From Rufibacter roseus (GTDB taxonomy: Bacteria; Bacteroidota; Bacteroidia; Cytophagales; Hymenobacteraceae), in NCBI RefSeq assembly GCF_001647285.1, contig NZ_LRML01000001.1:310001-374000 (forward strand): a stretch of 64,000 nucleotides of DNA. Direction: 5' to 3'. The translations under genes were made by a program, and so were the position numbers. Under the pieces are notes generated by a model that was not told the DNA's origin, made no database searches, and worked only from the letters and a program-made list of their open reading frames with translations. Below, piece after piece: positions 1-64,000 of the stretch; position 1 is the stretch's first letter; the number at the start of each line of letters is the position of its first letter.

Positions 1-1404
1 GAGCCGCAGCGGGTAAGTGCAGCAAGCCCTAACTTTAATTACTGGAATTCTGGTTATAACCGCATACGCAGGCTCAATGAGCTAATGTATGGTATCAATA
101 ACTATGCAGACGGGCTTACTGCGGAACAGAAAACGCTTTATGAGGCAGAAGCAAGGTTTATCAGGGGGTATGTGTATTTCTGGTTGGTAAAGCTTCACGG
201 AAGCGTGGTTTTATTACCTGAGCTTACATCAGAGCCAAATAACCCAAGGGCAAGTGAAGAGGAAAGTTGGAATTTTGTACTGGCAGATTTTGCTTTTGCT
301 GCAGAGCATTTGCCTACCAAGGCTGAGGGTGGTGCTGCTTGGAGAGGACGGGCCACAAAAGATGCTGCCTATGCCTTAATGGCCAGAGCGGCCTTGTATG
401 CTGGCTCTATTGCCGAATATGATAATAAGCAGTTTAACAATGACCCATTAACTGGTGTTCCTGCTGCCAAAAAGAACGAATATTACCAAATAGCTGCCGA
501 TGCGGCCGGTGAGGTAATGAAAATGGGGTACAGCCTTCCTAAGGATTTTACCGGCATGTTCACCAACCCTAATAACAGTGAGGCCATTTTCTCAGTAGAT
601 TACCAACGCCCAGGGGTGACCCACACCTATGACAGCAGATTCTCTCCGCCCGTTGCCGCCGCAAGTAACCGAGCTGAGGGTGTACCTACCGCGGAGCTGG
701 TAGAGGAGTTTGAAATGGCCAATGGGGAAGAGTTCTCCTGGTCTAATCCAGCCCATGCCGCTGCCCCATATGCTAATCGGGATCCAAGATTTTATGGTAC
801 CGTTCTTTACAATGGTGCCGTTTGGCAAGGACGAACCCTTGAAACATTTGTAGGCGGAAATGTAGGTTTTGTAGAGTATGGCACAGATGCTAACCCAAGT
901 AATACAGTTACTGGCTACTATGTACGCAAATATTTAGATCCAACCAATACCACTTTCGCCCAAAATAGATCTGCCCAATCTTGGATGGTGATACGCTACG
1001 CTGAAGTGCTACTTATCTATGCAGAGGCGCAGTTGAAACTCGGCAACTTATCTGAGGCTAGAAATGCTATCAATCAGGTAAGAGGAAGAGCAGACTTGCC
1101 AAATACCCAAGCCCAGACGGCAGCTGACCTCATGGAGGCCATAGAACATGAGCGTATTGTAGAGTTAGCGTTTGAAGGACATAGGTACTGGGATCTACGC
1201 CGCTGGAGAAAAGCCCACACAGTTCTTAACAACCTGCGCGTGCATGGTGATAAAATCACTAAAAACGCTGCTGGAGACTTACAATATCAGAGAGTAGATG
1301 CTGACAAGCAGGACCGCAGATTCTTGTCTCAGATGTATTACATCCCGCTTCCGCAGGGAGAAATTGCAAATAACCGGGCATTAACCCAAATACAAGGTTG
1401 GTAA
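1..1404 (+). CDS. SusD/RagB-family outer-membrane lipoprotein, 3' part
   Basis: The reading frame is open from base 1, so the gene starts before the window and its signal peptide and N-terminal helices are missing. About 467 residues remain. The visible part has the TPR-like helical region of SusD (FIRGYVYFWLVKLHG, then DAAYALMARAALYAG) and the classic C-terminal SusD block, with YAEVLLIYAEAQ, EHERIVELAFEGHRYWDLRRW and a final IPLPQGEIANN. SusD proteins sit on the cell surface as a lid over a SusC TonB-dependent channel and bind the glycan before import. The partner susC should lie just upstream, outside the window. The next lipoprotein gene begins 17 nt after the stop, so the two are probably co-transcribed. 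The substrate cannot be read from sequence. Confidence 0.93.
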   Translation, partial: EPQRVSAASPNFNYWNSGYNRIRRLNELMYGINNYADGLTAEQKTLYEAEARFIRGYVYFWLVKLHGSVVLLPELTSEPNNPRASEEESWNFVLADFAFAAEHLPTKAEGGAAWRGRATKDAAYALMARAALYAGSIAEYDNKQFNNDPLTGVPAAKKNEYYQIAADAAGEVMKMGYSLPKDFTGMFTNPNNSEAIFSVDYQRPGVTHTYDSRFSPPVAAASNRAEGVPTAELVEEFEMANGEEFSWSNPAHAAAPYANRDPRFYGTVLYNGAVWQGRTLETFVGGNVGFVEYGTDANPSNTVTGYYVRKYLDPTNTTFAQNRSAQSWMVIRYAEVLLIYAEAQLKLGNLSEARNAINQVRGRADLPNTQAQTAADLMEAIEHERIVELAFEGHRYWDLRRWRKAHTVLNNLRVHGDKITKNAAGDLQYQRVDADKQDRRFLSQMYYIPLPQGEIANNRALTQIQGW

Positions 1405-1421
1405 CATCTAAACTGTTTGAA

Positions 1422-3059
1422 ATGAAAAGAAATTTCTATAGCTATACTGTGTTTCTTTTTAGCCTGCTGTTTCTAGCGGGCTGTGAGACACCAGAGCCTT
1501 TTGAAAATAATGATAACAACCAGTTGTCAGATATTTGGCTCACCATTCCAGGGCAGAAAGATGCTCGCTTTAATGGCACCTACAGTGCTAACGGAGAAAC
1601 GATCACTTTTGAAATACCCCATTTCTTCCCAGCTGAATCTGATAATCAGGTGGACCTGAAAAATTTGGTTTTAAGAGCCAATATTCCGGTAGATGCCAGA
1701 ATCAGCCCTGCCTTGGGTAATCCAATGGATCTGACCGAACCAATTAAAATTGACATTGCCTCGGGTACAGGGGCGGTGAAATCTTACTGGGTAGAAGTAA
1801 AAAAAGTAGCAGACCTATCAGTAAAAACTGTAAGCATAGAAGTAGATGGTCAAGAAATCAATGGATTTGAACGCAATGGCGAACTGATTTTCTATGTGGT
1901 TCCTGGGGTAGATGTGTCTAATGCTACTTTGAACATAGGAATTAGTCGTCACTCCACTTCTTCACTTCCTTCTGGTTCAAAAATAGATTTGACAAATCCG
2001 GTTCCGGTAACCATTACAGGTGTAGATGGCACTACCAAAACCTATACACTCATGGCGGTGCCTCCGCAGAAGTTAAATTACGGTATTGGTATCACTAGAA
2101 AGCTATTTATTAAAATAGGATCAGAAATAGGTGGTTTTGGCGCGCATACAGAAACAAGCATGTCTGTTAGTGGAGATCACCTAATAATTGGCACAAACAC
2201 CACTCCGTCAAGATACCGCATTCTTAACAGATTCACTGGCGCGCTTGTAGGGGATATGACTATGCCAAGTGCCTCTTTCCGCTCTTTCTCTATGGTAAGT
2301 GATGAAGAAGGACATATCATTGGCTCTTCTTACACCCCTAAGAACTCAAACTTCCTGATCTATAAATGGGACAATGCCATGGATCAGACACCTGAGCTGC
2401 TTATTACTTATAAAAATGAGTCTAATGCAGCAACAGACGGAGCGCTTGGCAGAAGGTTGAGTGTGTATGGCAACCTGAATACTAATGCAGTGATCATGGC
2501 CACTGAGTCTAGAAACCCGGTGATTCTGAAGTGGGTAGTAACTGGCGGACAGTTGGTGAGCCAGACTCCAGAGAAAATCACTTACGGTGACCCAATAGGT
2601 GCCTGGCCATTCGTCTCAGATGCACAGCCTATTTCGGCTTCTCCTAATACAGACTTCTTCTTGAATTATGCCAGTGAGATAGCTTTAGTAAGCGGTACTA
2701 CCGGCAGACGTATCTCAGCAATTCCTAATACCCCAGCCCTGGTAGGTGTGTTCCACATGCCAATAGATTACTTTGAGTTTAATAACGCTAAGTATATTGG
2801 AATAGCAGAATATCTAACCTCCACACTGGATCAGGCAAGAATTGCAGTTTTTGATGTAACAGACCCAGCCAATATTAATGGTGCATCCGCAGCAACAAAG
2901 GTGTTTACTTCAGATCAGGTTTCTGGTACCGCAAACCCTAACGGTACGGCTGACATTGAGGTAATGGTATCTCCGGACGGTGAAAAAGCTTGGGCCTATC
3001 TGTTACTCACCAACGGTGGTATCATTGGCTATGAACTAACCAATTATGATCCTAATTAA
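1422..3059 (+). CDS. Surface lipoprotein with tandem N-terminal beta domains (DUF5018-like)
   Basis: I chose the ATG at 1422 (MKRNFYSYTV) over a TTG at 1398, because it places a signal peptide with lipobox LAGC at the N-terminus. The protein is 545 residues. Residues about 30-120 and 125-215 look like two related beta-sandwich repeats, each ending in a KSYWVEV or KTYTLMA strand. The remaining ~320 residues are rich in short beta repeats and suggest a propeller-like binding domain. Such lipoproteins follow susD in many Bacteroidota glycan loci and act as extra surface glycan-binding proteins. No catalytic motif is visible. The DUF5018 assignment is from overall resemblance and is only moderately secure. 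Confidence 0.7.
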   Translation: MKRNFYSYTVFLFSLLFLAGCETPEPFENNDNNQLSDIWLTIPGQKDARFNGTYSANGETITFEIPHFFPAESDNQVDLKNLVLRANIPVDARISPALGNPMDLTEPIKIDIASGTGAVKSYWVEVKKVADLSVKTVSIEVDGQEINGFERNGELIFYVVPGVDVSNATLNIGISRHSTSSLPSGSKIDLTNPVPVTITGVDGTTKTYTLMAVPPQKLNYGIGITRKLFIKIGSEIGGFGAHTETSMSVSGDHLIIGTNTTPSRYRILNRFTGALVGDMTMPSASFRSFSMVSDEEGHIIGSSYTPKNSNFLIYKWDNAMDQTPELLITYKNESNAATDGALGRRLSVYGNLNTNAVIMATESRNPVILKWVVTGGQLVSQTPEKITYGDPIGAWPFVSDAQPISASPNTDFFLNYASEIALVSGTTGRRISAIPNTPALVGVFHMPIDYFEFNNAKYIGIAEYLTSTLDQARIAVFDVTDPANINGASAATKVFTSDQVSGTANPNGTADIEVMVSPDGEKAWAYLLLTNGGIIGYELTNYDPN

Positions 3060-3085
3060 GAAACATAATTAGAAGCTGGCAAAAA

Positions 3086-3127
3086 CTATCAGTACAGGTG
3101 TTTGAACAGACTCACCTGTACTGATAG
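3086..3127. terminator. Perfect 15-bp hairpin after the surface lipoprotein gene
   Basis: Arms CTATCAGTACAGGTG and CACCTGTACTGATAG pair perfectly around a 12-nt loop. The hairpin lies 27 nt after the stop codon at 3059. The downstream sequence is CCTTTGGG with no long T-run, so it may be a weak terminator or a 3'-end stabiliser that sets different mRNA levels for the SusCD part and the downstream enzymes. Confidence 0.5.
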
Positions 3128-3181
3128 CCTTTGGGTGTGGTAAGAATGGGTGGGGTCTTTTAAGTGGTTCAATAATTTTAA

Positions 3182-4585
3182 ATGCAGATGATGATGTTCA
3201 ATAAAATCAAGTACTTTCTTCTAGCAAGCTGCCTTTTTCTGGCAGCCTGTGAAAGCAGTCCAGAAGAGGAGGTAACTCCTAAACCTGAGCCAGAGGTTCC
3301 TGTTGAAGAAAAAGACAAGGAAGTGTTAGTATGGATTGAGGCAAGGGCCAATATATTTGGGACTTATGGTAAATTCAATAAAACTGAAACCATCTTGGAA
3401 GTGCTTGATTCTCTGCAAAACGTTGGGGTAACAGGGATGGTGGTTGATGTAAAAGGAATTAATGGATATACTATATACCCAAGCACCATAGCTCGCCAAT
3501 TAACCACTTTAGAGGGTCGTACTCTGCCACAGGAAGTTGATTATCTAGATTATTTAATTACTGAAGGGCACAAGCGGAATCTGAAAGTATATGCTTCAGT
3601 AGGCGTATTTGTGGAAGGTGACAATTATAGAAAACTAGGGAAAGTGTTTGACGACCCTACCTTCAAAAATGTTTACCAGAACATCGTCTGTGATGTAAAC
3701 GGTAACCGGGTTCCTATCACTTCTACAGGAGCCAATGGCTTTGTAAACCCGGCCCGCCCAGAGGTACAGGCTTATGAGCAGAGCATAGTAAAAGAAGTAG
3801 TAAGCCGGTACAACATTGACGGAATCATGCTGGATTACTGCCGCTATAATGACATAAACGGTGACTTTTCAGATTTCAGTAAAGAAAAGTTTATTGAATT
3901 CTTAGAGCAAAAGTTCCAGGACAACATGGCCAAAGCAATGGTTTTCCCTACTGACATAGTTTCTTCATGGAGAACCACCAGCGGACAAGTAGTGCCTGCC
4001 TCTACTGGTAAGTACTATAAAAAATGGCTCATGTTTAGAGCTAAAACCATCTACGACTTTGTGAAAAGTACCAAAGAAGAGGTGAAGAAAATCAAGCCAA
4101 ATATCAAGTTCGGGGCCTATGTGGGTTCTTGGTACACCAGCTACTATCAGGTAGGGGTGAATTGGGCCAGCAAGACGTATGACCCATTTAATGACCCCAC
4201 TATACGGTTTGACTGGGCTTATCCAGGGTACAATGACTATGGATACGGTGATGAACTGGATCTACTCATGACGGGCAACTACTTTAAATATGTAAAGCTG
4301 GCAGATGTTCCTTCCGCCACAAACCAATACCACTGGTGGAGTATAGAAGGGTCTTTGAATGCTGGTAAATATCTTACGAAGGGTAAAGTGCCGCTCTTAG
4401 GAAGCATTGATATGGGCAACGTTACTTGGGACAAGAAAGAAGACATCACCCGCGCCATTCAGCATATCATCCAAAACTCAGACGGAATAATGCTTTTTGA
4501 TGTCTGCCATGTATATGCGCCCCAATGGAACCAGTTTAAGGAGCCACTATGGGAAGAAATCAAAGAAGGAATCGGGAAGAAGTAA
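3182..4585 (+). CDS. GHL10-family (family 10-like) glycoside hydrolase lipoprotein
   Basis: This 467-residue lipoprotein has a signal peptide ending LFLAACESS. Start codons at 3182, 3188, 3191 and 3194 are all in frame and cannot be separated by sequence. The body is a TIM-barrel protein of the GHL10/YngK (DUF187) type. Typical parts are VTGMVVDVKGINGYTIYPS near the N-terminus, VNPARPEV, YNIDGIMLDYCRY (barrel strand with an Asp in the active-site position), KFGAYVGSWYTSYY, and SDGIMLFDVCHV near the end. Family members are thought to cleave glycosidic bonds in cell-wall or amino-sugar polymers, but few have been tested biochemically. It is a tandem paralogue of the gene at 4736. The order after SusD and before a NagX-like gene fits an amino-sugar locus. 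Confidence 0.82.
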   Translation: MQMMMFNKIKYFLLASCLFLAACESSPEEEVTPKPEPEVPVEEKDKEVLVWIEARANIFGTYGKFNKTETILEVLDSLQNVGVTGMVVDVKGINGYTIYPSTIARQLTTLEGRTLPQEVDYLDYLITEGHKRNLKVYASVGVFVEGDNYRKLGKVFDDPTFKNVYQNIVCDVNGNRVPITSTGANGFVNPARPEVQAYEQSIVKEVVSRYNIDGIMLDYCRYNDINGDFSDFSKEKFIEFLEQKFQDNMAKAMVFPTDIVSSWRTTSGQVVPASTGKYYKKWLMFRAKTIYDFVKSTKEEVKKIKPNIKFGAYVGSWYTSYYQVGVNWASKTYDPFNDPTIRFDWAYPGYNDYGYGDELDLLMTGNYFKYVKLADVPSATNQYHWWSIEGSLNAGKYLTKGKVPLLGSIDMGNVTWDKKEDITRAIQHIIQNSDGIMLFDVCHVYAPQWNQFKEPLWEEIKEGIGKK

Positions 4586-4735
4586 GTATAACCATACCCC
4601 TCAATTAATTTGTTCCCCCTGCCTTTCATGGTGTGGAGATGGGCAAAGACAGGAATTCCTTCTCTGTGTGACCCGTGTGGGCATTACCCAACCAATTTAA
4701 ATAGAATCACAGTTTCCCCTAATACATAATCTTAA

Positions 4736-6094
4736 ATGAACAAGCCTACCCTTCCTGTACTTGTACTTCTGCTGGCGCTATTTTCTATGTGCGGCAGACC
4801 AAATACCGTCTCCTCTACTGCCGGAAGTACTCAGAAACAGACGACACAGAAACGGAACCTCCTTTATTTTGACGCTACGGCAAATTTTAAGCGTTTTGCT
4901 TACCAAGATTCCATAAAATACTATTTGGCCAAGTCTAAAGATGCCGGCGTAACCGACGTGATTGTTGATGTAAAACCAATTACCGGGGAAGTGCTTTACC
5001 CTAGTAAAATAGCTCCAGTAATGAACGAGTGGTCTGGATTTACCAAGCCAGGGGGCTTTGACTTACTTACCGTGTTCATTGAGGAGGCGCATAAGCTAGG
5101 GATGACGGTGCATGCCTCTACCAACACCTTTGTGGCTGGCCATAACTATTTTGACCGTGGTGTTGTGTACAATGATCCTACAAAAAAGCATTGGCAATCA
5201 TTGAATTACCTGCCCAAGGGTATGACTCCTATTACCCAGATCAAAACCAAATACTCGGCCATGACAAACCCTGCCTTGCCAGAGGTGCGGCAGTATGAGT
5301 TGTCTGTCTTAAAAGAATTAATCACCATGTACCCTAAGCTTGACGGCATTGTGCTGGACCGTGTTCGGTATGATGGCATAGAGGCAGATTTCTCTGAGGC
5401 ATCCCGAAAAATGTTTGAGCAGTACATCGGGCAGAAGGTGACGAACTTCCCCGCAGATATCTACACCTATTCCACCACTGCCAAAAACAAAGACGGCAAG
5501 CCCGAGCGCGTACGGGGGCCATTGTTCAATCAATGGATTGAGTGGCGGGCCAAGGTTATCCATGATTTTATCTATGAGGCCAGGGCAGAACTGAAGAAAA
5601 TCAATCCGAATCTGATCTTCGGTGATTATACCGGTTCCTGGTATCCTACTTACTATGAGGTAGGGGTGAACTGGGCCAGCAAAGAATATGACCCTTCAGA
5701 GAAGTTTGACTGGGCCTCCAAGAACTACAAGAACTTCGGCTATGCCGAAGCCCTGGATCTGTACACTACCGGCAGCTACTACTTTGAGGTAGAGAAGAAA
5801 GAGGCCAAAAACATAGACCCCAATACCGTGAACAGAACGGAGGCCGGCCAGGACAAAGGCACGGATGACTGGTACACCGTAGAAGGCTCCGCTGAAATGG
5901 CCATGAAAATTACCAAAGGTAAGGTGCCAGTTTATGCCGGGATTTATGTAGAACAATATGAAGATGACCGCGAACAGTTTGTGAAAGCCTTGAAAATGTG
6001 CCGGGCCAAGTCAGACGGGGCTATGGTCTTTGACATTGTGCACGTGATCAATAAGGGCTGGTGGAATGAACTGAAAAGAGGCCTTACAGAATAG
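4736..6094 (+). CDS. GHL10-family glycoside hydrolase lipoprotein, second tandem copy
   Basis: This 452-residue protein starts MNKPTLPVLVLLLALF and has a likely lipid-anchored Cys in FSMCGRP. The barrel repeats the signatures of the upstream paralogue: VTDVIVDVKPITGEVLYPS, TNPALPEVRQYE, LDGIVLDRVRYDG, FGDYTGSWYPTYYEVGVNWA and SDGAMVFDIVHV. It has an extra insertion (residues about 345-365, around AKNIDPNTVNRTEAGQ) absent from the first copy, so the two may prefer different substrates or chain positions. The 150-nt gap from the first copy has no palindrome. The gene is followed directly by a perfect palindromic repeat at 6101. Confidence 0.82.
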   Translation: MNKPTLPVLVLLLALFSMCGRPNTVSSTAGSTQKQTTQKRNLLYFDATANFKRFAYQDSIKYYLAKSKDAGVTDVIVDVKPITGEVLYPSKIAPVMNEWSGFTKPGGFDLLTVFIEEAHKLGMTVHASTNTFVAGHNYFDRGVVYNDPTKKHWQSLNYLPKGMTPITQIKTKYSAMTNPALPEVRQYELSVLKELITMYPKLDGIVLDRVRYDGIEADFSEASRKMFEQYIGQKVTNFPADIYTYSTTAKNKDGKPERVRGPLFNQWIEWRAKVIHDFIYEARAELKKINPNLIFGDYTGSWYPTYYEVGVNWASKEYDPSEKFDWASKNYKNFGYAEALDLYTTGSYYFEVEKKEAKNIDPNTVNRTEAGQDKGTDDWYTVEGSAEMAMKITKGKVPVYAGIYVEQYEDDREQFVKALKMCRAKSDGAMVFDIVHVINKGWWNELKRGLTE

Positions 6095-6100
6095 AAAAGT

Positions 6101-6138
6101 TGTTTTGGGGCTGTTTTTCTAAAAACAGCCCCAAAACA
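6101..6138. repeat. Intergenic palindrome, near-ideal family member
   Basis: Arms TGTTTTGGGGCTGTTTTT and AAAAACAGCCCCAAAACA are perfect 18-bp complements around the loop CT. It begins 6 nt after the stop of the second GHL10 gene. Because it ends in AAAACA on both strands, it lacks the T-run of an intrinsic terminator. Confidence 0.9.
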
Positions 6139-6186
6139 GAATACAAACAAGCTCAGAGTAGGAGATAAAGAGAGACCTCAAAAAGC

Positions 6187-7653
6187 ATGACCGTAGTAAC
6201 ATCACAGGTTTTGGAAGCCGCCCCGGTAGAGGTGCAGAAGCATTTGGCTTCTGTAACTGCACCTGCGCGCGCGTTCGGACTAGATGCTTTACGCGGGCTG
6301 GCCATTATAGGAATGGTGTTTTCCGGGGTGTTTCCGCATGAAAGCCCATGGCCGGGGTGGATGTTCCATGCCCAGGTAGGGCCTCCGGATTTTACCTATA
6401 CCCCAACCGTACCGGGCATTACCTGGGTAGACCTGGTGTTTCCGTTTTTCCTGTTCTCCATGGGGGCTGCCTTTCCGTTGGCCATGAGCCGAAAAATTGG
6501 TCAGGGGCAAACGGGCGAGGTTCTCCTGAATGTTCTAAAGCGGGGAGCGTTGCTGGTCTTTTTCGCAATTGTCATACGCAATCTGAACTGGTTTGGTTTG
6601 CAGGGGCCTGGCTGGGTAAACCAACTGACCTCACTGATCACTTTTGCATGCTTTTTTCTGGTATTCATGCGGTTCACTTCGCTAAAAGGGAGCCAGGAAG
6701 TGCTGGTAAAGTTGATTGGCTTTATAGTGATAGCTGGATTGGTATGGGCGCATGATAGCTTCACCGCTTTTGAATTCTCCAAAAGTAACAACGACATCAT
6801 TATAGTGGTATTGGCGAATATGGCGGTGGTTGGCTCTGTAATATGGTTGCTTACCCGCGGAAATATTCTTCTCAGAATGGGCGTGTTGGCTTTGTTTGCC
6901 GCCGTTTGGCTTACCCATGAAATAGAAGGCAGCTGGACAAGTGCCATCTATAACTTTCACCCGTCCCTGAATTGGATGTATCAGTTTAGGTTTCTGAAGT
7001 ATTTGTGCATAGTGCTACCCGGTTCAATATTGGGTGACCTGATGCTTAAGTACAGAACCGTTGGTGAAACCACTGGAAAAGGCTCCATTTCTAAGCTGTT
7101 ACTGGGTAGCCTTTGTTTGGCATTGGTCATCATAAACTTGTACGGGCTGTACACACGCCAGATTTACCTCACGCTGGCCGTAGATGCTGTGCTTTGCCTG
7201 GTAGGTTTTTGCTTATTGCACAAAACCATTACGAAGCAAGAACAACTGTGGCGACAGGTCTTTGGATGGGGCGTGTTTCTGTTGTGGCTGGGGTTAGCGT
7301 TTGAGCCTCTTGAAGGCGGTATCAAAAAAGACCCTTCCTCCTTCAGTTATTGGTTTCTGACTTCTGGGCTGGCGTTCTTCACTTATATTCTTTGCGATAT
7401 TCTTTCCCAACGTTTCCATAAAAATCTGTTCTGGAAATCCATTATTCAAAGTGGGCAGAACCCCATGGTGGCCTATGTGGGCACAGCCTTTTTGGTGTCA
7501 CCGCTGTTGGCGCTCACCCACTTTTCTGAGGTGCTGGAAACTCTGCGTGAAATTAATGTTTACCTGGGTATTGTCAAGGCCTTTGTCATTGCCGGGTTGG
7601 TAGTGGCAGTAACGGTCTACACTACCCGAAAGGGGTGGTTCTGGCGTACCTGA
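6187..7653 (+). CDS. NagX/DUF5009-family membrane acyltransferase
   Basis: This 488-residue polytopic membrane protein has about 12 hydrophobic segments. The N-terminal signature FGLDALRGLAIIGMVFSG followed by WVDLVFPFFLFSMGAAFPLA is typical of the DUF5009 / heparan-alpha-glucosaminide N-acetyltransferase (HGSNAT, NagX) family. In the human relative, a membrane His takes acetyl from cytosolic CoA and passes it to glucosamine on the other side. Bacterial members occur next to amino-sugar transporters and hydrolases. Here the gene lies between two GHL10 genes and a sodium:solute symporter, which supports a role in re-acetylating or trapping an amino sugar at the inner membrane. The acceptor is unknown. 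Confidence 0.78.
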   Translation: MTVVTSQVLEAAPVEVQKHLASVTAPARAFGLDALRGLAIIGMVFSGVFPHESPWPGWMFHAQVGPPDFTYTPTVPGITWVDLVFPFFLFSMGAAFPLAMSRKIGQGQTGEVLLNVLKRGALLVFFAIVIRNLNWFGLQGPGWVNQLTSLITFACFFLVFMRFTSLKGSQEVLVKLIGFIVIAGLVWAHDSFTAFEFSKSNNDIIIVVLANMAVVGSVIWLLTRGNILLRMGVLALFAAVWLTHEIEGSWTSAIYNFHPSLNWMYQFRFLKYLCIVLPGSILGDLMLKYRTVGETTGKGSISKLLLGSLCLALVIINLYGLYTRQIYLTLAVDAVLCLVGFCLLHKTITKQEQLWRQVFGWGVFLLWLGLAFEPLEGGIKKDPSSFSYWFLTSGLAFFTYILCDILSQRFHKNLFWKSIIQSGQNPMVAYVGTAFLVSPLLALTHFSEVLETLREINVYLGIVKAFVIAGLVVAVTVYTTRKGWFWRT

Positions 7654-7708
7654 TTTTATTACGATTACAAATAATACGAACACAAACAGATTGCTTTAAA
7701 ATAATAGA

Positions 7709-9589
7709 ATGAGTTTAAGCGGATTAGACATCGGCATCATCATCGCCTATATAGTGGGCATTTTGGGTATTGGCTTTTATATCTCCAAAAGAGCCTCTAA
7801 AGACATGCAAAGCTACTTTTTAGGTGGCAACACCATGAAGTGGTACTACTTGGGTCTAAGCAACGCCTCAGGTATGTTTGACGTGTCGGGCACTATGTGG
7901 ACTGTTATGATCCTGTTTGTCTACGGCCTCAAAAGCGCCTGGATTCCATGGCTGTGGCCAGTGTGGAACCAGGTATTCATCTTCGTGTTTCTTGCCATCT
8001 GGATGCGCCGCTCCAAAGTAATGACGGGCGCGCAGTGGATCACCTTCCGCTTCGGCGACGGCAAAGGCGCCAAGCTCTCACACATCATTATTGTGGCCTT
8101 CGCCATCATAAGTGTGTTAGGGTTTATTGCCTACTTTTTTGAAGGAATAGGTAAACTGTGTACCATCATTCTGCCCTGGGACCTGAGCTTTACCATTGGC
8201 GAATGGGCTGTTTCTTCTGAACGCGGCTATGCGCTGTTGATCTGCCTGATCACTACCATTTACACCGTGAAAGGCGGTATGTACAGCGTGGTGGCCACCG
8301 AGATTCTTCAGTTTATTATCATGACCATCTCTTGCTTCGTGATTGGCTACGTAGCCTATACCTCGGTAACCGGCGAACAGATCAGCGCGGCTATTCCACC
8401 CGGCTGGAAAGACCTCACCTTCGGCTGGACATTGGACATGGACTGGAGCCAAACCGCTTTCCCGGCGGTCAACCAGAAACTGGAAACCGATGGCTTCAGC
8501 CTGTTCGGAGCTCTGTTCATGATGATGCTTTTCAAAGGCATATTTGCTTCTATTGCCGGCCCGGTGCCGTCTTATGACATGCAGCGGGTGCTGGCGGCGC
8601 GTACTCCTTCAGAGGCGGCCAAAATGAGTTTCACCACTATTTGGGTAATGTATATTCCGCGCTATTTAATGGTGGCAGGCTTTGCGGTGCTGGCGCTGGT
8701 TTATCTGGTGCCGGAGATCAGTGGCATGGGGGCTAACATGGACTTTGAGCAAATTCTGCCGCTGGCCATTAACAAGTTTGTACCAAATGGTTTCAGAGGC
8801 TTATTGTTGGCCGGTCTTTTGGCCGCTTTCATGGGTACATTCTCAGCCTTTGTCAATTCGGCCCCGGCGTATATTGTGAATGACATTTACAAGAAGTACA
8901 TCAACCCCAACGCCTCTGACAAAAAGTATGTCCGGATGAGTATTGTTTCGTCCATCCTGTTGGTAATAGCGGGTATCATCTTCGGGTTTAACGCTGGTTC
9001 TTTGAACAAGCTTACGCTCTGGATTACCTCGGCCCTGTACGGTGGCTACGTGGCGGCCAACTTCCTGAAATGGGTGTGGTGGCGCTTCACCGGCTATGGC
9101 TATTTCTACGGCATGCTCTTCGGGTTAATTGCCTCCACCATTAAGCTGTTCGTGTTCCCGGAGATTGTAGACATCTATGTGTTCCCTATCATCTTCGCCT
9201 TTTCGCTGGCCGGTTGCATGATCGGGACCTACATGAGCCCGCTGCCTAACCGCGAGGCCGTGAAAAACTATTACCGCGAAACTCGTCCCTGGGGTTTCTG
9301 GGGCCCTATCAAGCGTGAGGTGATGGCTGAGAACCCTGACTTTGTGCCCAACCAACACGCCGGCCGTGACTGGACCAATATTGTAGTAGGCATTGCCTGG
9401 CAGTTCTCACAAGTCGTGATTCCGATCTATTTCATGATCAGAGAAAATTACTACGCTTTAGGCTGGTCTATAGTGCTGTTGATTACCACGATTATTCTTA
9501 AGAAGAACTGGTGGGATAAGCTAGAGGAATCAGATGTGGAGCCTACGTATGAGAAAGATAGAAAAGAGAAGCTGGTAAAAGTAGGCTAA
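7709..9589 (+). CDS. Sodium:solute symporter (SSS family)
   Basis: This is a 626-residue inner-membrane transporter with about 13-14 membrane spans. The start MSLSGLDIGIIIAYIVGILGIG and the segments SYFLGGNTMKWYYLGLSNASGMFDVSGTMW and GLLLAGLLAAFMGTFSAFVNSAPAYIVNDIY (LAGLLAAFMGT is the typical SSS block) identify a Na+-coupled symporter of the SGLT/NanT/PanF superfamily. Bacteroidota members import sugars, amino sugars or sialic acid. The SGNH esterase gene begins 3 nt after its stop, so the two are translated from one mRNA. From its neighbours (GHL10, NagX-like, GlcNAc 2-epimerase) I infer an amino-sugar or muropeptide-sugar substrate. Confidence 0.88.
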   Translation: MSLSGLDIGIIIAYIVGILGIGFYISKRASKDMQSYFLGGNTMKWYYLGLSNASGMFDVSGTMWTVMILFVYGLKSAWIPWLWPVWNQVFIFVFLAIWMRRSKVMTGAQWITFRFGDGKGAKLSHIIIVAFAIISVLGFIAYFFEGIGKLCTIILPWDLSFTIGEWAVSSERGYALLICLITTIYTVKGGMYSVVATEILQFIIMTISCFVIGYVAYTSVTGEQISAAIPPGWKDLTFGWTLDMDWSQTAFPAVNQKLETDGFSLFGALFMMMLFKGIFASIAGPVPSYDMQRVLAARTPSEAAKMSFTTIWVMYIPRYLMVAGFAVLALVYLVPEISGMGANMDFEQILPLAINKFVPNGFRGLLLAGLLAAFMGTFSAFVNSAPAYIVNDIYKKYINPNASDKKYVRMSIVSSILLVIAGIIFGFNAGSLNKLTLWITSALYGGYVAANFLKWVWWRFTGYGYFYGMLFGLIASTIKLFVFPEIVDIYVFPIIFAFSLAGCMIGTYMSPLPNREAVKNYYRETRPWGFWGPIKREVMAENPDFVPNQHAGRDWTNIVVGIAWQFSQVVIPIYFMIRENYYALGWSIVLLITTIILKKNWWDKLEESDVEPTYEKDRKEKLVKVG

Positions 9590-9592
9590 CTG

Positions 9593-10285
9593 ATGATCAG
9601 GAAGAAAAACCTATTCATGCTCTTAATAGCCGTGCTCCTTTTTAGTGGCATGGCTTGGGCGCAGGAAGCCGCCAAGATTGACAGTAGCTATGCCAACTCG
9701 CATTACCGCATGCGGCTGGATTTTTTCAGGCAAATGCCCAACCTGAAAAAGGAAATTGTCTTTCTGGGCAACAGCATTACCGAGGCGGGAGAGTGGCAGG
9801 AGCTGGTGCCATGCAAACCGGTAGTCAACCGCGGCATTAGTGGCGACGTGACGTGGGGAGTTTTAGCCCGGTTAGACGAAGTGTTGGCCTCTAAACCAGC
9901 CAAGATTTTCTTGCTTATTGGAGTAAATGATTTAAAGCGAGGAATATCAACTGAAATCATTTCAGCTAACCACCGGAGAATTCTGGCGCAAATAGAGCGG
10001 TATTCACCCAAAACCAAAGTGATTCTGCAGAGTGTGCTGCCAGTAAACGAAGATATGCTGGCTATAAACTATAAGAACATTAATAATGCTCTAATAGTGG
10101 AATTGAACAAACGGCTTCAGGTATTGGCAGGGGAGTATGGAAATGTAACCTTCATTAACCTGCATCCAACTTTTGCTGATAGTACCGGGCAATTAGAAAA
10201 AGGATTGTCAACTGATGGGCTGCACCTTAAAACGGTGGCCTACATAAAATGGGTAGAGTACCTGAGAAAAGAAAAGGTTCTGTAA
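9593..10285 (+). CDS. Exported SGNH/GDSL esterase, first tandem copy
   Basis: This 230-residue protein has a cleavable signal peptide ending GMAWAQ. The four SGNH blocks are visible: Ser61 in FLGNSITEAG, Gly84 in NRGISGD, Asn112 in IGVND, and Asp208/His211 in STDGLHL. The nucleophile context GNSIT is typical of the carbohydrate-esterase or PAF-acetylhydrolase-like branch, which removes acetyl groups from sugars. The gene starts 3 nt after the symporter stop. It is closely related to the genes at 10442 and 41859. O-deacetylation of an imported or surface amino sugar is a reasonable inference. Confidence 0.87.
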   Translation: MIRKKNLFMLLIAVLLFSGMAWAQEAAKIDSSYANSHYRMRLDFFRQMPNLKKEIVFLGNSITEAGEWQELVPCKPVVNRGISGDVTWGVLARLDEVLASKPAKIFLLIGVNDLKRGISTEIISANHRRILAQIERYSPKTKVILQSVLPVNEDMLAINYKNINNALIVELNKRLQVLAGEYGNVTFINLHPTFADSTGQLEKGLSTDGLHLKTVAYIKWVEYLRKEKVL

Positions 10286-10289
10286 GCCG

Positions 10290-10325
10290 TTTTTGGTGTG
10301 TTTTCTGAAAAACAGGCACAAAACA
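10290..10325. repeat. Intergenic palindrome, degenerate copy
   Basis: Arms TTTTTGGTGTGTTTTC and GAAAAACAGGCACAAAACA pair with a few mismatches. The copy follows the first SGNH esterase gene and is one of two palindromes in the same 156-nt gap. Confidence 0.75.
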
Positions 10326-10390
10326 GGAATAGAGAAAAAAGCTTGGACTCGGCCCATCAGTAGACTTGGAGTGGCTAAAAAAGAAATACG

Positions 10391-10428
10391 TGTTTTCAGG
10401 CTGTTTTCCTGAAAATAGCCTGAAAACA
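10391..10428. repeat. Intergenic palindrome, near-ideal copy
   Basis: Arms TGTTTTCAGGCTGTTTTC and GAAAATAGCCTGAAAACA differ from perfect pairing at one position, with loop CT. It lies 13 nt before the start of the second SGNH esterase, so it would be in or near its leader. Confidence 0.88.
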
Positions 10429-10441
10429 GAAATTGAGATAG

Positions 10442-11149
10442 ATGAGATTACTACGTAAAGTGTGTAAACAAATGCTGAAAGGTAGCCTGGCGGTGCTTGG
10501 GGGCATGTTGTGGACTTTCACTGGTTTTGCCCAAACGGCCAAGCTAGACAGCAACTATGTGAACCCCCACTATGAAATGCGGTTGAAGGAGTTCAGCGCG
10601 CAGCCCATTCCTAAAAACGCCGTTGTGTTTTTAGGCAACAGCATTACGGCGCGCGGCAAATGGGCCGAGTTACTGCCCGGTATGCCCGTGGTCAACCGCG
10701 GCATCGGCGGTGACATTACGCATGGTGTTCTGGCCCGTTTAGATGACATCTTAGCGGCCAAGCCGAAGAAGATTTTCCTTCTCATCGGTATCAATGATTT
10801 GTCGCGCCGGTTCCCGGAAGAAGTCATCATGCAGAAATATGAGCAACTGGTGCAGCGCGTAAAACAGAAATCGCCTAAGACTAAGCTGTACGTGCAGAGC
10901 GTGTTGCCGCTGTTAGATGATATGCTGCAACCCGCGTACCTCAAAAACCTAAACCCGGCCGTGACCAGCCTTAACACAAAGCTACAGGCCTTTGCCAAAA
11001 AACATAAGCTCACCTACATTAACCTGCACCCGGTCTTTGCAGATGCCAGCGGCCAGCTTAAGAAAGAGTACTCGTTAGACGGCATTCACGTCACCGATGC
11101 GGCGTACCCGGTGTGGGTGCAGTACTTAAAAGATAAAAAATACCTGTAA
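10442..11149 (+). CDS. Exported SGNH/GDSL esterase, second tandem copy
   Basis: This 235-residue protein has a long N-terminal signal peptide ending near FTGFAQT. Its SGNH blocks are Ser67 in FLGNSITARG, NRGIGGD, IGINDLS, and DGIHV near the end. The layout of motifs and length match the gene at 9593 throughout, so the pair arose by tandem duplication. Base composition looks slightly more GC-rich than the first copy (for example GGCGCGCGGC near 10649), which suggests the copies diverged some time ago or have separate histories. The likely role is sugar O-deacetylation in the periplasm. Confidence 0.86.
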   Translation: MRLLRKVCKQMLKGSLAVLGGMLWTFTGFAQTAKLDSNYVNPHYEMRLKEFSAQPIPKNAVVFLGNSITARGKWAELLPGMPVVNRGIGGDITHGVLARLDDILAAKPKKIFLLIGINDLSRRFPEEVIMQKYEQLVQRVKQKSPKTKLYVQSVLPLLDDMLQPAYLKNLNPAVTSLNTKLQAFAKKHKLTYINLHPVFADASGQLKKEYSLDGIHVTDAAYPVWVQYLKDKKYL

Positions 11150-11208
11150 ACAGAAATTGAAACTTAAGAGAACTGCACTGGCCAGTGACTCTTTTTGAAT
11201 ACATACCC

Positions 11209-12144
11209 ATGCAAATAACCGGAACCTTTATAGACGAAATCTCCCATGATATTCCGCACCAGAACTGGGGGCGCGAAGAGTGGGACCGTGATTTCGGGTA
11301 CATGAAAGCCGTAGGCATTGACACCGTTATCATGATCAGGAGCGGCTACCGCCGGTTCATCACGTACCCGTCGCAGTATTTACAGAAGAATTACGGGTGC
11401 TATGAACCACCGGTAGACTTAGTGCAGATGTACCTGGAATTAGCCGAGAAGCATGGCCTCAAATTTTACTTCGGGCTATATGACAGCGGGCACTATTGGG
11501 ACACCGGCAACCTGCAAGACGAAATTGACGCCAACCGCTTTGTGATTGACGAAGTGTGGCAGAAATACGGCCATTTCAAAAGCTTTGGCGGCTGGTACCT
11601 GAGCATGGAAATCAGCCGTAAAACCAAGGGCGCCACCGAGGCATTTAGAACCCTGGGGCAACAGTGCAAAGACGTGAGCGGCGGCTTGCCTACGTTCATT
11701 TCGCCCTGGATAGACGGTAAAAAAGCCGTGATGGCAGCCACGTCGCAATTGTCTAAAGAAGACGCGGTTTCGTTGCGCCAACACGAAGAGGAGTGGAGCG
11801 AAATCTTCTCGGGCCTGCACGGTTCAGTAGACGCCGTGGCGTTCCAGGACGGGCACATTGACTACCATGAACTGGAAGACTTTTTCGGCATCAATAAAAA
11901 AATGGCCGACAAGTTTGGCCTGCAGTGCTGGACCAACGCCGAGAGCTTTGACCGCGACATGCCCATCAAGTTCTTGCCCATCAAGTTCGAGAAACTAAGG
12001 TTGAAGTTAGAGGCCGCCCGTAAGGCAGGATATGATAAAGCCATAACGTTTGAGTTTTCACATTTCATGAGTCCGCAGAGTGCGTACCTGCAGGCGGGCC
12101 ATTTGTATAACAGGTATAAAGAGTATTTACAGAGCTTACGCTAA
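11209..12144 (+). CDS. DUF4434-family putative TIM-barrel glycosidase
   Basis: I start this protein at the ATG at 11209 (MQITGTFIDEISHDIPHQNW, 311 residues) rather than an in-frame GTG at 11185. The N-terminus GTFIDEISHDIPHQNWG and MKAVGIDTVIMIRSGYRR, followed by SFGGWYLSMEIS, match the DUF4434 family. These are barrel proteins found in Bacteroidota and Firmicutes glycan loci and thought to be glycoside hydrolases, without firm biochemistry. The Glu in YLSMEIS lies where barrel glycosidases often carry a catalytic acid. No signal peptide is visible, so it probably acts in the cytosol, in line with the epimerase gene 11 nt downstream. Confidence 0.78.
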   Translation: MQITGTFIDEISHDIPHQNWGREEWDRDFGYMKAVGIDTVIMIRSGYRRFITYPSQYLQKNYGCYEPPVDLVQMYLELAEKHGLKFYFGLYDSGHYWDTGNLQDEIDANRFVIDEVWQKYGHFKSFGGWYLSMEISRKTKGATEAFRTLGQQCKDVSGGLPTFISPWIDGKKAVMAATSQLSKEDAVSLRQHEEEWSEIFSGLHGSVDAVAFQDGHIDYHELEDFFGINKKMADKFGLQCWTNAESFDRDMPIKFLPIKFEKLRLKLEAARKAGYDKAITFEFSHFMSPQSAYLQAGHLYNRYKEYLQSLR

Positions 12145-12155
12145 TCACATATTTT

Positions 12156-13349
12156 ATGAACCATTATTCTACGCTGTACAAGCAGGAGTTGTTAGAGAAT
12201 GTTATTCCGTTCTGGATGAAGCATTCCAAGGATGAAGAGCATGGCGGTTTTTATACTTGCTTAGACCAATTCGGGAAGGTGTTTGACACCGATAAGTTTA
12301 TTTGGCTACAGGGCCGTGAAACATGGATGTTCTCCATGCTGTATGACAAGGTAGCGCCCAAGCAAGAATGGTTAGACATGGCCGTGCACGGCGCCGATTT
12401 TTTAAAGAAACATGGCCGTGACGCTGAAGGCAATTTCTATTTCTCCCTTACCAAGCAGGGCCAGCCGCTTGTTCAGCCCTACAACATTTTCTCAGACTGC
12501 TTTGCAGCCATGGGCTTTGGTGCCCTCTACAAAGTAAAGCCAGAAGATGAGTACGCAGACATAGCCCGCAAGACATTCCAGAATATCCTTAACCGTCGCG
12601 AAAACCCTAAAGGCAAGTATAGCAAGGCCTACCCAGGCACGCGTAATCTGCGCAACTTCTCACTGCCCATGATCCTGAGCAACCTGTCTTTGGAGATGGA
12701 GCACCTGCTTGACAAAAGTCTGGTAGATTCGCTCATGCAGGAGATCATACATGAGGTAATGGAGGTATTTTACCATGAAGAGAGCGGCCTGATTCTGGAG
12801 AATGTTTACGAAGACGGCTCCTTTGCTGATTGTTTTGAGGGCCGACTGCTCAACCCTGGCCACATTATTGAAGCCATGTGGTTTATCATGGATCTGGCAG
12901 TGCGCCTGAAAGATCAAGCTCTGATCAACAGAACGGTAGAAATTGCCCTGCGCACCCTTGAATCTGGCTGGGACAATGAGTTTGGCGGTATTTTGTACTT
13001 CCAAGACATTAAAGGCCATCCGGTTCAGCAATTGGAGTGGGATCAGAAGCTATGGTGGGTACACGTAGAGGCATTGGTATGTATGGCAAAAGCCTACGCC
13101 GTTACCGGTGATGAGCGTTGCCAGCGGTGGTTTGAGAAGCTACATGACTATACTTGGAACCACTTCAGAGATGACCAGTACAGTGAATGGTTCGGTTACC
13201 TGAACCGCCGCGGCGAAGTGCTGCTCCCCTTGAAAGGCGGTAAGTGGAAAGGCTGTTTCCATGTGCCTCGTGCTTTGTACCAAGTGTACAGTACTCTGGA
13301 AAATTGTAAGATGGAGGTAGCTCAAGCTGAAAAGTTAGGCGCCAGATAA
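12156..13349 (+). CDS. N-acylglucosamine 2-epimerase (AGE/RnBP family)
   Basis: This 397-residue cytosolic alpha/alpha-barrel protein has the hallmarks of the renin-binding-protein type GlcNAc 2-epimerase: LQGRETWMFSMLY, GRLLNPGHIIEAMWF, QKLWWVHVEAL, and KGCFHVPRALY close to the C-terminus. The family interconverts N-acetylglucosamine and N-acetylmannosamine, while relatives act on cellobiose or mannose. The conserved NPGH and the KGCFHVPR block favour the GlcNAc type over cellobiose 2-epimerases. It is probably co-transcribed with the DUF4434 gene (11-nt gap) and is the clearest pointer that this locus handles amino sugars. No NanA lyase or ManNAc kinase gene is nearby. Confidence 0.86.
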   Translation: MNHYSTLYKQELLENVIPFWMKHSKDEEHGGFYTCLDQFGKVFDTDKFIWLQGRETWMFSMLYDKVAPKQEWLDMAVHGADFLKKHGRDAEGNFYFSLTKQGQPLVQPYNIFSDCFAAMGFGALYKVKPEDEYADIARKTFQNILNRRENPKGKYSKAYPGTRNLRNFSLPMILSNLSLEMEHLLDKSLVDSLMQEIIHEVMEVFYHEESGLILENVYEDGSFADCFEGRLLNPGHIIEAMWFIMDLAVRLKDQALINRTVEIALRTLESGWDNEFGGILYFQDIKGHPVQQLEWDQKLWWVHVEALVCMAKAYAVTGDERCQRWFEKLHDYTWNHFRDDQYSEWFGYLNRRGEVLLPLKGGKWKGCFHVPRALYQVYSTLENCKMEVAQAEKLGAR

Positions 13350-13361
13350 TATTTCCTGAAG

Positions 13362-13416
13362 AACGCCTGCGCTGACTCCTAGATAAAATAAGGGTTTAGG
13401 TGCAGGCGTTTTTTTA
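13362..13416 (+). terminator. Hairpin with T-run after the epimerase gene
   Basis: AACGCCTGC at 13362 pairs with GCAGGCGTT at 13402, followed by a run of seven or eight T. The intervening loop is long (about 31 nt). The T-run and position 12 nt after the stop support an intrinsic terminator closing the glycan operon before cstA. Confidence 0.65.
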
Positions 13417-13424
13417 TTGCCGCG

Positions 13425-13459
13425 ATTTTGGCTTGTTTTTACAAAAACAGGTGAAAAAC
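13425..13459. repeat. Intergenic palindrome
   Basis: Arms ATTTTGGCTTGTTTTT and AAAAACAGGTGAAAAA pair imperfectly around loop AC. It lies directly after the T-tailed terminator and before cstA, so the terminator and the palindrome are separate elements in this gap. Confidence 0.75.
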
Positions 13460-13526
13460 ATATAAAAAGCTGCTCTTTCTGTTGTCTTTCCCTTTCTTTA
13501 CTTCCCAGCCAAGCTAAACAAAACAT

Positions 13527-14975
13527 ATGATTTCATTTTTTGTATCTGTAATTGCCCTGGTGGTGGGTTACATGGTTTACTCAAAGGTGGTAGAGCGAAT
13601 TTTTGGGGCAGACGTTCACCGGCCCACTCCCGCCCTTACCATGGCAGACGGCATGGATTACGTAGCCATGCCTCAATGGAAAATTTTCCTGATCCAGTTT
13701 CTGAACATAGCAGGTCTGGGGCCAATTTTCGGGGCGGTAGCCGGAGCTATGTGGGGGCCATCTGCTTTCCTCTGGATTGTGCTGGGTTCTATTTTTGCCG
13801 GAGGAGTGCATGACTACTTTTCTGGTATGCTCTCTGTTCGTAACGGAGGCGAAAGTATTACCGAAACCACTGGGCGTTATCTGGGCGGCTTCATGAAACA
13901 GTTCATGCGGGTGTTTACAATTATCCTGCTGGTAATGCTGGGAGCTGTATTTATTATAGGGCCAGCCAAGATTTTAGATGGTATGATGCAGGGTGTTGGC
14001 AGTGTGTCTATGTGGGTCTGGATCATCTTTGCGTACTATGTGCTCTCCACCGTATTGCCCATTGATAAAGTGATAGGTAAGCTGTATCCGGTGTTTGGGG
14101 TGGCGCTTTTATTTATGGCGTTGGGCATTTCAGTGATTATGATTTCCAGAGGGCTGGCAATACCGGAAATAACTTGGGACAATCTTACAAACCAACACAG
14201 CAGCCCTGAAAAATTCCCGCTTTTCCCCATGTTGTTTGTGACCGTGGCCTGTGGTGCCATCTCTGGTTTCCACTCCTCTCAGTCGCCAATGATGGCCCGG
14301 TGTATCACCAATGAACGCCAGGGCAGACCCGTATTTTTTGGTGCCATGGTGACCGAAGGGGTGGTAGCTTTAATATGGGCTGCAATCAGTATGAGTTTCT
14401 TCGGGAGCGTGGGAGGTTTAAACGAGGCCATGACTGAACATGGTGGCAACGCAGCTTGGGCCGTAAGCGAGATTTCTAATTCACTTTTGGGTAAAGTGGG
14501 CGGTGTTCTGGCGCTCTTAGGTGTAGTGGCTGCCCCTATTACCTCCGGCGATACTGCTTTCCGTAGTGCCCGCCTTATCGTGGCTGATTTCATGAAGTCA
14601 AACCAAGGGCCGTTAAAGAATCGTCTGCTCATCAGCATTCCATTATTTGCGGCGGGCTATGGATTAACCCTCATTGACTTTGCCGTGGTGTGGCGCTATT
14701 TCGCCTGGACAAACCAGTCTTTGGCTACCATAGTGCTGTGGGTGATTACCGCTTTTCTGATGAAAGAAAGAAAGTCATATTGGGTTACCCTGGTGCCGGC
14801 TGTTTTTATGACGGCCGTGGCTACTTCTTACATTCTGGTGGCTCCGGAAGGCTTCCAACTATCCACTGAAATTGCCTATACGGCGGGAGTGGGCACTGCG
14901 CTGGCGTTGCTGCTCTTTACCTTGTACAAAGCCTCTGCCAGAAAACGGGAGCCAGAAAAAGAGCTGGTAAAGTAA
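13527..14975 (+). CDS. cstA: CstA-family (carbon starvation) peptide/pyruvate transporter
   Basis: This 482-residue inner-membrane protein has about 12-14 spans. Signatures include GLGPIFGAVAGAMWGPSAFLW, GGVHDYFSGMLSVRNGG, and the block GAISGFHSSQSPMMARC. It also carries ITSGDTAFRSARLI, all typical of CstA. It is shorter than E. coli CstA (about 700 residues) but of usual length for Bacteroidota members. E. coli CstA and its paralogue BtsT import peptides and pyruvate. Palindromic repeats flank the gene on both sides (13425 and 14993), so it is probably its own unit rather than part of the amino-sugar operon. Confidence 0.88.
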   Translation: MISFFVSVIALVVGYMVYSKVVERIFGADVHRPTPALTMADGMDYVAMPQWKIFLIQFLNIAGLGPIFGAVAGAMWGPSAFLWIVLGSIFAGGVHDYFSGMLSVRNGGESITETTGRYLGGFMKQFMRVFTIILLVMLGAVFIIGPAKILDGMMQGVGSVSMWVWIIFAYYVLSTVLPIDKVIGKLYPVFGVALLFMALGISVIMISRGLAIPEITWDNLTNQHSSPEKFPLFPMLFVTVACGAISGFHSSQSPMMARCITNERQGRPVFFGAMVTEGVVALIWAAISMSFFGSVGGLNEAMTEHGGNAAWAVSEISNSLLGKVGGVLALLGVVAAPITSGDTAFRSARLIVADFMKSNQGPLKNRLLISIPLFAAGYGLTLIDFAVVWRYFAWTNQSLATIVLWVITAFLMKERKSYWVTLVPAVFMTAVATSYILVAPEGFQLSTEIAYTAGVGTALALLLFTLYKASARKREPEKELVK

Positions 14976-14992
14976 AGGCAGGTTTATTCGTG

Positions 14993-15032
14993 CTGTTTTA
15001 GGCTTGTTTTTACAAAAACAGGCCTAAAACAG
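14993..15032. repeat. Intergenic palindrome, near-ideal copy
   Basis: Arms CTGTTTTAGGCTTGTTTTT and AAAAACAGGCCTAAAACAG pair with one mismatch around loop AC. It starts 17 nt after the cstA stop. Confidence 0.9.
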
Positions 15033-15221
15033 CTGCTCCTTCTAATTTTTTTTCCACTAGATTCTTAGCTGGGTTTTCAAAAAGTAAAGCCTTCAAGATG
15101 AGGTTTCTTGTACCCCCCTCACTTCTAATAGCCGAGTTTTACAGAAGTGACACCGCCACATGTAATTATTCCCCGACACTTTTAATCTCTTCAGTAAAAC
15201 CCTTACCGTTTACCGCTCAAA

Positions 15222-16085
15222 ATGATCTCAATTCCTCCTTATTTCAAAAATACAGTTCTGGGTATGGTAGCGCTTACCACCATAGGCTGTAAAAGTAGTA
15301 TCTCTTCAGAAGTTTCTAGCCAAGGCGGGGAAACCGCTAGTCTTACTAATGAAGTGCCGCCTGCCGCCACTATCCCCTGTTTCCCTGGCGCTTATTACAG
15401 AAAAGTAGTCAGTAGCTTTGACGATTGGACGGGCATAACTGGCATAGTGGTGTTAGGCCACCCTACCACCGACCCCAACAGGCTAGATTCACAGCGGAAC
15501 AACCTGCCACTAGATAACTTCTCTATTTATATGGGAGGCAACGCCGGCGGCCATTACGAGGTAGATGCGGGTATGACCTGGACCTTTTCAGTGGACAAGG
15601 CCACCGGGAATACCAGTAAAGAGCGGATAGCCTGGCGTCCCTTCTGGCGTACCAAAGTCTGGAGCAATCCGCCTAATGTAGAGCAATACACATGGCATCC
15701 TGGCGATACCATCCAAATGACCGTGAAAATGGTAGCTCCTCAGAAGTTACGCATGATTATTGCCGATGCAGGTGCCCAGCCATTTAAAAAGTTTGAGGTA
15801 GATTTTGACGCCGAAGGCTTTACTGCTGAACAGCCGCGCCAGTTTAAGCGTGTTAATGCCATTGACCAAGTAAGAAATGAAGGCAAGCCGGTGCAGCCCA
15901 CAGCGGCCAGAGTGACGGGTGGTGAGTGGTTGTTTACCTCTCTTTTTAAAGGTGACCAGGAACTACACATGAACCAAGCCCGCTATACCGATATGCGCTG
16001 CCCAGATGCCGATAACATTAAGGTGACTACCACGGCCAATGCTCAGAAAGGCGGCGAGAAAATTGACATTATGGGAAAACAGTAA
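15222..16085 (+). CDS. Uncharacterised lipoprotein
   Basis: I do not recognise this 287-residue protein. The N-terminus (MISIPPYFKNTVLGMVALTTIGCKSS) reads as a lipoprotein signal with the modified Cys in TIGC. A low-complexity Ser/Glu linker follows, then a beta-rich body from about residue 45. That body includes YYRKVVSSFDDWTGITGIVVLG, GGHYEVDAGMTWTFS, WRPFWRTKVWSNPP, and HPGDTIQMTVKMVAPQKLRMII, which suggest a jelly-roll or lectin-like sandwich. There are Cys residues near the body start (TIPCFPG) and end (DMRCPDA) that could form a disulfide. It has its own gap upstream and shares a bidirectional terminator with the convergent DUF5017 gene. Confidence 0.75.
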   Translation: MISIPPYFKNTVLGMVALTTIGCKSSISSEVSSQGGETASLTNEVPPAATIPCFPGAYYRKVVSSFDDWTGITGIVVLGHPTTDPNRLDSQRNNLPLDNFSIYMGGNAGGHYEVDAGMTWTFSVDKATGNTSKERIAWRPFWRTKVWSNPPNVEQYTWHPGDTIQMTVKMVAPQKLRMIIADAGAQPFKKFEVDFDAEGFTAEQPRQFKRVNAIDQVRNEGKPVQPTAARVTGGEWLFTSLFKGDQELHMNQARYTDMRCPDADNIKVTTTANAQKGGEKIDIMGKQ

Positions 16086-16094
16086 GGGTTACAA

Positions 16095-16147
16095 TATTAA
16101 AGCGGAAGGGCAGGTTGAGATTCTCAACCTGCCCTTCCGCTTTAATA
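16095..16147. terminator. Perfect 26-bp bidirectional terminator hairpin
   Basis: A 26-bp perfect inverted repeat with a 1-nt loop (core AGCGGAAGGGCAGGTTGAGA and its complement) lies between two convergent genes ending at 16085 and 16162. Each side ends in CTTTAATA, giving a short T-rich tail in both directions. It belongs to a different sequence type from the dispersed palindromes. Confidence 0.85.
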
Positions 16148-16161
16148 GGTATCTAAATTAA

Positions 16162-17064
16162 CTATGGTAAAACAGTTACCTCCACTTCTTTTACCACCGT
16201 CTTCTGTCCGTTAATGTGTACATTAGAAGCCACAAAAGTGGCGGTGTAGGTGCCTGGAGCACTATAGGCATAGCTGTGGGTTGGTTTGCTAAGCGTATAT
16301 TCCTTTATAGGGGTTCCGCGGTCCGGGCTAACTTTATTTGGGTTCAGGGGCTTTGATATAGCCCATTCTTCTGACGCCTCTAAGGTTGAAAAAGGGTTAA
16401 AGTATACCAATGTAGAAGTGTAAACCCATTTGCTGGCAGGGTTTAAAAAATCTACACTTGTCCACCCGGCGGTAGTTAACGTTGCCACGGGTGCGGTAGA
16501 TCCATTCTCAAAAGAATTTGTAACGTTAAATGCGTGAATTCTCCAGGTGCGTTGGGTAGGAGATGTGCCTGCAGGTTTTTCCCCAACATATTTGAAGGCT
16601 AAATAAATTGGTTTTCCACTCACCAACAGGTCTGTTATGTCTTTTTTACCAGAATTTACAATGGGGCCAAGTCCGGAGCCCGTGCTCCAGGTAAACCGGT
16701 CACTAATATCTACCCATGTGGCCTTAGCCACTTCTTCAGGGGTATAAGTGCCTGAGAAGTCTGTGGAGGCAACTAAACGAAGGTTGTTTACCTGGGTACC
16801 GTACAGTACTTGGTTTATAAATTCCAGCTCTAACTTGCCACCAGTCAGTTCTGTTCTCTCGCGGTTCTTATATTCATTGCCATTTTCGCCGGAGTAAAAC
16901 GTGATAATATCCGGGTCACCCGAAAAACTGAAGCGTGCTGAATCTCCTATTTGTACTTCTGCATCAACTACAGATACATTAAAGTTGGGAGCTTCCACTT
17001 CTTGGTCTTCGCAGGAGCTAAGTATGCCTAAGAGCAGGAGCAGGTACAGGTATTTTGCTTTCAT
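16162..17064 (-). CDS. DUF5017-family surface lipoprotein
   Basis: The start at 17064 (MKAKYLYLLLLLGILSSCED) gives a 300-residue lipoprotein with lipobox LSSC; an upstream in-frame ATG at 17094 would bury the signal. The block VQIGDSARFSFSGDPDIITFYSGENGNEY is the signature of DUF5017, a beta-sandwich module found in the third gene of SusC-SusD loci. The C-terminal part (YAYSAPGTYTATFVASN) looks like a PKD-type strand pair. Its place after susD (45-nt gap) suggests a surface glycan-binding protein working with that SusCD pair. No catalytic residues are apparent. Confidence 0.82.
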   Translation of the reverse strand: MKAKYLYLLLLLGILSSCEDQEVEAPNFNVSVVDAEVQIGDSARFSFSGDPDIITFYSGENGNEYKNRERTELTGGKLELEFINQVLYGTQVNNLRLVASTDFSGTYTPEEVAKATWVDISDRFTWSTGSGLGPIVNSGKKDITDLLVSGKPIYLAFKYVGEKPAGTSPTQRTWRIHAFNVTNSFENGSTAPVATLTTAGWTSVDFLNPASKWVYTSTLVYFNPFSTLEASEEWAISKPLNPNKVSPDRGTPIKEYTLSKPTHSYAYSAPGTYTATFVASNVHINGQKTVVKEVEVTVLP

Positions 17065-17109
17065 TGTGGTAATTTTTACAAATGATTCAATCATAACAAC
17101 TGAAGAATA

Positions 17110-18747
17110 TTACCAGCCAGGGTTATTCTGGGTGATACTGCTGTTCAAGCTTAATTCCCGTAACGGGATGGGGAGCAGTAAATTTCGTTCTGAGGTATTG
17201 ATAGCGGCTTTTAGTGCAGCTGCTTTAAGTGAAGCGTCAAACGGATCTGCGGTTACTTCCATTTGAACGTTTCTCATTCTAACTAAGTACTCGCCCCACC
17301 GTACCAGGTCAAACTTACGCAACCCTTCTGAGAAAAGCTCTTTGGAGCGCTCGTCCATAATGGCTAAGCGCATGGCTGACACATCAAGGTCTTTAAGATC
17401 GTACTCTTCTACGTTTGTAGCCCCTGGCCTTAATTTACCAAATGCTCTACGTCTTACCAAGTTAATGGCTTCATGCGCCAGGGGAGTTGGGCCATTAACT
17501 TCATTTTCAGCCTCAGCAATCATGAGCAAGACATCAGCAAAACGGAGAATAGGGAAATTAATGGAGGTAGTGTTCAATGCTTTAGGCTGAGCCGTTTCAT
17601 ACTCTCTTCTCCACTTGGCATTTTTACGGTTATAGATCTGAGTGGAGGTGTACCTTCTTTTGGCTGTACCTGCATTGCTGACATAGGTATAAGGGGCAAT
17701 GTTCCAGTCGCGGCGGGTGTCAGGGGTATAAAGTATTTTAAACGGGTTGACTGAGCCATCGGCATTGATGCTGTCAATGGTGAAGGCAGGTAGGTATAAA
17801 TCAAAATGGCTCTTTAGTACATTTATGATAGAATAGCTATAGCCAATTTCTTCATTAGAGGTGCCAAGCCCGTTGGTGTTTCCCAGGTTGCCTTCTTCGT
17901 CTACTCGCCCAGAGGGACCTTTATTATATTCAACTTCCCAAATCACTTCCTTCAAATCATACACGTCTCTTGCCTGGTTGATGAAGATGTTCGCATAATT
18001 TGGGTTTAGGCTATGGCCAGCGCCATTGTCACGCACTTTAAGAGCCCAATTTAATGCCTCTGCATATTTAGATTTGTCGTTTAGGGGTTCGCCTGCCATT
18101 TTTAAATATACCCGGGCTAAGATACCCTGCACCACAGATTTTGTAACACGGCTATTAAAGCTGTAAGCGGTAATAGGGTTAACCATTGCTTCTGCTTCCT
18201 CCATTTCTTTGGTGATGAAGGCAAATATCTCCTTGGCTGGGGTACGCGGAATATTGACATCGTTTACAGAGGAAGTAGGTTCTGTTCTGAAAGGAACATC
18301 TCCCCAATAAGTGACCAGCAGAAAATAGTAGTAAGCCCGCAAGAATTTTGCCTCACCGCGTACCACTGTTTTTTTCTCTTGGCTCATGTCTGCCTTGTCT
18401 AGGTTGGCCAGCAGCACATTGGCTCTGTTGATGCCGTCGTATAGGTTGTCCCACAGAGCGGCCACTTTTACATCAGAGGCATCATAGTTATTGAATGACA
18501 TATCTACCTGTACCCAGGAACGCATATCAAAAACCTGATCTGCCACATCTGAGTCAAACCACAGAATTCTTGAATACATTCTGCCTAAAGGATCATAGAC
18601 TCCATTTAAGACAGTATTTATATCGCTCTCATTCCGGAAATAATTACCTGGTGAAATAAAGTCTGATGGTGTTGTTTCAAGAAAGTCCTGACAGGAGAAT
18701 AAGCCTGCGGAAATGAAGAATAAAGTGCTATAAAGAAACTTTTTCAT
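17110..18747 (-). CDS. SusD/RagB-family outer-membrane lipoprotein
   Basis: This complete 545-residue SusD-like lipoprotein begins MKKFLYSTLFFISAGLFSCQDFLETTP, with the lipidated Cys followed by the usual DFLE motif. It has the TPR-like helical half (AKFLRAYYYFLLVTYWGDVPF) and the C-terminal block with RFADVLLMIAEAENEV, DERSKELFSEGLRKFDLVRWGEY and a terminal NPGW. It should cap the SusC channel encoded 16 nt upstream and present substrate. No glycoside hydrolase gene lies next to this pair, so the substrate cannot be inferred. Confidence 0.95.
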   Translation of the reverse strand: MKKFLYSTLFFISAGLFSCQDFLETTPSDFISPGNYFRNESDINTVLNGVYDPLGRMYSRILWFDSDVADQVFDMRSWVQVDMSFNNYDASDVKVAALWDNLYDGINRANVLLANLDKADMSQEKKTVVRGEAKFLRAYYYFLLVTYWGDVPFRTEPTSSVNDVNIPRTPAKEIFAFITKEMEEAEAMVNPITAYSFNSRVTKSVVQGILARVYLKMAGEPLNDKSKYAEALNWALKVRDNGAGHSLNPNYANIFINQARDVYDLKEVIWEVEYNKGPSGRVDEEGNLGNTNGLGTSNEEIGYSYSIINVLKSHFDLYLPAFTIDSINADGSVNPFKILYTPDTRRDWNIAPYTYVSNAGTAKRRYTSTQIYNRKNAKWRREYETAQPKALNTTSINFPILRFADVLLMIAEAENEVNGPTPLAHEAINLVRRRAFGKLRPGATNVEEYDLKDLDVSAMRLAIMDERSKELFSEGLRKFDLVRWGEYLVRMRNVQMEVTADPFDASLKAAALKAAINTSERNLLLPIPLRELSLNSSITQNNPGW

Positions 18748-18763
18748 GATTTTCTAAAATAAC

Positions 18764-21700
18764 TTAAAACGTTACGTTTACACCTAAGGTAGTAGTTCTG
18801 GCCCTTGGGTAGGCTGAGTAGTCAAAGCCTGGGGTTAGGGCTCCGGGTCTAACAGAAACCTCTGGGTCATAGCCGGTGTAATTTGTCCAGGTGTAGAGGT
18901 TCTGAGCAGCTACATACACTTTCAAGGTATTAATCTTAATTCGCTCCGTAAGGTGCCTTGGAATAGTATAGGTCAACTGGGTCGTTTTGAATCTGAGGAA
19001 AGAACCATCTTCCACAAAGCGGGAAGAGTAGCTGGTAATACCGGTTTGTCCGTTTGCCCTTGGAATATTTGACTCAGAGTTCTCGGGGGTCCACCTGTCA
19101 GCAAAGGTGGCAAACTGGTTCATGCCATAGCGCCATCCAGATTCCAGATAAACCCTGTTTGCATTGATAATATCGTTTCCGTAAGACCACTGGAAGAACA
19201 GGTGCAGGTCAAACCCTTTGTAGGAGAAGTTGTTGGACAAGCCCCCAAAATGCACAGGGTTAGGGTCGCCTATAACGGTTTTGTCTGTAATGCTGATGAT
19301 GCCGTCGCCGTTAATGTCTTTGTATTTAATATCGCCGGGTCTGATGTTAGCTCTCGGAGCACCATTGGTAGGTACTGTTTCTTTTAACACATAGGCGCCG
19401 GAAGGAGACATGTCAAAATCTTCATAATGGTAGACGCCATCCCAAATTAAACCATAGATCTGGGCCACAGGTTCATTCAATTTTGCCACATAAGCCGGTA
19501 TGTCCTGCCAGGCGTAATCAAACGGGATCAAGGAGAAGATTCTTTCTTCATTCTGGGCTAAAGCCAGTACTCTGCTTCTATTGAAAGTAATGTTAAAATC
19601 CGTGCTCCAGGTAAACTCTTTTCCTCTTATGGGTTCAAAGCCTAGCGCTAATTCAACACCTTGGTTTCTGGTTTTACCCACGTTCTTGAGGCCGCGGCTG
19701 TATCCGGTTGAAGTAGGAAGATTAGCGTAGAGCAGAAGATCAAAGGTGGTCTTACGATAAAAGTCTACTGTCACAGACAAGCGGTGGTTAAAAAACGCAA
19801 GGTCTACACCAAAGTCTGTAGCCTCAGTGCTTTCCCATCTAAGATCCTCATTGCCTAAGTCGCTGGCGTAGCTACCTACGTTTGGTGTGTTGTTGAAATA
19901 GTAGCCGGCATTTTGCGGTAAGGTAATTTTAGGCAAGTAGGCAAAATCACCAACCCTGTTATTACCCGTAATACCCCAGCTGGCTCTTAATTTAGCAGTA
20001 GAAACAAAGGGCAGACTTTTCATGAATTCTTCATCATCTAACCTCCATGAAACTGCCGTTGACGGGAAATAGCTCCACCTGTTGTTCTTGCTGAATTTAG
20101 AGGAACCGTCTGCCCTAAATGAAGCGGTTAAAAAGTACTTTGATTTGTAATTGTAATTTACACGGCCTAAAAACGAACTCATGGTCCATTCTGAGGAACT
20201 TGAACTGATGGAGTTAGGAACTCCCTCATTCAAACCGCTTAAGCCCAAGTTATCATTTGGGAGCTGAATGGCGTATGCCCCAAAACCAGAGCTCTTGCTA
20301 CCCTGTGAGGTAAAGCCTGCCACTGCATTGACTAAATGGTCTGTAGCAAAACGCTTAATATAGGTAAGGGTGTTCTCGTTTGTCCAGGTGTTCGATTTAA
20401 AAGTAGTGATGCCGCCGTTTACTCTGTTGTTGAATTGGGCGCTTAAGGTGTTGGGGCCGTTAAAGATATTGTACTCTCTGTTGCTCCGGGTAACGCCTCC
20501 TGTCACTTTCAAGGTAAGTTCTTTTAGGACCTTGTATTCTAAGTACCCATTGCCTATCAGTGTTTCAAAATTGTTGTCCCTTATTTCATTGTTAACCGTC
20601 ATGACAGGGTTAAATGTGTGGTTGTCACTTCTGTCCTGGTCTGTTTCGGCATTTTCTAAAAGGTCTAACGGATTAAGTGTTGGGTCACCGGTAACAGGTC
20701 TGAAGGCCCAAACATTGAAGAGTAGGTTTGATTGGGCAGAACCTGCATTGGCAGAAGAGGGGGTGCCGTAGGTTTTGTAGGTGGAGAAGGTTGTGTTTAC
20801 ACCTGCTTTCAGTTTGCTGGATATTTCCTGGTCAAGGGTTAATCTTGTTTGGAAGCGATTAAAACCAGATCTGATCATGATGCCTTCCTGATCCATGTAA
20901 GAGGCCGAAACACTGTAAAGGGTTTTATCAGAGCCGCCACGCAACGCCAATGAATGGTTTTGGATGGGTGCTACACGCATTACCTGGTCTTCCCAGTTAA
21001 AACCTTTCCGGTTCCTGTAATCTTCTATGGTTAAATCTTCGCCGTTTGGTCCACGGTTCTCTAAGAAAAGACTGGTGGTTCGGGAGGGAGATAGTTCATA
21101 CTGTAGTTTAACATACTCATAGGGGCTGAGTACTTCCATTCTTTTACGGCTCTCCTGTAAGCCATAATAGCCATTGTACGTAATGACAGGGTCACCTTTG
21201 CGACCGCGCTTGGTGGTAATAAGCACTACGCCATTAGCGCCACGGGCGCCGTAGATAGCCGTGGCAGAGGCGTCTTTTAAAATATCAATTGACTCAATCT
21301 CTTCAGGGTTGATGGCATTTGCAAAAGCGTCTTCACTAGGGAAGCCATCTATCACGTATAACGGAGAGTTGTCTTGAGTAAGAGAGTTGGCCCCCCTGAT
21401 AATAATGCTGATGGGAGAACCGGGTTGGCCTTCTGAAGAAGTCACTTGAACCCCTGCTACCCTTCCCGCCAGTGCCTCGTCAAAGGATTTTACGGGAGCC
21501 TTGACCAGATCTTCCATGGCAACTGACCCAATAGCACCGGTTACGTCAGCCCTTCTGGCCTCGCCATAGCCAATGTTTACTACCTTTATTTCCTCCAGGG
21601 TCTGGGCGTCTTCAGACATCTTTACATTATAGACCGTGGCATTGGTAACTTTAACCTCGCGGGTGGTATACCCAATGTAGGTAAATACTAATGTGCCTGA

Positions 21701-22003
21701 AGCCTCTGGTAGGGTTAGGCTGAAAATTCCTTTTTCATTGGTAGAGGTAGCAATGGTTGTGCCTTTTAATGACACCGTTACCCCTGGCAGTGGCTCTCCA
21801 GAAGCTGACGTTACTTTACCAGTGATTTCAGTAGCTACACGGGCAGCCAGTGAGCCTTTGTTATGTTCAGAAACCCAAGAGTTAATGGCTCTGGAAGAGA
21901 TATTAGTACCCTCTTTGGCAGGCGAAGCCGTGGCACTGACCATAGAACAGCCTAGTGCGAAGCAGAGAAGCGTTAGCTGTAGTTTGTGTAGTTTGTTTTT
22001 CAT
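18764..22003 (-). CDS. SusC/RagA-family TonB-dependent outer-membrane channel
   Basis: I start at 22003 (MKNKLHKLQLTLLCFALG), giving 1079 residues with a normal signal peptide, rather than an ATG at 22087. A CarboxypepD_reg-like domain follows (EITGKVTSASGEPLPGVTVSLKG to FTYIGYTTREV). Next come the TonB-interacting segment LEEIKVVNIGYGEARR, the plug (GRVAGVQVTSSEGQPGSP, IRGANSLTQDNSPLYVIDG, ILKDASATAIYGARGANGV) and a beta barrel ending TTTLGVNVTF. SusC proteins take up oligosaccharides and similar nutrients using energy from TonB-ExbBD. It is the first gene of a three-gene SusC-SusD-DUF5017 unit. Confidence 0.95.
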   Translation of the reverse strand: MKNKLHKLQLTLLCFALGCSMVSATASPAKEGTNISSRAINSWVSEHNKGSLAARVATEITGKVTSASGEPLPGVTVSLKGTTIATSTNEKGIFSLTLPEASGTLVFTYIGYTTREVKVTNATVYNVKMSEDAQTLEEIKVVNIGYGEARRADVTGAIGSVAMEDLVKAPVKSFDEALAGRVAGVQVTSSEGQPGSPISIIIRGANSLTQDNSPLYVIDGFPSEDAFANAINPEEIESIDILKDASATAIYGARGANGVVLITTKRGRKGDPVITYNGYYGLQESRKRMEVLSPYEYVKLQYELSPSRTTSLFLENRGPNGEDLTIEDYRNRKGFNWEDQVMRVAPIQNHSLALRGGSDKTLYSVSASYMDQEGIMIRSGFNRFQTRLTLDQEISSKLKAGVNTTFSTYKTYGTPSSANAGSAQSNLLFNVWAFRPVTGDPTLNPLDLLENAETDQDRSDNHTFNPVMTVNNEIRDNNFETLIGNGYLEYKVLKELTLKVTGGVTRSNREYNIFNGPNTLSAQFNNRVNGGITTFKSNTWTNENTLTYIKRFATDHLVNAVAGFTSQGSKSSGFGAYAIQLPNDNLGLSGLNEGVPNSISSSSSEWTMSSFLGRVNYNYKSKYFLTASFRADGSSKFSKNNRWSYFPSTAVSWRLDDEEFMKSLPFVSTAKLRASWGITGNNRVGDFAYLPKITLPQNAGYYFNNTPNVGSYASDLGNEDLRWESTEATDFGVDLAFFNHRLSVTVDFYRKTTFDLLLYANLPTSTGYSRGLKNVGKTRNQGVELALGFEPIRGKEFTWSTDFNITFNRSRVLALAQNEERIFSLIPFDYAWQDIPAYVAKLNEPVAQIYGLIWDGVYHYEDFDMSPSGAYVLKETVPTNGAPRANIRPGDIKYKDINGDGIISITDKTVIGDPNPVHFGGLSNNFSYKGFDLHLFFQWSYGNDIINANRVYLESGWRYGMNQFATFADRWTPENSESNIPRANGQTGITSYSSRFVEDGSFLRFKTTQLTYTIPRHLTERIKINTLKVYVAAQNLYTWTNYTGYDPEVSVRPGALTPGFDYSAYPRARTTTLGVNVTF

Positions 22004-22434
22004 AAGTAAGAAAGAACGGTTTCTGGATGTGTCATAACCCATAGACAATATAGTGATGCAGTCAATGCTGAATGAAGCAGGTGGCACGAATGACCATAGT
22101 AAAAGCTGTTTTCTTCAAACTCTATTACAGGAGTTATAAGCGAGAAACGGGAAAGTAAAGGCTGTTTCCAAAGGAAGACACTCTTCAGGCTCTTAACTGG
22201 TGCGTTATATAATTAAAACTAAAGATGCTTTAATTGATTTGTTAAATATATGTAACTTTCATTTTAAATAAAATTAAAATGTTAAAAATCTTATTAATTA
22301 ATGCTTTATAAGAAAAGCATGTATTTCTAACACTGCATCAGAAGATTGTGTAACTCCTTTTGCAGTTTTGCGAATTTCAGGTGCGCCATTCTTGAGCGGT
22401 TGCTGTAGCAAGCGCTAATATCTAACTTGCCCAC
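22004..22434. other. Divergent intergenic region, AT-rich
   Basis: This 431-nt gap separates the divergent susC and Dph6-type genes and must hold both promoters. Bases about 22205-22320 are strongly AT-rich (many short A/T runs around 22250-22290). I could not place a convincing TTTG/TAnnTTTG pair for either gene. No member of the dispersed palindrome family is present. Confidence 0.5.
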
Positions 22435-23166
22435 ATGAAACCTCTTTCTGTCTTTAACTGGAGCGGCGGCAAAGACTCTGCGCTTGCCTTGTATAGGGTG
22501 CAACAGCAGCAGAAATGGCAGCTGCACAGTCTGTTCACCACCCTGAGCCAAGCCCACCAAAGAGTAACCATGCACGGAGTACGCGAAGAACTGATGCGTG
22601 CGCAGGCAGAAGCATTGTCTTTGCCTTGGAAGCCCGTTTTCCTGCCTGAGAATGCCAGCATGAGTGAGTACAATGAGACGATGGCTGAGGCGTGGGCAAA
22701 CTTTAAATCTGAAGGAGTAACGAATGCGCATTTCGGAGATATTTATCTGGAGGACTTGCGGAAATATAGAGAGGGGCAACTAAAGGAAGTAGGTGTGACG
22801 GCAGAGCTCCCGCTGTGGGGAGATTCGCCGGAGCGCTTGTTGCAGGAATTTTGGCAAGCAGGCTTTAAAGCAAAAGTTGTGTGCGTAAACGGGAAACATT
22901 TAGATTCCTCCTTTGTGGGAAGAGAATTGGATGATGCGTTTATTCAGGGGCTACCTGCCCCCGTTGACCCCTGCGGCGAAAACGGGGAGTATCATTCTTT
23001 TGTGTATGATGGCCCAAACTTCAAACAGCCAGTGCCCGTGCAGGTAGGGGAGGTGGTGTATAAAAGCTATGCCCCAGTTACTGAAAATACAGAAGATAAT
23101 TGCTTTGCCTCGGCCCCGCCGGCCTATGATACAGGCTTCTGGTTCTGTGATTTGCTCTTAGTTTAG
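22435..23166 (+). CDS. Dph6-type PP-loop ATPase (diphthine-ammonia ligase family)
   Basis: This 243-residue cytosolic protein has the PP-loop motif WSGGKDS at residues 9-15. It also carries the family signatures TMHGVREELMRAQAEAL, HFGDIYLEDLRKYREGQL, LWG, and DPCGENGEYHSFVYDGP. The eukaryotic and archaeal relatives amidate diphthine on elongation factor 2. Bacteria lack diphthamide, so the usual label is a family name and the bacterial reaction (an ATP-driven amidation of unknown substrate) is open. It stands alone, with a palindromic repeat after it, and no neighbour hints at the substrate. Confidence 0.87.
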   Translation: MKPLSVFNWSGGKDSALALYRVQQQQKWQLHSLFTTLSQAHQRVTMHGVREELMRAQAEALSLPWKPVFLPENASMSEYNETMAEAWANFKSEGVTNAHFGDIYLEDLRKYREGQLKEVGVTAELPLWGDSPERLLQEFWQAGFKAKVVCVNGKHLDSSFVGRELDDAFIQGLPAPVDPCGENGEYHSFVYDGPNFKQPVPVQVGEVVYKSYAPVTENTEDNCFASAPPAYDTGFWFCDLLLV

Positions 23167-23182
23167 CCTGATTCCTTGTGTT

Positions 23183-23217
23183 GTTTTTGGCTTGTTTTTC
23201 AGAAAACAGGCTAAAAA
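23183..23217. repeat. Intergenic palindrome
   Basis: Arms GTTTTTGGCTTGTTTTT and GAAAACAGGCTAAAAA pair well around a short CA loop. It lies between the Dph6-type gene and the acyltransferase gene that starts 31 nt later. Confidence 0.82.
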
Positions 23218-23248
23218 TGCGTAGCTTCCTACGTTATTCCAGAGCCGT

Positions 23249-24637
23249 ATGCTGTATTTCCTGCTAAAAACCCTTTTTCAGATTGCCCTGCGCGTGTTTT
23301 TCAGGCGCTTTACGGTGGACAACCGACATTTTCTTCAAGCGGATGGGCCGTTGATCGTGGTATCTAACCACCCCAACACGCTCATGGACCCTGTGGTCAC
23401 GGCTTCGCTCATGAAGCAGAAAATCCACTTTCTGGCCAAAAGCAGTTTCTTCAAACCCGGTATTCAGGCATGGCTTTTCCATCAGTTGTTCATGATACCC
23501 GTGTACCGCCGCGAAGACGTGGGAGCCAGCGGCACTGCCCAAAATGACGCCACTTTTGCCAAGTGCTATGAATTTTTGGGCAAGGGAGGCACGCTCATGG
23601 TTTTTCCGGAAGGCAACAGTTTTATGCAGCGCCGCCTGCGCCCGCTTAAAACCGGTACCGCGCGTATTGCCTTAGGCGCCGAGGCGCAGAATAATTTTGA
23701 GCTGGGGCTGCGCATTTTGCCCGTGGGGCTCAATTATTCTGACCCGTCCAGGTTCAGGAGTGAGGTTTTTGTGAACGTTGGCGAACCCATTGCCGTGAAA
23801 GATTTTGAGGCTGCCTTTGCTGAAGATCCGTTCAAAACGGCCCATGCGCTCACAGACCATCTGAAAGATCGCCTGCAGGATCTGGTGATTCATACCGAGA
23901 CCGACGAAGAAGATGCCCTGGCCAGGCAGGTAGAGGCTGTTTACCAAGACAAGCTGGTGAAGGAGCTAGATTTAGCAGATTCTGAGCCCAAAGAGAAGTT
24001 TTTGATCACAAAGGGAATTGTGCAGAGCATCAAATATTTTGAAGCCAAAGACCCGCAGCGTGTGCACGCCCTCACAGCAGAACTGCAAGACTACTTGCAG
24101 CACCTCAGCAGTTTAGGTTTGGCCCCTGACGGAGTCAGAAATGCTCCCAAACGAAGCCGTGTGGCGTGGGGTACGGTAGAAACTATATTGTATTTGGTGC
24201 TTGGTTTGCCTTTTTACCTGTTCGGAGTAATTCATAATTATCTGCCTTATCTGCTGCCCTCCAAAATTGCGAGGGCTCTCACCAAAGACGTAGAGTTTTA
24301 CGCGCCCATGATGATGACCATTGGTATGTTTACCTTCCCTATGTTCTATGCGCTGATTGGCTTTGGAGTACATGCCTGGCTAGGGTTGTCTGGCTGGGCT
24401 TTGGTGGGGTATATAATGGCGTTGCCCATCACCGGTTTCTTCGTGCTGCATTATTGGCACCGCATTGAGGTAGCACGCCGGCATTGGATTTTCTTTTCAT
24501 TGTTTTACCGCCGCTCCACCGTGCTGCAACAATTACTGCAGCAGCGAACTAATTTAATACAGGCCTTAGAGGCCGCTAGAGCGGATTTTTTGGCCTCTTT
24601 TCCAGAAAATAACCCTAAAACAGAAGCAGTGAGATAG
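23249..24637 (+). CDS. Glycerolipid acyltransferase (PlsC superfamily, GPAT-like)
   Basis: This 462-residue protein has an N-terminal acyltransferase domain (residues about 20-220) and three or four membrane spans near 315-420. The catalytic block is NHPNTLMDP (His41 to Asp47), an H-X5-D spacing rather than the H-X4-D of PlsC. The acceptor block is FPEGNSFMQRRLRPLKTG. This combination resembles the fungal Gat1/Gat2-type glycerol-phosphate or dihydroxyacetone-phosphate acyltransferases. It probably transfers a fatty acyl group to a glycerol-phosphate backbone at the inner membrane. The last ~13 codons coincide with a copy of the dispersed palindrome (24586). Confidence 0.84.
   Translation: MLYFLLKTLFQIALRVFFRRFTVDNRHFLQADGPLIVVSNHPNTLMDPVVTASLMKQKIHFLAKSSFFKPGIQAWLFHQLFMIPVYRREDVGASGTAQNDATFAKCYEFLGKGGTLMVFPEGNSFMQRRLRPLKTGTARIALGAEAQNNFELGLRILPVGLNYSDPSRFRSEVFVNVGEPIAVKDFEAAFAEDPFKTAHALTDHLKDRLQDLVIHTETDEEDALARQVEAVYQDKLVKELDLADSEPKEKFLITKGIVQSIKYFEAKDPQRVHALTAELQDYLQHLSSLGLAPDGVRNAPKRSRVAWGTVETILYLVLGLPFYLFGVIHNYLPYLLPSKIARALTKDVEFYAPMMMTIGMFTFPMFYALIGFGVHAWLGLSGWALVGYIMALPITGFFVLHYWHRIEVARRHWIFFSLFYRRSTVLQQLLQQRTNLIQALEAARADFLASFPENNPKTEAVR
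24586..24622. repeat. Copy of the dispersed palindrome inside a coding 3' end
   Basis: The stretch TTTTTTGGCCTCTTTTC, then CA, then GAAAATAACCCTAAAACA matches the family layout, and its right half closely matches the intergenic copies at 27266 and 34385. It is translated as part of the acyltransferase C-terminus (FLASFPENNPKT) before the stop at 24635. The arms pair imperfectly, so it has decayed or has been adapted to coding. Confidence 0.65.
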
Positions 24638-24766
24638 AGAAAGATGGCAGTATTGTTGTAAGTGATAAACAACAGATATTGAACAATTCCGGCAGAGGCT
24701 CTGTTAGCGAATCAAGACAGCCTAATACGGGTGCTCTACAAGAAGGTTACATAATTTCTTACAGAT

Positions 24767-25471
24767 ATGCGTTTTTCCTCTTTAATTCTCCTACTCCTTT
24801 GCTTTGTTGGCTTCTCTTGCCAGACTTCTGATATTGAAGAAGAAATTGCCGCCATTCCTCTTCCAGATTCTGCCAAGTACTTAGCGCTCGGTGATTCTTA
24901 TACCATAGGGCAGGGCGTTTCGTCTAATCAAACGTGGCCAATGCACCTTTCAAATCAACTAAGCCAAGGCGGAGTAGGGGTGGGTGAGCCGCTTATTATT
25001 GCCCAAACCGGTTGGACTACCGGTGACTTGCTGAGACAGTTGAAGAACATGAGCCTGCCTAATGATTATAGCATGGTCTCTCTGCAGATTGGAGTCAATA
25101 ATCAATACCAGGGACGTAGCATTGAAGAGTTCCGCCGTGAATTCAGGGCGCTGCTAACCGTTAGTAAGAACCATGCGCAGAACAATGCAAAAAATGTGCT
25201 GGTGCTTACCATTCCAGATTGGGGAGCAACACCCTTTGCCGCAAGCCAAAACAAAACGCAAATAAGTGTGCAGATTAAACAGTTTAATGATGTTATATAT
25301 GACGAATCCGGTAAAATGGGCATAGCCGTAGGTAATGTGAACGATCTGTCGCTGCAAGCAAGTACAACGCCAACCTTACTGGCCTCAGATGGCCTGCACT
25401 ACAGTGGTAGCATGTATGAGAAGTGGGCTGAGCGGGTTCTTCCTTTAGCCAAAACTATTCTGGCGGATTAA
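24767..25471 (+). CDS. SGNH/GDSL hydrolase lipoprotein
   Basis: This 234-residue protein has a lipoprotein signal (Cys18 in VGFSCQT). Block I is LALGDSYTIGQGV with the nucleophile at Ser44, the Asn block is LQIGVNNQYQGR, and the Asp-His pair is in SDGLHYSG. It belongs to a different SGNH branch from the genes at 9593, 10442 and 41859: GDSYTIGQ resembles lysophospholipase or arylesterase-type lipases (TesA-like). It is anchored in the outer or inner membrane. A T-tailed hairpin lies 30 nt after its stop, so it is probably monocistronic. Confidence 0.88.
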   Translation: MRFSSLILLLLCFVGFSCQTSDIEEEIAAIPLPDSAKYLALGDSYTIGQGVSSNQTWPMHLSNQLSQGGVGVGEPLIIAQTGWTTGDLLRQLKNMSLPNDYSMVSLQIGVNNQYQGRSIEEFRREFRALLTVSKNHAQNNAKNVLVLTIPDWGATPFAASQNKTQISVQIKQFNDVIYDESGKMGIAVGNVNDLSLQASTTPTLLASDGLHYSGSMYEKWAERVLPLAKTILAD

Positions 25472-25501
25472 TTTCAGAATAAGCTCATAAAAATTTTGAG
25501 G

Positions 25502-25537
25502 AAAAAGGCCATGGAAAGAGGTTTTCATGGCCTTTTT
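25502..25537 (+). terminator. Intrinsic terminator after the SGNH lipoprotein gene
   Basis: AAAAAGGCCATG pairs with CATGGCCTTTTTT around a 12-nt loop and ends in a T-run. It lies 30 nt after the stop at 25471. Confidence 0.85.
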
Positions 25538-25647
25538 TATGTTCTGGCTTAAATTTTTTTTGTGCCGCAGAACAAATTGGAACGGAATGTGTAATAGCAG
25601 TTGTAGCCGCCTCAGTAGCGGTTATGTAACACTAAACAGTTGGACGT

Positions 25648-26064
25648 ATGAAGTTGAGAAAAAACTATTTAACGGCGCTACTAGCCCCCGCTCTGGTAGC
25701 CATGGCAATGATGCCCGCCCCTGCGCAGGTTAACTCCGCAGCCAACTTATCTAAAGATACGATCGCAATGGAGACAGGCACTGAAACTCCGGTAAGACGC
25801 GAGACCCTGTCTGGAATAGATCTGTACCCCCTGAAAAAGACCGATAATGTTTTCATGCTTTCTTTTCAGCAAGATCTGAAGGAAGACGGTGTGCTTGAAT
25901 TCAAAAACGCATCGGGCAAGGTGTTATTTACCAAACCTGTCACTGCCGGTGATCATACACTAGCCCCACCTATGAGGCTTGGGAAATTAGGGGCAGGTAT
26001 CTACTTAGTAGAAGTAAAGACGCCCACCACGGTATATTGGAAAAAATTACGCGTTCGGCTGTAA
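25648..26064 (+). CDS. Small exported protein resembling a free-standing T9SS sorting domain
   Basis: This 138-residue protein has a signal peptide (MKLRKNYLTALLAPALVAMAMMPAPAQ). A Ser/Thr/Glu-rich linker of about 35 residues follows, then a beta-sandwich of about 80 residues. The C-terminal run DNVFMLSFQQDL, GVLEFKNASGKVLF, LGAGIYLVEVKTPT, VYWKKLRVRL has the strand order and the GIYLV-x-V...-KKL pattern of type IX secretion C-terminal domains. Normally that domain is the tail of a much larger protein. Here nothing precedes it but the linker. The role is unknown. It could be a small surface or matrix protein. The gene is monocistronic, bounded by terminators. Confidence 0.72.
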   Translation: MKLRKNYLTALLAPALVAMAMMPAPAQVNSAANLSKDTIAMETGTETPVRRETLSGIDLYPLKKTDNVFMLSFQQDLKEDGVLEFKNASGKVLFTKPVTAGDHTLAPPMRLGKLGAGIYLVEVKTPTTVYWKKLRVRL

Positions 26065-26090
26065 GTAAGCTTTTGCCAAGCCAAAGATTT

Positions 26091-26138
26091 ATAAACAGAA
26101 AGCTCTGCTTTGTTTACAAGGCAGGGCTTTCTGTTTAT
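26091..26138. terminator. Bidirectional terminator hairpin
   Basis: ATAAACAGAAAGCTCTGCTT pairs with AGGCAGGGCTTTCTGTTTAT with two mismatches around an 8-nt loop. It lies between convergent genes ending at 26064 and 26173, and ends in CTGTTTAT on both strands. Confidence 0.75.
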
Positions 26139-26172
26139 AGACAGGATATTTTCGTGTGGTTGAAGCAGTAAG

Positions 26173-27186
26173 TTACCATGTGAAATGAAGCACTACCAGC
26201 TCAGATAAACCATCGTCACTATCTGTCACCGCTACGGCCTCTACCAAGCCATCAGTATCTTTTAAGATGCAGATAGACTCAATTTTGCCTTTGTAGGGCA
26301 TTCCGGTTTTATCAGTGATAGGTACTACCACCGTGGGGTTGCTCAGGGGGCCTCCGGGGAGGCGGTGGGCGTGAATCCAACCTACCATGCTGCCGTATAC
26401 TTCCCCATCAAGTACGGCGTTGGGTGTTTCTTCGGCGGAGGCGGTAAATAGAAGGCGGCCTCTCAAAGCAGAAGTAACCCCAGAAAAGCCGGTACTGATA
26501 TTCTCCAGCTCAGGTAGCGCAAACGGTTTAATCTCCATTGGTGCAGGGGCTGCTGCTCTGCCCAATAGAAAAGGGGTAAGGCTGTGCAGGCTGTAGGTTA
26601 TCAATACATTCTGACCGCCTGGCGCGAACCGTTGCAACAGATACACATATTCTTCGTCGGCTGCCAATCCTTCAATATTCAATAGAGCCTTGCCTACTAC
26701 TTTCTGGTCTTTTGCCAGTTGTCCGTACAGCTCTTGCAGAGGTACCTGAATTGGCTTGCCGGGTCCTGTACGGTTCACAGGCACCAGAAAACCTATGTTT
26801 CGCTTTTCGGTTGAGCCGGAGCCAATGATAAACAGGAAATGCTGCCCCTCTAACTCCAAGGAGGTGATGGCTTCAAAATCTGGCTTCATTGGTTTAGGAA
26901 TCCGCCCCTGGCTCATAGAAGTAGTAGCCGTTAAGGTGGTTTTGTTTACGATTTTGAACTCTTCGTCTAGCGTGAACAGGTAAGGAGAGTCATCGCCTAT
27001 GACGTAGTAGCGATTGCCTATTTTCTCAATGCCTGAGGCTGATGGTATGCCCTCTAGCGTCATCTTCTCTTGAATAACAGCCTTGGGTGGGGACGGAGAA
27101 GATTCTGATGGGGTTTGGCAGGCGGAGAAAAAGGCAGTCATGGAGATAAAAATACTGAACTGTACCAGAGCGTATAATCTTTGCAT
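26173..27186 (-). CDS. Lipoprotein of the DUF6929-like type, possible beta-propeller
   Basis: This 337-residue lipoprotein has the signal MQRLYALVQFSIFISMTAFFSACQT. The body reads as a beta-propeller that compares an item with its state: IPSASGIEKIGNRYYVIGDDSPYLFTLD, KPDFEAITSLELEGQHFLFIIGSGS, NIEGLAADEEYVYLLQRF, and KIESICILKDTDGLVEAVAVTDSDDG. These phrases (base-of-propeller Glu-Gly-Leu-Ala and IESICIL) match a family often labelled DUF6929, seen in Bacteroidota. The repeated E(A/G/S)I motifs at blade starts suggest a metal or ligand site. The function is not known. It is likely monocistronic. Confidence 0.7.
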   Translation of the reverse strand: MQRLYALVQFSIFISMTAFFSACQTPSESSPSPPKAVIQEKMTLEGIPSASGIEKIGNRYYVIGDDSPYLFTLDEEFKIVNKTTLTATTSMSQGRIPKPMKPDFEAITSLELEGQHFLFIIGSGSTEKRNIGFLVPVNRTGPGKPIQVPLQELYGQLAKDQKVVGKALLNIEGLAADEEYVYLLQRFAPGGQNVLITYSLHSLTPFLLGRAAAPAPMEIKPFALPELENISTGFSGVTSALRGRLLFTASAEETPNAVLDGEVYGSMVGWIHAHRLPGGPLSNPTVVVPITDKTGMPYKGKIESICILKDTDGLVEAVAVTDSDDGLSELVVLHFTW

Positions 27187-27265
27187 AATGGAAAGAACCG
27201 TTGGTTCAGTTCCTATAAACGTGCCCCAGCAGAATTTTGCCGAAAATACAGCGAACTATCTGATG

Positions 27266-27304
27266 CGTTTTTAACCTATTTTCTGAAAATAAGCTCTAAA
27301 ACAG
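27266..27304. repeat. Intergenic palindrome, degenerate copy
   Basis: CGTTTTTAACCTATTTTC and GAAAATAAGCTCTAAAACA pair with several mismatches around a T. It lies between the stop of uvsE and the start of the DUF6929-like gene, both on the - strand. Confidence 0.75.
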
Positions 27305-27306
27305 CC

Positions 27307-28200
27307 TTATACCAATGCCAGTTCTTCCAGCACCTGACGCGCCCTGATACAGCTGGCTTCCTTGTCTTTTATTTCCAGCATAATGTCCACGTCCAGCCCG
27401 TTGAGGTGGCCTATAAACTCCCGAAACAAGTCAGTGTCTATGCTGGTCACGTGCTTGCCTTTTCGCTCTCCCGGCGATTGGGAACTGTAGTCCATCATGA
27501 GCACACCGTCTTGCGTGGGGTGCCAGGTTCCTGCCGCCAGTTGTAAAGCTTCGGCCATAGACTCACCGTGGTTCAGGCATTCGTGGTGAAAATTATCGAA
27601 CAAAATAGGAATGCCCGTCTCGGCGTTAAGCTCCAGGCAATCGCGGAGACTGTAGAGGCGGTCATCGTTCTCTACCACCAGCCTTGCCTTTACCGCCTCG
27701 GGCAGCATGGTGTGGTACGTGTGAATAAATCGTTTGAGCGCGGCCGGTTTGTCGCCGTACACGCCGCCGGCATGAATCTGGAGTTTAGCCGTAGAATCGA
27801 GCCCCATCAAGTCCATTACGCTGCCCTGGTAAATAAGCTCATTGATGCTGTTGCGCACAATGCGTTCATCTGGTGAGTTGAGCACAACAAACTGGTCAGG
27901 GTGCATGGAAATACGCATGTCGTGCCTTTTAATGAAATCACCTAGGCGGCGAAACGTCATTTTGAAGTGCTCCTGCCAATTGTAGTTGCAAACTTCGTGC
28001 GAGGCAAACGGCACCAAGCCAGAACTCATCCTGAAGAACAGAAAGCCATGCTCCAGGTTGTACTCCAGAATACGGCGCAGGCAGGCCAGGTTCTTCTCCA
28101 CCATTTGCACTAGCTTTTCGTCTGAATAAGACGCTAGCCTAAACGTGCCTGACGAGCTGCAGTCCAGAGATTCATTTACGCAAGGATAGCCAATTTTCAT
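27307..28200 (-). CDS. uvsE: UV damage endonuclease
   Basis: This 297-residue TIM-barrel protein of the UvdE/UvsE family begins MKIGYPCVNESLDCSSSGTF. It contains LEHGFLFFRMSSGLVPFASHEVC, RISMHPDQFVVLNSPDERI, LQIHAGGVYGDK, ENDDRLYSLRDCLEL, PILFDNFHHECLNHG and DIMLEIKDKE. The His, Glu and Asp residues in MHPDQ, IHAGG, ENDD, FDNFHH and EIKDKE bind the three metal ions of the active site. The enzyme nicks DNA 5' of pyrimidine dimers and other lesions and so starts alternative excision repair. It appears to be a single-gene unit, flanked by palindromic repeats. Confidence 0.95.
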   Translation of the reverse strand: MKIGYPCVNESLDCSSSGTFRLASYSDEKLVQMVEKNLACLRRILEYNLEHGFLFFRMSSGLVPFASHEVCNYNWQEHFKMTFRRLGDFIKRHDMRISMHPDQFVVLNSPDERIVRNSINELIYQGSVMDLMGLDSTAKLQIHAGGVYGDKPAALKRFIHTYHTMLPEAVKARLVVENDDRLYSLRDCLELNAETGIPILFDNFHHECLNHGESMAEALQLAAGTWHPTQDGVLMMDYSSQSPGERKGKHVTSIDTDLFREFIGHLNGLDVDIMLEIKDKEASCIRARQVLEELALV

Positions 28201-28297
28201 GTTCTTCGGGTTTAGGTGAGGTAAACCAGCGGGGCGGCCAAAGGTTTAGGGTTTTATAAACGAATGAGGTGAGGGAGAGTTTAGGAGTGGCTGAAAG

Positions 28298-28334
28298 TGT
28301 TTTAGGGCTGTTTTTGTGAAAACAGCCTCAAAAC
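28298..28334. repeat. Intergenic palindrome
   Basis: TGTTTTAGGGCTGTTTTT and GAAAACAGCCTCAAAACA pair well around a GT loop. It lies between the start of uvsE (28200) and the stop of the long alpha-2-macroglobulin gene (28449). Confidence 0.85.
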
Positions 28335-28448
28335 AATAGTCATTCTGCAACAGGAGACCTCGCAGTGTCTCCAAGACCTGCGAGCGTCTGTGCCAGTAGC
28401 CATTGCTTATTTTAAGACTCAAGACTCAGAGCTCACGACTCAGAACTC

Positions 28449-31400
28449 CTATTTCACCTCCACTTCTTTTGCCGCCTCTCTTCCGAAGAAAGTTGGGAAA
28501 TACATCAGTTCTGCCCTGGCTGGGTTTAAGGTGTAGGTGCCTTTGTAGCGGGGAAGGAGCTTAATGGTAAAGGTATAGTGGCCTTTGCTCAGGTGATTGG
28601 AGAAAATGCTCACTTTGTTCCGGAAGTACTCACGGTGAGCTTCGTTTGGTCCCCAAGTGGACTTGCTGTCATAAGTGCAGCCCGCCGGAATGGGCACTTC
28701 AATCATCACGAAAGAGGCATCGGCTTTTACTTCTACCTCCACTACCAGATCAACCGGTTTGCCGGCGTCTAAGGCAGCCTTGGCTTGTGTAAAGTTTGCA
28801 AAGGAAGTGCGCACAACAAAGTCTTTCTCTACCCGCGTTGGTTGGGCTACCCACTCATTTTGGTACGCGGTGAGGTACAGCGGCAGCGACCCCTGCTTGC
28901 GGAGCGTGAGTGGTTGAGTTGGCGTAAAGGTAGTGTCTGCTGGGAAGCGGCTGAGAGTGGTGTTCAGGTCTCCGGTTAATACCAGCGCGTTTTCGGGCGT
29001 GGAGCTATTGTCCTGCATTACATCGGGCAGGAGCGTTTCTAGAATTCTGGCTGATTCATAGGTGTTGCGCCAGTGACCAGTTTTACGCTCGCTGAGGAGG
29101 TAAGCCAGTATCTGGCGCAGTTCCTGCTCGTGGCCGCCGGCGGCTTTCAGAATGTCATACGCCAGCAAGGTGTTGGAGATGTGGTTGTTGATGAGATTAC
29201 TTTTCTCTTCGCCCCAGAACAAGCCGCCTTGCATGGTTCGCTGGCGGTGCTTCTGGAGGGTGTCTAGCGGGGCAGGAAGTTTCAGCTGTTGCCGGAGGCG
29301 GGTTAAGCGAAGCTGCTCTTCCAGCGTTAGTTCTGTCTGCTTCTCTAGTTTAGAAACGTAAGCCGGAAAATCTACTTTAGCTTCCAGCTGCTGCAGTATC
29401 TCCAGAGCTCTGACTTTGTCCTGTGCGTCTTTCTTTTCTAGTTCGTAGGTCAGGTACTCTATCAGCTGTGGTTTTTTGAAGCTGGTGTTGTAGCCATCTG
29501 CTTGAGCCATGACCAGAGCCTCGGTGACATGGTGGCTTATCCAGATATAGGCGGGGCCGGTGGCCCACCAGCTCCAGGTACCGTCTTGCTTCTGAGTCTT
29601 CTCCAGAAACTTTATAAGGCGACGCACCATGCGGTCATGTTCAAACGGCTGCCCTAGGTTTTCCCGTATGCGTTTCTCCCACAACAGTCCAATCAACTTA
29701 GAGGCAGCTTGCTCATTGCACCAGTACTCGTAGCGGTGCAGGTAGTCAATTTCATTGAGCATTACCTGTAGCAGATTGTCTTGCGCGTAGAAATGCACCG
29801 GGCCTTTGGCCGGGTCAAATGTAAGGGTGACGGTGGTGTCTGAGTGTAAATTTAAAAATTGGCCCTGCCGCTCTACCACGCCTTTTTTATACACGCCAAT
29901 ATGCCGCCGCTCGCCGTCAGAGAAACCGTTGCCTTGCCGAAGCATGAACATGAGCTCCACCGAATCTGGCGCTACGGCTGGCGCCTGAATCATAAAAGTA
30001 TCTGCATAAACTCTGTCTAGTTTTAACTGCTGCTCACGTAGGGTGCTACCGTTAAAGGCGAATGTAGTCTTAACCGCAGCGGTGTCTGGAAAATAATTCA
30101 CAGCCTTGCCGATGATCTGTGCTTTGTCTCCCTCAATCAAGAAGCGGGGGCCACTGAGCGTGGCCATCATGGCTTTGAAAGAACGGATTTCGGTGCTGGT
30201 CTGGCCGCTGCGTTTATTTCCGTCCATAGCCAAGACATTCGCTTTCCAGCTCGTGACATCACCTGGAAAAGTGACTGGGAAAGTGGCTTTACCTTGCTTG
30301 TCGGTGGTGAGGCGGGGCTGCCAGAAAGCGTAGTCAGAGAAATAGCTGCGGATAGAATTGGCAGGGTCTGTGTCGCCGGTTTGTGCTAAGGCCTGCTCTG
30401 CCTGCTCTTTTCCTTTTTGGGTGGTGATGATGATGACACCGTTGGCACCAGCCGCCCCATAAATTGCGGTGGCAGCTGCATCTTTCAGCACAGAGACAGA
30501 TGCCAAATCATTTGGCTTTAAGTCATCTAAGTTACCGCTGAAAGGCACACCATCTACAATAAGAAGCGGTTGTTTAGTAGCATCAATAGAAGAAATTCCC
30601 CTGATGTTGATATTAGCGCCCGGCTGACCAACTGCTACACCTGCTACGGTGCCGCTTAGGTTTACTGTAGTAATAGAGCCGGTCAAGGACTTTCTTTCTA
30701 CAGTTCCATATCCCACCACCACTACTTCTTGTAAAGCCATAACATCGGCCATTAATTTTGCATGAATGGCGCTTTTCCCCTGAATGGCTACTTCATGAGG
30801 CATGTAGCCGATGTAAGAAAAAACTAGGGTGCCGTTGGCGGGGGCGTTTATAGTGTACTGCCCCGAAAGGTCAGTGGCGGCACCAATAGTGGTTCCTTTT
30901 AAAACAACAGTTACACCGGGCAGGGCTTCTCTGGTTTCGGCGTCTGTCACGGTGCCTATAATAGTGTGGTTATAAAGGCCTGCGCCACTGGTTAGAGGGG
31001 TGACTTTGGGTGGTGCAATAGGTTTCGGTTTCTGAGCTTCTAAGACCATGGCTTTAGTGGCTAGTATTTTCTGCTGTACCAGCTTTGTTAGTGCCCGGCT
31101 TTGTACATCAGCGTCCTTTAATTGGGCAGAAGAGAAGTTTATATGTAGCACTCCGTCGGCCTGAATGGCAACCTGCGTAGAAAGCTGCTTTTCATCCGGG
31201 AAAATGAGGAGGAAACGGTACGTGCCAGGCATGAGGTGAGAGACGGAGCGGGTATCCCCTCTAAAAATCTTAACTGAATCTGTGGGCTGCTGCGGCTGGT
31301 ACAAAAAAGCATATGTTGGCGCCTGTTTGAACGTCGAGTCTAACTGCCAGGACAGCCGACCTAAGCCTTGAGCTGAGGTATGACGACTGGTGGGGTAAGA

Positions 31401-34319
31401 AACCTCATTAAGCCACCTGAGTTCGTCCTGCGCCAGCCATAGTTTTCTTAGAGTAGAATCGGTTAATAGAGTTTGTGTGAAATCTGCCGGGGTAAGCTTA
31501 TCTTTTGAGTAGCGGGAAAGGTAGACATGGTCTGGCAGTGTCTGTTTTTCACGCATTTTCAGCAAACAAGGCTCAAAACGGTGGGTATAATTAGGCTCCG
31601 GAACAAACCCAGTGGTGAAGTTGCCCAAGTGGCGGAAGTACAGACTGTCGGGGCGAAAAGGGCCCGCCAATAAAGTAGGATAGCGTTGGGTTCTGGAAGT
31701 ATTGGTTCGGTAGTAGTCAGGGCGGGCTGGTAAAAGCTGTACCCGGTTTCCTTGGTGCAGATAGATTATTCCGCCGTAAAAATTCTGTTCTACCGGCAGT
31801 AAGTAATTACTCAAATTCTTGCGCTCCTGAGTTGAAAGCTGATGCTTCTCAGCATTCGCCCGCCACTGGTACATTTTATTTTGGTCAACGCTCAAAACCA
31901 GCTTCTGCTTGGCCATAAAGAAAACGCTGTCCAGCGTAATCAGGTATTGGTCTGTGCGGAGTTTAATGGTGTGGTAGCCGCTGTCGGCAGGGAAGGAGTA
32001 GGCGGGTTTTACATCGGTGCCAGAGAAATAAACGGGCACTTCATCTACATACACCACATGCACGTCAGCTACTCTTCCTGAGTCTACCACAAAAGGGGCA
32101 AATTGGGTGAGGCTGTCGGGGGCGGGGCTATAATTGGTGAAAAAGCCCGTGGGTGGGTATAGGAGTTGGTAATACGCCAAAGTGTCCAGACCCATTTCAC
32201 GGCTCCAGTGTTCCCAGTTCAGTTTCTGCTCTTCCCTGGTTTTAATGTTGTCTAGCTTGAACTTGCTCCGGGCTTTTCTGCCTTTGTAATAGCCAAAGAA
32301 AGGTACTGTGGGTGGCGAGGTATTTTTGAATTTAGACGTGATGGCATAGGCGGTGAGGTCTACTTTTGGAGCGGGTTTGCCCTTGGCATCGGTTACTGCT
32401 ACCGTTACTTGCGTCTGCTGCCCCGGATACACCGTTGGGGGCACCATAACAGCCACGTCCAATTCTTTTTCACGGTACGGATTGCCATATTCTTCCTGCT
32501 TCACCTCACCAGCCCAAACGTATTGCAGCGACACATGATAAGTTTCATCGCCCTGAAGTTTGCGGGTAAAAGACCACTGGGCTGTGGTGTCTTGGCCACG
32601 GGCAATGAGGTTGTTTTTGCGGTACACAAAATACCAGAACGGCAGCTTTCTGGGGTTCTGCAGAGAGAAATAAATAGAGTCTTGGCTGCGGTCAGCCATG
32701 AAATTTATGTTGGCGCCTTTGTCTGCCGCATTCAAAGCTGTCAGTAATTCCCCCGACCGTAGTTCATAGATGCTGGCGTAAGGGTGCAGCGGGAATTTAG
32801 TGGGTAGCGTTACCTTTTTTTCCTGAAGCCTTTGCCCTTCTTTGTTAAGTAATGTAAGAACAGCCTCTTTCGTTACTGTTGAATCTCCTTCCAAATAATT
32901 GGCTTTCAAGCTGTCTTGCAGAAGGGAGAGTTGCAGCTGTCCTTTTTGGTAGAGATAAATGCCACTTACATTTTTGGTGCTGCGCTCATTGCTGGAGTTC
33001 AGGAAAGCGGCATGAATTTGATATTTCATGCTGGCTTTCGGGAAGATGCTGGGCGGCAAGTCAAGGGTGGTTTCACCGGTGGCGTTTAGAGGCTGGGAAT
33101 GCGTCCAGAGAGTATCTGGTACAAAAACGGAGGCTTGGTCTGTCTTGATTACTTGTGAGCTGAGCACCGTTAACTCCACCCGTGCATCTGGCAAGTTGAG
33201 GCCGTTGGCATCTTTCCCCTGCATGATAACCTGATTGGTTTTGCCGGTAGTATGTTCCTGGTGTTTCAGCCGGAGCTCGAAGTTGTTCTCTTTTAGTTCA
33301 TACTCCTCATACCGGAATGAGCCGTCCATTACCTCCAGGTCATACCATTTCCGCTCCTGCTCCAGATTCAGGTAAACATAGCTATCCAGCTTTAGTTGCA
33401 GAGAATCATGTAGCACAAAGGAGCCCTCATAGGCGCCAGGTCGGTATGGAGTAAGTCGGCCTACTATTTTGGTTTTTTCGGAGGTGTAAATGGAGGCAAC
33501 AAGCGGCTTCTTGTAAAGCTTGTTGTTGTTTTTCTTCAGGATGAAAGCTTTATAGCGCACGGTGTCGCCAGGTTGGTACATGGGCTTGTTGAAGATCAGA
33601 AACCCTTTGTACTTCTCATCGCCTTCACGTTTGTAATCATCCTCAAATAGGGAGAAAACGGTGCGCACCACGCCTGTGGGTTCATGGTTGTCTAAGCTCC
33701 TGATAATATCCTGAAAAGGCTTGTAGAGGTAGTAAACCGGCACGTAATACAGAATCTTCCGGTAGAGTGGGGGAGTTTGCGAATTTCGGTCTAGGGGTTG
33801 GTAAAAGGTGAAGCCTTGGTGCTCCACTGCCAGTAGCCCTTCTTTCTTGGCTTTGGCCAGGCGGTAGGTTTGGGTAGCCTTGTCAAAAGGAATTCTTTTC
33901 TTTTTCACCCACACGTTGGCGTCAGAAATCAGATTGCCCTGGCTGTCATGTACCACCACAGCCAAATCTATTTGGTTCTGCAGAAGCTTCATTTCCAGAT
34001 TGCTCTGCGAGCGCAATTCAAATACCAGTTCAGGGCCCGAGGCATAAGTGAAAAGGTAATGCCCCTGTGCTAGCGGTTTAGAATATATTTGATGCGTGGG
34101 GAACGAATCAATTGCCGTATGGAAATAGCTCTGCTTTGTCGCCTGCACACCCTTCTTATACAGGGTCTTCGCCTCAGCGTCGGTAATTTTATAGACGTAA
34201 GTGAAGTAGCTGGTGGTGCGGCTGTTCGCCAAATTTTGCTGACCATAGGCGCTAAAGGCAAAGAACAGGCAGCATGAAAGCAGGAGCAGTTGAAAGGGCA
34301 GGCGGCGGGGCAGGGGCAT
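28449..34319 (-). CDS. Alpha-2-macroglobulin-family protein with internal TonB-plug segment
   Basis: This 1956-residue exported protein (signal MPLPRRLPFQLLLLSCCLFFAFSAYGQ) has an MG2-type macroglobulin N-terminal half (FNKPMYQPGDTVRYKAFILKK near residue 245). At about residue 1115 a carboxypeptidase-regulatory-like domain begins (HTIIGTVTDAETREALPGVTV). A TonB-plug-like segment follows to about 1310 (EVVVVGYGTVERKSLTGSIT, INIRGISSID, LLIVDGVPFSG, ILKDAAATAIYGAAGANGV). The alpha-2-macroglobulin domain comes next (FSDYAFWQPRLTTDKQGKATF). The thioester-type motif is WCNEQAAS at about residue 1533. Macroglobulins trap proteases, but there is no beta-barrel here, so the plug part cannot be a transporter. 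The inserted segment occupies the usual bait or linker area. It may be monocistronic. Confidence 0.85.
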   Translation of the reverse strand: MPLPRRLPFQLLLLSCCLFFAFSAYGQQNLANSRTTSYFTYVYKITDAEAKTLYKKGVQATKQSYFHTAIDSFPTHQIYSKPLAQGHYLFTYASGPELVFELRSQSNLEMKLLQNQIDLAVVVHDSQGNLISDANVWVKKKRIPFDKATQTYRLAKAKKEGLLAVEHQGFTFYQPLDRNSQTPPLYRKILYYVPVYYLYKPFQDIIRSLDNHEPTGVVRTVFSLFEDDYKREGDEKYKGFLIFNKPMYQPGDTVRYKAFILKKNNNKLYKKPLVASIYTSEKTKIVGRLTPYRPGAYEGSFVLHDSLQLKLDSYVYLNLEQERKWYDLEVMDGSFRYEEYELKENNFELRLKHQEHTTGKTNQVIMQGKDANGLNLPDARVELTVLSSQVIKTDQASVFVPDTLWTHSQPLNATGETTLDLPPSIFPKASMKYQIHAAFLNSSNERSTKNVSGIYLYQKGQLQLSLLQDSLKANYLEGDSTVTKEAVLTLLNKEGQRLQEKKVTLPTKFPLHPYASIYELRSGELLTALNAADKGANINFMADRSQDSIYFSLQNPRKLPFWYFVYRKNNLIARGQDTTAQWSFTRKLQGDETYHVSLQYVWAGEVKQEEYGNPYREKELDVAVMVPPTVYPGQQTQVTVAVTDAKGKPAPKVDLTAYAITSKFKNTSPPTVPFFGYYKGRKARSKFKLDNIKTREEQKLNWEHWSREMGLDTLAYYQLLYPPTGFFTNYSPAPDSLTQFAPFVVDSGRVADVHVVYVDEVPVYFSGTDVKPAYSFPADSGYHTIKLRTDQYLITLDSVFFMAKQKLVLSVDQNKMYQWRANAEKHQLSTQERKNLSNYLLPVEQNFYGGIIYLHQGNRVQLLPARPDYYRTNTSRTQRYPTLLAGPFRPDSLYFRHLGNFTTGFVPEPNYTHRFEPCLLKMREKQTLPDHVYLSRYSKDKLTPADFTQTLLTDSTLRKLWLAQDELRWLNEVSYPTSRHTSAQGLGRLSWQLDSTFKQAPTYAFLYQPQQPTDSVKIFRGDTRSVSHLMPGTYRFLLIFPDEKQLSTQVAIQADGVLHINFSSAQLKDADVQSRALTKLVQQKILATKAMVLEAQKPKPIAPPKVTPLTSGAGLYNHTIIGTVTDAETREALPGVTVVLKGTTIGAATDLSGQYTINAPANGTLVFSYIGYMPHEVAIQGKSAIHAKLMADVMALQEVVVVGYGTVERKSLTGSITTVNLSGTVAGVAVGQPGANINIRGISSIDATKQPLLIVDGVPFSGNLDDLKPNDLASVSVLKDAAATAIYGAAGANGVIIITTQKGKEQAEQALAQTGDTDPANSIRSYFSDYAFWQPRLTTDKQGKATFPVTFPGDVTSWKANVLAMDGNKRSGQTSTEIRSFKAMMATLSGPRFLIEGDKAQIIGKAVNYFPDTAAVKTTFAFNGSTLREQQLKLDRVYADTFMIQAPAVAPDSVELMFMLRQGNGFSDGERRHIGVYKKGVVERQGQFLNLHSDTTVTLTFDPAKGPVHFYAQDNLLQVMLNEIDYLHRYEYWCNEQAASKLIGLLWEKRIRENLGQPFEHDRMVRRLIKFLEKTQKQDGTWSWWATGPAYIWISHHVTEALVMAQADGYNTSFKKPQLIEYLTYELEKKDAQDKVRALEILQQLEAKVDFPAYVSKLEKQTELTLEEQLRLTRLRQQLKLPAPLDTLQKHRQRTMQGGLFWGEEKSNLINNHISNTLLAYDILKAAGGHEQELRQILAYLLSERKTGHWRNTYESARILETLLPDVMQDNSSTPENALVLTGDLNTTLSRFPADTTFTPTQPLTLRKQGSLPLYLTAYQNEWVAQPTRVEKDFVVRTSFANFTQAKAALDAGKPVDLVVEVEVKADASFVMIEVPIPAGCTYDSKSTWGPNEAHREYFRNKVSIFSNHLSKGHYTFTIKLLPRYKGTYTLNPARAELMYFPTFFGREAAKEVEVK

Positions 34320-34384
34320 GGCAAAGGTTGTTTAACAGTTTAAGATAGCAAGAATAAGCTGATTCCCAAGAAAGCGGTGGGCTT

Positions 34385-34424
34385 GCGTTTTAAGGCTGAT
34401 TCTCAGAAAATAAGTCTAAAACGC
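34385..34424. repeat. Intergenic palindrome between divergent genes
   Basis: GCGTTTTAAGGCTGATTCT and AGAAAATAAGTCTAAAACGC pair imperfectly. The copy lies upstream of both the macroglobulin gene (-) and sucD (+). The latter's predicted promoter begins 48 nt after its end. Confidence 0.8.
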
Positions 34425-34471
34425 CTTTGTCAACAATAGATGCAACTTGCATGCTTATTCCATATTCTTCT

Positions 34472-34502
34472 TTTGGATGGGCAGCAAAAAAGCCTATTTT
34501 TG
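34472..34502 (+). promoter_or_regulatory. Bacteroidota housekeeping promoter of sucD
   Basis: TTTG at 34472-34475 and TATTTTTG at 34495-34502 are separated by exactly 19 nt. This is a full match to the TTTG / TAnnTTTG primary-sigma promoter known from Bacteroidota. Transcription should start about 7 nt later, leaving roughly 40 nt of leader before the ATG at 34551. Confidence 0.78.
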
Positions 34503-34550
34503 CGTACAGTTTTTAAACAGACCGTTCATCTTTCACATAATCCACTACAC

Positions 34551-35441
34551 ATGAGTGTTTTAGTAAATAAAGATTCCAAAGTGATTGTGCAGGGCTTCAC
34601 TGGCTCAGAGGGTTCTTTCCACGCACAGCAAATGATTGAATATGGCACCAACGTGGTAGGTGGTGTAACTCCGGGCAAAGGTGGTTCTACCCACTTAGAC
34701 CGTCCGGTGTTCAATACCGTAGCCGAGGCCGTTGAAAAGGCTGGCGCTAACGTGTCTATCATTTTCGTGCCGCCGGCGTTTGCCGCTGATGCCATTATGG
34801 AAGCCGCCGATGCCGGTATTAAAGTAATTGTGGCCATTACCGAAGGTATTCCGGTGAAAGACATGGTTGCTGCTAAAAACTACATCAAAAACAAGTCAGT
34901 AACCTTAATTGGACCAAACTGTCCAGGTGTGATCACGCCAGGTGAGGCTAAAGTAGGTATCATGCCAGGTTTCGTATTTAAGCCAGGTAGAATTGGCATC
35001 GTGTCTAAATCAGGTACGTTGACCTATGAGGCCGCTGACCAAATTGTGAAAGCCGGTTTGGGTATTTCTACCGCTATTGGTATTGGTGGTGACCCTATCA
35101 TTGGTACGCCAACCAAAAACGCAGTGGAGCTGTTGATGGAAGACCCAGAGACCGACGCCATTGTCATGATTGGTGAGATTGGTGGTAACTACGAGGCCGT
35201 TGCTGCTGAGTACATCAAATCAACCGGTAACAAAAAGCCAGTAGTTGGTTTCATTGCTGGCCAGACCGCTCCGGCCGGACGCAGAATGGGCCACGCCGGT
35301 GCTATCATTGGCGGAGCCGATGATACCGCTGCCGCTAAAATGCGCATCATGCGCGAGAACGGTATTCATGTGGTAGATTCTCCAGCTGAGATTGGTGAAA
35401 CTATGGTAAGAGTACTGAAAGGCGAAGCTGCTAACGCATAA
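34551..35441 (+). CDS. sucD: Succinate-CoA ligase (ADP-forming), alpha subunit
   Basis: The start at 34551 ([23 protein letters not shown]) gives 296 residues, the usual length. The longer reading frame from 34440 would cover the predicted promoter. Features in order are the CoA-binding fold ([16 protein letters not shown]), [41 protein letters not shown], and the phosphohistidine segment [13 protein letters not shown]. The subunit holds the phospho-His intermediate and binds CoA in the TCA-cycle step succinyl-CoA to succinate, with substrate-level ATP or GTP formation. The beta subunit gene (sucC) is not adjacent, as is common in Bacteroidota. A perfect terminator follows. Confidence 0.97.
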
Positions 35442-35456
35442 GCTTAGCATACCAGA

Positions 35457-35500
35457 TAAATAGAAAAGGCTGCCCTGCAAAGGGCAGCCTTTTCTATTTA
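35457..35500 (+). terminator. Perfect 20-bp terminator hairpin after sucD
   Basis: TAAATAGAAAAGGCTGCCCT and AGGGCAGCCTTTTCTATTTA pair fully around a GCAA tetraloop, 15 nt after the sucD stop, with a T-rich 3' arm. Confidence 0.85.
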
Positions 35501-35558
35501 GTGCATATTCTTTACGAAGAGGTAATTTTAAAGTAAATATAAGGTAATATACAGAAGA

Positions 35559-35566
35559 TAGCTTTG
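35559..35566 (+). promoter_or_regulatory. Candidate -7 element of the OlsF-like gene
   Basis: TAGCTTTG is a full match to TAnnTTTG and lies 37 nt before the TTG start at 35604. I find no TTTG at the expected 19-21 nt upstream, so this is only a partial promoter call. Confidence 0.4.
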
Positions 35567-35603
35567 TAAGAGATTAAGTAGTTAAGCTCTAAAGCTATAG
35601 CCC

Positions 35604-37355
35604 TTGTACCCGATAAAGGATATTCTTGCGCCATCGCCGCCCATTTCTCTCCCCTTGCTACAGCAGTTTCAGCACTCTGCCGGAGGACGCTTACTGCTGC
35701 ATCTGCTTAAGCTCACGCAGATTGATGCTCTTTTTAAGAGAAACGAAGCACTACATGGTCTTGATTTTGTAAGTGCCTTGCTGCAGCAACTAGGTATTAC
35801 GTATACTCTTGACGCTAAAGAGCTGTCAAATTTACCTGCCTCTGGCTCCTTCATTGTGGTGGCGAACCATCCTTACGGCGCTTTAGACGGTTTGCTGTTG
35901 CTGGAGATTTTGAAACAGCGCAGACCAGACGCCAAGCTAATGGCCAATGACCTGCTTGCCTCTATCCCTAATCTGGCCCCCGTTTTCTTACCTGTAAATC
36001 CATTTGACGCTAAAGCCAAAAAAAATATATCAGGCATGCGACAGGCGCTGGAGCATGTGCAGGCAGGCAGTCCGTTGGGCATTTTTCCGGCCGGTGAAGT
36101 TTCTACCTGGCAAATGGAAACCCAAAAGATTGTGGACCGGCCATGGTCTCCTTCTATTGGAAAATTGCTGGCAAAGGCCAATGTTCCGGTGGTCCCTATT
36201 CATTTCAGTGGGCACAACAGCCTAGCTTTTCAGCTCATGAGTTTGGTGCACCCCAAGTTGCAGACTGCCCGGTTGCCCGCGGAGCTGTTAAACAAAAAAG
36301 GCCATCATGTGCAAATCAGGATAGGCAGACAGATTAAAACCCAAGAACTTCTGGCAATCCCAAAGTCAGAGCTGCTTGCCTTTGTGCGGGCTAAAACATA
36401 CTCTTTGGCGGTGCTTCCGGTCAGCCGCAAAGCAGAGGCCATAGAAGAACCGGCTATTGCCCCAGAAACTGACCCGCAAGCAATATGGCAGGAAATACAG
36501 CAGTTGCCGGCGCACCGTAAAATTGTGAGTCATCTGCAGTATGATGTTTTTTTGGCCAGGGCTGCCCAAATTCCGCAGGCGTTGCGTGAAATTGGGCGGC
36601 TTCGGGAAATAACGTTCAGGCAAGTGGGCGAGGGAACCCGACAGCCTCTGGATTTAGACCAATATGACCACCACTACCAACATCTCTTTCTGTATGATAG
36701 GGAGGCGCGCCAGATTGTAGGGGCGTACCGGGTGGGCAGAGGCAAGGAGATTTGGAAGAAACAAGGCAAGAGGGGGTTCTACCTGCACTCACTCTTCAAA
36801 ATCAAGAAAGAGCTTACCCCGCTCCTGAAACAGTCGTTGGAGCTGGGGCGGTCTTTTGTCAGGCCAGAATACCAGCGCAAGAACCTGCCCCTGCTGTTGC
36901 TATGGAAAGGGTTGAGTCTCTATCTGGAACAGAGGCCTGAGTGTAAATATTTAATTGGACCAGTGAGCATAAGCAGCTATTTTAGTAACCTCTCACAGTC
37001 ATTGATTGTGCGGTTTATCAAAGACCATTACTTTGACCACAGCCTTGCCTGCTTTGTTAAACCCAGAAAAGCATTTAAAGCCAAGCTTCAACTAACAGAC
37101 CATGTGCATCTGCTCTCCCAAACGCAGGAACTGCAAAGCCTAGACATACTAATTAAGGAGATTGAGCCACAGCACACGGGTGTACCGCCTCTTCTTAAGA
37201 AGTACCTCATGCAGAATGCGCGCATCATTGGGTTTAACATTGATCCGCTGTTCTCAGATTCCCTGGACGGCTTTATGGTCATGAATGTGAACGACCTTCC
37301 AAACGCTACTCAGGAGTTGTTTGATCGGGTAGATGGCCATAAACAAACATCATAG
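35604..37355 (+). CDS. Two-domain acyltransferase (OlsF-like: PlsC domain plus GNAT domain)
   Basis: This 583-residue protein has an N-terminal PlsC-like acyltransferase domain with VVANHPYGALDG (His89 to Asp95, H-X5-D) and FPAGEVSTW. A C-terminal hemolysin-type GNAT domain follows from about residue 310 (YDVFLARAAQIPQALREIG, TRQPLDLDQYDHHYQHLFLYD, GRSFVRPEYQRKNLPLLLLWKG). This order matches bifunctional ornithine-lipid or glycine-lipid synthases (OlsF, GlsB/GlsA), in which the GNAT part N-acylates the amino acid and the PlsC part O-acylates the hydroxyl. A stop codon at 35598 leaves only a TTG start at 35604 (MYPIKDILAPS), with a TAGCTTTG box 37 nt upstream. No ATG occurs in frame until well past the N-terminus. 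Confidence 0.85.
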   Translation: MYPIKDILAPSPPISLPLLQQFQHSAGGRLLLHLLKLTQIDALFKRNEALHGLDFVSALLQQLGITYTLDAKELSNLPASGSFIVVANHPYGALDGLLLLEILKQRRPDAKLMANDLLASIPNLAPVFLPVNPFDAKAKKNISGMRQALEHVQAGSPLGIFPAGEVSTWQMETQKIVDRPWSPSIGKLLAKANVPVVPIHFSGHNSLAFQLMSLVHPKLQTARLPAELLNKKGHHVQIRIGRQIKTQELLAIPKSELLAFVRAKTYSLAVLPVSRKAEAIEEPAIAPETDPQAIWQEIQQLPAHRKIVSHLQYDVFLARAAQIPQALREIGRLREITFRQVGEGTRQPLDLDQYDHHYQHLFLYDREARQIVGAYRVGRGKEIWKKQGKRGFYLHSLFKIKKELTPLLKQSLELGRSFVRPEYQRKNLPLLLLWKGLSLYLEQRPECKYLIGPVSISSYFSNLSQSLIVRFIKDHYFDHSLACFVKPRKAFKAKLQLTDHVHLLSQTQELQSLDILIKEIEPQHTGVPPLLKKYLMQNARIIGFNIDPLFSDSLDGFMVMNVNDLPNATQELFDRVDGHKQTS

Positions 37356-37398
37356 CTGAAGATGGGATGTTTTTAATCCTTCTTCCATCATACTTTGG

Positions 37399-38574
37399 TT
37401 AGTTTACTTCCAGATCATTCTTGCTCGGTAACTTAGGGAAGGGCGCATGTGGCTCGGTCTGGTACCAGTAAGAAACGGTGGCTATGTCTGATTTCTGCGG
37501 CAAATAAGGCCTAGGGCGCCCACGGTAACCTAAATCCTGCACGATAACTTTTAAGTCTTTCTCAAACCGAATAGGATCCAATATGTGCCAGCGGTACATT
37601 CCGAAACGTTGTTGAGATTTGTATAAGCCATCTGGCCTGATTACCTGGTGCAAACCGGCATACGCGGTGGAGTACTCCTCATATTGTTTTGTGGCTTTGT
37701 TCTCAAAATTGTAGGAGCCGTTGAAATAATCCTCAGTGCCAGTGCCTACAATGGTGGCGAAATCTTTGTCGCCATCCATATAGAATTTCATCTCACCTTC
37801 GCCCCACCAGCCATTGTTGTTGGCCCCGAAAGCCATGTAGGTCCCTACATAATGTCCTTTGCCTTTGATACCATCTACTAACGTGTGCAGTGAGTTGGTA
37901 GTGGGGTTGCTCCGGCGGAATTGAGCATGAAAATAACCTTCATCCTCAGGTATGTCTGTAAGAACGTAGTTCACCTGGTAATACAGGCGCATTTCCGCAT
38001 CAGTATTGGTGTTTTCCATCGTAATTTTACACTTTTTACGGAAGGGCATTTTCCAATAGCTGTTAAAGGAACTGCCGGGGTTTACAGTTATGGCCAGTGA
38101 ATTCAACGGGGCATACACTCCCCAGCCCATGCCAAAGAAGTCGCCAACCGGTACTTCTACTGAGGGATCCTTTTCATCATCCCAGTAAATGCGCATAATG
38201 GTGTAGCGCCAGTTGCCGGTAGGAGTCATCCAGATTTGCTGAATGGCGCCGGGGCCTTCCATCTCGGCTATGGTAAGGGTTTCCCCAGCTTTTATGATGA
38301 CGTAGGGGTTTACTTTCCAGCCTTGGCCTAATTCTGAGGCGTTGACAGCAGCATTGGCGACGTTACGTTTGCCCTTGTCTTTTACCGGATCAGCCATGCC
38401 ACCTTTGCCTTTTGCACCCGTGAAGTTTTCTGGGCTAATGGAGCGGGTTTTGGCATCTGATAACTTGGAAAGATTGCCCATGTTCAGGTCTAAGCCATTG
38501 AACTTGCCTTTGTTCTGGGCTTGGGCAAAGGTGAACAGGAAGATGGAAATTAGGGTAAAGATTATTTTTCTCAT
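37399..38574 (-). CDS. GH172 (DUF2961) family secreted glycosidase
   Basis: This 391-residue exported protein has signal MRKIIFTLISIFLFTFAQAQ. The body shows the DUF2961 signatures: WKVNPYVIIKAGETLTIAEMEGPGAIQQIWMT, MRIYWDDEKDPSVEVPVGDFFGMGWG, YWKMPFRKKCKITMENTN, and TGTEDYFNGSYNF. DUF2961 proteins form glycoside hydrolase family 172, whose tested members act on alpha-fructofuranosides or alpha-D-arabinofuranosides. The Asp/Glu-containing IYWDDEKDPSVEVPVGDFF and GTEDYFN segments probably form the active site. It leads a run of exported hydrolases on the - strand. The exact sugar cannot be predicted. Confidence 0.85.
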   Translation of the reverse strand: MRKIIFTLISIFLFTFAQAQNKGKFNGLDLNMGNLSKLSDAKTRSISPENFTGAKGKGGMADPVKDKGKRNVANAAVNASELGQGWKVNPYVIIKAGETLTIAEMEGPGAIQQIWMTPTGNWRYTIMRIYWDDEKDPSVEVPVGDFFGMGWGVYAPLNSLAITVNPGSSFNSYWKMPFRKKCKITMENTNTDAEMRLYYQVNYVLTDIPEDEGYFHAQFRRSNPTTNSLHTLVDGIKGKGHYVGTYMAFGANNNGWWGEGEMKFYMDGDKDFATIVGTGTEDYFNGSYNFENKATKQYEEYSTAYAGLHQVIRPDGLYKSQQRFGMYRWHILDPIRFEKDLKVIVQDLGYRGRPRPYLPQKSDIATVSYWYQTEPHAPFPKLPSKNDLEVN

Positions 38575-38666
38575 GAGTATTCATTTGAGGTTGAAGGTTC
38601 TTTAATCAGATTAAATTCTTAGAAAACAGTCCATCTATGTTGGCCTGTGCAGGGGGGATAGCTTGC

Positions 38667-38703
38667 TGTTTTGATGCTGTTTTGTAGAAAATAGCCCTAC
38701 AAT
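38667..38703. repeat. Intergenic palindrome, degenerate copy
   Basis: TGTTTTGATGCTGTTTTG and AGAAAATAGCCCTACAATA pair partially. It sits between the start of the GH172 gene and the end of the GH116 gene on the - strand. Confidence 0.65.
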
Positions 38704-38794
38704 AGCTTTTCAAAGCAATAAGAGAAACTGTTACAGGTTCCTCAGCAAAGTAATTGTTGAAAATAAAAGCCTATTATGGTTACTCTTAGCCTTT

Positions 38795-41467
38795 TCAAGA
38801 AAGCTTAGCTTTCTTGCCAGACACTAACACCTTCTTCACCGGAATGCTGCCGTAAGCTACTTGCAGTGACGGCTTGCCTCCTTTTAAAGTAACTGTACCA
38901 AAGCCTTTCTCGGTAGAAATGAAAGAGGTGAAATCGCCTACTTTGGAGTCTATGTGCAGAGTGCCGTCTACGGCGTCAAACCGAACGCCGGTAAGACTCT
39001 CTAAGAAACCGTAGCTGGCTTGGGCTCTGCCATACCAGTGGCCGCATTCGTACTCGTTGAAAGGATTTCTTACCTTACCATCATACCGGTCACGGCAGGT
39101 TCTCACTATTTCCAGACCTTTGTCTACCTGCCCGTGTAACATTAGATGCGATGCTACTTGGTACTCAATACCGGTCCAGACTTCGTCGCTGTACACAAAA
39201 GGCAGAGACAACTTACCTCCCTTGGGCCAGGTACAGATCAGGAGTCCGCCCTCGTTGCCCGCGGCATAGGTTGGACGTTGTGGATTGGCATGCTCAGTAA
39301 GGTCTTTCTTAAGGTTGTATTTATGCACCGCCAGTAAGTGGCTTTGGGTTTTATGAGGGTCAACGGGCTCTTCTAACGCGCACATGCGAGCTATCCAACC
39401 ACCTAAAATGCCGTCAGACAAACAACCCGTGCCGTATTGGTACTTGGGTCCTTCTTGTTGAAGCAAGGCCAATGCCTCTTCAGAGTAGCCGCCGCCGATT
39501 GATATTTCAGAGGCTTTCACCGGGTCCGGAGCTTTTAGGCCTGTCCACTTAATTTTCTGGATGAAATATTCCCCGTCGTACAGTTCGGTTTCAATGTATT
39601 TCTTGCCCTGGGCGTAGAGCTTTTTGTATTCTGATACATCCTGCTTCAGGGCTTTCCCCATTTCTACCATAGCTTGTAGCGCACCCAGGTAAAAACTGGT
39701 AATCATACCATTGGGTCCCCAGAACTCTATGTCATAAGTGTTGTGGTGAGGCTCTTCTATAATGCCTGCGCGCCGCGGGTCCCAAGTGTCAATGCACCAG
39801 TCAAGGCTGGTTTTCACCATGGGGTACATCTTTTTCAACCAAGTGGTATCTCCGCTGATGCGCCACTCGCGGTGCACTTTCATGATGGTTCCAAGCTGAC
39901 CGTCGGCGGCGGCGTGGAAATCATGCACCAACGGGGTAATAGGCAGGTTTGCCCGGAAGCCCTGGTGGCCGTCGGCGTTTTGGTTTTCGCAAAACTCAGT
40001 GTGGCGCAGGCTTCGCTCCAGAGAAGGGAAGAGATGCGGAATGGCCTGTGCGTAGTTCCAGACGTGGGTACAGCTACCTGCGCAACAGCCTTTTACATCG
40101 GTGCAGCCTTCCCAGTTCCAGAGGCGCCCGTCATACTGCCGCAGAACGGTAGGTGACTTGATAATGGTAAGGTTTGCCGCCACGGCCTCAATGACTTCAG
40201 GAGGCAGGGTGCTGGAATAAAACGCATCACGGAAGAGACCCGATTTCTGACGTAGGTCCTGATAGTTGGATAGCCAGTAGTTAACTACCTCGTCTACGTT
40301 TTTAAACTTACTGCTGTACCAAGGTTTGTAGGTTTTGCTGTCATAGCTCTTCGTATTCTCCAGGTCTTTCTGGTCTGGGGTAATACAGTTGCTGGCCGTG
40401 GCTTCACTTTCTTCGCCTATTTTACCAAAACGCACATCAGAATTTGGCATGTACCAAGCCATCATAACCTTTACGGTTTTTTCTTCACCCGGCTTCAGCC
40501 TGAAAGGTACATACAGAGAGGCGCCCGGCGCACCAGACTCAACTGGTTCAACAGCTTTTACATTGCCTTCTTTGATGTTGTTCCAGGCCATAGACAGGGG
40601 ATCCCACCAGCCACCCCGAAACCATGTGTGGTCTACCACGGTGCTAGCCTCATCTGTATAAATAGCGAAGTTGCTCTGTAGGTGCGGTTGCTTTTTGGTG
40701 CCATTCTGAGCTAGTAAAAAGCCATTCTTCATTTTCTTGATCATGCCCAGCGGAGAAGTTTTCTTTACGCTGGCCTTAGGATCTTGCACTACAAAGTTGC
40801 GGGCGTTATAAGAAAATACGGCCTCTATGGCTTCTTTGCTTTGGTTCGTGAACTTGTATTCCAGCGCGCCTACCGGTAGGCTAGAGTTATCTTCATCAGT
40901 TGGAATAAACGGGCTCCAGCCTGTTAGCTGCACTTTAACGGGAACAGCTTCATCTGCCAGGTTTATAATGCCGAAAGGAAATTGGGCAACGAATTCAACC
41001 TGATTGAACCGTGGTAAACCGTAAATGGCACCACCCGAGCCATTGGCATTATTAGGTTGTCCAAAAAGCTTCCACTCCGGAACCGGCCCTTCTATCACTC
41101 GGGCAACATTTTTCTCACCTTTTATGGTAATGGCCCCAAACATGGTAGGTTCATGAAACATGTTTGGCTTATTATGGACTGACATATGCGAAATGGCGCC
41201 GCCGCCCTCCAAACAAAACATGCCCGCCCCAATGCCCCCAATTGGGAAAGCCACTCGTCGCAGGTTTTCGCCGGTATAGGGAGTATTGTACTTGCGGCCG
41301 TTTCTCTCTTTCTCTTTGCCAGCCTCTTTTGTTTGCGCGGCTTTATTATTTGTCTCACTCTGGCCAAGACCTGGGTTAGCGAGCAAAGTGGTAGGAAGTA
41401 TGGTTGCCCCAATTCCTCCAATTCCTACTTGCTTTAGAAACGACCTACGGTTATTATTTTTTTTCAT
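38795..41467 (-). CDS. GH116 family beta-glycosidase with Tat signal
   Basis: This 890-residue protein starts at 41467 (MKKNNNRRSFLKQVGIGGIG). The RRSFLKQ motif plus hydrophobic stretch is a Tat signal. The next parts are the GBA2-type N-terminal domain (RRVAFPIGGIGAGMFCLEGGGAISHMSVHNKP) and the alpha-helical catalytic domain of family GH116 (DUF608). Catalytic-domain markers are LWNWEGCTDVKGCCAGSCTHVWNYAQAIPHLFPSLERSLR, FHAAADGQLGTIMKVHREWRISGD, EEPHHNTYDIEFWGPNGM, and RMCALEEPVDP. GH116 includes the non-lysosomal glucosylceramidase GBA2 and bacterial beta-glucosidases, xylosidases and N-acetylglucosaminidases. The sugar is not predictable, but location in the periplasm or outside is clear. 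Confidence 0.9.
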   Translation of the reverse strand: MKKNNNRRSFLKQVGIGGIGATILPTTLLANPGLGQSETNNKAAQTKEAGKEKERNGRKYNTPYTGENLRRVAFPIGGIGAGMFCLEGGGAISHMSVHNKPNMFHEPTMFGAITIKGEKNVARVIEGPVPEWKLFGQPNNANGSGGAIYGLPRFNQVEFVAQFPFGIINLADEAVPVKVQLTGWSPFIPTDEDNSSLPVGALEYKFTNQSKEAIEAVFSYNARNFVVQDPKASVKKTSPLGMIKKMKNGFLLAQNGTKKQPHLQSNFAIYTDEASTVVDHTWFRGGWWDPLSMAWNNIKEGNVKAVEPVESGAPGASLYVPFRLKPGEEKTVKVMMAWYMPNSDVRFGKIGEESEATASNCITPDQKDLENTKSYDSKTYKPWYSSKFKNVDEVVNYWLSNYQDLRQKSGLFRDAFYSSTLPPEVIEAVAANLTIIKSPTVLRQYDGRLWNWEGCTDVKGCCAGSCTHVWNYAQAIPHLFPSLERSLRHTEFCENQNADGHQGFRANLPITPLVHDFHAAADGQLGTIMKVHREWRISGDTTWLKKMYPMVKTSLDWCIDTWDPRRAGIIEEPHHNTYDIEFWGPNGMITSFYLGALQAMVEMGKALKQDVSEYKKLYAQGKKYIETELYDGEYFIQKIKWTGLKAPDPVKASEISIGGGYSEEALALLQQEGPKYQYGTGCLSDGILGGWIARMCALEEPVDPHKTQSHLLAVHKYNLKKDLTEHANPQRPTYAAGNEGGLLICTWPKGGKLSLPFVYSDEVWTGIEYQVASHLMLHGQVDKGLEIVRTCRDRYDGKVRNPFNEYECGHWYGRAQASYGFLESLTGVRFDAVDGTLHIDSKVGDFTSFISTEKGFGTVTLKGGKPSLQVAYGSIPVKKVLVSGKKAKLS

Positions 41468-41858
41468 GCTACTTGAATTTAGATTCAGCAAGAATCTTGT
41501 ACAGAAAGCTCTTGGCCTCGTTTTTTTTCTGGGGGTAAAATTTCTTCAGGTGGATTATTTAAGTTTCTTTCAATCATTAAGCTCTCTTGCCGCAGTCTCT
41601 GTTTAGCAACGCTACTATGGCTAAGAGCAAACTTTAAAAAATACTCTTACTTAAAGGGCTATTTTAAGACATCTAAAAATGTAGATGCCAAAGTCTCAAC
41701 CGAGATAGATCTTGTTTAATCGATTAACTTAAATTATAGGTTTTCCTGAAGCTTTGTTTGGTGCTTATTAGAATGAAAACTGAGGATATGTTTTAGAGCT
41801 GTTTTGGTAAAATTTGCCCCAAAACAATACTTTCCTGAGTGGTCATTCCTGCCGGAGC
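41468..41858. other. Intergenic region upstream of GH116 gene
   Basis: This 391-nt gap holds the likely GH116 promoter (- strand) and one palindromic repeat at 41789. A second notable stretch is AT-rich sequence at 41600-41745. No gene-sized frame with coding character was seen. Confidence 0.5.
41789..41826. repeat. Intergenic palindrome
   Basis: TGTTTTAGAGCTGTTTTG and AAAATTTGCCCCAAAACA pair with a few mismatches around a GT loop. It is 3' of the SGNH gene (- strand stop at 41859 lies 33 nt away). Confidence 0.78.
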
Positions 41859-42548
41859 TTATTTAAGATAATTACCTTTCTTTAACACCTCTGCCCATTT
41901 CTGGTAACCTTCAAGGGTTAAGTGCAGACCGTCGTGTGTGTATTCTTTGATCAGACGTTTCTCACTGTCCAGAAAGTGTGGGTGCAGGTCTATCAGCGTA
42001 ACATTCTCTCGGGTTGCCAATTCTCTGAGCCCGCGGTTCACAAAAGCAATGTGCTCGTCTTTGTTGTAGTGGTTCTTGAACTTGTCAAAGGTGTTGTTTG
42101 TAGGTAACAGCGTTTGCAGGTAAATTTTAGTTTTGGGAGATCCCGCTTTGATTCGCGAAACCATTTTCTGGAAATTATCTAAGATAACCTGATCTGGGAT
42201 ATTTCGCGAAATGTCATTGACGCCAATCAGAATAAACACTTTGGCGGGTTGGCCTTCAATTACTTCATCTAGCCGCTCTAACACGCCAAATGTTATGTCA
42301 CCGGAAATACCACGGTTTCTGGCGTTAGGCAGTTGCAGAAGTTCGCTCCAATCAGTGCCTGCGGTAATGCTGTTCCCCAAGAAAATAATGTCTTTGGTAG
42401 AGTTAGGGAAAAATTTGAACTGGTTTACTTTCAGATCATAGGCCGATGGACGGTAGGTGCTGTCCCACTTGGCAGTTTGAGTTTGGGCTTGAGCCGATGA
42501 AATAAGTGCCGTAAGCGCAAATAGAAAGGCTATTTTAATTTTTTTCAT
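41859..42548 (-). CDS. Exported SGNH/GDSL esterase, third paralogue
   Basis: This 229-residue protein has signal peptide MKKIKIAFLFALTALISSAQAQ. It repeats the layout of the esterases at 9593 and 10442: Ser60 in IIFLGNSITAG, NRGISGD, IGVNDISRN, and THDGLHL near the end. It has the same ~230-residue length and similar motif spacing, so all three share a recent common origin. It is on the opposite strand, more than 30 kb away. A carbohydrate-deacetylating or lipid-deacylating role is inferred from the GNSIT-type nucleophile. It belongs to the hydrolase run at 37399-48877. Confidence 0.87.
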   Translation of the reverse strand: MKKIKIAFLFALTALISSAQAQTQTAKWDSTYRPSAYDLKVNQFKFFPNSTKDIIFLGNSITAGTDWSELLQLPNARNRGISGDITFGVLERLDEVIEGQPAKVFILIGVNDISRNIPDQVILDNFQKMVSRIKAGSPKTKIYLQTLLPTNNTFDKFKNHYNKDEHIAFVNRGLRELATRENVTLIDLHPHFLDSEKRLIKEYTHDGLHLTLEGYQKWAEVLKKGNYLK

Positions 42549-42578
42549 GGGTGCTGTTGTTTGCTTGTTTGAGATTAT

Positions 42579-42616
42579 TGTTTCAGGCCTGTTTTTGAAA
42601 AAGTAAGCCAGAAACA
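42579..42616. repeat. Intergenic palindrome
   Basis: TGTTTCAGGCCTGTTTTT and GAAAAAGTAAGCCAGAAACA pair with a few mismatches. It fills most of the 79-nt gap between the SGNH gene and the glycerophosphodiesterase gene, so the two may be separately transcribed. Confidence 0.8.
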
Positions 42617-42627
42617 GGTAACCATGT

Positions 42628-43542
42628 CTATTTCAATTGCTGGAACAGGTTGGGGTAGTCTGAGATAATGCCGTCTACGCCCATTTCTTTCAGGCGCTCC
42701 ATGTCTTCAAGGGTATTCACAGTCCAAGGAATTACTTTGATGTTTTGCAGGTGGCATTTCTGGAGCAATTCTGGAGTCACCAATTTGTAGTTGGGGCTGT
42801 AAATGGTGGGGGTATAGCCTAGTTGCTGCAAGTTTTCTTCAAAAGATTTCTTGTTATCTACCAGCAGGGCGGTGCGCACCTGCGGATATTTCTGGTGCAG
42901 AACCTGTAACGTGCGCGGGTCAAAGGACTGGATAGTGACGTAAGGAACGATTTTTTTCTCTTCCACCACCTCCCTGAGCATGGCCACAAAGGCATCGGGG
43001 GCTGGGTGTAATTTGTTGTCTCCGGCGGGCTTAGACTTGGTTTCTATGTTATAGAAAACCTGGGGCAGGTTCTTTGCTCTTAGGTAAGACTGTACTGAGT
43101 CAATCAGTTCTGCCAGCCTGGGAATATAGGTCTTGACCTGCTGCTGCTCCGGAAAGTTCTTGTATGGTTTAGTTCCTAGCTCAAAATCCCGCACCTGGTC
43201 ATAATTCATTTGGTAAACTACGTGTTTCTTTGCATCTTCTTTGGCTATCTCTTGGCCGTTAGGCAGCCGCGCGTAGTTAGCGTTAATGTGTGGGTCATGG
43301 GTCACCACCACCTGGTCATCTCTGGTGATGTGGGTGTCCATCTCAAGGGTAGTTACCCCTACGTCTAAGGCCATACGCATGGCGGGTATGCTGTTCTCTG
43401 GCAGAAGCCCACGCGCGCCGCGGTGCCCCTGGGTGTCAAAAGTGGGTAAATCTGGCATGTTCTGTTGCGCTATATTCTTGCTGCTTTTACAGCCTGCCAG
43501 CAGAGTAGCACTGAGAAGTATAGCGGTAAGTGCTTTGTTCAT
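42628..43542 (-). CDS. Glycerophosphodiester phosphodiesterase lipoprotein
   Basis: This 304-residue lipoprotein has signal MNKALTAILLSATLLAGCKSS (Cys18). The GDPD signature is intact: GHRGARGLLPENS (His40-Arg41, Glu49), then LEMDTHITRDDQVVVTHDP with Glu67, Asp69 and His82. The TIM barrel continues through FYNIETKSKP and ends with GVDGIISDYPNLF. These enzymes hydrolyse deacylated phospholipids (glycerophosphodiesters) to glycerol-3-phosphate and an alcohol. Because it is lipid-anchored, it should act on external or periplasmic substrate. The product would be the substrate of the GlpT transporter encoded 12 kb away in the same direction. Confidence 0.93.
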   Translation of the reverse strand: MNKALTAILLSATLLAGCKSSKNIAQQNMPDLPTFDTQGHRGARGLLPENSIPAMRMALDVGVTTLEMDTHITRDDQVVVTHDPHINANYARLPNGQEIAKEDAKKHVVYQMNYDQVRDFELGTKPYKNFPEQQQVKTYIPRLAELIDSVQSYLRAKNLPQVFYNIETKSKPAGDNKLHPAPDAFVAMLREVVEEKKIVPYVTIQSFDPRTLQVLHQKYPQVRTALLVDNKKSFEENLQQLGYTPTIYSPNYKLVTPELLQKCHLQNIKVIPWTVNTLEDMERLKEMGVDGIISDYPNLFQQLK

Positions 43543-43609
43543 GGATTTTCTCTACTTCTAAAGGGTGAAATATGAGTTATAGGCGTTCAGGTAATTTTGC
43601 TTAACCAGG

Positions 43610-45019
43610 TTAACCTGCCGTACTTTCATACTTATTGCCGAAACGATCGGTGGCTACTACTTTAATTTGTTTTACCTCTGGTTTCACATGTCCTGTAAAC
43701 AAATGCTCCGTTCGGGAAGGCTCGGCAAAGGGCCGGCGGGTTGGTAATTGATCACCACGCATGGTGCGTACGGCAACTGGGTCAAATCCTTTGTTGTTTT
43801 CCAATGCGCCCATGTAATTGCCGTCAGCATACCATTCTACTTTCCAAGCCGGGTCCCAATTCCACACATTAGCAATAAATCGTTTCTGGTCTGTGAGCTG
43901 TTGGACGTCAATGCTTAGCTGGTGCGATGGATCATGACCGGTAGATTTGTAGTACCACTTCAGTTGGTTGCCGTCTACCTGGTACACACCATAGCCATTA
44001 GGGGTTCCGTCTGTACAGATAGGGCCTGTCCACCAGGCACCGCTTACGGTGCCGTGTACGTGTTCAAATATTCCTTCTCTGGCTGTATTGTAATTAGTAT
44101 GGGTGTGGCCCGTCATAATGTGTACCTGATAACCCTGCAACAGCGAATACAATTCTTCATTATTCTTTACCCTTGCAACCGGAATATGGGCGCATAAAAT
44201 AATTAGCTTGTTTTTTGAAACATGCTTTAGGTCTTCTTTGAGCCAGTCTAACTGCTGCGCCGTAATAAAACCATCGTACTCTCTTTCTTTGCCCAGGTAC
44301 CGCACATCATCCAGCACAACATAGTGTGCCTTGCCCCGGTTGAATGAGTAATAGGTTGGGCCAAACACTTTCTGGAAGGTAATGTCTGAGGTCTCGTCTC
44401 CTCCTTGTCGGTAGTCCATGTCATGATTGCCGAGCGCTTGAAAAAACGGTATGCCCATGGCCGCTACCGCTTTATTGTACTGCGGAAAAAGCCGGTGGTT
44501 GTCCCATACTAAGTCACCCACGCCAATGCCATGTACCAGTGCGTCAGGCCCCATATTTTGCACCAGTTTCTGCACATCTGGCACAGAATGCTGCATCATT
44601 AAGGCTACATCTTGTTTGTTCTTTACTTGTGGATCTGCCCAAATGATAAACGAGTGCTGACTGTCATCTTTTGAAAGGGGTACCAAGTCAAAGTCATAAT
44701 GATTGTCTTTGTCAGGGATAAGCGGAAGGTAGTGTTTGGCAACGCCATTTTCAGTAGGGAAAGCATAGCCTGAGGGGACTGATACAAAAACAAAATTGGC
44801 CTTTGGGTTGCAGGGAAGTTTGAAACGCCCCCGTTTGTTTGTTGTCACGACTGCAGAACCATCTGAGACGATTACATTTGCCAGTTTTTTACCCTGCGCC
44901 TGTACAGTTCCGCTGATAGTTCTTTTTACTTTTTTGCTCTGAGCTAAAACCCCAGGCCCGGCCATAATTAGGCCTCCGGAAAAGATGAACAAGCTCTGGA
45001 GGAAAAATCTTCTTTTCAT
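43610..45019 (-). CDS. Exported calcineurin-like metallophosphoesterase with C-terminal domain
   Basis: The ATG at 45019 (MKRRFFLQSLFIFSGGLIMAGPG) gives 469 residues. A longer frame would run into the palindrome at 45070, so the short start is favoured. The layout is a signal sequence, an N-terminal beta domain (RTISGTVQAQGKKLANVIVSDG), the calcineurin-type phosphoesterase core, and the MetallophosC-type C-terminal domain (YQVDGNQLKWYYKSTG). Core motifs are FIIWADPQVKN, HGIGVGDLVWDN, QALGNHDMDY, ILCAHIPVA and MTGHTHTN. Such secreted enzymes carry two metal ions and hydrolyse phosphomono- or diesters. The 67 nt between this gene and the GDPD gene fit co-expression. Confidence 0.88.
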   Translation of the reverse strand: MKRRFFLQSLFIFSGGLIMAGPGVLAQSKKVKRTISGTVQAQGKKLANVIVSDGSAVVTTNKRGRFKLPCNPKANFVFVSVPSGYAFPTENGVAKHYLPLIPDKDNHYDFDLVPLSKDDSQHSFIIWADPQVKNKQDVALMMQHSVPDVQKLVQNMGPDALVHGIGVGDLVWDNHRLFPQYNKAVAAMGIPFFQALGNHDMDYRQGGDETSDITFQKVFGPTYYSFNRGKAHYVVLDDVRYLGKEREYDGFITAQQLDWLKEDLKHVSKNKLIILCAHIPVARVKNNEELYSLLQGYQVHIMTGHTHTNYNTAREGIFEHVHGTVSGAWWTGPICTDGTPNGYGVYQVDGNQLKWYYKSTGHDPSHQLSIDVQQLTDQKRFIANVWNWDPAWKVEWYADGNYMGALENNKGFDPVAVRTMRGDQLPTRRPFAEPSRTEHLFTGHVKPEVKQIKVVATDRFGNKYESTAG

Positions 45020-45069
45020 TTTACTTAAGCGAGGGTGCTTGTTATAACTTCTATATTGCTGTTTGCCTT

Positions 45070-45109
45070 CTGTTTTTGGCATGCTTTTTTAAAAACAAGC
45101 CAAAAACAG
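45070..45109. repeat. Intergenic palindrome, strong copy
   Basis: CTGTTTTTGGCATGCTTTTT and AAAAACAAGCCAAAAACAG pair well around a one- or two-base loop. It lies upstream of the calcineurin-like start. Confidence 0.85.
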
Positions 45110-45230
45110 AAAACATAATATCATTTTATAGGCCTATGGTGCACGAGTAATATCGGTCTACCCGTGGTAAAAGAAGTAGCTGATATAAGAAAGACTACTC
45201 CGTCTACTAGTTTGCCCTTGATATTCAGTT

Positions 45231-45270
45231 CTGTTTTAGGCCTACTTTTAATAAAACAGTTCTATAACAG
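45231..45270. repeat. Intergenic palindrome
   Basis: CTGTTTTAGGCCTACTTTTA and AAAACAGTTCTATAACAG pair imperfectly. It is the second copy in the same gap and lies 53 nt before the NAGLU stop. Confidence 0.72.
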
Positions 45271-45322
45271 AATTTGACCGCATGCCCTACTTAAAGGCAT
45301 TTGTAAATGTTTATGCAGGCGG

Positions 45323-47563
45323 TTATTGAAGGGCATACTGGTTTGCCAACAAAGGTTTATATTTCTGATAGAGGCTTCTGGCTTCTTCTATTGAATTACC
45401 TTTAGTCTGATCAGAGTAGGGCTCATGACTATTCACCCATTGCCATTCCCAGTCCTTTATTTTTTTATCAAACTCCTTTTGATCCATGGGTTTGCCCTGT
45501 GCCATTGAGGTGTTGACATAGTCAAAAAACTGGCTCCAACGGGGCTTGTAAAAGCCGGTTAGCATACCAGACCATTGCCGGCACGAGTAATCATGCAGCC
45601 TGCTGTCTTTGTCTCCCCAGAGGGTAATCAGGTTGCGGGCGTTTTTCTCGTACAAATCTTTCTCTGCTTGATTTTTTCCCCATGCTTTGGCAGAGTTAAG
45701 CCAGCGGCCCAAAAGAAACTGGTGGTGCGTGGCCAATAGCCGGTCCATGTCTTCTATCACCGCCAAGAACTGCTGACTCCGCTTTCTAAATGCGGCAGTG
45801 TCTTCTCTTTGGTAATCCATGGCAAACTGCTGTTGCAAGGTGTCGGCATAATTAGCCAGTACCTGGCGGGTTACATCTACCAAGTCATACCTGAAACCCT
45901 CACTGTTCTTCAAGTCCTTAGAGGCGGCTAATAATCCTTCCCAGGCTGGAATCAAATCGGCAGGGCGGTACGCTTTGTCTGTGTCGGTCCAGCGGTTTTT
46001 CTTGTTAAAGGTAGGTCTGCCGGTTATAATAGACTCTGGCCCGCCAGATTTTATAGCTCCATCGTACACGGTGTGGCGCAATATTTCCCACGCTTTTTCT
46101 GCGGATGCATTTTGCTGGCCATAACGCCTTTGAACATAATTTGGGAGCCAGGTATCCAAACTGATGGGAGTGCTGCGCCAAACGTTTTCCAGCATGAGTT
46201 CATACATGACCGGGTTTTGCTCAATAGCTTCGGGCGTTAGCCCTATGCCTACCATGTTTCTGGAGCTGGGGTCTTGCAAAGCAGTGGCCGGACCGTTGGC
46301 AACGCTGTTCATGCGGCCGTACATGCTCACATTTCCGCCAAAGTTGTGAAGCATGCACCATATCCAGGGTTTGCCGTAGTAGGCATCGGTTCTGCTCCAT
46401 ACAGGTTTACTCTCGCTGTACAGGTCCAGTACTATCATTTTGTCATTAGGTACGGCATTGAGCAAGGCCTGTATCTGGGTAGGCTGCCAGAATTTAGCGG
46501 AGTAGGAGAACATCCAGCCCTGCATAATCCAGGTGGCTTTTGGGTCTACCGAGGCCATAGACTGGTACACTTTCTTACTGATGTCGTTCAGGTAAGTAGA
46601 ATCATTGGTGGGCGGGGTGTTCTCATTGAAAGTGTCGGCTGAGTAGTAATGGTCTGTGCCGAAGGTATTGATTTCCTCCTGCAGGAATTCTTTCCCTACA
46701 GTTGTGAACATAGGGTCATCAGGGTCAAGAATATATACTTCGTCAAAGCCTTGCCACCGGGTTTTCTTTAGTTTGGCCTCAGGGAATTTGTCTTTGAAAG
46801 CGGGGGGGACGTGTCCGGTAAAAGCGGGTAGGATAGGGGTCATGCCTAAAGCGCGCTCCTGCTCCAGAATCTTTTTCTGCAGTTCTTCATGGCTTTTCAT
46901 AAAGCTTTGGGGCAGCGGACCGCCCCAGCCATCAAGGTTGCCCATCCAGAACCAGTTAAAATAGGCGGGGCCGCTGTAAAAACTAGCTAAGTCTTTGTCT
47001 GTAAAGCCCAGTTTTTTGTAGACCCGGTCCCAGATGGCGTTTTGTCCGGTTACGGCCAAAGGCATGTTAATGCCGTTCATGGCCATCCAGTCAATCTCTT
47101 TCTGCCACCGCTCCCAGTCCCACCAGCTCATGGTGTAGTTGAAGGTGCAGTAATTAAGGTAGTACCGGTATTTGTAAGGGGAGACTTTTCTGTCTTTTTG
47201 CGTTACCGCAGGCAGTTTTTTAGGCAGGTTAAGAGTAGAGCCGTTCCAGGAAATATGGGAATTGGTGTACGTTTTCAGGTAATGATTTAACGCACTGGCT
47301 ACTGACACGCCATTATTGCCACGCAGTACAATCTTTCCTCTTTTGCCCTCCACTTCAAACACATCATTTTCACCATCACTGGGAATAATTGCTACCTGAA
47401 ACTGATTGGCATGTTTGGGGAGCACACGTTTGATTAAGGCATAGGCCGCTTTCTCCTGCGCATCAAGAACTGCCTTGCCGGAACCTGTATTGCCGGCTAT
47501 AGCGCCTTGCATGGCACATAGAATTGCAATCAAATAGAGGGAGTATTTATATATTATTTTCAT
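45323..47563 (-). CDS. Alpha-N-acetylglucosaminidase (GH89, NAGLU family)
   Basis: This 746-residue exported protein starts MKIIYKYSLYLIAILCAMQGAIAG. The domains are a small N-terminal domain (residues ~30-120), the catalytic TIM barrel, and an all-alpha C-terminal domain. GH89 signatures include NYCTFNYTMSWWDWERW, DWMAMNGINMPLAVTGQNAIW, WFWMGNLDGWGGPLP, DTFNENTPPTND, and PWIWCMLHNFGGN. Human NAGLU and Clostridium CpGH89 cleave terminal alpha-GlcNAc from heparan sulfate or mucin-type glycans. The presence of this enzyme and the GlcNAc 2-epimerase at 12156 shows the strain uses GlcNAc-containing glycans. Length and domain order are normal. Confidence 0.95.
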   Translation of the reverse strand: MKIIYKYSLYLIAILCAMQGAIAGNTGSGKAVLDAQEKAAYALIKRVLPKHANQFQVAIIPSDGENDVFEVEGKRGKIVLRGNNGVSVASALNHYLKTYTNSHISWNGSTLNLPKKLPAVTQKDRKVSPYKYRYYLNYCTFNYTMSWWDWERWQKEIDWMAMNGINMPLAVTGQNAIWDRVYKKLGFTDKDLASFYSGPAYFNWFWMGNLDGWGGPLPQSFMKSHEELQKKILEQERALGMTPILPAFTGHVPPAFKDKFPEAKLKKTRWQGFDEVYILDPDDPMFTTVGKEFLQEEINTFGTDHYYSADTFNENTPPTNDSTYLNDISKKVYQSMASVDPKATWIMQGWMFSYSAKFWQPTQIQALLNAVPNDKMIVLDLYSESKPVWSRTDAYYGKPWIWCMLHNFGGNVSMYGRMNSVANGPATALQDPSSRNMVGIGLTPEAIEQNPVMYELMLENVWRSTPISLDTWLPNYVQRRYGQQNASAEKAWEILRHTVYDGAIKSGGPESIITGRPTFNKKNRWTDTDKAYRPADLIPAWEGLLAASKDLKNSEGFRYDLVDVTRQVLANYADTLQQQFAMDYQREDTAAFRKRSQQFLAVIEDMDRLLATHHQFLLGRWLNSAKAWGKNQAEKDLYEKNARNLITLWGDKDSRLHDYSCRQWSGMLTGFYKPRWSQFFDYVNTSMAQGKPMDQKEFDKKIKDWEWQWVNSHEPYSDQTKGNSIEEARSLYQKYKPLLANQYALQ

Positions 47564-47614
47564 TGTTCGGTAGTAATGGCAGTTATATGTATAGTAAACC
47601 TAAGCCTTGAATCC

Positions 47615-47653
47615 TGTTTTTGCGCTGATTTCCAAAAAGGAGCTTCAAAACGC
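47615..47653. repeat. Intergenic palindrome
   Basis: TGTTTTTGCGCTGATTTCC and AAAAAGGAGCTTCAAAACG pair imperfectly. It lies upstream of the NAGLU start and 37 nt from the stop of the PLD-like gene. Confidence 0.72.
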
Positions 47654-47689
47654 GGGCAACTAAAGATTGTTAAGTAATTATCTCCTGCT

Positions 47690-48877
47690 TTACCGTACCA
47701 TACCCGGAAGCTTTTTCATTTGGTCATAGTAGCTCATGAAAGAATCAAAGAACGTAGCGTGGTTCTTGAACAAGAGCATGACCTCATTATTGTAATAAAC
47801 GGCATTGCCGGTGTAGTTGTGGGTGCCAGTAATCAGTAAGGTAGATTGCTCTCCGTTCAGCTTACCTTTAATGAGCATGAACTTGGCGTGGTTGTTAATC
47901 TTGCGCTGGTTAGAGAGAGTCAGGTTGTATATTTTAACGTAGGCACCCTGCTGATGTAAATCATCGAGCGCGGATATAATCTCTGGTGCGGCTGTGCTTT
48001 TGGCTATTACCTCTACGGTAGCACCCTGCTCATGCAGGCTTTTTAATTTTTGTACTACGTTTATGCGGGCGGCAGTCCAGTCAGACATGCCAACCCTTAT
48101 CAAGGCCGAAGAAGGCTCGGTGATTTGGTTTAAGATATCAATGATGGGGTCTGTGCCGTAATTTCTGCCGTTTCTTCTTTTAGGGAAAAAGTAAGCAGTA
48201 AGACCGGCAGCAGGGTCTTCAAACTCCCTGTACTCAAAATTCTTCATACCGCTGGAGGCTTTTGCCTTCATGTCATTCCAATAAGTAAGATAGGCGTCGT
48301 AAAGCCCCGGGTTAGAAAGTACGGTAGCTTCCTGAATCTTCTTTGAATCGCCTTCAGTAAAATTGTGCGAGGTCTGAAATACAATCTTCTCCGCTTTCCC
48401 GTCTGGTGTCTTGAGTTCAGAGAAAATCACGAATTTGTTGTGGTTAATAGAAGTATTGCCGGCATCATTGTCTACCACTACCACCTCTGAGTTTGGTTTG
48501 ATAAAGCTCCTGAGTTCTGAAATAGTAGGCGCATTCTCAGCCTGGGTTTCGGCTCGGCTCATGTCTACCATTAGGTGCAGATTTACGCCCCGGTCGCTGG
48601 CTCTTCTTAAGGCGCTGATGACTCCTTCATGGGTAAAACCAAATATGCTAAGGTGCAGAGAAGATGCTTCAGGAGATGCGTCTATCATGGAAATCAACCT
48701 GTCCATGATTACAGGAGAAGCAACTGAATTACCAATATGGGTTAACTGGGTGAAAATAAGGTCATTCACCGACGACTCCAGGGGAATGGTAGTGTCGTTT
48801 TTAGGGGGAGTTTCTTCTGTTTTACAGCTAGAAAAAGCGAGGAGAAACAGAAGAAATAAAAATTTTGTCTTAAACAT
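47690..48877 (-). CDS. Phospholipase-D-like lipoprotein with divergent HKD motifs
   Basis: This 395-residue lipoprotein has signal MFKTKFLFLLFLLAFSSCKT (Cys18). It has two PLD-superfamily halves. The first HKD site is INHNKFVIFSE (His146, Lys148), followed by QTSHNFTEGD. The second is NNHAKFMLIKG (His330, Lys332), followed by TGTHNYTGNA. In both, the Asp of the H-x-K-x4-D motif is replaced (Ser in the first, Lys in the second), although the following Asn is kept. A phosphodiester-cleaving role on lipids or nucleic acids is the family expectation; the missing Asp residues make the activity uncertain. It lies at the end of the exported hydrolase run. Confidence 0.8.
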   Translation of the reverse strand: MFKTKFLFLLFLLAFSSCKTEETPPKNDTTIPLESSVNDLIFTQLTHIGNSVASPVIMDRLISMIDASPEASSLHLSIFGFTHEGVISALRRASDRGVNLHLMVDMSRAETQAENAPTISELRSFIKPNSEVVVVDNDAGNTSINHNKFVIFSELKTPDGKAEKIVFQTSHNFTEGDSKKIQEATVLSNPGLYDAYLTYWNDMKAKASSGMKNFEYREFEDPAAGLTAYFFPKRRNGRNYGTDPIIDILNQITEPSSALIRVGMSDWTAARINVVQKLKSLHEQGATVEVIAKSTAAPEIISALDDLHQQGAYVKIYNLTLSNQRKINNHAKFMLIKGKLNGEQSTLLITGTHNYTGNAVYYNNEVMLLFKNHATFFDSFMSYYDQMKKLPGMVR

Positions 48878-48940
48878 AATGGCGTTAAAGATGTAGACTG
48901 CATGAATTAAGTCATAAACAGTACTTTTTAAACCAATACC

Positions 48941-48974
48941 ATTTTGGCTTAATTTTTAGGAAATAAGCCAAAAC
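48941..48974. repeat. Intergenic palindrome
   Basis: ATTTTGGCTTAATTTTTA and AAATAAGCCAAAACT pair well in the GGCTT/AAGCC core. It lies upstream of the PLD-like start (48877, - strand). Confidence 0.78.
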
Positions 48975-49068
48975 TGTAAATAGAGTGGCAAGAAGATAGT
49001 TTTAACTTGCCTGCAACGGAACCGATATAGGTACTTAAGTTACCTAATCAATTAAGGGGTCATTTAAT

Positions 49069-49106
49069 CCAGAGATGAAGCAAGGAAAACTCTGCTTCAT
49101 CTCTGG
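49069..49106 (-). terminator. Hairpin ending the SusCD-DUF5689 run
   Basis: CCAGAGATGAAGCA and TGCTTCATCTCTGG pair perfectly around a 10-nt loop, 60 nt downstream of the DUF5689 stop on the - strand. The tail is ATTAAAT, only weakly U-rich on that strand, so its strength is uncertain. Confidence 0.6.
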
Positions 49107-49165
49107 AAATTGAAAGAACATGTTCAACGCTGCAGCCTCTGAGGGGAACAGCCGTTAAACAGTTT

Positions 49166-50455
49166 TTAATTTTGGTATATGGCAAAGTCATCTAAGCCTA
49201 ATCGACCATTATCTACTGTTGCCGAGTTTCTACCTAAGCCTAATTTAAGGACTCTGAACCTAACTGGGCCAGTAACATCCATCAAGAATACAGCTGTTTT
49301 TTCTACTTTGCTGGCATCTGAAATAGTAGGTCCAATTTGGGTCCAGGTACTTCCCTGGTCCTGTGAGAACTCTAATCTCCAGGTACTGGACGCGTCGTTA
49401 TAATAAGAGCCGTATAGCATAGTTACTTTAGACGCTCCATTCGGGACATCAAAAAGCATTTCAACATAGGTGTCATAGTCCAATTGCTGTTGCATTCTGA
49501 CTCCTTGCTCTCCTGTGAATCTATCACGACCAGCAGTGTTGCCAATGATGGCTTGATACAGTTTCCAAGGGCCGGTGCTAAATTCTACGGTGTTGTCCCA
49601 GATTCCTCTGTCTCCGTTGACCATGTTGTAGCTTGGCTTTGTTGTTTGAGGAATGCCCTCAAAACTTTCCGGGAAACCTGGATATATAGGTCCGCTTGGA
49701 TCTTGTACGTCTGTTATATTTCTTACCCAAAGTTGTGCCTCTGGACCATTTGCACCGTCTCTCTTTATTACCGGTATGCCGGTGTAAGAGGCGCTGGCAT
49801 ATACCCTGCGGTTGGCAAAGGCAGCGGTTGGCTCTGTGTGCAAAATGGCTGTATTTGCTCCGCCGTCTGTTAGAGTTTTATCGCCGCTAAAAGTGGTAGA
49901 AGCTGTAGGGGTAGGCGTTACGTTACCGGCCACTAGCTTCACCAATGTGCCCTCATACAACTCAGGTCTGGTAACCAACTGTTCAAGGCTTACCTCCCGC
50001 AGGTGCACTTTTGCATTTTCAGATACTTTCACCACTCTATCCGTAGATAATCCGGTAATCTGCAAAACACCGTTGCGCTGCGTAAGGGTAGACCCTGTCA
50101 AGTTTACCACCACTGAGTCGCCTACCTTAAAAGCTGATGTGTTTCCTCCTTCCAGATTAAGGGAAATACCTCTGATCTGGCCTCTTCTGTGGCTTTGAAC
50201 AACTATGTTGTTATTTCCACCCGGGACATTCTGACCCGCAGGATCAGAAATGACTACCCCTAAAATTTGCTGAGCACCCATTAACTGATCTGTGCTAAGG
50301 GCTACATCATTCCCTTTATACATAGCCCGTATATCTTCCAGTGAAATATAAGGGCTAGGTGTGCCAATGGCATTGTTTACGTCCTCTTCCAAACAACTGG
50401 TAAAAGCCAGAGCACTCAACAAGAGGCTCAATAGCGTGAATATTTTATTTTTCAT
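49166..50455 (-). CDS. DUF5689-family surface lipoprotein
   Basis: This 429-residue lipoprotein has signal MKNKIFTLLSLLLSALAFTSCLEED. An OB-fold-like DUF5689 domain runs from about residue 35 to 240 (ISLEDIRAMYKGNDVALSTDQLMGAQQILGVVISD, NIVVQSHRRGQIRGISLNLEGG, FKVGDSVVVNLTGSTLTQRNGVLQITGL). A C-terminal jelly-roll follows (residues about 265-425, PGFPESFEG, GPWKLYQAIIGNTAGRDR, LGLDDFAIYQN) like those in surface-exposed adhesion or binding proteins. DUF5689 proteins occur as the third gene of SusCD loci. OB folds often bind nucleic acids or oligosaccharides. Its partner SusCD genes are 44 and 1534 nt upstream. Confidence 0.82.
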   Translation of the reverse strand: MKNKIFTLLSLLLSALAFTSCLEEDVNNAIGTPSPYISLEDIRAMYKGNDVALSTDQLMGAQQILGVVISDPAGQNVPGGNNNIVVQSHRRGQIRGISLNLEGGNTSAFKVGDSVVVNLTGSTLTQRNGVLQITGLSTDRVVKVSENAKVHLREVSLEQLVTRPELYEGTLVKLVAGNVTPTPTASTTFSGDKTLTDGGANTAILHTEPTAAFANRRVYASASYTGIPVIKRDGANGPEAQLWVRNITDVQDPSGPIYPGFPESFEGIPQTTKPSYNMVNGDRGIWDNTVEFSTGPWKLYQAIIGNTAGRDRFTGEQGVRMQQQLDYDTYVEMLFDVPNGASKVTMLYGSYYNDASSTWRLEFSQDQGSTWTQIGPTISDASKVEKTAVFLMDVTGPVRFRVLKLGLGRNSATVDNGRLGLDDFAIYQN

Positions 50456-50499
50456 GATTTCTTATTAAAAAATCTAAACTTATGAATTAGGCTAACCCG

Positions 50500-51966
50500 T
50501 TATTCTTGCCACCAAACTTTGGTGTTTATGTTGTCTGGCCCTTGGTCTGCTACCGCAGCCCGGTAGTTTTCCTGGTTTAGAGTCTGCACAAACAGTGGGT
50601 AGTTTAAACGCGCTGGCATTACGCCTCCATTTTGAAGTCCCGGCCCTTTTGGTAGAACAGGGTGTCCTGTCCTGCGGAATTCAAACCACTGCTGAAAGTC
50701 TGTGAAAAACAAAGTGTAATACTTCTGCAGATGGATTTGCTCTAGTTTGGTTTCAAAGTCTTGGTTTTCGTTCCATTTTACCTCAGCCTTTTCCAAGTAA
50801 TTGTCTGGCACGGGAACTTCCCAAAAGGTAATAGCGCTGGTAACACCGTTTTCATAGTAGGTTTTAGGGTCTCCGGAAATGAAGCCTCTCAGGGCTGCCT
50901 CTGCCAGAATGAACTGCAGCTCAGCGTAATTCAGAATATTGCCTAACCGTGGCTCAGTGGCCAAAGCTGGAAGGTATCTTGACTGAGCTTCTGGTACGTT
51001 GGTGACAGGGTAGCCGCTTGGTATTCCTGAATAGAAACTTTCCCAAACGGTTGCCCACAGCGGCAGCCTAGGATCTTCCCATTGCAACAAGTTGTTCACG
51101 AAAAACTGACTTAGAGAAGAAGAACCGTTAAAGTCAAAGGCCCGCCAGGTATGAAAAGTAGACTGGTAAGGAACAGCGCCCGTGAACATGAGAACTGCTG
51201 ATTCCATATTAGAGGCCATGATGGGGTATTCGGCTGGTTTTTCCTGTACAATTTCCCTTATTTTTTCTGCGGCTGTTTTTCCACCGGCAATAGGTTCTGA
51301 TTTACCAGAAACTCTTAAGAGAAGACGCAAATACAGAGAGTTGCCGAATTTGCGCCAAAGGGCTACGTTGCCTTTGTACAAAGGGTCTTTCTCTGACTGC
51401 ACCGCTGTTAGGTTACTGCTTCTTTTTAATAATGCGTTGGCAGAGTCTAATTTCCGGAATAGGTCAGCATAGATTACCTCCTGCTTGTCAAACTTAGGCA
51501 TATACTGCCCAGTCTTACCCTGAATGGCCTCTGTGTAAGGTACATCACCATAGGTATCTGTAATCAATGAATTCACCCAAGCATCCAGAATCAGAGAAAT
51601 TCCCATAAAGGCGGTACTACCTGTTTCTTCAGCTCCTACGTACATGTCTCTGATGTTGGTCAACTGCATGTACCAGTTGGTCCACATGTAGTCAGCTTCG
51701 GCGGTTCTAATTACGTAGCGGTGAATTTCATCTGAATTTACCGTGGTAACGTGCACCTGCATAAGTTCGTTGGTGAGACGCATAGCCCGGTCCAGATTTC
51801 TTTTCACTATGTCTGTGATGGCGGGTGCCAGCAAATTCTCAGGTAACGCTCTGGCACTTTGGTTGGGGTTTTCGTTCATTTCCTCAAACCCCTCGGTGCA
51901 GGAGAAAGCAAGTCCTAAGCAACAAGTAATCAGAAGGCTTAGGCTGAATATCTTTATTCTTTTCAT
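50500..51966 (-). CDS. SusD-like family (SusD-like_2) outer-membrane lipoprotein
   Basis: This 488-residue lipoprotein (MKRIKIFSLSLLITCCLGLAFSCTEGFEEMNENPN) has the EEMNENPN motif that marks the shorter SusD-like_2 branch. Helical repeats include NIRDMYVGAEETGSTAFMGISLILDAWVNSLITDTYGDVPYTEA and the C-terminal ILNYAELQFILAEAALRGF, then QIHLQKYYTLFFTDFQQWFEFRRTGHPVLP. This branch commonly handles peptides or small organic compounds rather than plain starch-like glycans. It pairs with the SusC 23 nt upstream. Confidence 0.92.
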   Translation of the reverse strand: MKRIKIFSLSLLITCCLGLAFSCTEGFEEMNENPNQSARALPENLLAPAITDIVKRNLDRAMRLTNELMQVHVTTVNSDEIHRYVIRTAEADYMWTNWYMQLTNIRDMYVGAEETGSTAFMGISLILDAWVNSLITDTYGDVPYTEAIQGKTGQYMPKFDKQEVIYADLFRKLDSANALLKRSSNLTAVQSEKDPLYKGNVALWRKFGNSLYLRLLLRVSGKSEPIAGGKTAAEKIREIVQEKPAEYPIMASNMESAVLMFTGAVPYQSTFHTWRAFDFNGSSSLSQFFVNNLLQWEDPRLPLWATVWESFYSGIPSGYPVTNVPEAQSRYLPALATEPRLGNILNYAELQFILAEAALRGFISGDPKTYYENGVTSAITFWEVPVPDNYLEKAEVKWNENQDFETKLEQIHLQKYYTLFFTDFQQWFEFRRTGHPVLPKGPGLQNGGVMPARLNYPLFVQTLNQENYRAAVADQGPDNINTKVWWQE

Positions 51967-51989
51967 TTTCTTTACTTTAAGTCTTTTGT

Positions 51990-54900
51990 CTAAATACCAA
52001 TGGTAAGGTTAATGCCCATGGTTCTGGTAGCCGGGAACTGCCCTAATTCAAAACCAGCGTCAATGGTACCGTTGTTCATAGTTCCGAATTCAGGGTCAAA
52101 GGCTGGCCAGTAGCTGAATATGAAAAGGTCTCTGCCGTATACCCCAATAGAAGCTTTCTGTAGCTTAAACCTTTTTACAACATTTGTTGGTAAGTTATAG
52201 TCAAGGCGTGTTTCACGTAATTTTATAAAGTCTGTGCTGAACAGGTTGCCTTCTACATTGTCACGGCCAAAATGCGCAGTATAATAGGTCCAGGCATGTT
52301 CCGCAATGACATCGTTTGGTCTGTAACTCCCATCTGGTGTGCGAATAACCCCATTGCCTATTATACCGTTATAACGACCTGGTACTGTTTTTTGCAACTT
52401 GCCTCCCTCAGCCAATACAGCATGTGTCAAAGAATATGCTTTGGCGCCAAATTGCGCGTCGAACAAAATGTTCATGCTAAACTGCTTGTACCGGAACTGG
52501 TTCCCCAAGCTAGCTCTCCATTTTGGCATGGCATTACCTAAAAGAATCATTTCATCTCCTAACAGAGGGTAGCCATCTTCATAAATGATTTGTCCATCTG
52601 GAGCCCGAAGGTAACCTCTCCCGTAAATGTCACCCATGGTGCCACCTGGTCTTGCTTCCACTGATCCACGACCACCTGGTCCTCTTTGCAGCTGATAGGT
52701 AAGTAGGCTGTCTGCCAGTTCCACCACCTTATTGCGGTTGGCAGTGAATGTGCCAAAAATGTCCCAGCTGAAGCCTTGCCCGTTTCTGAAAGGTGCAGCA
52801 TTAGCTTGAATCTCGATACCTTGGTTTTGCACCTCGCCTGCATTTAAAGTTGCATATCTGTATCCAGAGGAAGGATCAATAGGCACGGGTAAGATTTGGT
52901 CAAAGGTTCTGCTGCGGTATAAAGAGACATCTAAGCCTACTCTTCTATTGAAAAACCTTAGGTCAGCGCCCACTTCAAAACTTTGGGTGTTCATGAAGTT
53001 CAGGTTAGGGTTGGCAATAGTGCTGGGGTTAGACAAACCTCCTGGAAAACCTTGTTCGGTGGCGTAGGTAAAAGATGTCTGGTAAGGTCTTGTAGAACCA
53101 CTTCCTACTGCGGCCACTGATCCTCTTAATTTTACAAAAGAGACAGCCTCTGGCAATGGAATTAATTCAGAAATGATAGTGCTAACACTTACAGACGGGT
53201 AGAAGAAGCCTAACTCTTTGTCCATACCTGGAGTAGCCAACGTACTAGCCCAGTCTTGTCTGGCTGTCAGGTCTAAGAAAAGCCATTCGTTGTATCCAAA
53301 GGTGGCAAGGCCGTAGATACTATTTACCGCAAATTCTGCGCGGTACGGGTAGGCTAGGGGCACCACGGCACTGTTGGCGAATGTGAAGATGTTAGGGTAA
53401 GACAGCTGATCTGCCCTGAGTTCATCTCTGTTATAACGATTCGTCATTCTGCTACCACCCACTGAAACACTAAAGTCAAATCTGTCCCCGACTTCACGTC
53501 CATATCTTAATAGGAAGTCACTGGTAGTTTCTTGAGAGAAGATGTTCTGGGTACGGTACATCCCCTGTTTAAATTTCTCAGTGTCCATTGGCCGTTGCTG
53601 TGAACGAGATTCATATGAATAGTCAAGAGCAGTGCGGATCATCAAGCTCAGGTTCTTTGTGAAGTCATAGGTGGCTTGTACATTACCAGTAATGGAGTGC
53701 CGGTTAGACCTGTTAATCATTTCATTAGCAATCAGGTAAGGGTTGTCTACCAAGCTGCTGAACGGGTAATTTTGCACAACGCCTTCCATGCCAGGCTGCC
53801 AATATTGTTTCAGCCAGTTAAGGTCGGCATTAGGCACCTGGAACATGAGCCAATACATAAGCGATTGGTTGTTGTAGCCAGTAGAGGGCAGATTGTCTGC
53901 GTACTTGTTTGTATAGTTGATCTTTGTGCCTATTCTCAGCTTATCTGTTACTTTCTGGTTAACAGACAATGCAACGGTATTACGGTTGTACCCGGTGTTT
54001 GGAATAATCCAGGAATTCTGAAGATTGGTATAAGAGAAGCGAGCCGTGGTGCGGTCGGTACCGCCGTCAAGCGTGATACTGTTGGTAAAGGTTTTGCCAG
54101 TCTGGAAAAAATCTTCCCGGTTGTTCTTGTAGGGTACCCACGGCGTTCTGACAGCCCCGGTAGTACGTGTTTCCGGATCATACTGGTAGAACATTTGGCC
54201 ATCAAACTTAGGCCCCCATGCAGAACTGGTGCTCCGGGTACTGGGGCCGTCTTCCGTGTTCAGGAAAGAGTAGTAATTAGCACCGTTTAAACCCTGGCCA
54301 TATTCGTACTGGTAATCTGGCCAGCGTGAAATGGTTTCAAAGGCAGTGTTAGAATTAATGGTTACCCCAATACCTCTGTCACGGGATGTACCTGACTTGG
54401 TGGTAATGATGATGGCTCCATTCGCGCCACGGGCACCATATAACGCCGTTGCACCAGGGCCTTTCAACACACTTACACTTTCTATGTCCTCAGGGTTGAT
54501 GTCATTGAGACCAGTTCCGAAATCTACGGGAGACTCACTCTGCAAATAAGCAGAGCTACCAGTACCAGTTTGGCGTGAAGTACCACCTAACACCACACCG
54601 TCTACTACTATCAGCGCCTCGCTTTGTCCTCCTAAATCATTTTCACCCCTCAGTATTATCCTGTTTGAGCCGCTAGGCCCGCCGCCAGACTTAATTAAGT
54701 TTAGGCCTGCTACTCTACCAGCTAAGGCATCAGACCAGTTGTTAGGCAAAGCATTCGTCAATTCATCACCTTGCACTTCAGTTACGGCATAACCCAATGC
54801 TTTTTCTTCCCGCTCAATACCCAAGGCAGTTACTACCACTTCAGAAAGTTGCTGATTATCCTGTGACATGGTGATGGTCACGTTTGCCTCATTCTGAGTG

Positions 54901-55223
54901 AAAGATCTTCTGAGAGACGAGAAACCTACAAAGGAGAAAACAACTTCTGCTCCTTTGGGCACTTCTATAGAGAAGGTTCCGTCGCTGTTAGTGGCTCCTA
55001 AAGCTATTCGATTAGCTGTAATTACCACACCAGGCATACTTCCCATTTCAGCCGAGGTGACAGTACCAGAGATCCGAACTTTTTCAGTTTGCTGAGAAAC
55101 CTGCGCTACATACCCGGCGGGACTTGCGAGCATTTCTGAGCCAAGGAGCAGGAGACAGGAGCTAAGTAAAATACCTCTCCCCAGGCTGTACCTGCGTGGC
55201 AGTAATTGTAAAAATGTTTTCAT
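51990..55223 (-). CDS. SusC/RagA-family TonB-dependent outer-membrane channel
   Basis: This 1077-residue receptor starts MKTFLQLLPRRYSLGRGILLSSCLLLLGSEMLA. After the signal come a CarboxypepD_reg domain (VRISGTVTSAEMGSMPGVVITANRI), the TonB box region LSEVVVTALGIEREEKAL, a plug (LAGRVAGLNLIKSGGGPSG, LRGENDLGGQSEALIVVDG, VLKGPGATALYGARGANGA), and a C-terminal barrel ending in TMGINLTIGI. Its ATG lies only 43 nt after the glpT stop with no terminator between them. It may be read from the glycerol operon, but an own promoter inside glpT cannot be excluded. Transported substrate is unknown. Confidence 0.94.
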   Translation of the reverse strand: MKTFLQLLPRRYSLGRGILLSSCLLLLGSEMLASPAGYVAQVSQQTEKVRISGTVTSAEMGSMPGVVITANRIALGATNSDGTFSIEVPKGAEVVFSFVGFSSLRRSFTQNEANVTITMSQDNQQLSEVVVTALGIEREEKALGYAVTEVQGDELTNALPNNWSDALAGRVAGLNLIKSGGGPSGSNRIILRGENDLGGQSEALIVVDGVVLGGTSRQTGTGSSAYLQSESPVDFGTGLNDINPEDIESVSVLKGPGATALYGARGANGAIIITTKSGTSRDRGIGVTINSNTAFETISRWPDYQYEYGQGLNGANYYSFLNTEDGPSTRSTSSAWGPKFDGQMFYQYDPETRTTGAVRTPWVPYKNNREDFFQTGKTFTNSITLDGGTDRTTARFSYTNLQNSWIIPNTGYNRNTVALSVNQKVTDKLRIGTKINYTNKYADNLPSTGYNNQSLMYWLMFQVPNADLNWLKQYWQPGMEGVVQNYPFSSLVDNPYLIANEMINRSNRHSITGNVQATYDFTKNLSLMIRTALDYSYESRSQQRPMDTEKFKQGMYRTQNIFSQETTSDFLLRYGREVGDRFDFSVSVGGSRMTNRYNRDELRADQLSYPNIFTFANSAVVPLAYPYRAEFAVNSIYGLATFGYNEWLFLDLTARQDWASTLATPGMDKELGFFYPSVSVSTIISELIPLPEAVSFVKLRGSVAAVGSGSTRPYQTSFTYATEQGFPGGLSNPSTIANPNLNFMNTQSFEVGADLRFFNRRVGLDVSLYRSRTFDQILPVPIDPSSGYRYATLNAGEVQNQGIEIQANAAPFRNGQGFSWDIFGTFTANRNKVVELADSLLTYQLQRGPGGRGSVEARPGGTMGDIYGRGYLRAPDGQIIYEDGYPLLGDEMILLGNAMPKWRASLGNQFRYKQFSMNILFDAQFGAKAYSLTHAVLAEGGKLQKTVPGRYNGIIGNGVIRTPDGSYRPNDVIAEHAWTYYTAHFGRDNVEGNLFSTDFIKLRETRLDYNLPTNVVKRFKLQKASIGVYGRDLFIFSYWPAFDPEFGTMNNGTIDAGFELGQFPATRTMGINLTIGI

Positions 55224-55266
55224 ATAAAGATAGGGTTAGTGGTTTCGCTAAATTTAATGGTGAAGG

Positions 55267-56649
55267 TTACTGAACATTGAGATATTGCTTCTCGCGCTTC
55301 CAGGTAAGGGCAGAAAAACCAATGGCCAAAAGGCAGGCGGCAACCAGCATGCTAAATCCACCGTCCCAACCCCAGGCGTCTACAATAAAGCCCATGGCAA
55401 TGTTGGCAAATAATGCACCGCCCAGATACCCGAACAAACCTGTTAAACCTGCTGCGGTACCCGCTGCTTTTTTAGGGACAAGATCTAGTGCCTGCACGCC
55501 TATAAGCATGACTGGGCCGTAGATTAAAAAGCCGATAGCTACTAAGGCTAAGTTGTCTATCCAGAGGTTACCTGCCGGGTTCTTCCAGTACACCAGCACG
55601 GCTACCAGAACTAAAGCCATATAGATTATAGTGGCAGGAGCTCTACGACCCTTGAACACCTTGTCACTAATCCAGCCGCAAAGTAGAGTTCCTGGTATGC
55701 CGGCATATTCGTAAGCGAAGTACGCCCAACCCGTTTCTTTTACAGAAAAGCCTTTCGCTTCTTCTAAATAAGTAGGTGCCCAATCTAAAATTCCATAACG
55801 AACCAGATAGACAAAGGCATTGGCAAAAGCAATGTACCAGAGTACTCTGTTGTTGAATACAAAATTGAAGAATATCTGCCGTGCAGTGAGTTCCTGCTCG
55901 TGCTGTTCAGAATAATCTTTTGGATAATCGTTTCTGTACTTTTCAATAGCTGGCAACCCACATGATTGAGGAGTGTCACGAACAAGCAGGTAGACAATGG
56001 CCGCTACACCAACTGCAATCATGCCTGGGAAATAGAATTTACTTTGCCAGGTACCAAATATGGCTACAGCGGCAATGGTTAAAGGACCCACTAGTCCGCC
56101 ACCGATGTTGTGCGCCACGTTCCAGATAGACATTTTGGTGCCTCGTTCCTTAGTAGAGAACCAGTGTACCATTACCCTACCGCAAGGCGGCCAACCCATG
56201 CCTTGAAACCAACCGTTCAGGAACAGGAGCGCAAACATGATCAAAATGGAACTGGTGGCCCAAGTTGCCACCCCCATCAGAATAGTGGTAAGGGCAGAAA
56301 GCAACAGACCAACGCTCAAAAAAATACGGGCATTGCTGCGGTCTGATAAGCTGCCCATTAAGAACTTGCTCAGCCCGTAAGCAATAGACACCCCAGACAA
56401 GGCAAAGCCAAGGTCAGCCTTTGAAAATCCTTGGGCAATCAGATCTGGCATGACCATTGAAAAGTTCTTCCGAACCAAATAATAGCCTGCATACCCAATG
56501 AAAATACCCATGAACACCTGCAGGCGAAGCCTTTTGTATTCTGGGTCAATTCGCTGCACGGGTAGTTCCTCTTTATGCGGAGGGGGCGAAAAGAGGTTTT
56601 TCCTTGACTTTCCGTTAACGGATGTAGACTGTTTATTCAATACTTTCAC
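55267..56649 (-). CDS. glpT: Glycerol-3-phosphate transporter
   Basis: This 460-residue MFS protein of the organophosphate:phosphate antiporter family has 12 spans. Signatures include [80 protein letters not shown], and [24 protein letters not shown]. An N-terminal cytoplasmic stretch of ~40 residues precedes the first span. GlpT exchanges inorganic phosphate for glycerol-3-phosphate. It lies 149 nt downstream of glpF in the same direction. UhpT-like relatives carry hexose phosphates, but the four glycerol genes favour GlpT. Confidence 0.93.
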
Positions 56650-56798
56650 AGGGGGAGGACTTGAAATGGTGTGGGTGAGTTTTTAAATTTTTTGTCAAAA
56701 GTAGCCGCGTATATGCTTTTGTTGCGCATTGTTAGAAAGACTTTACAAAAGCTTAATCTTTGGGCTGTAATAGTCGCTTTAGGTGCCATGGCTGTGAT

Positions 56799-57527
56799 TT
56801 ATTGCAGAAATAGATATAAACATGCAGCAGTGCTTGCACCGAAAATGGGCCCCACTATCGGCACCCAAGCATACCGCCAGTCGCTATGGCATTTATTCTT
56901 TATTGGCACCAAGCTATGCACTATGCGTGGTCCTAAATCGCGTGCGGGGTTAATAGCATAACCAGTAGTTCCACCAAGTGATAAACCAATTCCCCAGACT
57001 AGAAATGTCACTGGCAGCGCTCCTAAAGACCCCATGCCTATAGGTGTTTTCTCGTCGCCCATTTCCGGGTTTGTGATGTAAAGGATAACAAAAATCAAAA
57101 CAAAGGTGCCTACTGCTTCACTGAAGAAGTTTGACACTGGGTGCCGAATAGCTGGGCCTGTGCTAAAGACAGCCAAATGCAACTGGGGGTCTTCGGTAGA
57201 GTCGAAATGTGGTCTATATAGAAGCCAAACAAGAAGGGCTCCTGTAATGGCTCCTATTAGCTGTGCTAAAACATACCAGCCAACTAGGCTCCACTCAAAT
57301 TTCCCTACAATGGCTAATCCTATGCTGACTGCCGGATTGAGGTGAGCGCCACTATAAGGGCCTGCAATGACCACACCAGCAAAAACAGAGAGAGCCCAAC
57401 CGGTTGTAATGACAATCCAACCGCTATTGTGTCCTTTGGTGCCCTTCAGCACTACGTTGGCCACAACGCCTCCTCCTAATAAGATCAGGAACAAAGTACC
57501 TATAACTTCGGCAGTAAATGCTGACAT
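56799..57527 (-). CDS. glpF: Glycerol uptake facilitator (aquaglyceroporin)
   Basis: This 242-residue MIP-family channel has six membrane spans and two NPA boxes: SGAHLNPAVSIG (Asn64) and GYAINPARDLGPR (Asn193, with the selectivity-filter Arg at 196). The aspartate after the second NPA (NPARD) is typical of glycerol-conducting channels rather than water-only aquaporins. It lets glycerol diffuse across the inner membrane, where GlpK traps it. The glpK stop is 6 nt upstream of its start. Confidence 0.94.
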   Translation of the reverse strand: MSAFTAEVIGTLFLILLGGGVVANVVLKGTKGHNSGWIVITTGWALSVFAGVVIAGPYSGAHLNPAVSIGLAIVGKFEWSLVGWYVLAQLIGAITGALLVWLLYRPHFDSTEDPQLHLAVFSTGPAIRHPVSNFFSEAVGTFVLIFVILYITNPEMGDEKTPIGMGSLGALPVTFLVWGIGLSLGGTTGYAINPARDLGPRIVHSLVPIKNKCHSDWRYAWVPIVGPIFGASTAACLYLFLQ

Positions 57528-57533
57528 AAGATC

Positions 57534-59054
57534 TTATGTTAAAGAAGTTACAGTTTCTGCTTTACTATCTTCCGCCCATACCTTAGCGGCTCTTACGGCT
57601 CTTTCCCAACCCTCTACTAGCACCTCGGTTGGAAATTCATGGTTGGCTTTGAAGCTTTTCTTGATTTCCCATTGCTCCTGTATTTCTTCCACGTTCTCCC
57701 AGAAGCCAGTGGCAAGCCCGGCAAGATAGGCGGCTCCAATGGCGGTCACTTCGGTTATAGCAGGCTGTACTACAGAGGCATTAAGAATGTCCGCCTGAAA
57801 TTGCATGAGAAGGTTGTTTTCTGTCGCTCCTCCGTCTACTCGCAGTTCTTTTATGGATATGCCAGAATCGGCCTCCATGGCTTTTAAAACTTCTCTGGTT
57901 TGGAAGGCGATACTCTCCAGGGCGGCTCTTGCAAGATGAGCAGATGTTGTGCCACGGGTCATGCCCACTATGGTGCCACGGGCATGCTGGTTCCAATGCG
58001 GCGCACCTAACCCGGCAAATGCAGGTACCATGTAAACACCCTCGCTACTGGTTGCCTTCTGGGCAAGCTCCTCTACCTGGGCGGAGTGGGAGATAATACC
58101 AAGGCCATCGCGGAGCCATTGAACCACTGCCCCGGCTATAAAGATGCTGCCTTCTAAGGCGTATTGGATCTGGTCTCCTATTTTCCAGGCAATGGTGGTG
58201 ACTAGTTTGTTTGTGGAAAGAATAGGTTTCTCGCCAATGTTCATTAGCATGAAGCAACCGGTGCCGTAGGTGTTTTTCACCATGCCTGGCTTTGTACACA
58301 TTTGCCCAAACAGCGCGGCGTGTTGATCTCCTGCAATACCCGCAATGGGAATTGAGGTGGCAAACAATGAGCCGGAAGTCTCGCCTACTATTTCGCTGGA
58401 AGACTTTACTTGGGGCAGCATGCTGTGGGGTATATCAAAAAGAGACAGCAAATCATTATCCCAATCTAAAGTGTGAATGTTATAGAGAAGTGTGCGAGAC
58501 GCGTTAGTGACATCTGTTGCGTGTACTTTCCCTCTGGTCAAGTTCCAGATAAGCCAAGAGTCTATTGTCCCGAAAGCCAGCTGGCCTTCGTCTGCCTTTT
58601 CTCTGGCACCGGGTACATTTTCCAGCATCCACTTAATTTTAGTGGCTGAAAAGTAGGCATCTATCACCAAACCAGTTTTCTGCTGTATCATGTCTTCCAG
58701 GCCTTGTGCCTTTAGGCTGTCACAGTAGGAGGCGGTGCGGCGGTCTTGCCAGACAATGGCGTTGCAGATAGCTGATCCGGTTCTGCGGTCCCAGACCACT
58801 GTAGTTTCCCGTTGATTTGTGATGCCTATAGCGGCAATGTCTTCTGCCCTTAAGCCAGCCTTAGAGACAGCCTCTGCGGCAACTCCAACCTGAGTTGACC
58901 ATATTTCACTGGAATCATGCTCTACCCAACCAGGTTCAGGGTAAATTTGAGTGAATTCTTTCTGTGCTAGCGATACAATATTTCCTTGTTTGTTAAAAAC
59001 TATTGCACGAGAGCTTGTGGTGCCTTGGTCAAAAGAGAGTATATATTTAGCCAT
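57534..59054 (-). CDS. glpK: Glycerol kinase
   Basis: This 506-residue FGGY kinase is full length. It begins [20 protein letters not shown] and has [73 protein letters not shown], and [21 protein letters not shown]. The enzyme converts glycerol and ATP into glycerol-3-phosphate in the cytosol. It sits between glpD and glpF with gaps of 12 and 6 nt, so it is part of a compact glycerol operon. Confidence 0.98.
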
Positions 59055-59066
59055 AGTTTCTGATGG

Positions 59067-60701
59067 TTATCTGAAGGATGGTGCCATTGAATGTTCAGGT
59101 GATAATGGTGTTAATAAATAGCGGGAGGCAAGAGAGAAAAAAGCCTTGGTCTGCTGCTGTTGCCATTCATGGCCATGACGTAACTCCTGTGCCATAAGCC
59201 TTGCCACTTCAGGAACCATTTCTATGGCAGCCTTGGCATCTAAGAACAAGATTCTCATTCTTCTGGCTAAGACATCCTCTACAGTTCTGGCCATTTCATT
59301 CTGAACAGACCAAACTACTTCTGCAGCTATGTTAGGGAACCGCGCATGTAAAGGCTTAGCTAATTCTGGAAATTCAGTGGCAAGTTTAAGTATAGAGGCC
59401 TTGTCAGACCCATAAATGTCTAAATATTCAGAGTATTCCTGCGGAGCCGCGTATCCATGAATTTTAAGGTTGGAGGTAATGCAGTTTTTTTTAGGCAGAA
59501 GTCCAATTTCAATGGCTTTGTCTACTGTGTCCTGCGCCATTTTCCGGTAAGTGGTCCATTTGCCTCCGGTAATTGTCAAGAGGCCCGAAGAGTCTACCAG
59601 AAGTTTGTGGCTTCTGGAAATCTCTTTGGTGCTGTTCGTGTCCTTTTTAGGGGCTGCTAGCGGACGCAAGCCGGCAAAAACACTTAAAACATCTGCCTTG
59701 CCGGGTTTGCGCACCAAGTATTTGCCAGCGGTCTCTAAAATAAAATCTATTTCCTGATCTAGTGGTCTTGGTTCTAAGCTGCTTTGGTCAAGAGGAGTGT
59801 CGGTAGTGCCTACCAGAAGGTGCTGGTGCCAGGGTACTATAAATAGAACCCGTCCATCTGGAGTTTTGGGAATCATTAAGGCATGGTTGCCCTCTAAAAA
59901 AGAACTATCGAGCACCACGTGCACCCCCTGGCTTGGCCTTACCAATGGCTGCTGCTCTGGCGCATTCATCTGCAGGATCTCATCAACAAAAACGCCTGTG
60001 GCATTTACTACTGTTTTTGATGGTAGCAGATACTCCTTCCCCGATTCTAAATCCATTGCTTTCACCCCATTAACTTTGCCCTGTGCATCTTTCAAAAGAT
60101 CCACTACAGGCATGTAATTGATTAGGGCACCGCCCTGCTCGGCACAGGTTTGGGCAAGGTTTAGGGCGAGCCGGGCATCGTCAAACTGGCCGTCAAAGTA
60201 TTGAACGCCACCTTTTAGCCCCGCGGACTGTATGTTAGGCAATAGTTTAGCTACTTTTTTACCAGACAAAACAGAGGTTTTGTCTAAGCGGTACTTGCCA
60301 GCCATTAGATCATAGACCGTTAGCCCCACTCCATACAATAGTTCGTTCCACCAGCTGTAGTTAGGTATCACAAAAGACTGTATGTTTACCAGGTGAGGCG
60401 CATTCTGCAGTAAAAGCCCTCTTTCATAAAGAGCCTCATATACTAACTTTATGTCCCCCTGAGCCAAATAACGGACACCTCCATGTACTAATTTGGTACT
60501 CCTGCTGGAGGTTCCTTTTGCATAGTCTGCCTGTTCTAGCAGTAAGGTCTTAAAGCCTCTTGAAGCTGCATCCAGCGCTACTCCCAGTCCTGTGGCGCCG
60601 CCGCCAATTACAATCATGTCCCATGGAGTGTCATGGTTTTTAACTTGCTCTAAGAACGATTCTCTGTTGAAATGTAAAATTTTGCGTTCTTTTTGTTTCA
60701 C
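59067..60701 (-). CDS. glpD: Glycerol-3-phosphate dehydrogenase, FAD-dependent
   Basis: This 544-residue protein has the FAD-binding signature MIVIGGGATGLGVALDAASRG (residues 29-49). It also has SSRSTKLVHGGVRYL, VVNATGVFVDEI, FIVPWHQHLLVGTTDTP and GGKWTTYRKMAQD. GlpD oxidises glycerol-3-phosphate to dihydroxyacetone phosphate at the inner membrane and passes electrons to the quinone pool. It is the first gene of the run glpD-glpK-glpF-glpT and lies divergent from the DeoR-type regulator at 61188. A probable promoter lies at 60745-60776. Confidence 0.97.
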   Translation of the reverse strand: MKQKERKILHFNRESFLEQVKNHDTPWDMIVIGGGATGLGVALDAASRGFKTLLLEQADYAKGTSSRSTKLVHGGVRYLAQGDIKLVYEALYERGLLLQNAPHLVNIQSFVIPNYSWWNELLYGVGLTVYDLMAGKYRLDKTSVLSGKKVAKLLPNIQSAGLKGGVQYFDGQFDDARLALNLAQTCAEQGGALINYMPVVDLLKDAQGKVNGVKAMDLESGKEYLLPSKTVVNATGVFVDEILQMNAPEQQPLVRPSQGVHVVLDSSFLEGNHALMIPKTPDGRVLFIVPWHQHLLVGTTDTPLDQSSLEPRPLDQEIDFILETAGKYLVRKPGKADVLSVFAGLRPLAAPKKDTNSTKEISRSHKLLVDSSGLLTITGGKWTTYRKMAQDTVDKAIEIGLLPKKNCITSNLKIHGYAAPQEYSEYLDIYGSDKASILKLATEFPELAKPLHARFPNIAAEVVWSVQNEMARTVEDVLARRMRILFLDAKAAIEMVPEVARLMAQELRHGHEWQQQQTKAFFSLASRYLLTPLSPEHSMAPSFR

Positions 60702-61187
60702 TTGTGTTGTAATTTATATAAAGTGCTTTCATATGCTTCCGTATTAAAAGTATGTTAGTTATTTATTAAAACCAAAAGAAATAAAATAATTTTATTATAT
60801 GGTACATGAGTTTTTTTGAAAGAATGGCAATATCTTAAGTTGGCTGAAAGTAAAGCGTGCTACATTAGTTTGTTTTCCATTCTTCCAGATAAAGAAGGTG
60901 ATTCAGTCTGTCAAGCATAAGCAAGCATTGGTATTTTAAACAAAACTAAATATTTATGGGGAGCCTCATTTTTGCATAATATTATCTGAAGAACAGGGTT
61001 ATATCTATAGAATGAAAGCAGCTATACATTGTGGTGTAGCCAATAGGTGGTGTTGCAGGTAAGTTTATTTTGGGTGCTGATTTATTTAGGCGGTTTGGAT
61101 TTAGTAAGAAAGAATTAAATATTGTATATAAATGGCTGAATATTACAAGTTGTTTCGTTTTATTGTTAATTACTTGATGTGTCACCA
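60702..61187. other. Divergent regulatory region between glpD and the GlpR-like gene
   Basis: This 486-nt AT-rich gap contains the predicted glpD promoter at 60745-60776 and must include the regulator's own promoter and operators, which I could not place. No palindrome-family copy occurs here. A 101-residue - strand frame at 60982-61287 overlaps the regulator start and was judged spurious. Confidence 0.55.
60745..60776 (-). promoter_or_regulatory. Likely promoter of the glp operon
   Basis: Read on the - strand, TTTG (60776-60773) is followed after 20 nt by TACTTTTA (60752-60745), a 7 of 8 match to TAnnTTTG. Start of transcription would lie about 35-40 nt before the glpD ATG at 60701. Confidence 0.5.
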
Positions 61188-61958
61188 ATGATAAATTTAA
61201 CCGAAAGGCATCAGCATATAATAAATAAGCTCCAGCAGAAAGGGCAGGTGGCAGTAATAGATTTGTGTGATGAGTTAAGGGTATCATCTGTTACTATCAG
61301 AAAAGACCTGAAGCTGTTAGAAGATAAGGGGTTGCTGTTTAGGACGCATGGGGGGGCTACCCAATATAACCCTTACACAATTGACTTGCCTGTAAATGAG
61401 AAGGAGAATTTACAGGCAAGTGAAAAGAACCGTATAGCGCTGGCAGCGGCAGGTTTGATAGAGCCAAATGATTCTATTTTGATTGCTTCTGGTACTACCG
61501 TGCTGGCGCTGGCCAAACTTATTCAACCAAGTTTACTTAAAAACCTTACAGTCATAACTTCGGCTTTAAATGTTGCTCTTGAGTTGCTTCACCACCCTGA
61601 GGTAGAGGTAATTCAGTTAGGCGGCATTTTAAGAAGAAGCTCCTCTTCTGTAACTGGTCCTTATGCTGAAAGTGTATTGGCTGATTTCTCCTGCAGCAAG
61701 TTGTTTTTGGGTGTGGATGGAATTGACTTGGAGTTTGGTTTAACCACAACCAACGTGATGGAAGCACATTTGAACAGACAAATGATCAATATTTCACAGA
61801 AAGCCATTGTGTTGGCAGATTCCTCTAAGTTTGGGAAACGGGGCTTTGGGAAAATTTGTGGCTTTGATGAAATTGACCAGATTATTACAGATAAAGGAAT
61901 TTCAGACCACACCTTTAAAAGTTTACAAGGAATGGGGGTAAAAGTAACGATTGTTTAA
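61188..61958 (+). CDS. glpR: DeoR/GlpR-family transcriptional regulator
   Basis: I start at ATG 61188 (MINLTERHQHIINKLQQKGQ); a GTG at 61179 is also in frame. The 256-residue protein has an N-terminal winged helix (VAVIDLCDELRVSSVTIRKDLKLLEDKGLLFRTHGGA) and a C-terminal sugar-phosphate sensor domain (DSILIASGTTVLALAKLI, VIQLGGILRRSSSSVTGPYAE, LFLGVDGIDLEFGLTTTN). This is the GlpR/DeoR layout. The sensing domain normally binds a sugar phosphate, here presumably glycerol-3-phosphate, releasing DNA. Its divergent position next to glpD makes it the candidate repressor of the glp operon. The symbol is from context, since many DeoR paralogues look alike. Confidence 0.82.
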   Translation: MINLTERHQHIINKLQQKGQVAVIDLCDELRVSSVTIRKDLKLLEDKGLLFRTHGGATQYNPYTIDLPVNEKENLQASEKNRIALAAAGLIEPNDSILIASGTTVLALAKLIQPSLLKNLTVITSALNVALELLHHPEVEVIQLGGILRRSSSSVTGPYAESVLADFSCSKLFLGVDGIDLEFGLTTTNVMEAHLNRQMINISQKAIVLADSSKFGKRGFGKICGFDEIDQIITDKGISDHTFKSLQGMGVKVTIV

Positions 61959-61987
61959 AGGCTGACTTCTCACAACTTTACATTTCT

Positions 61988-62025
61988 CGTTTTATGGCTA
62001 TTTTCTTAAAATCAGCCATAAAACG
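61988..62025. repeat. Intergenic palindrome between convergent genes
   Basis: CGTTTTATGGCTATTTT and AAAATCAGCCATAAAACG pair with one bulge. It is the only element in the 70-nt gap between the 3' ends of glpR and oxyR. Confidence 0.85.
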
Positions 62026-62028
62026 CCA

Positions 62029-62964
62029 TTACTTTATCTTCACTACCCGCACGGGGTTCCGCTCGCGCAGCCCGTCTGGCAAGTGAGAAAGTATTTCCTC
62101 GCGGAGAGACTCAATCATCTTTTTCTTCAGGAAACTCCGGTGCACCACCAAGCTCACCTCACGCAGTGGCTGTGGTTCAGCAAACGGGCGTATCACCGCT
62201 TTTTTATTCTGAGGCAAGTCTAGCACAGAGAGCTCCGGCAGCAGCGTCATGCCGCTCTGGGTTTCCACAATGCGCTTAAGGGTTTCTAATGAGCCGCTCT
62301 CATAGTCCAGATGCATGTTTTTAGAGCTCTTGGCGCGGTTGCATAGTTGCAGTACCTGGCTACGGAAACAGTGGCCCTCGTTCAGTAGCCACAGGTCTGA
62401 AGAGTCAATATTGTCTGGAGTAATTTCCTTTTGCTCCGCCAGCGGGTGGTCTTGGTGCAGGTAGCCAACAAAAGCTTCGTAAAAGAGAGGTATCTCAAAA
62501 ATAGATTTGTCTTGCAGAGGAGTTACCAGCAAGCCCACATCAATCAACTCCAGGCGTAGCTTTTCTACAATACTGCTGGTTACCATTTCCTGTATGGTAA
62601 CATGTACTTGCGGGTACTTCTTGATAAAATCAGTAATAAAGAGCGGGATAAGGTATGGAGCTAGGGTAGGGATGACTCCTACACGCAATTCACCACTCAC
62701 ACCATCTCGCTGCACCTGAACAATCTCCTCTATCTTTTTGAATTCGGCTACGGCAATCCGAGCTTGGGTGATGACTTCTTTTCCCAATTCAGTTGGTCGT
62801 ACCGGCACCCGGCTACGGTCAAACAGCTGCACCCCCAGCTCCTCTTCCATTTTCTGGAGCTGCATACTAAGAGTTGGCTGGGTAACAAAGCACTTTTCAG
62901 CGGCAGTTGCAAAGTGCCGGTAAGTGTCTACAGCCAGTAAATACTCTAATTGGGTGATTGTCAT
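62029..62964 (-). CDS. oxyR: Peroxide-sensing LysR-family regulator OxyR
   Basis: This 311-residue protein has an N-terminal winged helix (TITQLEYLLAVDTYRHFATAAEKCFVTQPTLSMQLQKMEEELGVQLF) and a LysR effector domain. The segment NEGHCFRSQVLQLC places cysteines at residues 199 and 208, the same numbers and spacing as the disulfide-forming pair of E. coli OxyR. The protein is therefore expected to sense hydrogen peroxide through that disulfide and switch on defence genes. Dps and AhpC-type peroxidase genes follow on the opposite strand, which fits its regulon. The 280-nt gap to dps holds both divergent promoters. Confidence 0.93.
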   Translation of the reverse strand: MTITQLEYLLAVDTYRHFATAAEKCFVTQPTLSMQLQKMEEELGVQLFDRSRVPVRPTELGKEVITQARIAVAEFKKIEEIVQVQRDGVSGELRVGVIPTLAPYLIPLFITDFIKKYPQVHVTIQEMVTSSIVEKLRLELIDVGLLVTPLQDKSIFEIPLFYEAFVGYLHQDHPLAEQKEITPDNIDSSDLWLLNEGHCFRSQVLQLCNRAKSSKNMHLDYESGSLETLKRIVETQSGMTLLPELSVLDLPQNKKAVIRPFAEPQPLREVSLVVHRSFLKKKMIESLREEILSHLPDGLRERNPVRVVKIK

Positions 62965-63162
62965 TTATATAATCTAAAAAAGAGAGTAACAGCGCTTATG
63001 GGAGATTGTTTTTAAGGCAAATTTCCATGTAAGATTAGGTATAAATATTATACAATTAAAATATAAAGCTTAGTTTTTCTTCATAAGTATATGATAATAA
63101 ATTGATTATATAGAGAACGTATATATGATAGTTTTAAGCTATATACTCATAGTATTTATTAA

Positions 63163-63194
63163 TTTGATCTATAAAACCGTTTCCCTCACCTTTG
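63163..63194 (+). promoter_or_regulatory. Likely promoter of dps
   Basis: TTTG at 63163-63166 and CACCTTTG at 63187-63194 are separated by 20 nt, a 7 of 8 match to the Bacteroidota -7 box. The dps ATG is at 63244, about 45 nt downstream. Confidence 0.6.
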
Positions 63195-63205
63195 TCGTAA
63201 GGTTA

Positions 63206-63221
63206 GACAATAGTAATTGTC
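63206..63221. promoter_or_regulatory. Small palindrome in the dps leader
   Basis: GACAAT, AGTA, ATTGTC form a perfect 6-bp inverted repeat. It lies just downstream of the predicted dps -7 box and so could be a regulator site or an mRNA hairpin. OxyR is the obvious candidate by position, but it is not the textbook OxyR operator. Confidence 0.35.
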
Positions 63222-63243
63222 ACACCAACTAATCTTAAAAACT

Positions 63244-63720
63244 ATGGAAACGACAAACCAATTGGGCTTGGAGCGTAAAGACACCAAAGAGCTGGCTGTA
63301 AAACTGAATGAGTTACTGGCCAATTACCATGTGTACTACCAAAACCTCAGAGCCTTCCACTGGAACATAAAAGGCCCAAACTTCTTCCAGTTGCACGAAA
63401 AGTTTGAAGAACTCTATACGGCGGCCATCGAGAAAATCGATGAAATAGCCGAGCGAATTTTAACCCTTCGCCATACCCCGCTGCACAGCTTCTCTGAGTA
63501 TTTGCAACACTCTTCTATCAAAGAAGCTCATAATCTTACTTCAGATCAGGAAACAGTAAGTACCACTGTTCAAAACATTGGACAAATTATTCAGCTGGAG
63601 CGTGAGGTATTGACTTTGGCATCTGACTTAGATGATGAAGGCACACAAGGCTTGATCTCAGATGACCTGAACACACTGGAGAAAACGCTTTGGATGCTAA
63701 ATGCCTTCTTAGCCAAATAA
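63244..63720 (+). CDS. dps: Dps-type ferritin-like protein
   Basis: I start at ATG 63244 (METTNQLGLERKDTKELAVK, 158 residues); a TTG at 63217 would add a tail that overlaps the leader palindrome. The Dps ferroxidase residues keep their spacing: His39 (AFHWNIKGPNFFQLH), His51, Glu55, Asp66 and Glu70 (IDEIAER), although the usual Asp at the Glu55 position is changed. Dps assembles into a 12-mer shell that oxidises ferrous iron with peroxide and protects DNA. It lies between oxyR and a peroxiredoxin gene, with a TTTG-N20-CACCTTTG promoter upstream. Confidence 0.94.
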   Translation: METTNQLGLERKDTKELAVKLNELLANYHVYYQNLRAFHWNIKGPNFFQLHEKFEELYTAAIEKIDEIAERILTLRHTPLHSFSEYLQHSSIKEAHNLTSDQETVSTTVQNIGQIIQLEREVLTLASDLDDEGTQGLISDDLNTLEKTLWMLNAFLAK

Positions 63721-63775
63721 ACAGCGCCAGCCCTACTGAACCCTTTGTTAATTTTTTACTAGCTATATATTTATC

Positions 63776-64000
63776 ATGTACCAAAACCGAGTATTATCTG
63801 TTGGGGCAGAGTTCCCTGCCTTTTCTAAAAAAGCTGTTGTGTCTTTAGAAAAAGACCAAGAGTTTAGAACCATCACCGAGCAAGAGCACCGCGCCAAAGA
63901 CCAGTGGTTGGTGATGTTCTGGTGGCCTAAGGATTTCACCTTTGTTTGCCCTACTGAAATTGCCGAGTTCAACAAAAACTACGACGAGTTCCGTGACCGT
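63776..64000 (+). CDS. AhpC-type peroxiredoxin, 5' part only
   Basis: The frame begins at ATG 63776 (MYQNRVLSVGAEFPAF) and remains open to the last base, so the gene is cut by the window end. The 75 visible residues include WWPKDFTFVCPTE with the peroxidatic Cys at residue 58, the signature of AhpC/Prx1-type two-cysteine peroxiredoxins. It should reduce hydrogen peroxide and organic peroxides. It follows dps (55-nt gap) and probably shares OxyR control. The resolving Cys and reductase partner lie outside the window. Confidence 0.9.
   Translation, partial: MYQNRVLSVGAEFPAFSKKAVVSLEKDQEFRTITEQEHRAKDQWLVMFWWPKDFTFVCPTEIAEFNKNYDEFRDR

Follow-up and report, generated by a model that had tools for sequence, protein, structure and literature searches.

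Palindromes in the 64-kb window

The window, i.e. the whole stretch of 64,000 nucleotides of Rufibacter roseus DNA analysed here, holds 17 full copies of a 38-bp palindrome and one partial copy. The full copies are based on grouping as an ungapped 38-nt family and on bit-scored matches, and no strand is assigned to any copy:

6101..6138, palindrome 38 bp; 6 nt past the stop of ORF 4736-6094(+); 56.2 bits, perfect 17/17 arms
10288..10325, palindrome 38 bp; directly past the stop of ORF 9593-10285(+)
10391..10428, palindrome 38 bp; same gap as the 10288 copy, ahead of ORF 10442-11149(+)
13423..13460, palindrome 38 bp; codirectional gap between ORFs 12156-13349(+) and 13527-14975(+)
14994..15031, palindrome 38 bp; past the stop of ORF 13527-14975(+)
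23182..23219, palindrome 38 bp; gap between ORFs 22435-23166(+) and 23249-24637(+); orthologous-gap copy in G013, G007 and G008
24585..24622, palindrome 38 bp; overlaps the last codons of ORF 23249-24637(+), frame read by hand
27266..27303, palindrome 38 bp; 3 nt past the stop of ORF 27307-28200(-); counterparts at the orthologous gap in G008 and G013
28298..28335, palindrome 38 bp; gap between ORFs 27307-28200(-) and 28449-34319(-); counterpart at the orthologous gap in G013
34386..34423, palindrome 38 bp; divergent gap between ORF 28449-34319(-) and the next + ORF; counterpart at the orthologous gap in G013
38667..38704, palindrome 38 bp; gap between codirectional (-) ORFs
41789..41826, palindrome 38 bp; gap between codirectional (-) ORFs
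42579..42616, palindrome 38 bp; 11 nt past the stop of ORF 42628-43542(-)
45071..45108, palindrome 38 bp; overlaps ORF 43610-45082(-) at its 5' end, where the start codon is uncertain
45232..45269, palindrome 38 bp; same gap as the 45071 copy, downstream of ORF 45323-47563(-)
47615..47652, palindrome 38 bp; downstream of ORF 47690-48877(-)
48942..48973, partial, weak copy; 25.9 bits on one strand and 21.8 on the other (18th place, initially listed as 48941)
61988..62025, palindrome 38 bp; convergent gap 61958/62029, 3 nt past the stop of ORF 62029-62964(-)

The initial annotation of this DNA had described 18 scattered, related palindromes as copies of one element. This was confirmed, as all 18 places carry the palindrome layout, the last ones imperfectly, and 17 of them grouped as one family, with small shifts of the start (10290 to 10288, 13425 to 13423). 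An Rfam scan of the window gave 0 matches at the gathering score.

Sequence and geometry of the element

The consensus of the palindrome is YGTTTTNGGSCTGTTTTY followed by its complement. The best-kept bases are the T runs and their complements (97–99% at positions 4, 5, 15, 16 and 17), and not, as first described, a GGC/GCC core between varying flanks, this core being weaker (68% and 64% for the two G, 75% for C at position 11). The loop, which had been given as varying between 1 and 3 nt, was replaced by a nearly constant distance: the two 17-nt arms are separated by 4 nt in 377 out of 406 pairs in R. roseus, 65 of 67 in G013 and 142 of 144 in G007. The combination of fixed half-site spacing and primary-sequence constraint that characterizes protein-binding DNA palindromes was thus found, in looser form in G008 (4 nt in 67/112 arm pairs, at a laxer threshold). 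Each arm contains a pair of GTTTT boxes at a distance of 11 bp, roughly one helical turn. The string GTTTT-N5-TGTTTT was counted 278 times in R. roseus, as compared with 3–18 times for eleven other spacers tried. Solo arms were little above shuffled expectation (68 vs 38 at the strictest threshold). On both strands the T runs lie 5' and the A runs 3'.

Copy number and range

An excess over shuffled sequence was confirmed, with 143 sites vs 0 at a score of at least 14 (symmetric matrix, 464 kb of R. roseus) and 455 vs 6 at a score of at least 9 in a sample of 1.264 Mb of the 5.12-Mb genome. Palindromes occur throughout the sampled contigs, and extrapolation gives 1,600–1,900 copies for the whole R. 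roseus genome; in G007, a single contig of 99% completeness, strict matches number 523. The palindrome was matched in 16/16 Rufibacter genomes searched and, among 184 other genomes of the same family, in five with 1–2 stray matches each; these aside, it is limited to the genus Rufibacter. Titles and abstract openings of the Rufibacter and Hymenobacter/Pontibacter literature, mostly outside subscription papers, mention no such repeat.

The sister genus g2 has a different, asymmetric element, ACTTTTTnngnnnAAAccATAGCGTTTT, with similar placement; it is present in 7/8 convergent gaps, and relative to codirectional genes its orientation is the same in 11 cases and opposite in 12. AT-rich intergenic words were also found in G017 and G018, though no elements could be resolved from them. 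In unguided motif searches, the scores relative to shuffled sequence were 262/203 and 248/189 (G017) and 250/178 and 236/176 (G018) for palindromes, and 251/210 and 290/224 (G017) and 347/175 and 288/229 (G018) for free motifs; on these scores, G018 may hold an element of its own.

Position relative to genes and conservation between species

Placement was analysed in four species (R. roseus, G013, G007 and G008) with genes called by a home-made caller. Copies inside predicted genes (44/455 in R. roseus, 39/125 in G008) or at stretch ends were excluded from the strand and gap-class tests, as were, where stated, copies scoring below 14 (below 12 in the occupancy and terminator-coexistence counts). 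In the pooled data, 136 of 162 convergent gaps of at least 80 bp hold a palindrome, usually a single one near the stop codons, as do 212/315 codirectional and 54/118 divergent gaps of at least 200 bp, and 4/293 codirectional gaps shorter than 45 bp. Occupied gaps exceed a Poisson spread in all three classes (convergent 136 vs 101, codirectional 212 vs 176, divergent 54 vs 47), and copies show a preference for sites shortly past stop codons. Some palindromes, however, lie in divergent gaps, and others in short codirectional gaps that may be internal to operons, which weighs against a gene-end boundary.

Conservation of position was examined in gaps measuring 45 bp or more in each of the two species between adjacent reciprocal-best gene pairs, sequence comparisons being confined to gaps with exactly one copy per species. 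Occupancy was concordant in 28/32, 43/55, 33/39, 30/34, 51/52 and 38/45 gaps for the six species pairs, exceeding in 6/6 the expectation from gap class and length. The description of the copies as not obviously tied to any gene was not supported, since they mark the 3' ends of genes, occupy the majority of convergent gaps and recur at orthologous positions. Between R. roseus and the three other species, four-fold degenerate sites are 43–44% identical, and the flanks of the palindromes align at 0.58–0.63 as compared with 0.56 for random sequence. Shared occupancy despite such divergence and near-random flanks suggests that selection probably holds the copies in place. The consensus itself differs by species at many sites (T at position 7: 34% in R. 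roseus, 95% in G013 and 86% in G007), as would fit a trans-acting reader, although part of this shift, namely C in place of T at positions 1 and 18, may reflect G+C content.

High copy number, confinement to one genus and species dialects would also be expected of a drive sequence, for DNA uptake or another purpose, that is maintained by biased acquisition and not by a cellular role. Against this, solo half-sites in excess are few, the copies are mostly intergenic and their positions are shared; moreover, known DNA uptake sequences are far shorter than the 38-bp palindrome. This explanation is considered very improbable.

RNA hairpin or double-stranded DNA

The location soon after stop codons raises the possibility of an RNA element, either a bidirectional terminator or an mRNA-protecting 3'-end hairpin. 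An outer stem of at least 4 bp was found in 51/448 codirectional copies, 22 with a T tract downstream and 6 with one on the other strand, and some palindromes start within the T tract of an adjoining terminator-like hairpin. The stem and U tract of an intrinsic terminator are thus present in 22 of these 51 copies but absent as a rule from the other 397 codirectional copies, which lack an outer stem and have T tracts equally often on the two sides (22 each). Together with the polarity of the T and A runs, which is the same on both strands, this supports the earlier view that the palindrome is not a classic intrinsic terminator.

Likewise, no sign was seen that G-U pairs preserve a stem on the transcribed strand. 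Among copies scoring at least 14 in the four species, G-T and A-C combinations were balanced in codirectional gaps (582 vs 570, transcribed strand) and in convergent gaps (217 vs 217), whereas 201 terminator-like hairpins from eight sampled genomes gave 81 vs 28. Single subsets deviated in either direction (G013 convergent near, 23 vs 9; G007 codirectional far, 36 vs 59), and an asymmetry in 91 codirectional copies (137 vs 102) was lost with larger data. The near-fixed loop length in three species also argues against an RNA hairpin. Canonical terminators were not rarer alongside a palindrome (odds ratio 1.39 in the pooled data, p 0.15) and were commoner with it in R. roseus convergent gaps (51/166 vs 4/36, p 0.02), so that a terminating role receives no specific support. 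Whether palindromes replace terminators had at first come out with opposite signs, depending on the handling of T tracts that overlap a palindrome; masking the palindrome positions in both sets left no inverse relation.

Compensating base changes across copies, which were to support a structured element, are present, but in a minority of copies. The window alignment had suggested an RNA hairpin by covariation; in larger sets the pairing excess was restricted to some columns, mainly in R. roseus (1, 6, 7, 8, 9 and 10; column 12 in G013, 16 in G007). Mean pairs per element, against column-shuffled copies, were 14.59/14.59 in G013, 13.71/13.91 in G007, 9.74/9.64 in G008 and 12.86/12.43 in R. roseus, so that pairing is not constrained in general. 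Perfect 17/17 copies nevertheless exceeded expectation in three species (R. roseus 19 vs 0.5, G013 8 vs 1.9, G007 7 vs 1.7), and in G008 copies with at least 14 pairs numbered 8 vs about 1 expected. This near-perfect minority and the partly terminator-like outer-stem subset speak against reading the palindrome as a DNA site. The bulk of the palindromes is not a typical RNA hairpin, the RNA-strand signature being absent, and an RNA element appears distinctly unlikely as a general explanation.

The perfect symmetry of the subset could alternatively stem from template switching in quasi-palindromes, independently of function and compatibly with a DNA site. The perfect R. roseus copies have individual arms with no single master sequence, 8 of 19 extend their symmetry by at least 4 pairs into the flanks (hand count), and double changes at orthologous copies exceed independence most clearly for G013 and G007, with 21 vs 12.6 expected, 10 of them paired in both. 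Pairs involving G008 are, however, near expectation (35 vs 33.0, 35 vs 32.1 and 41 vs 35.5), and the placement and the conservation of the consensus would be left unexplained. We regard template switching as a somewhat doubtful source of the symmetry.

Mobility

The family had been likened to REP or MITE elements. Its size, copy number and intergenic placement are indeed REP-like, a palindromic, intergenic, high-copy repeat of 20–40 bp being what was found, but assignment to MITEs or strict REPs was not supported, because there is no clear target-site duplication, tags lie near few copies and no special RAYT link was seen. Each string of the GTAG/CGTC tag expected at one end of a REP occurs (either strand) near an end in 10–28/446 copies in R. 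roseus (2–6%), 3–6/154 in G007 and 1–8/105 in G008, as raw counts. Direct repeats of 4–9 bp were near shuffled expectation in three species, being slightly raised at 4 bp (58 vs 48.7) and 5 bp (22 vs 14.7) in R. roseus and at 4 bp (25 vs 17.3) in G007.

An accompanying RAYT/TnpA_REP-type transposase had also been proposed, and was searched for as Y1_Tnp genes, 30 of the 45 matching loci being fetched. RAYT-like matches are present in 15/16 Rufibacter genomes; no match at E <= 0.001 was found in G007, which yet carries its 523 strict copies. The 30 loci have 2.40 palindromes each vs 1.61 at control genes, with longer flanking gaps on the RAYT side; 17 loci with flanking gaps of 250–900 bp resemble 170 controls in palindrome density per gap length. 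Selfish, REP-like palindromes that a transposase has spread and that persist where an insertion does least harm, downstream of genes, would account for the Y1_Tnp matches and for size, copy number and convergent/codirectional bias like those of published REPs (PMC3733652), the copy number implying a burst at the base of the genus. The G007 genome, the gap-matched loci, the near-random direct repeats, the shared orthologous occupancy and the excess of occupied gaps over Poisson all stand against this origin, which we consider unlikely.

A putative boundary site at gene ends

The data support primary-sequence constraint with near-fixed spacing, preferred placement, conservation in place and, in bulk, the absence of an RNA-strand signature. 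From these we infer a protein, its binding to the palindrome and a boundary effect. The explanation that we tentatively favour, at somewhat below an even chance, is that the 38-bp palindrome is a double-stranded-DNA site for a putative multimeric Rufibacter protein and would form a boundary where genes end. Such a protein would recognize the palindrome as duplex DNA; boxes about one helical turn apart in arms at a near-fixed distance of 4 nt would leave room for up to four subunits on one face of the helix. The bound palindromes might then act as orientation-independent boundaries that slow read-through or retain supercoils between adjacent genes, convergent ones above all. A family-wide, lineage-specific boundary system with a coevolving protein, in which the recognition sequence is specific to the genus (the Rufibacter palindrome, the g2 element) and placement is constant, is a broader and more doubtful proposal. 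If a protein reads the palindromes, the different g2 element would permit a test of coevolution between one protein and very many sites at once.

Comparison with known systems

Like intrinsic terminators, the palindromes are hairpin-capable sequences past stop codons, in part with an outer stem and T tract, but they differ in the reversed polarity of T and A runs, the lack of wobble asymmetry and, mostly, of a U tract. The parS, matS, Noc and SlmA sites are short palindromes read by a dedicated dimeric protein, and are far fewer and limited to domains; the Rufibacter palindrome is likewise short and palindromic but present in an estimated 1,600–1,900 copies, throughout the sampled contigs and at gene ends. 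Positive supercoils are thought to collect at convergent gene ends, BIME-2 elements are gyrase sites and GapR is linked to convergent 3' ends; we know of no sequence relation between the palindrome and BIME-2 or GapR sites. These systems are, similarly, DNA-level features of convergent gene ends; GapR itself is the subject of PMC8360656. Published REPs and BIMEs (PMC3733652) are high-copy palindromes of 20–40 bp in convergent and codirectional gaps close to 3' ends, and the Rufibacter palindrome shares with these GTAG and CGTC REPs its size, high copy number, gap classes and closeness to 3' ends. Unlike them, it is two-fold symmetric with like ends, as a rule without a one-sided tag, and in Rufibacter shows near-fixed spacing, positions shared across well-separated species, more occupied gaps than Poisson and no special RAYT link.

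Repeated palindromes of bacteria are usually classed with mobile or RNA elements whose use is uncertain, and the present case cautions against terminator or MITE labels based on hairpin shape alone. In Rufibacter, very many sites per genome, in most convergent gaps, look as though selection acting on double-stranded DNA keeps them in place; should a protein read them, they would constitute a bacterial equivalent of insulators or roadblocks.

Copy number and anatomy of the element

The palindromic layout reported in the initial annotation was present at the listed places when the sequences were inspected, and an unguided repeat search placed 17 of the 18 copies in a single ungapped 38-nt family, the eighteenth being a weak partial copy. 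A scan with a matrix built from the window copies gave a clear excess of the element in 464 kb of the R. roseus genome, with 143 sites at score ≥14 and none in shuffled sequence. At score ≥9 (scores and thresholds differ from test to test), 455 sites were found in 1.264 Mb of the 5.12 Mb genome against 6 in shuffled sequence, and scaling from this sample gives an estimate, rather than a count, of roughly 1,600–1,900 copies. A strict pattern matched 439 places in the whole genome, and a covariance-model search returned at least 150 matches on both strands, with 150 of 7,179 first-look candidates scored.

Each arm carries two GTTTT boxes 11 bp apart. In R. roseus copies, the T runs are near-invariant and the GGC part is less well kept. 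The arms are separated by 4 nt in 377 of 406 arm pairs from R. roseus, 65/67 from G013 and 142/144 from G007 (two other Rufibacter species), but in only 67/112 from a third, G008, for which the threshold was laxer. Solo half-sites showed a small excess over shuffled sequence (68 vs 38, 149 vs 105 and 326 vs 274 at three thresholds).

One stretch of the window of about 13 kb (49000–61980), mostly a single minus-strand gene run, contains no copy. Elsewhere in the window, two adjacent GHL10 + DUF4985 glycoside-hydrolase-like genes (3182–4585 and 4736–6094) lie near a SusD-type gene and probably represent a tandem duplication, as a 115-nt stretch is 75% identical between them.

Placement and conservation between genes

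Gene ends were the favored location. Using a simple coding-score gene caller, which misplaces some starts and miscalls some small genes, and stretches covering a quarter of the R. roseus genome and ~4–10% of the three others, the pooled four species showed occupancy of 136/162 convergent gaps ≥80 bp, 212/315 codirectional gaps ≥200 bp, 54/118 divergent gaps ≥200 bp and 4/293 codirectional gaps <45 bp. Occupied gaps outnumbered those expected from a Poisson spread of copies. In codirectional gaps ≥120 bp of three species, copies crowded near the upstream stop codon, the first two tenths of the gap holding 76 and 67 of 340. The term “transcription-unit boundary” is only approximate, since divergent gaps and short, maybe intra-operon, codirectional gaps also carry copies.

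In six species pairs with a median orthologue identity of 77–94% at the residue level, orthologous gaps were concordant in occupancy in 28/32, 43/55, 33/39, 30/34, 51/52 and 38/45 cases, where gap class and length predicted 17.1, 30.0, 21.1, 18.2, 30.3 and 24.5, respectively. Between R. roseus and the other three species, 4-fold sites were 43–44% identical and flanks aligned at 0.58–0.63 (0.56 for random sequence); the consensus nonetheless persists, with orthologous copies barely more alike than random copies (0.64–0.71 vs 0.56–0.66). In the closer pair G013/G007, the values were 0.59 for 4-fold sites, 0.74 for flanks and 0.83 for orthologous copies vs 0.75 for random copies. Single-copy orthologous pairs were few (13, 10, 16 and 20). 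In our reading, the consensus appears to be under purifying selection in place, with variable positions free to drift.

RNA hairpin or DNA site

Selection for an RNA hairpin would be expected to leave more G-T than A-C mismatches on the transcribed strand. This was seen in 201 terminator-like hairpins from eight sampled genomes, picked by a symmetric mismatch rule (G-T 81 vs A-C 28). The element showed no G-T excess in codirectional (582 vs 570) or convergent (217 vs 217) gaps; 2 of 16 species-by-position subsets deviated singly, in opposite directions. Mean arm pairing was not above that of column-shuffled copies in three species and was mildly above it in R. roseus. Perfect 17/17 copies exceeded expectation in R. 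roseus (19 vs 0.5), G013 (8 vs 1.9) and G007 (7 vs 1.7), G008 had 8 copies with ≥14 pairs (~1 expected), and orthologous G013/G007 copies showed 21 paired changes against 12.6 expected. These excesses may reflect template switching or a subset of copies under selection.

A longer outer stem was found in 51/448 codirectional copies, with a T tract downstream in 22 of the 51 vs 6 on the other strand, and some of these look like terminators containing the element. With element positions masked, canonical terminators were neither replaced by the element nor clearly associated with it overall (odds ratio 1.39, p 0.15); in R. roseus convergent gaps they were commoner beside it (51/166 vs 4/36, p 0.02). 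On these data, most copies are unlikely to work as Rho-independent terminators. The excess of perfect palindromes in more than one species and the looser arm spacing in G008 count slightly against the boundary-site reading given below and slightly in favor of an RNA element, which is still rather improbable.

The element probably has the character of a protein-binding site. That it serves as a duplex binding site for a putative multimeric protein acting as a boundary is the favored but more tentative proposal, plausible but short of probable. When bound, it would act as a roadblock or as a supercoil barrier, the choice between the two being a guess.

Long near-perfect terminator-like hairpins also occur in the window at 16100–16141, 26093–26135 and 35457–35499, the first two in convergent gaps lacking the element. 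On a contig from a viral collection (IMG/VR; 1220–1310), one exact copy directly follows a terminator-like hairpin and overlaps the T run of that hairpin.

Distribution, elements in other genera and probable origin

Ten named genomes carrying relatives of a window protein (nine Rufibacter and one Sabulibacter ruber) all had the element at that locus, with 5–18 copies each; shuffled sequence gave none in nine cases and one in the other. The strict pattern matched all 16 genus genomes (11 to 1,259 places each; 10 of the 16 loci are identical to the named loci) and none of 23 genomes from other genera. A survey of 200 family genomes gave 1–2 matches in 5 of the 184 that lie outside the genus. Low strict counts can mislead: in G008, where the strict pattern matched 11 places, the matrix gave 125 hits in 200 kb against 6 in shuffled sequence, and 39 of the 125 lay inside predicted genes.

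A genome of a sister genus in the family (G016) carries a different, mostly asymmetric element with the consensus ACTTTTTnngnnnAAAccATAGCGTTTT, which is present in high copy and lies largely between genes. Strict matches numbered 437 on one strand and 422 on the other. In another genome of this sister genus they numbered 32 and 27, the 16 Rufibacter genomes had no strict match, and four genomes of the order had one or two stray matches. In 100 kb of G016, 85 hits were found vs 0–1 in shuffled sequence, 43 of them inside predicted genes and some apparently within repeated coding sequence. Gap occupancy resembled that of the Rufibacter element: among gaps ≥80 bp, 7/8 convergent, 17/28 codirectional and 4/7 divergent were occupied. 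Copies lay both ways round, 11 with and 12 against the direction of codirectional genes. By eye, the inner T run, A run and outer tract are spaced similarly to those of the Rufibacter arm. The two elements may be functionally akin. In genomes of two other genera, the intergenic words TATATATA (G017) and TTTTTAAA/AAATTTAA (G018) were enriched, with no element resolved.

The initial annotation had also suggested looking for an accompanying RAYT-type transposase. Y1_Tnp matches were present in 15/16 genus genomes; G007 had none at E ≤ 0.001, yet contains 523 strict elements. RAYT loci, though richer in copies before matching, were unremarkable once gap size was matched. By raw count, REP tags lay near few copies, and no clear target-site duplication was seen at element copies. 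The copies most likely go back to an old burst at the root of the genus, so that the REP-like ancestry first proposed may still apply.
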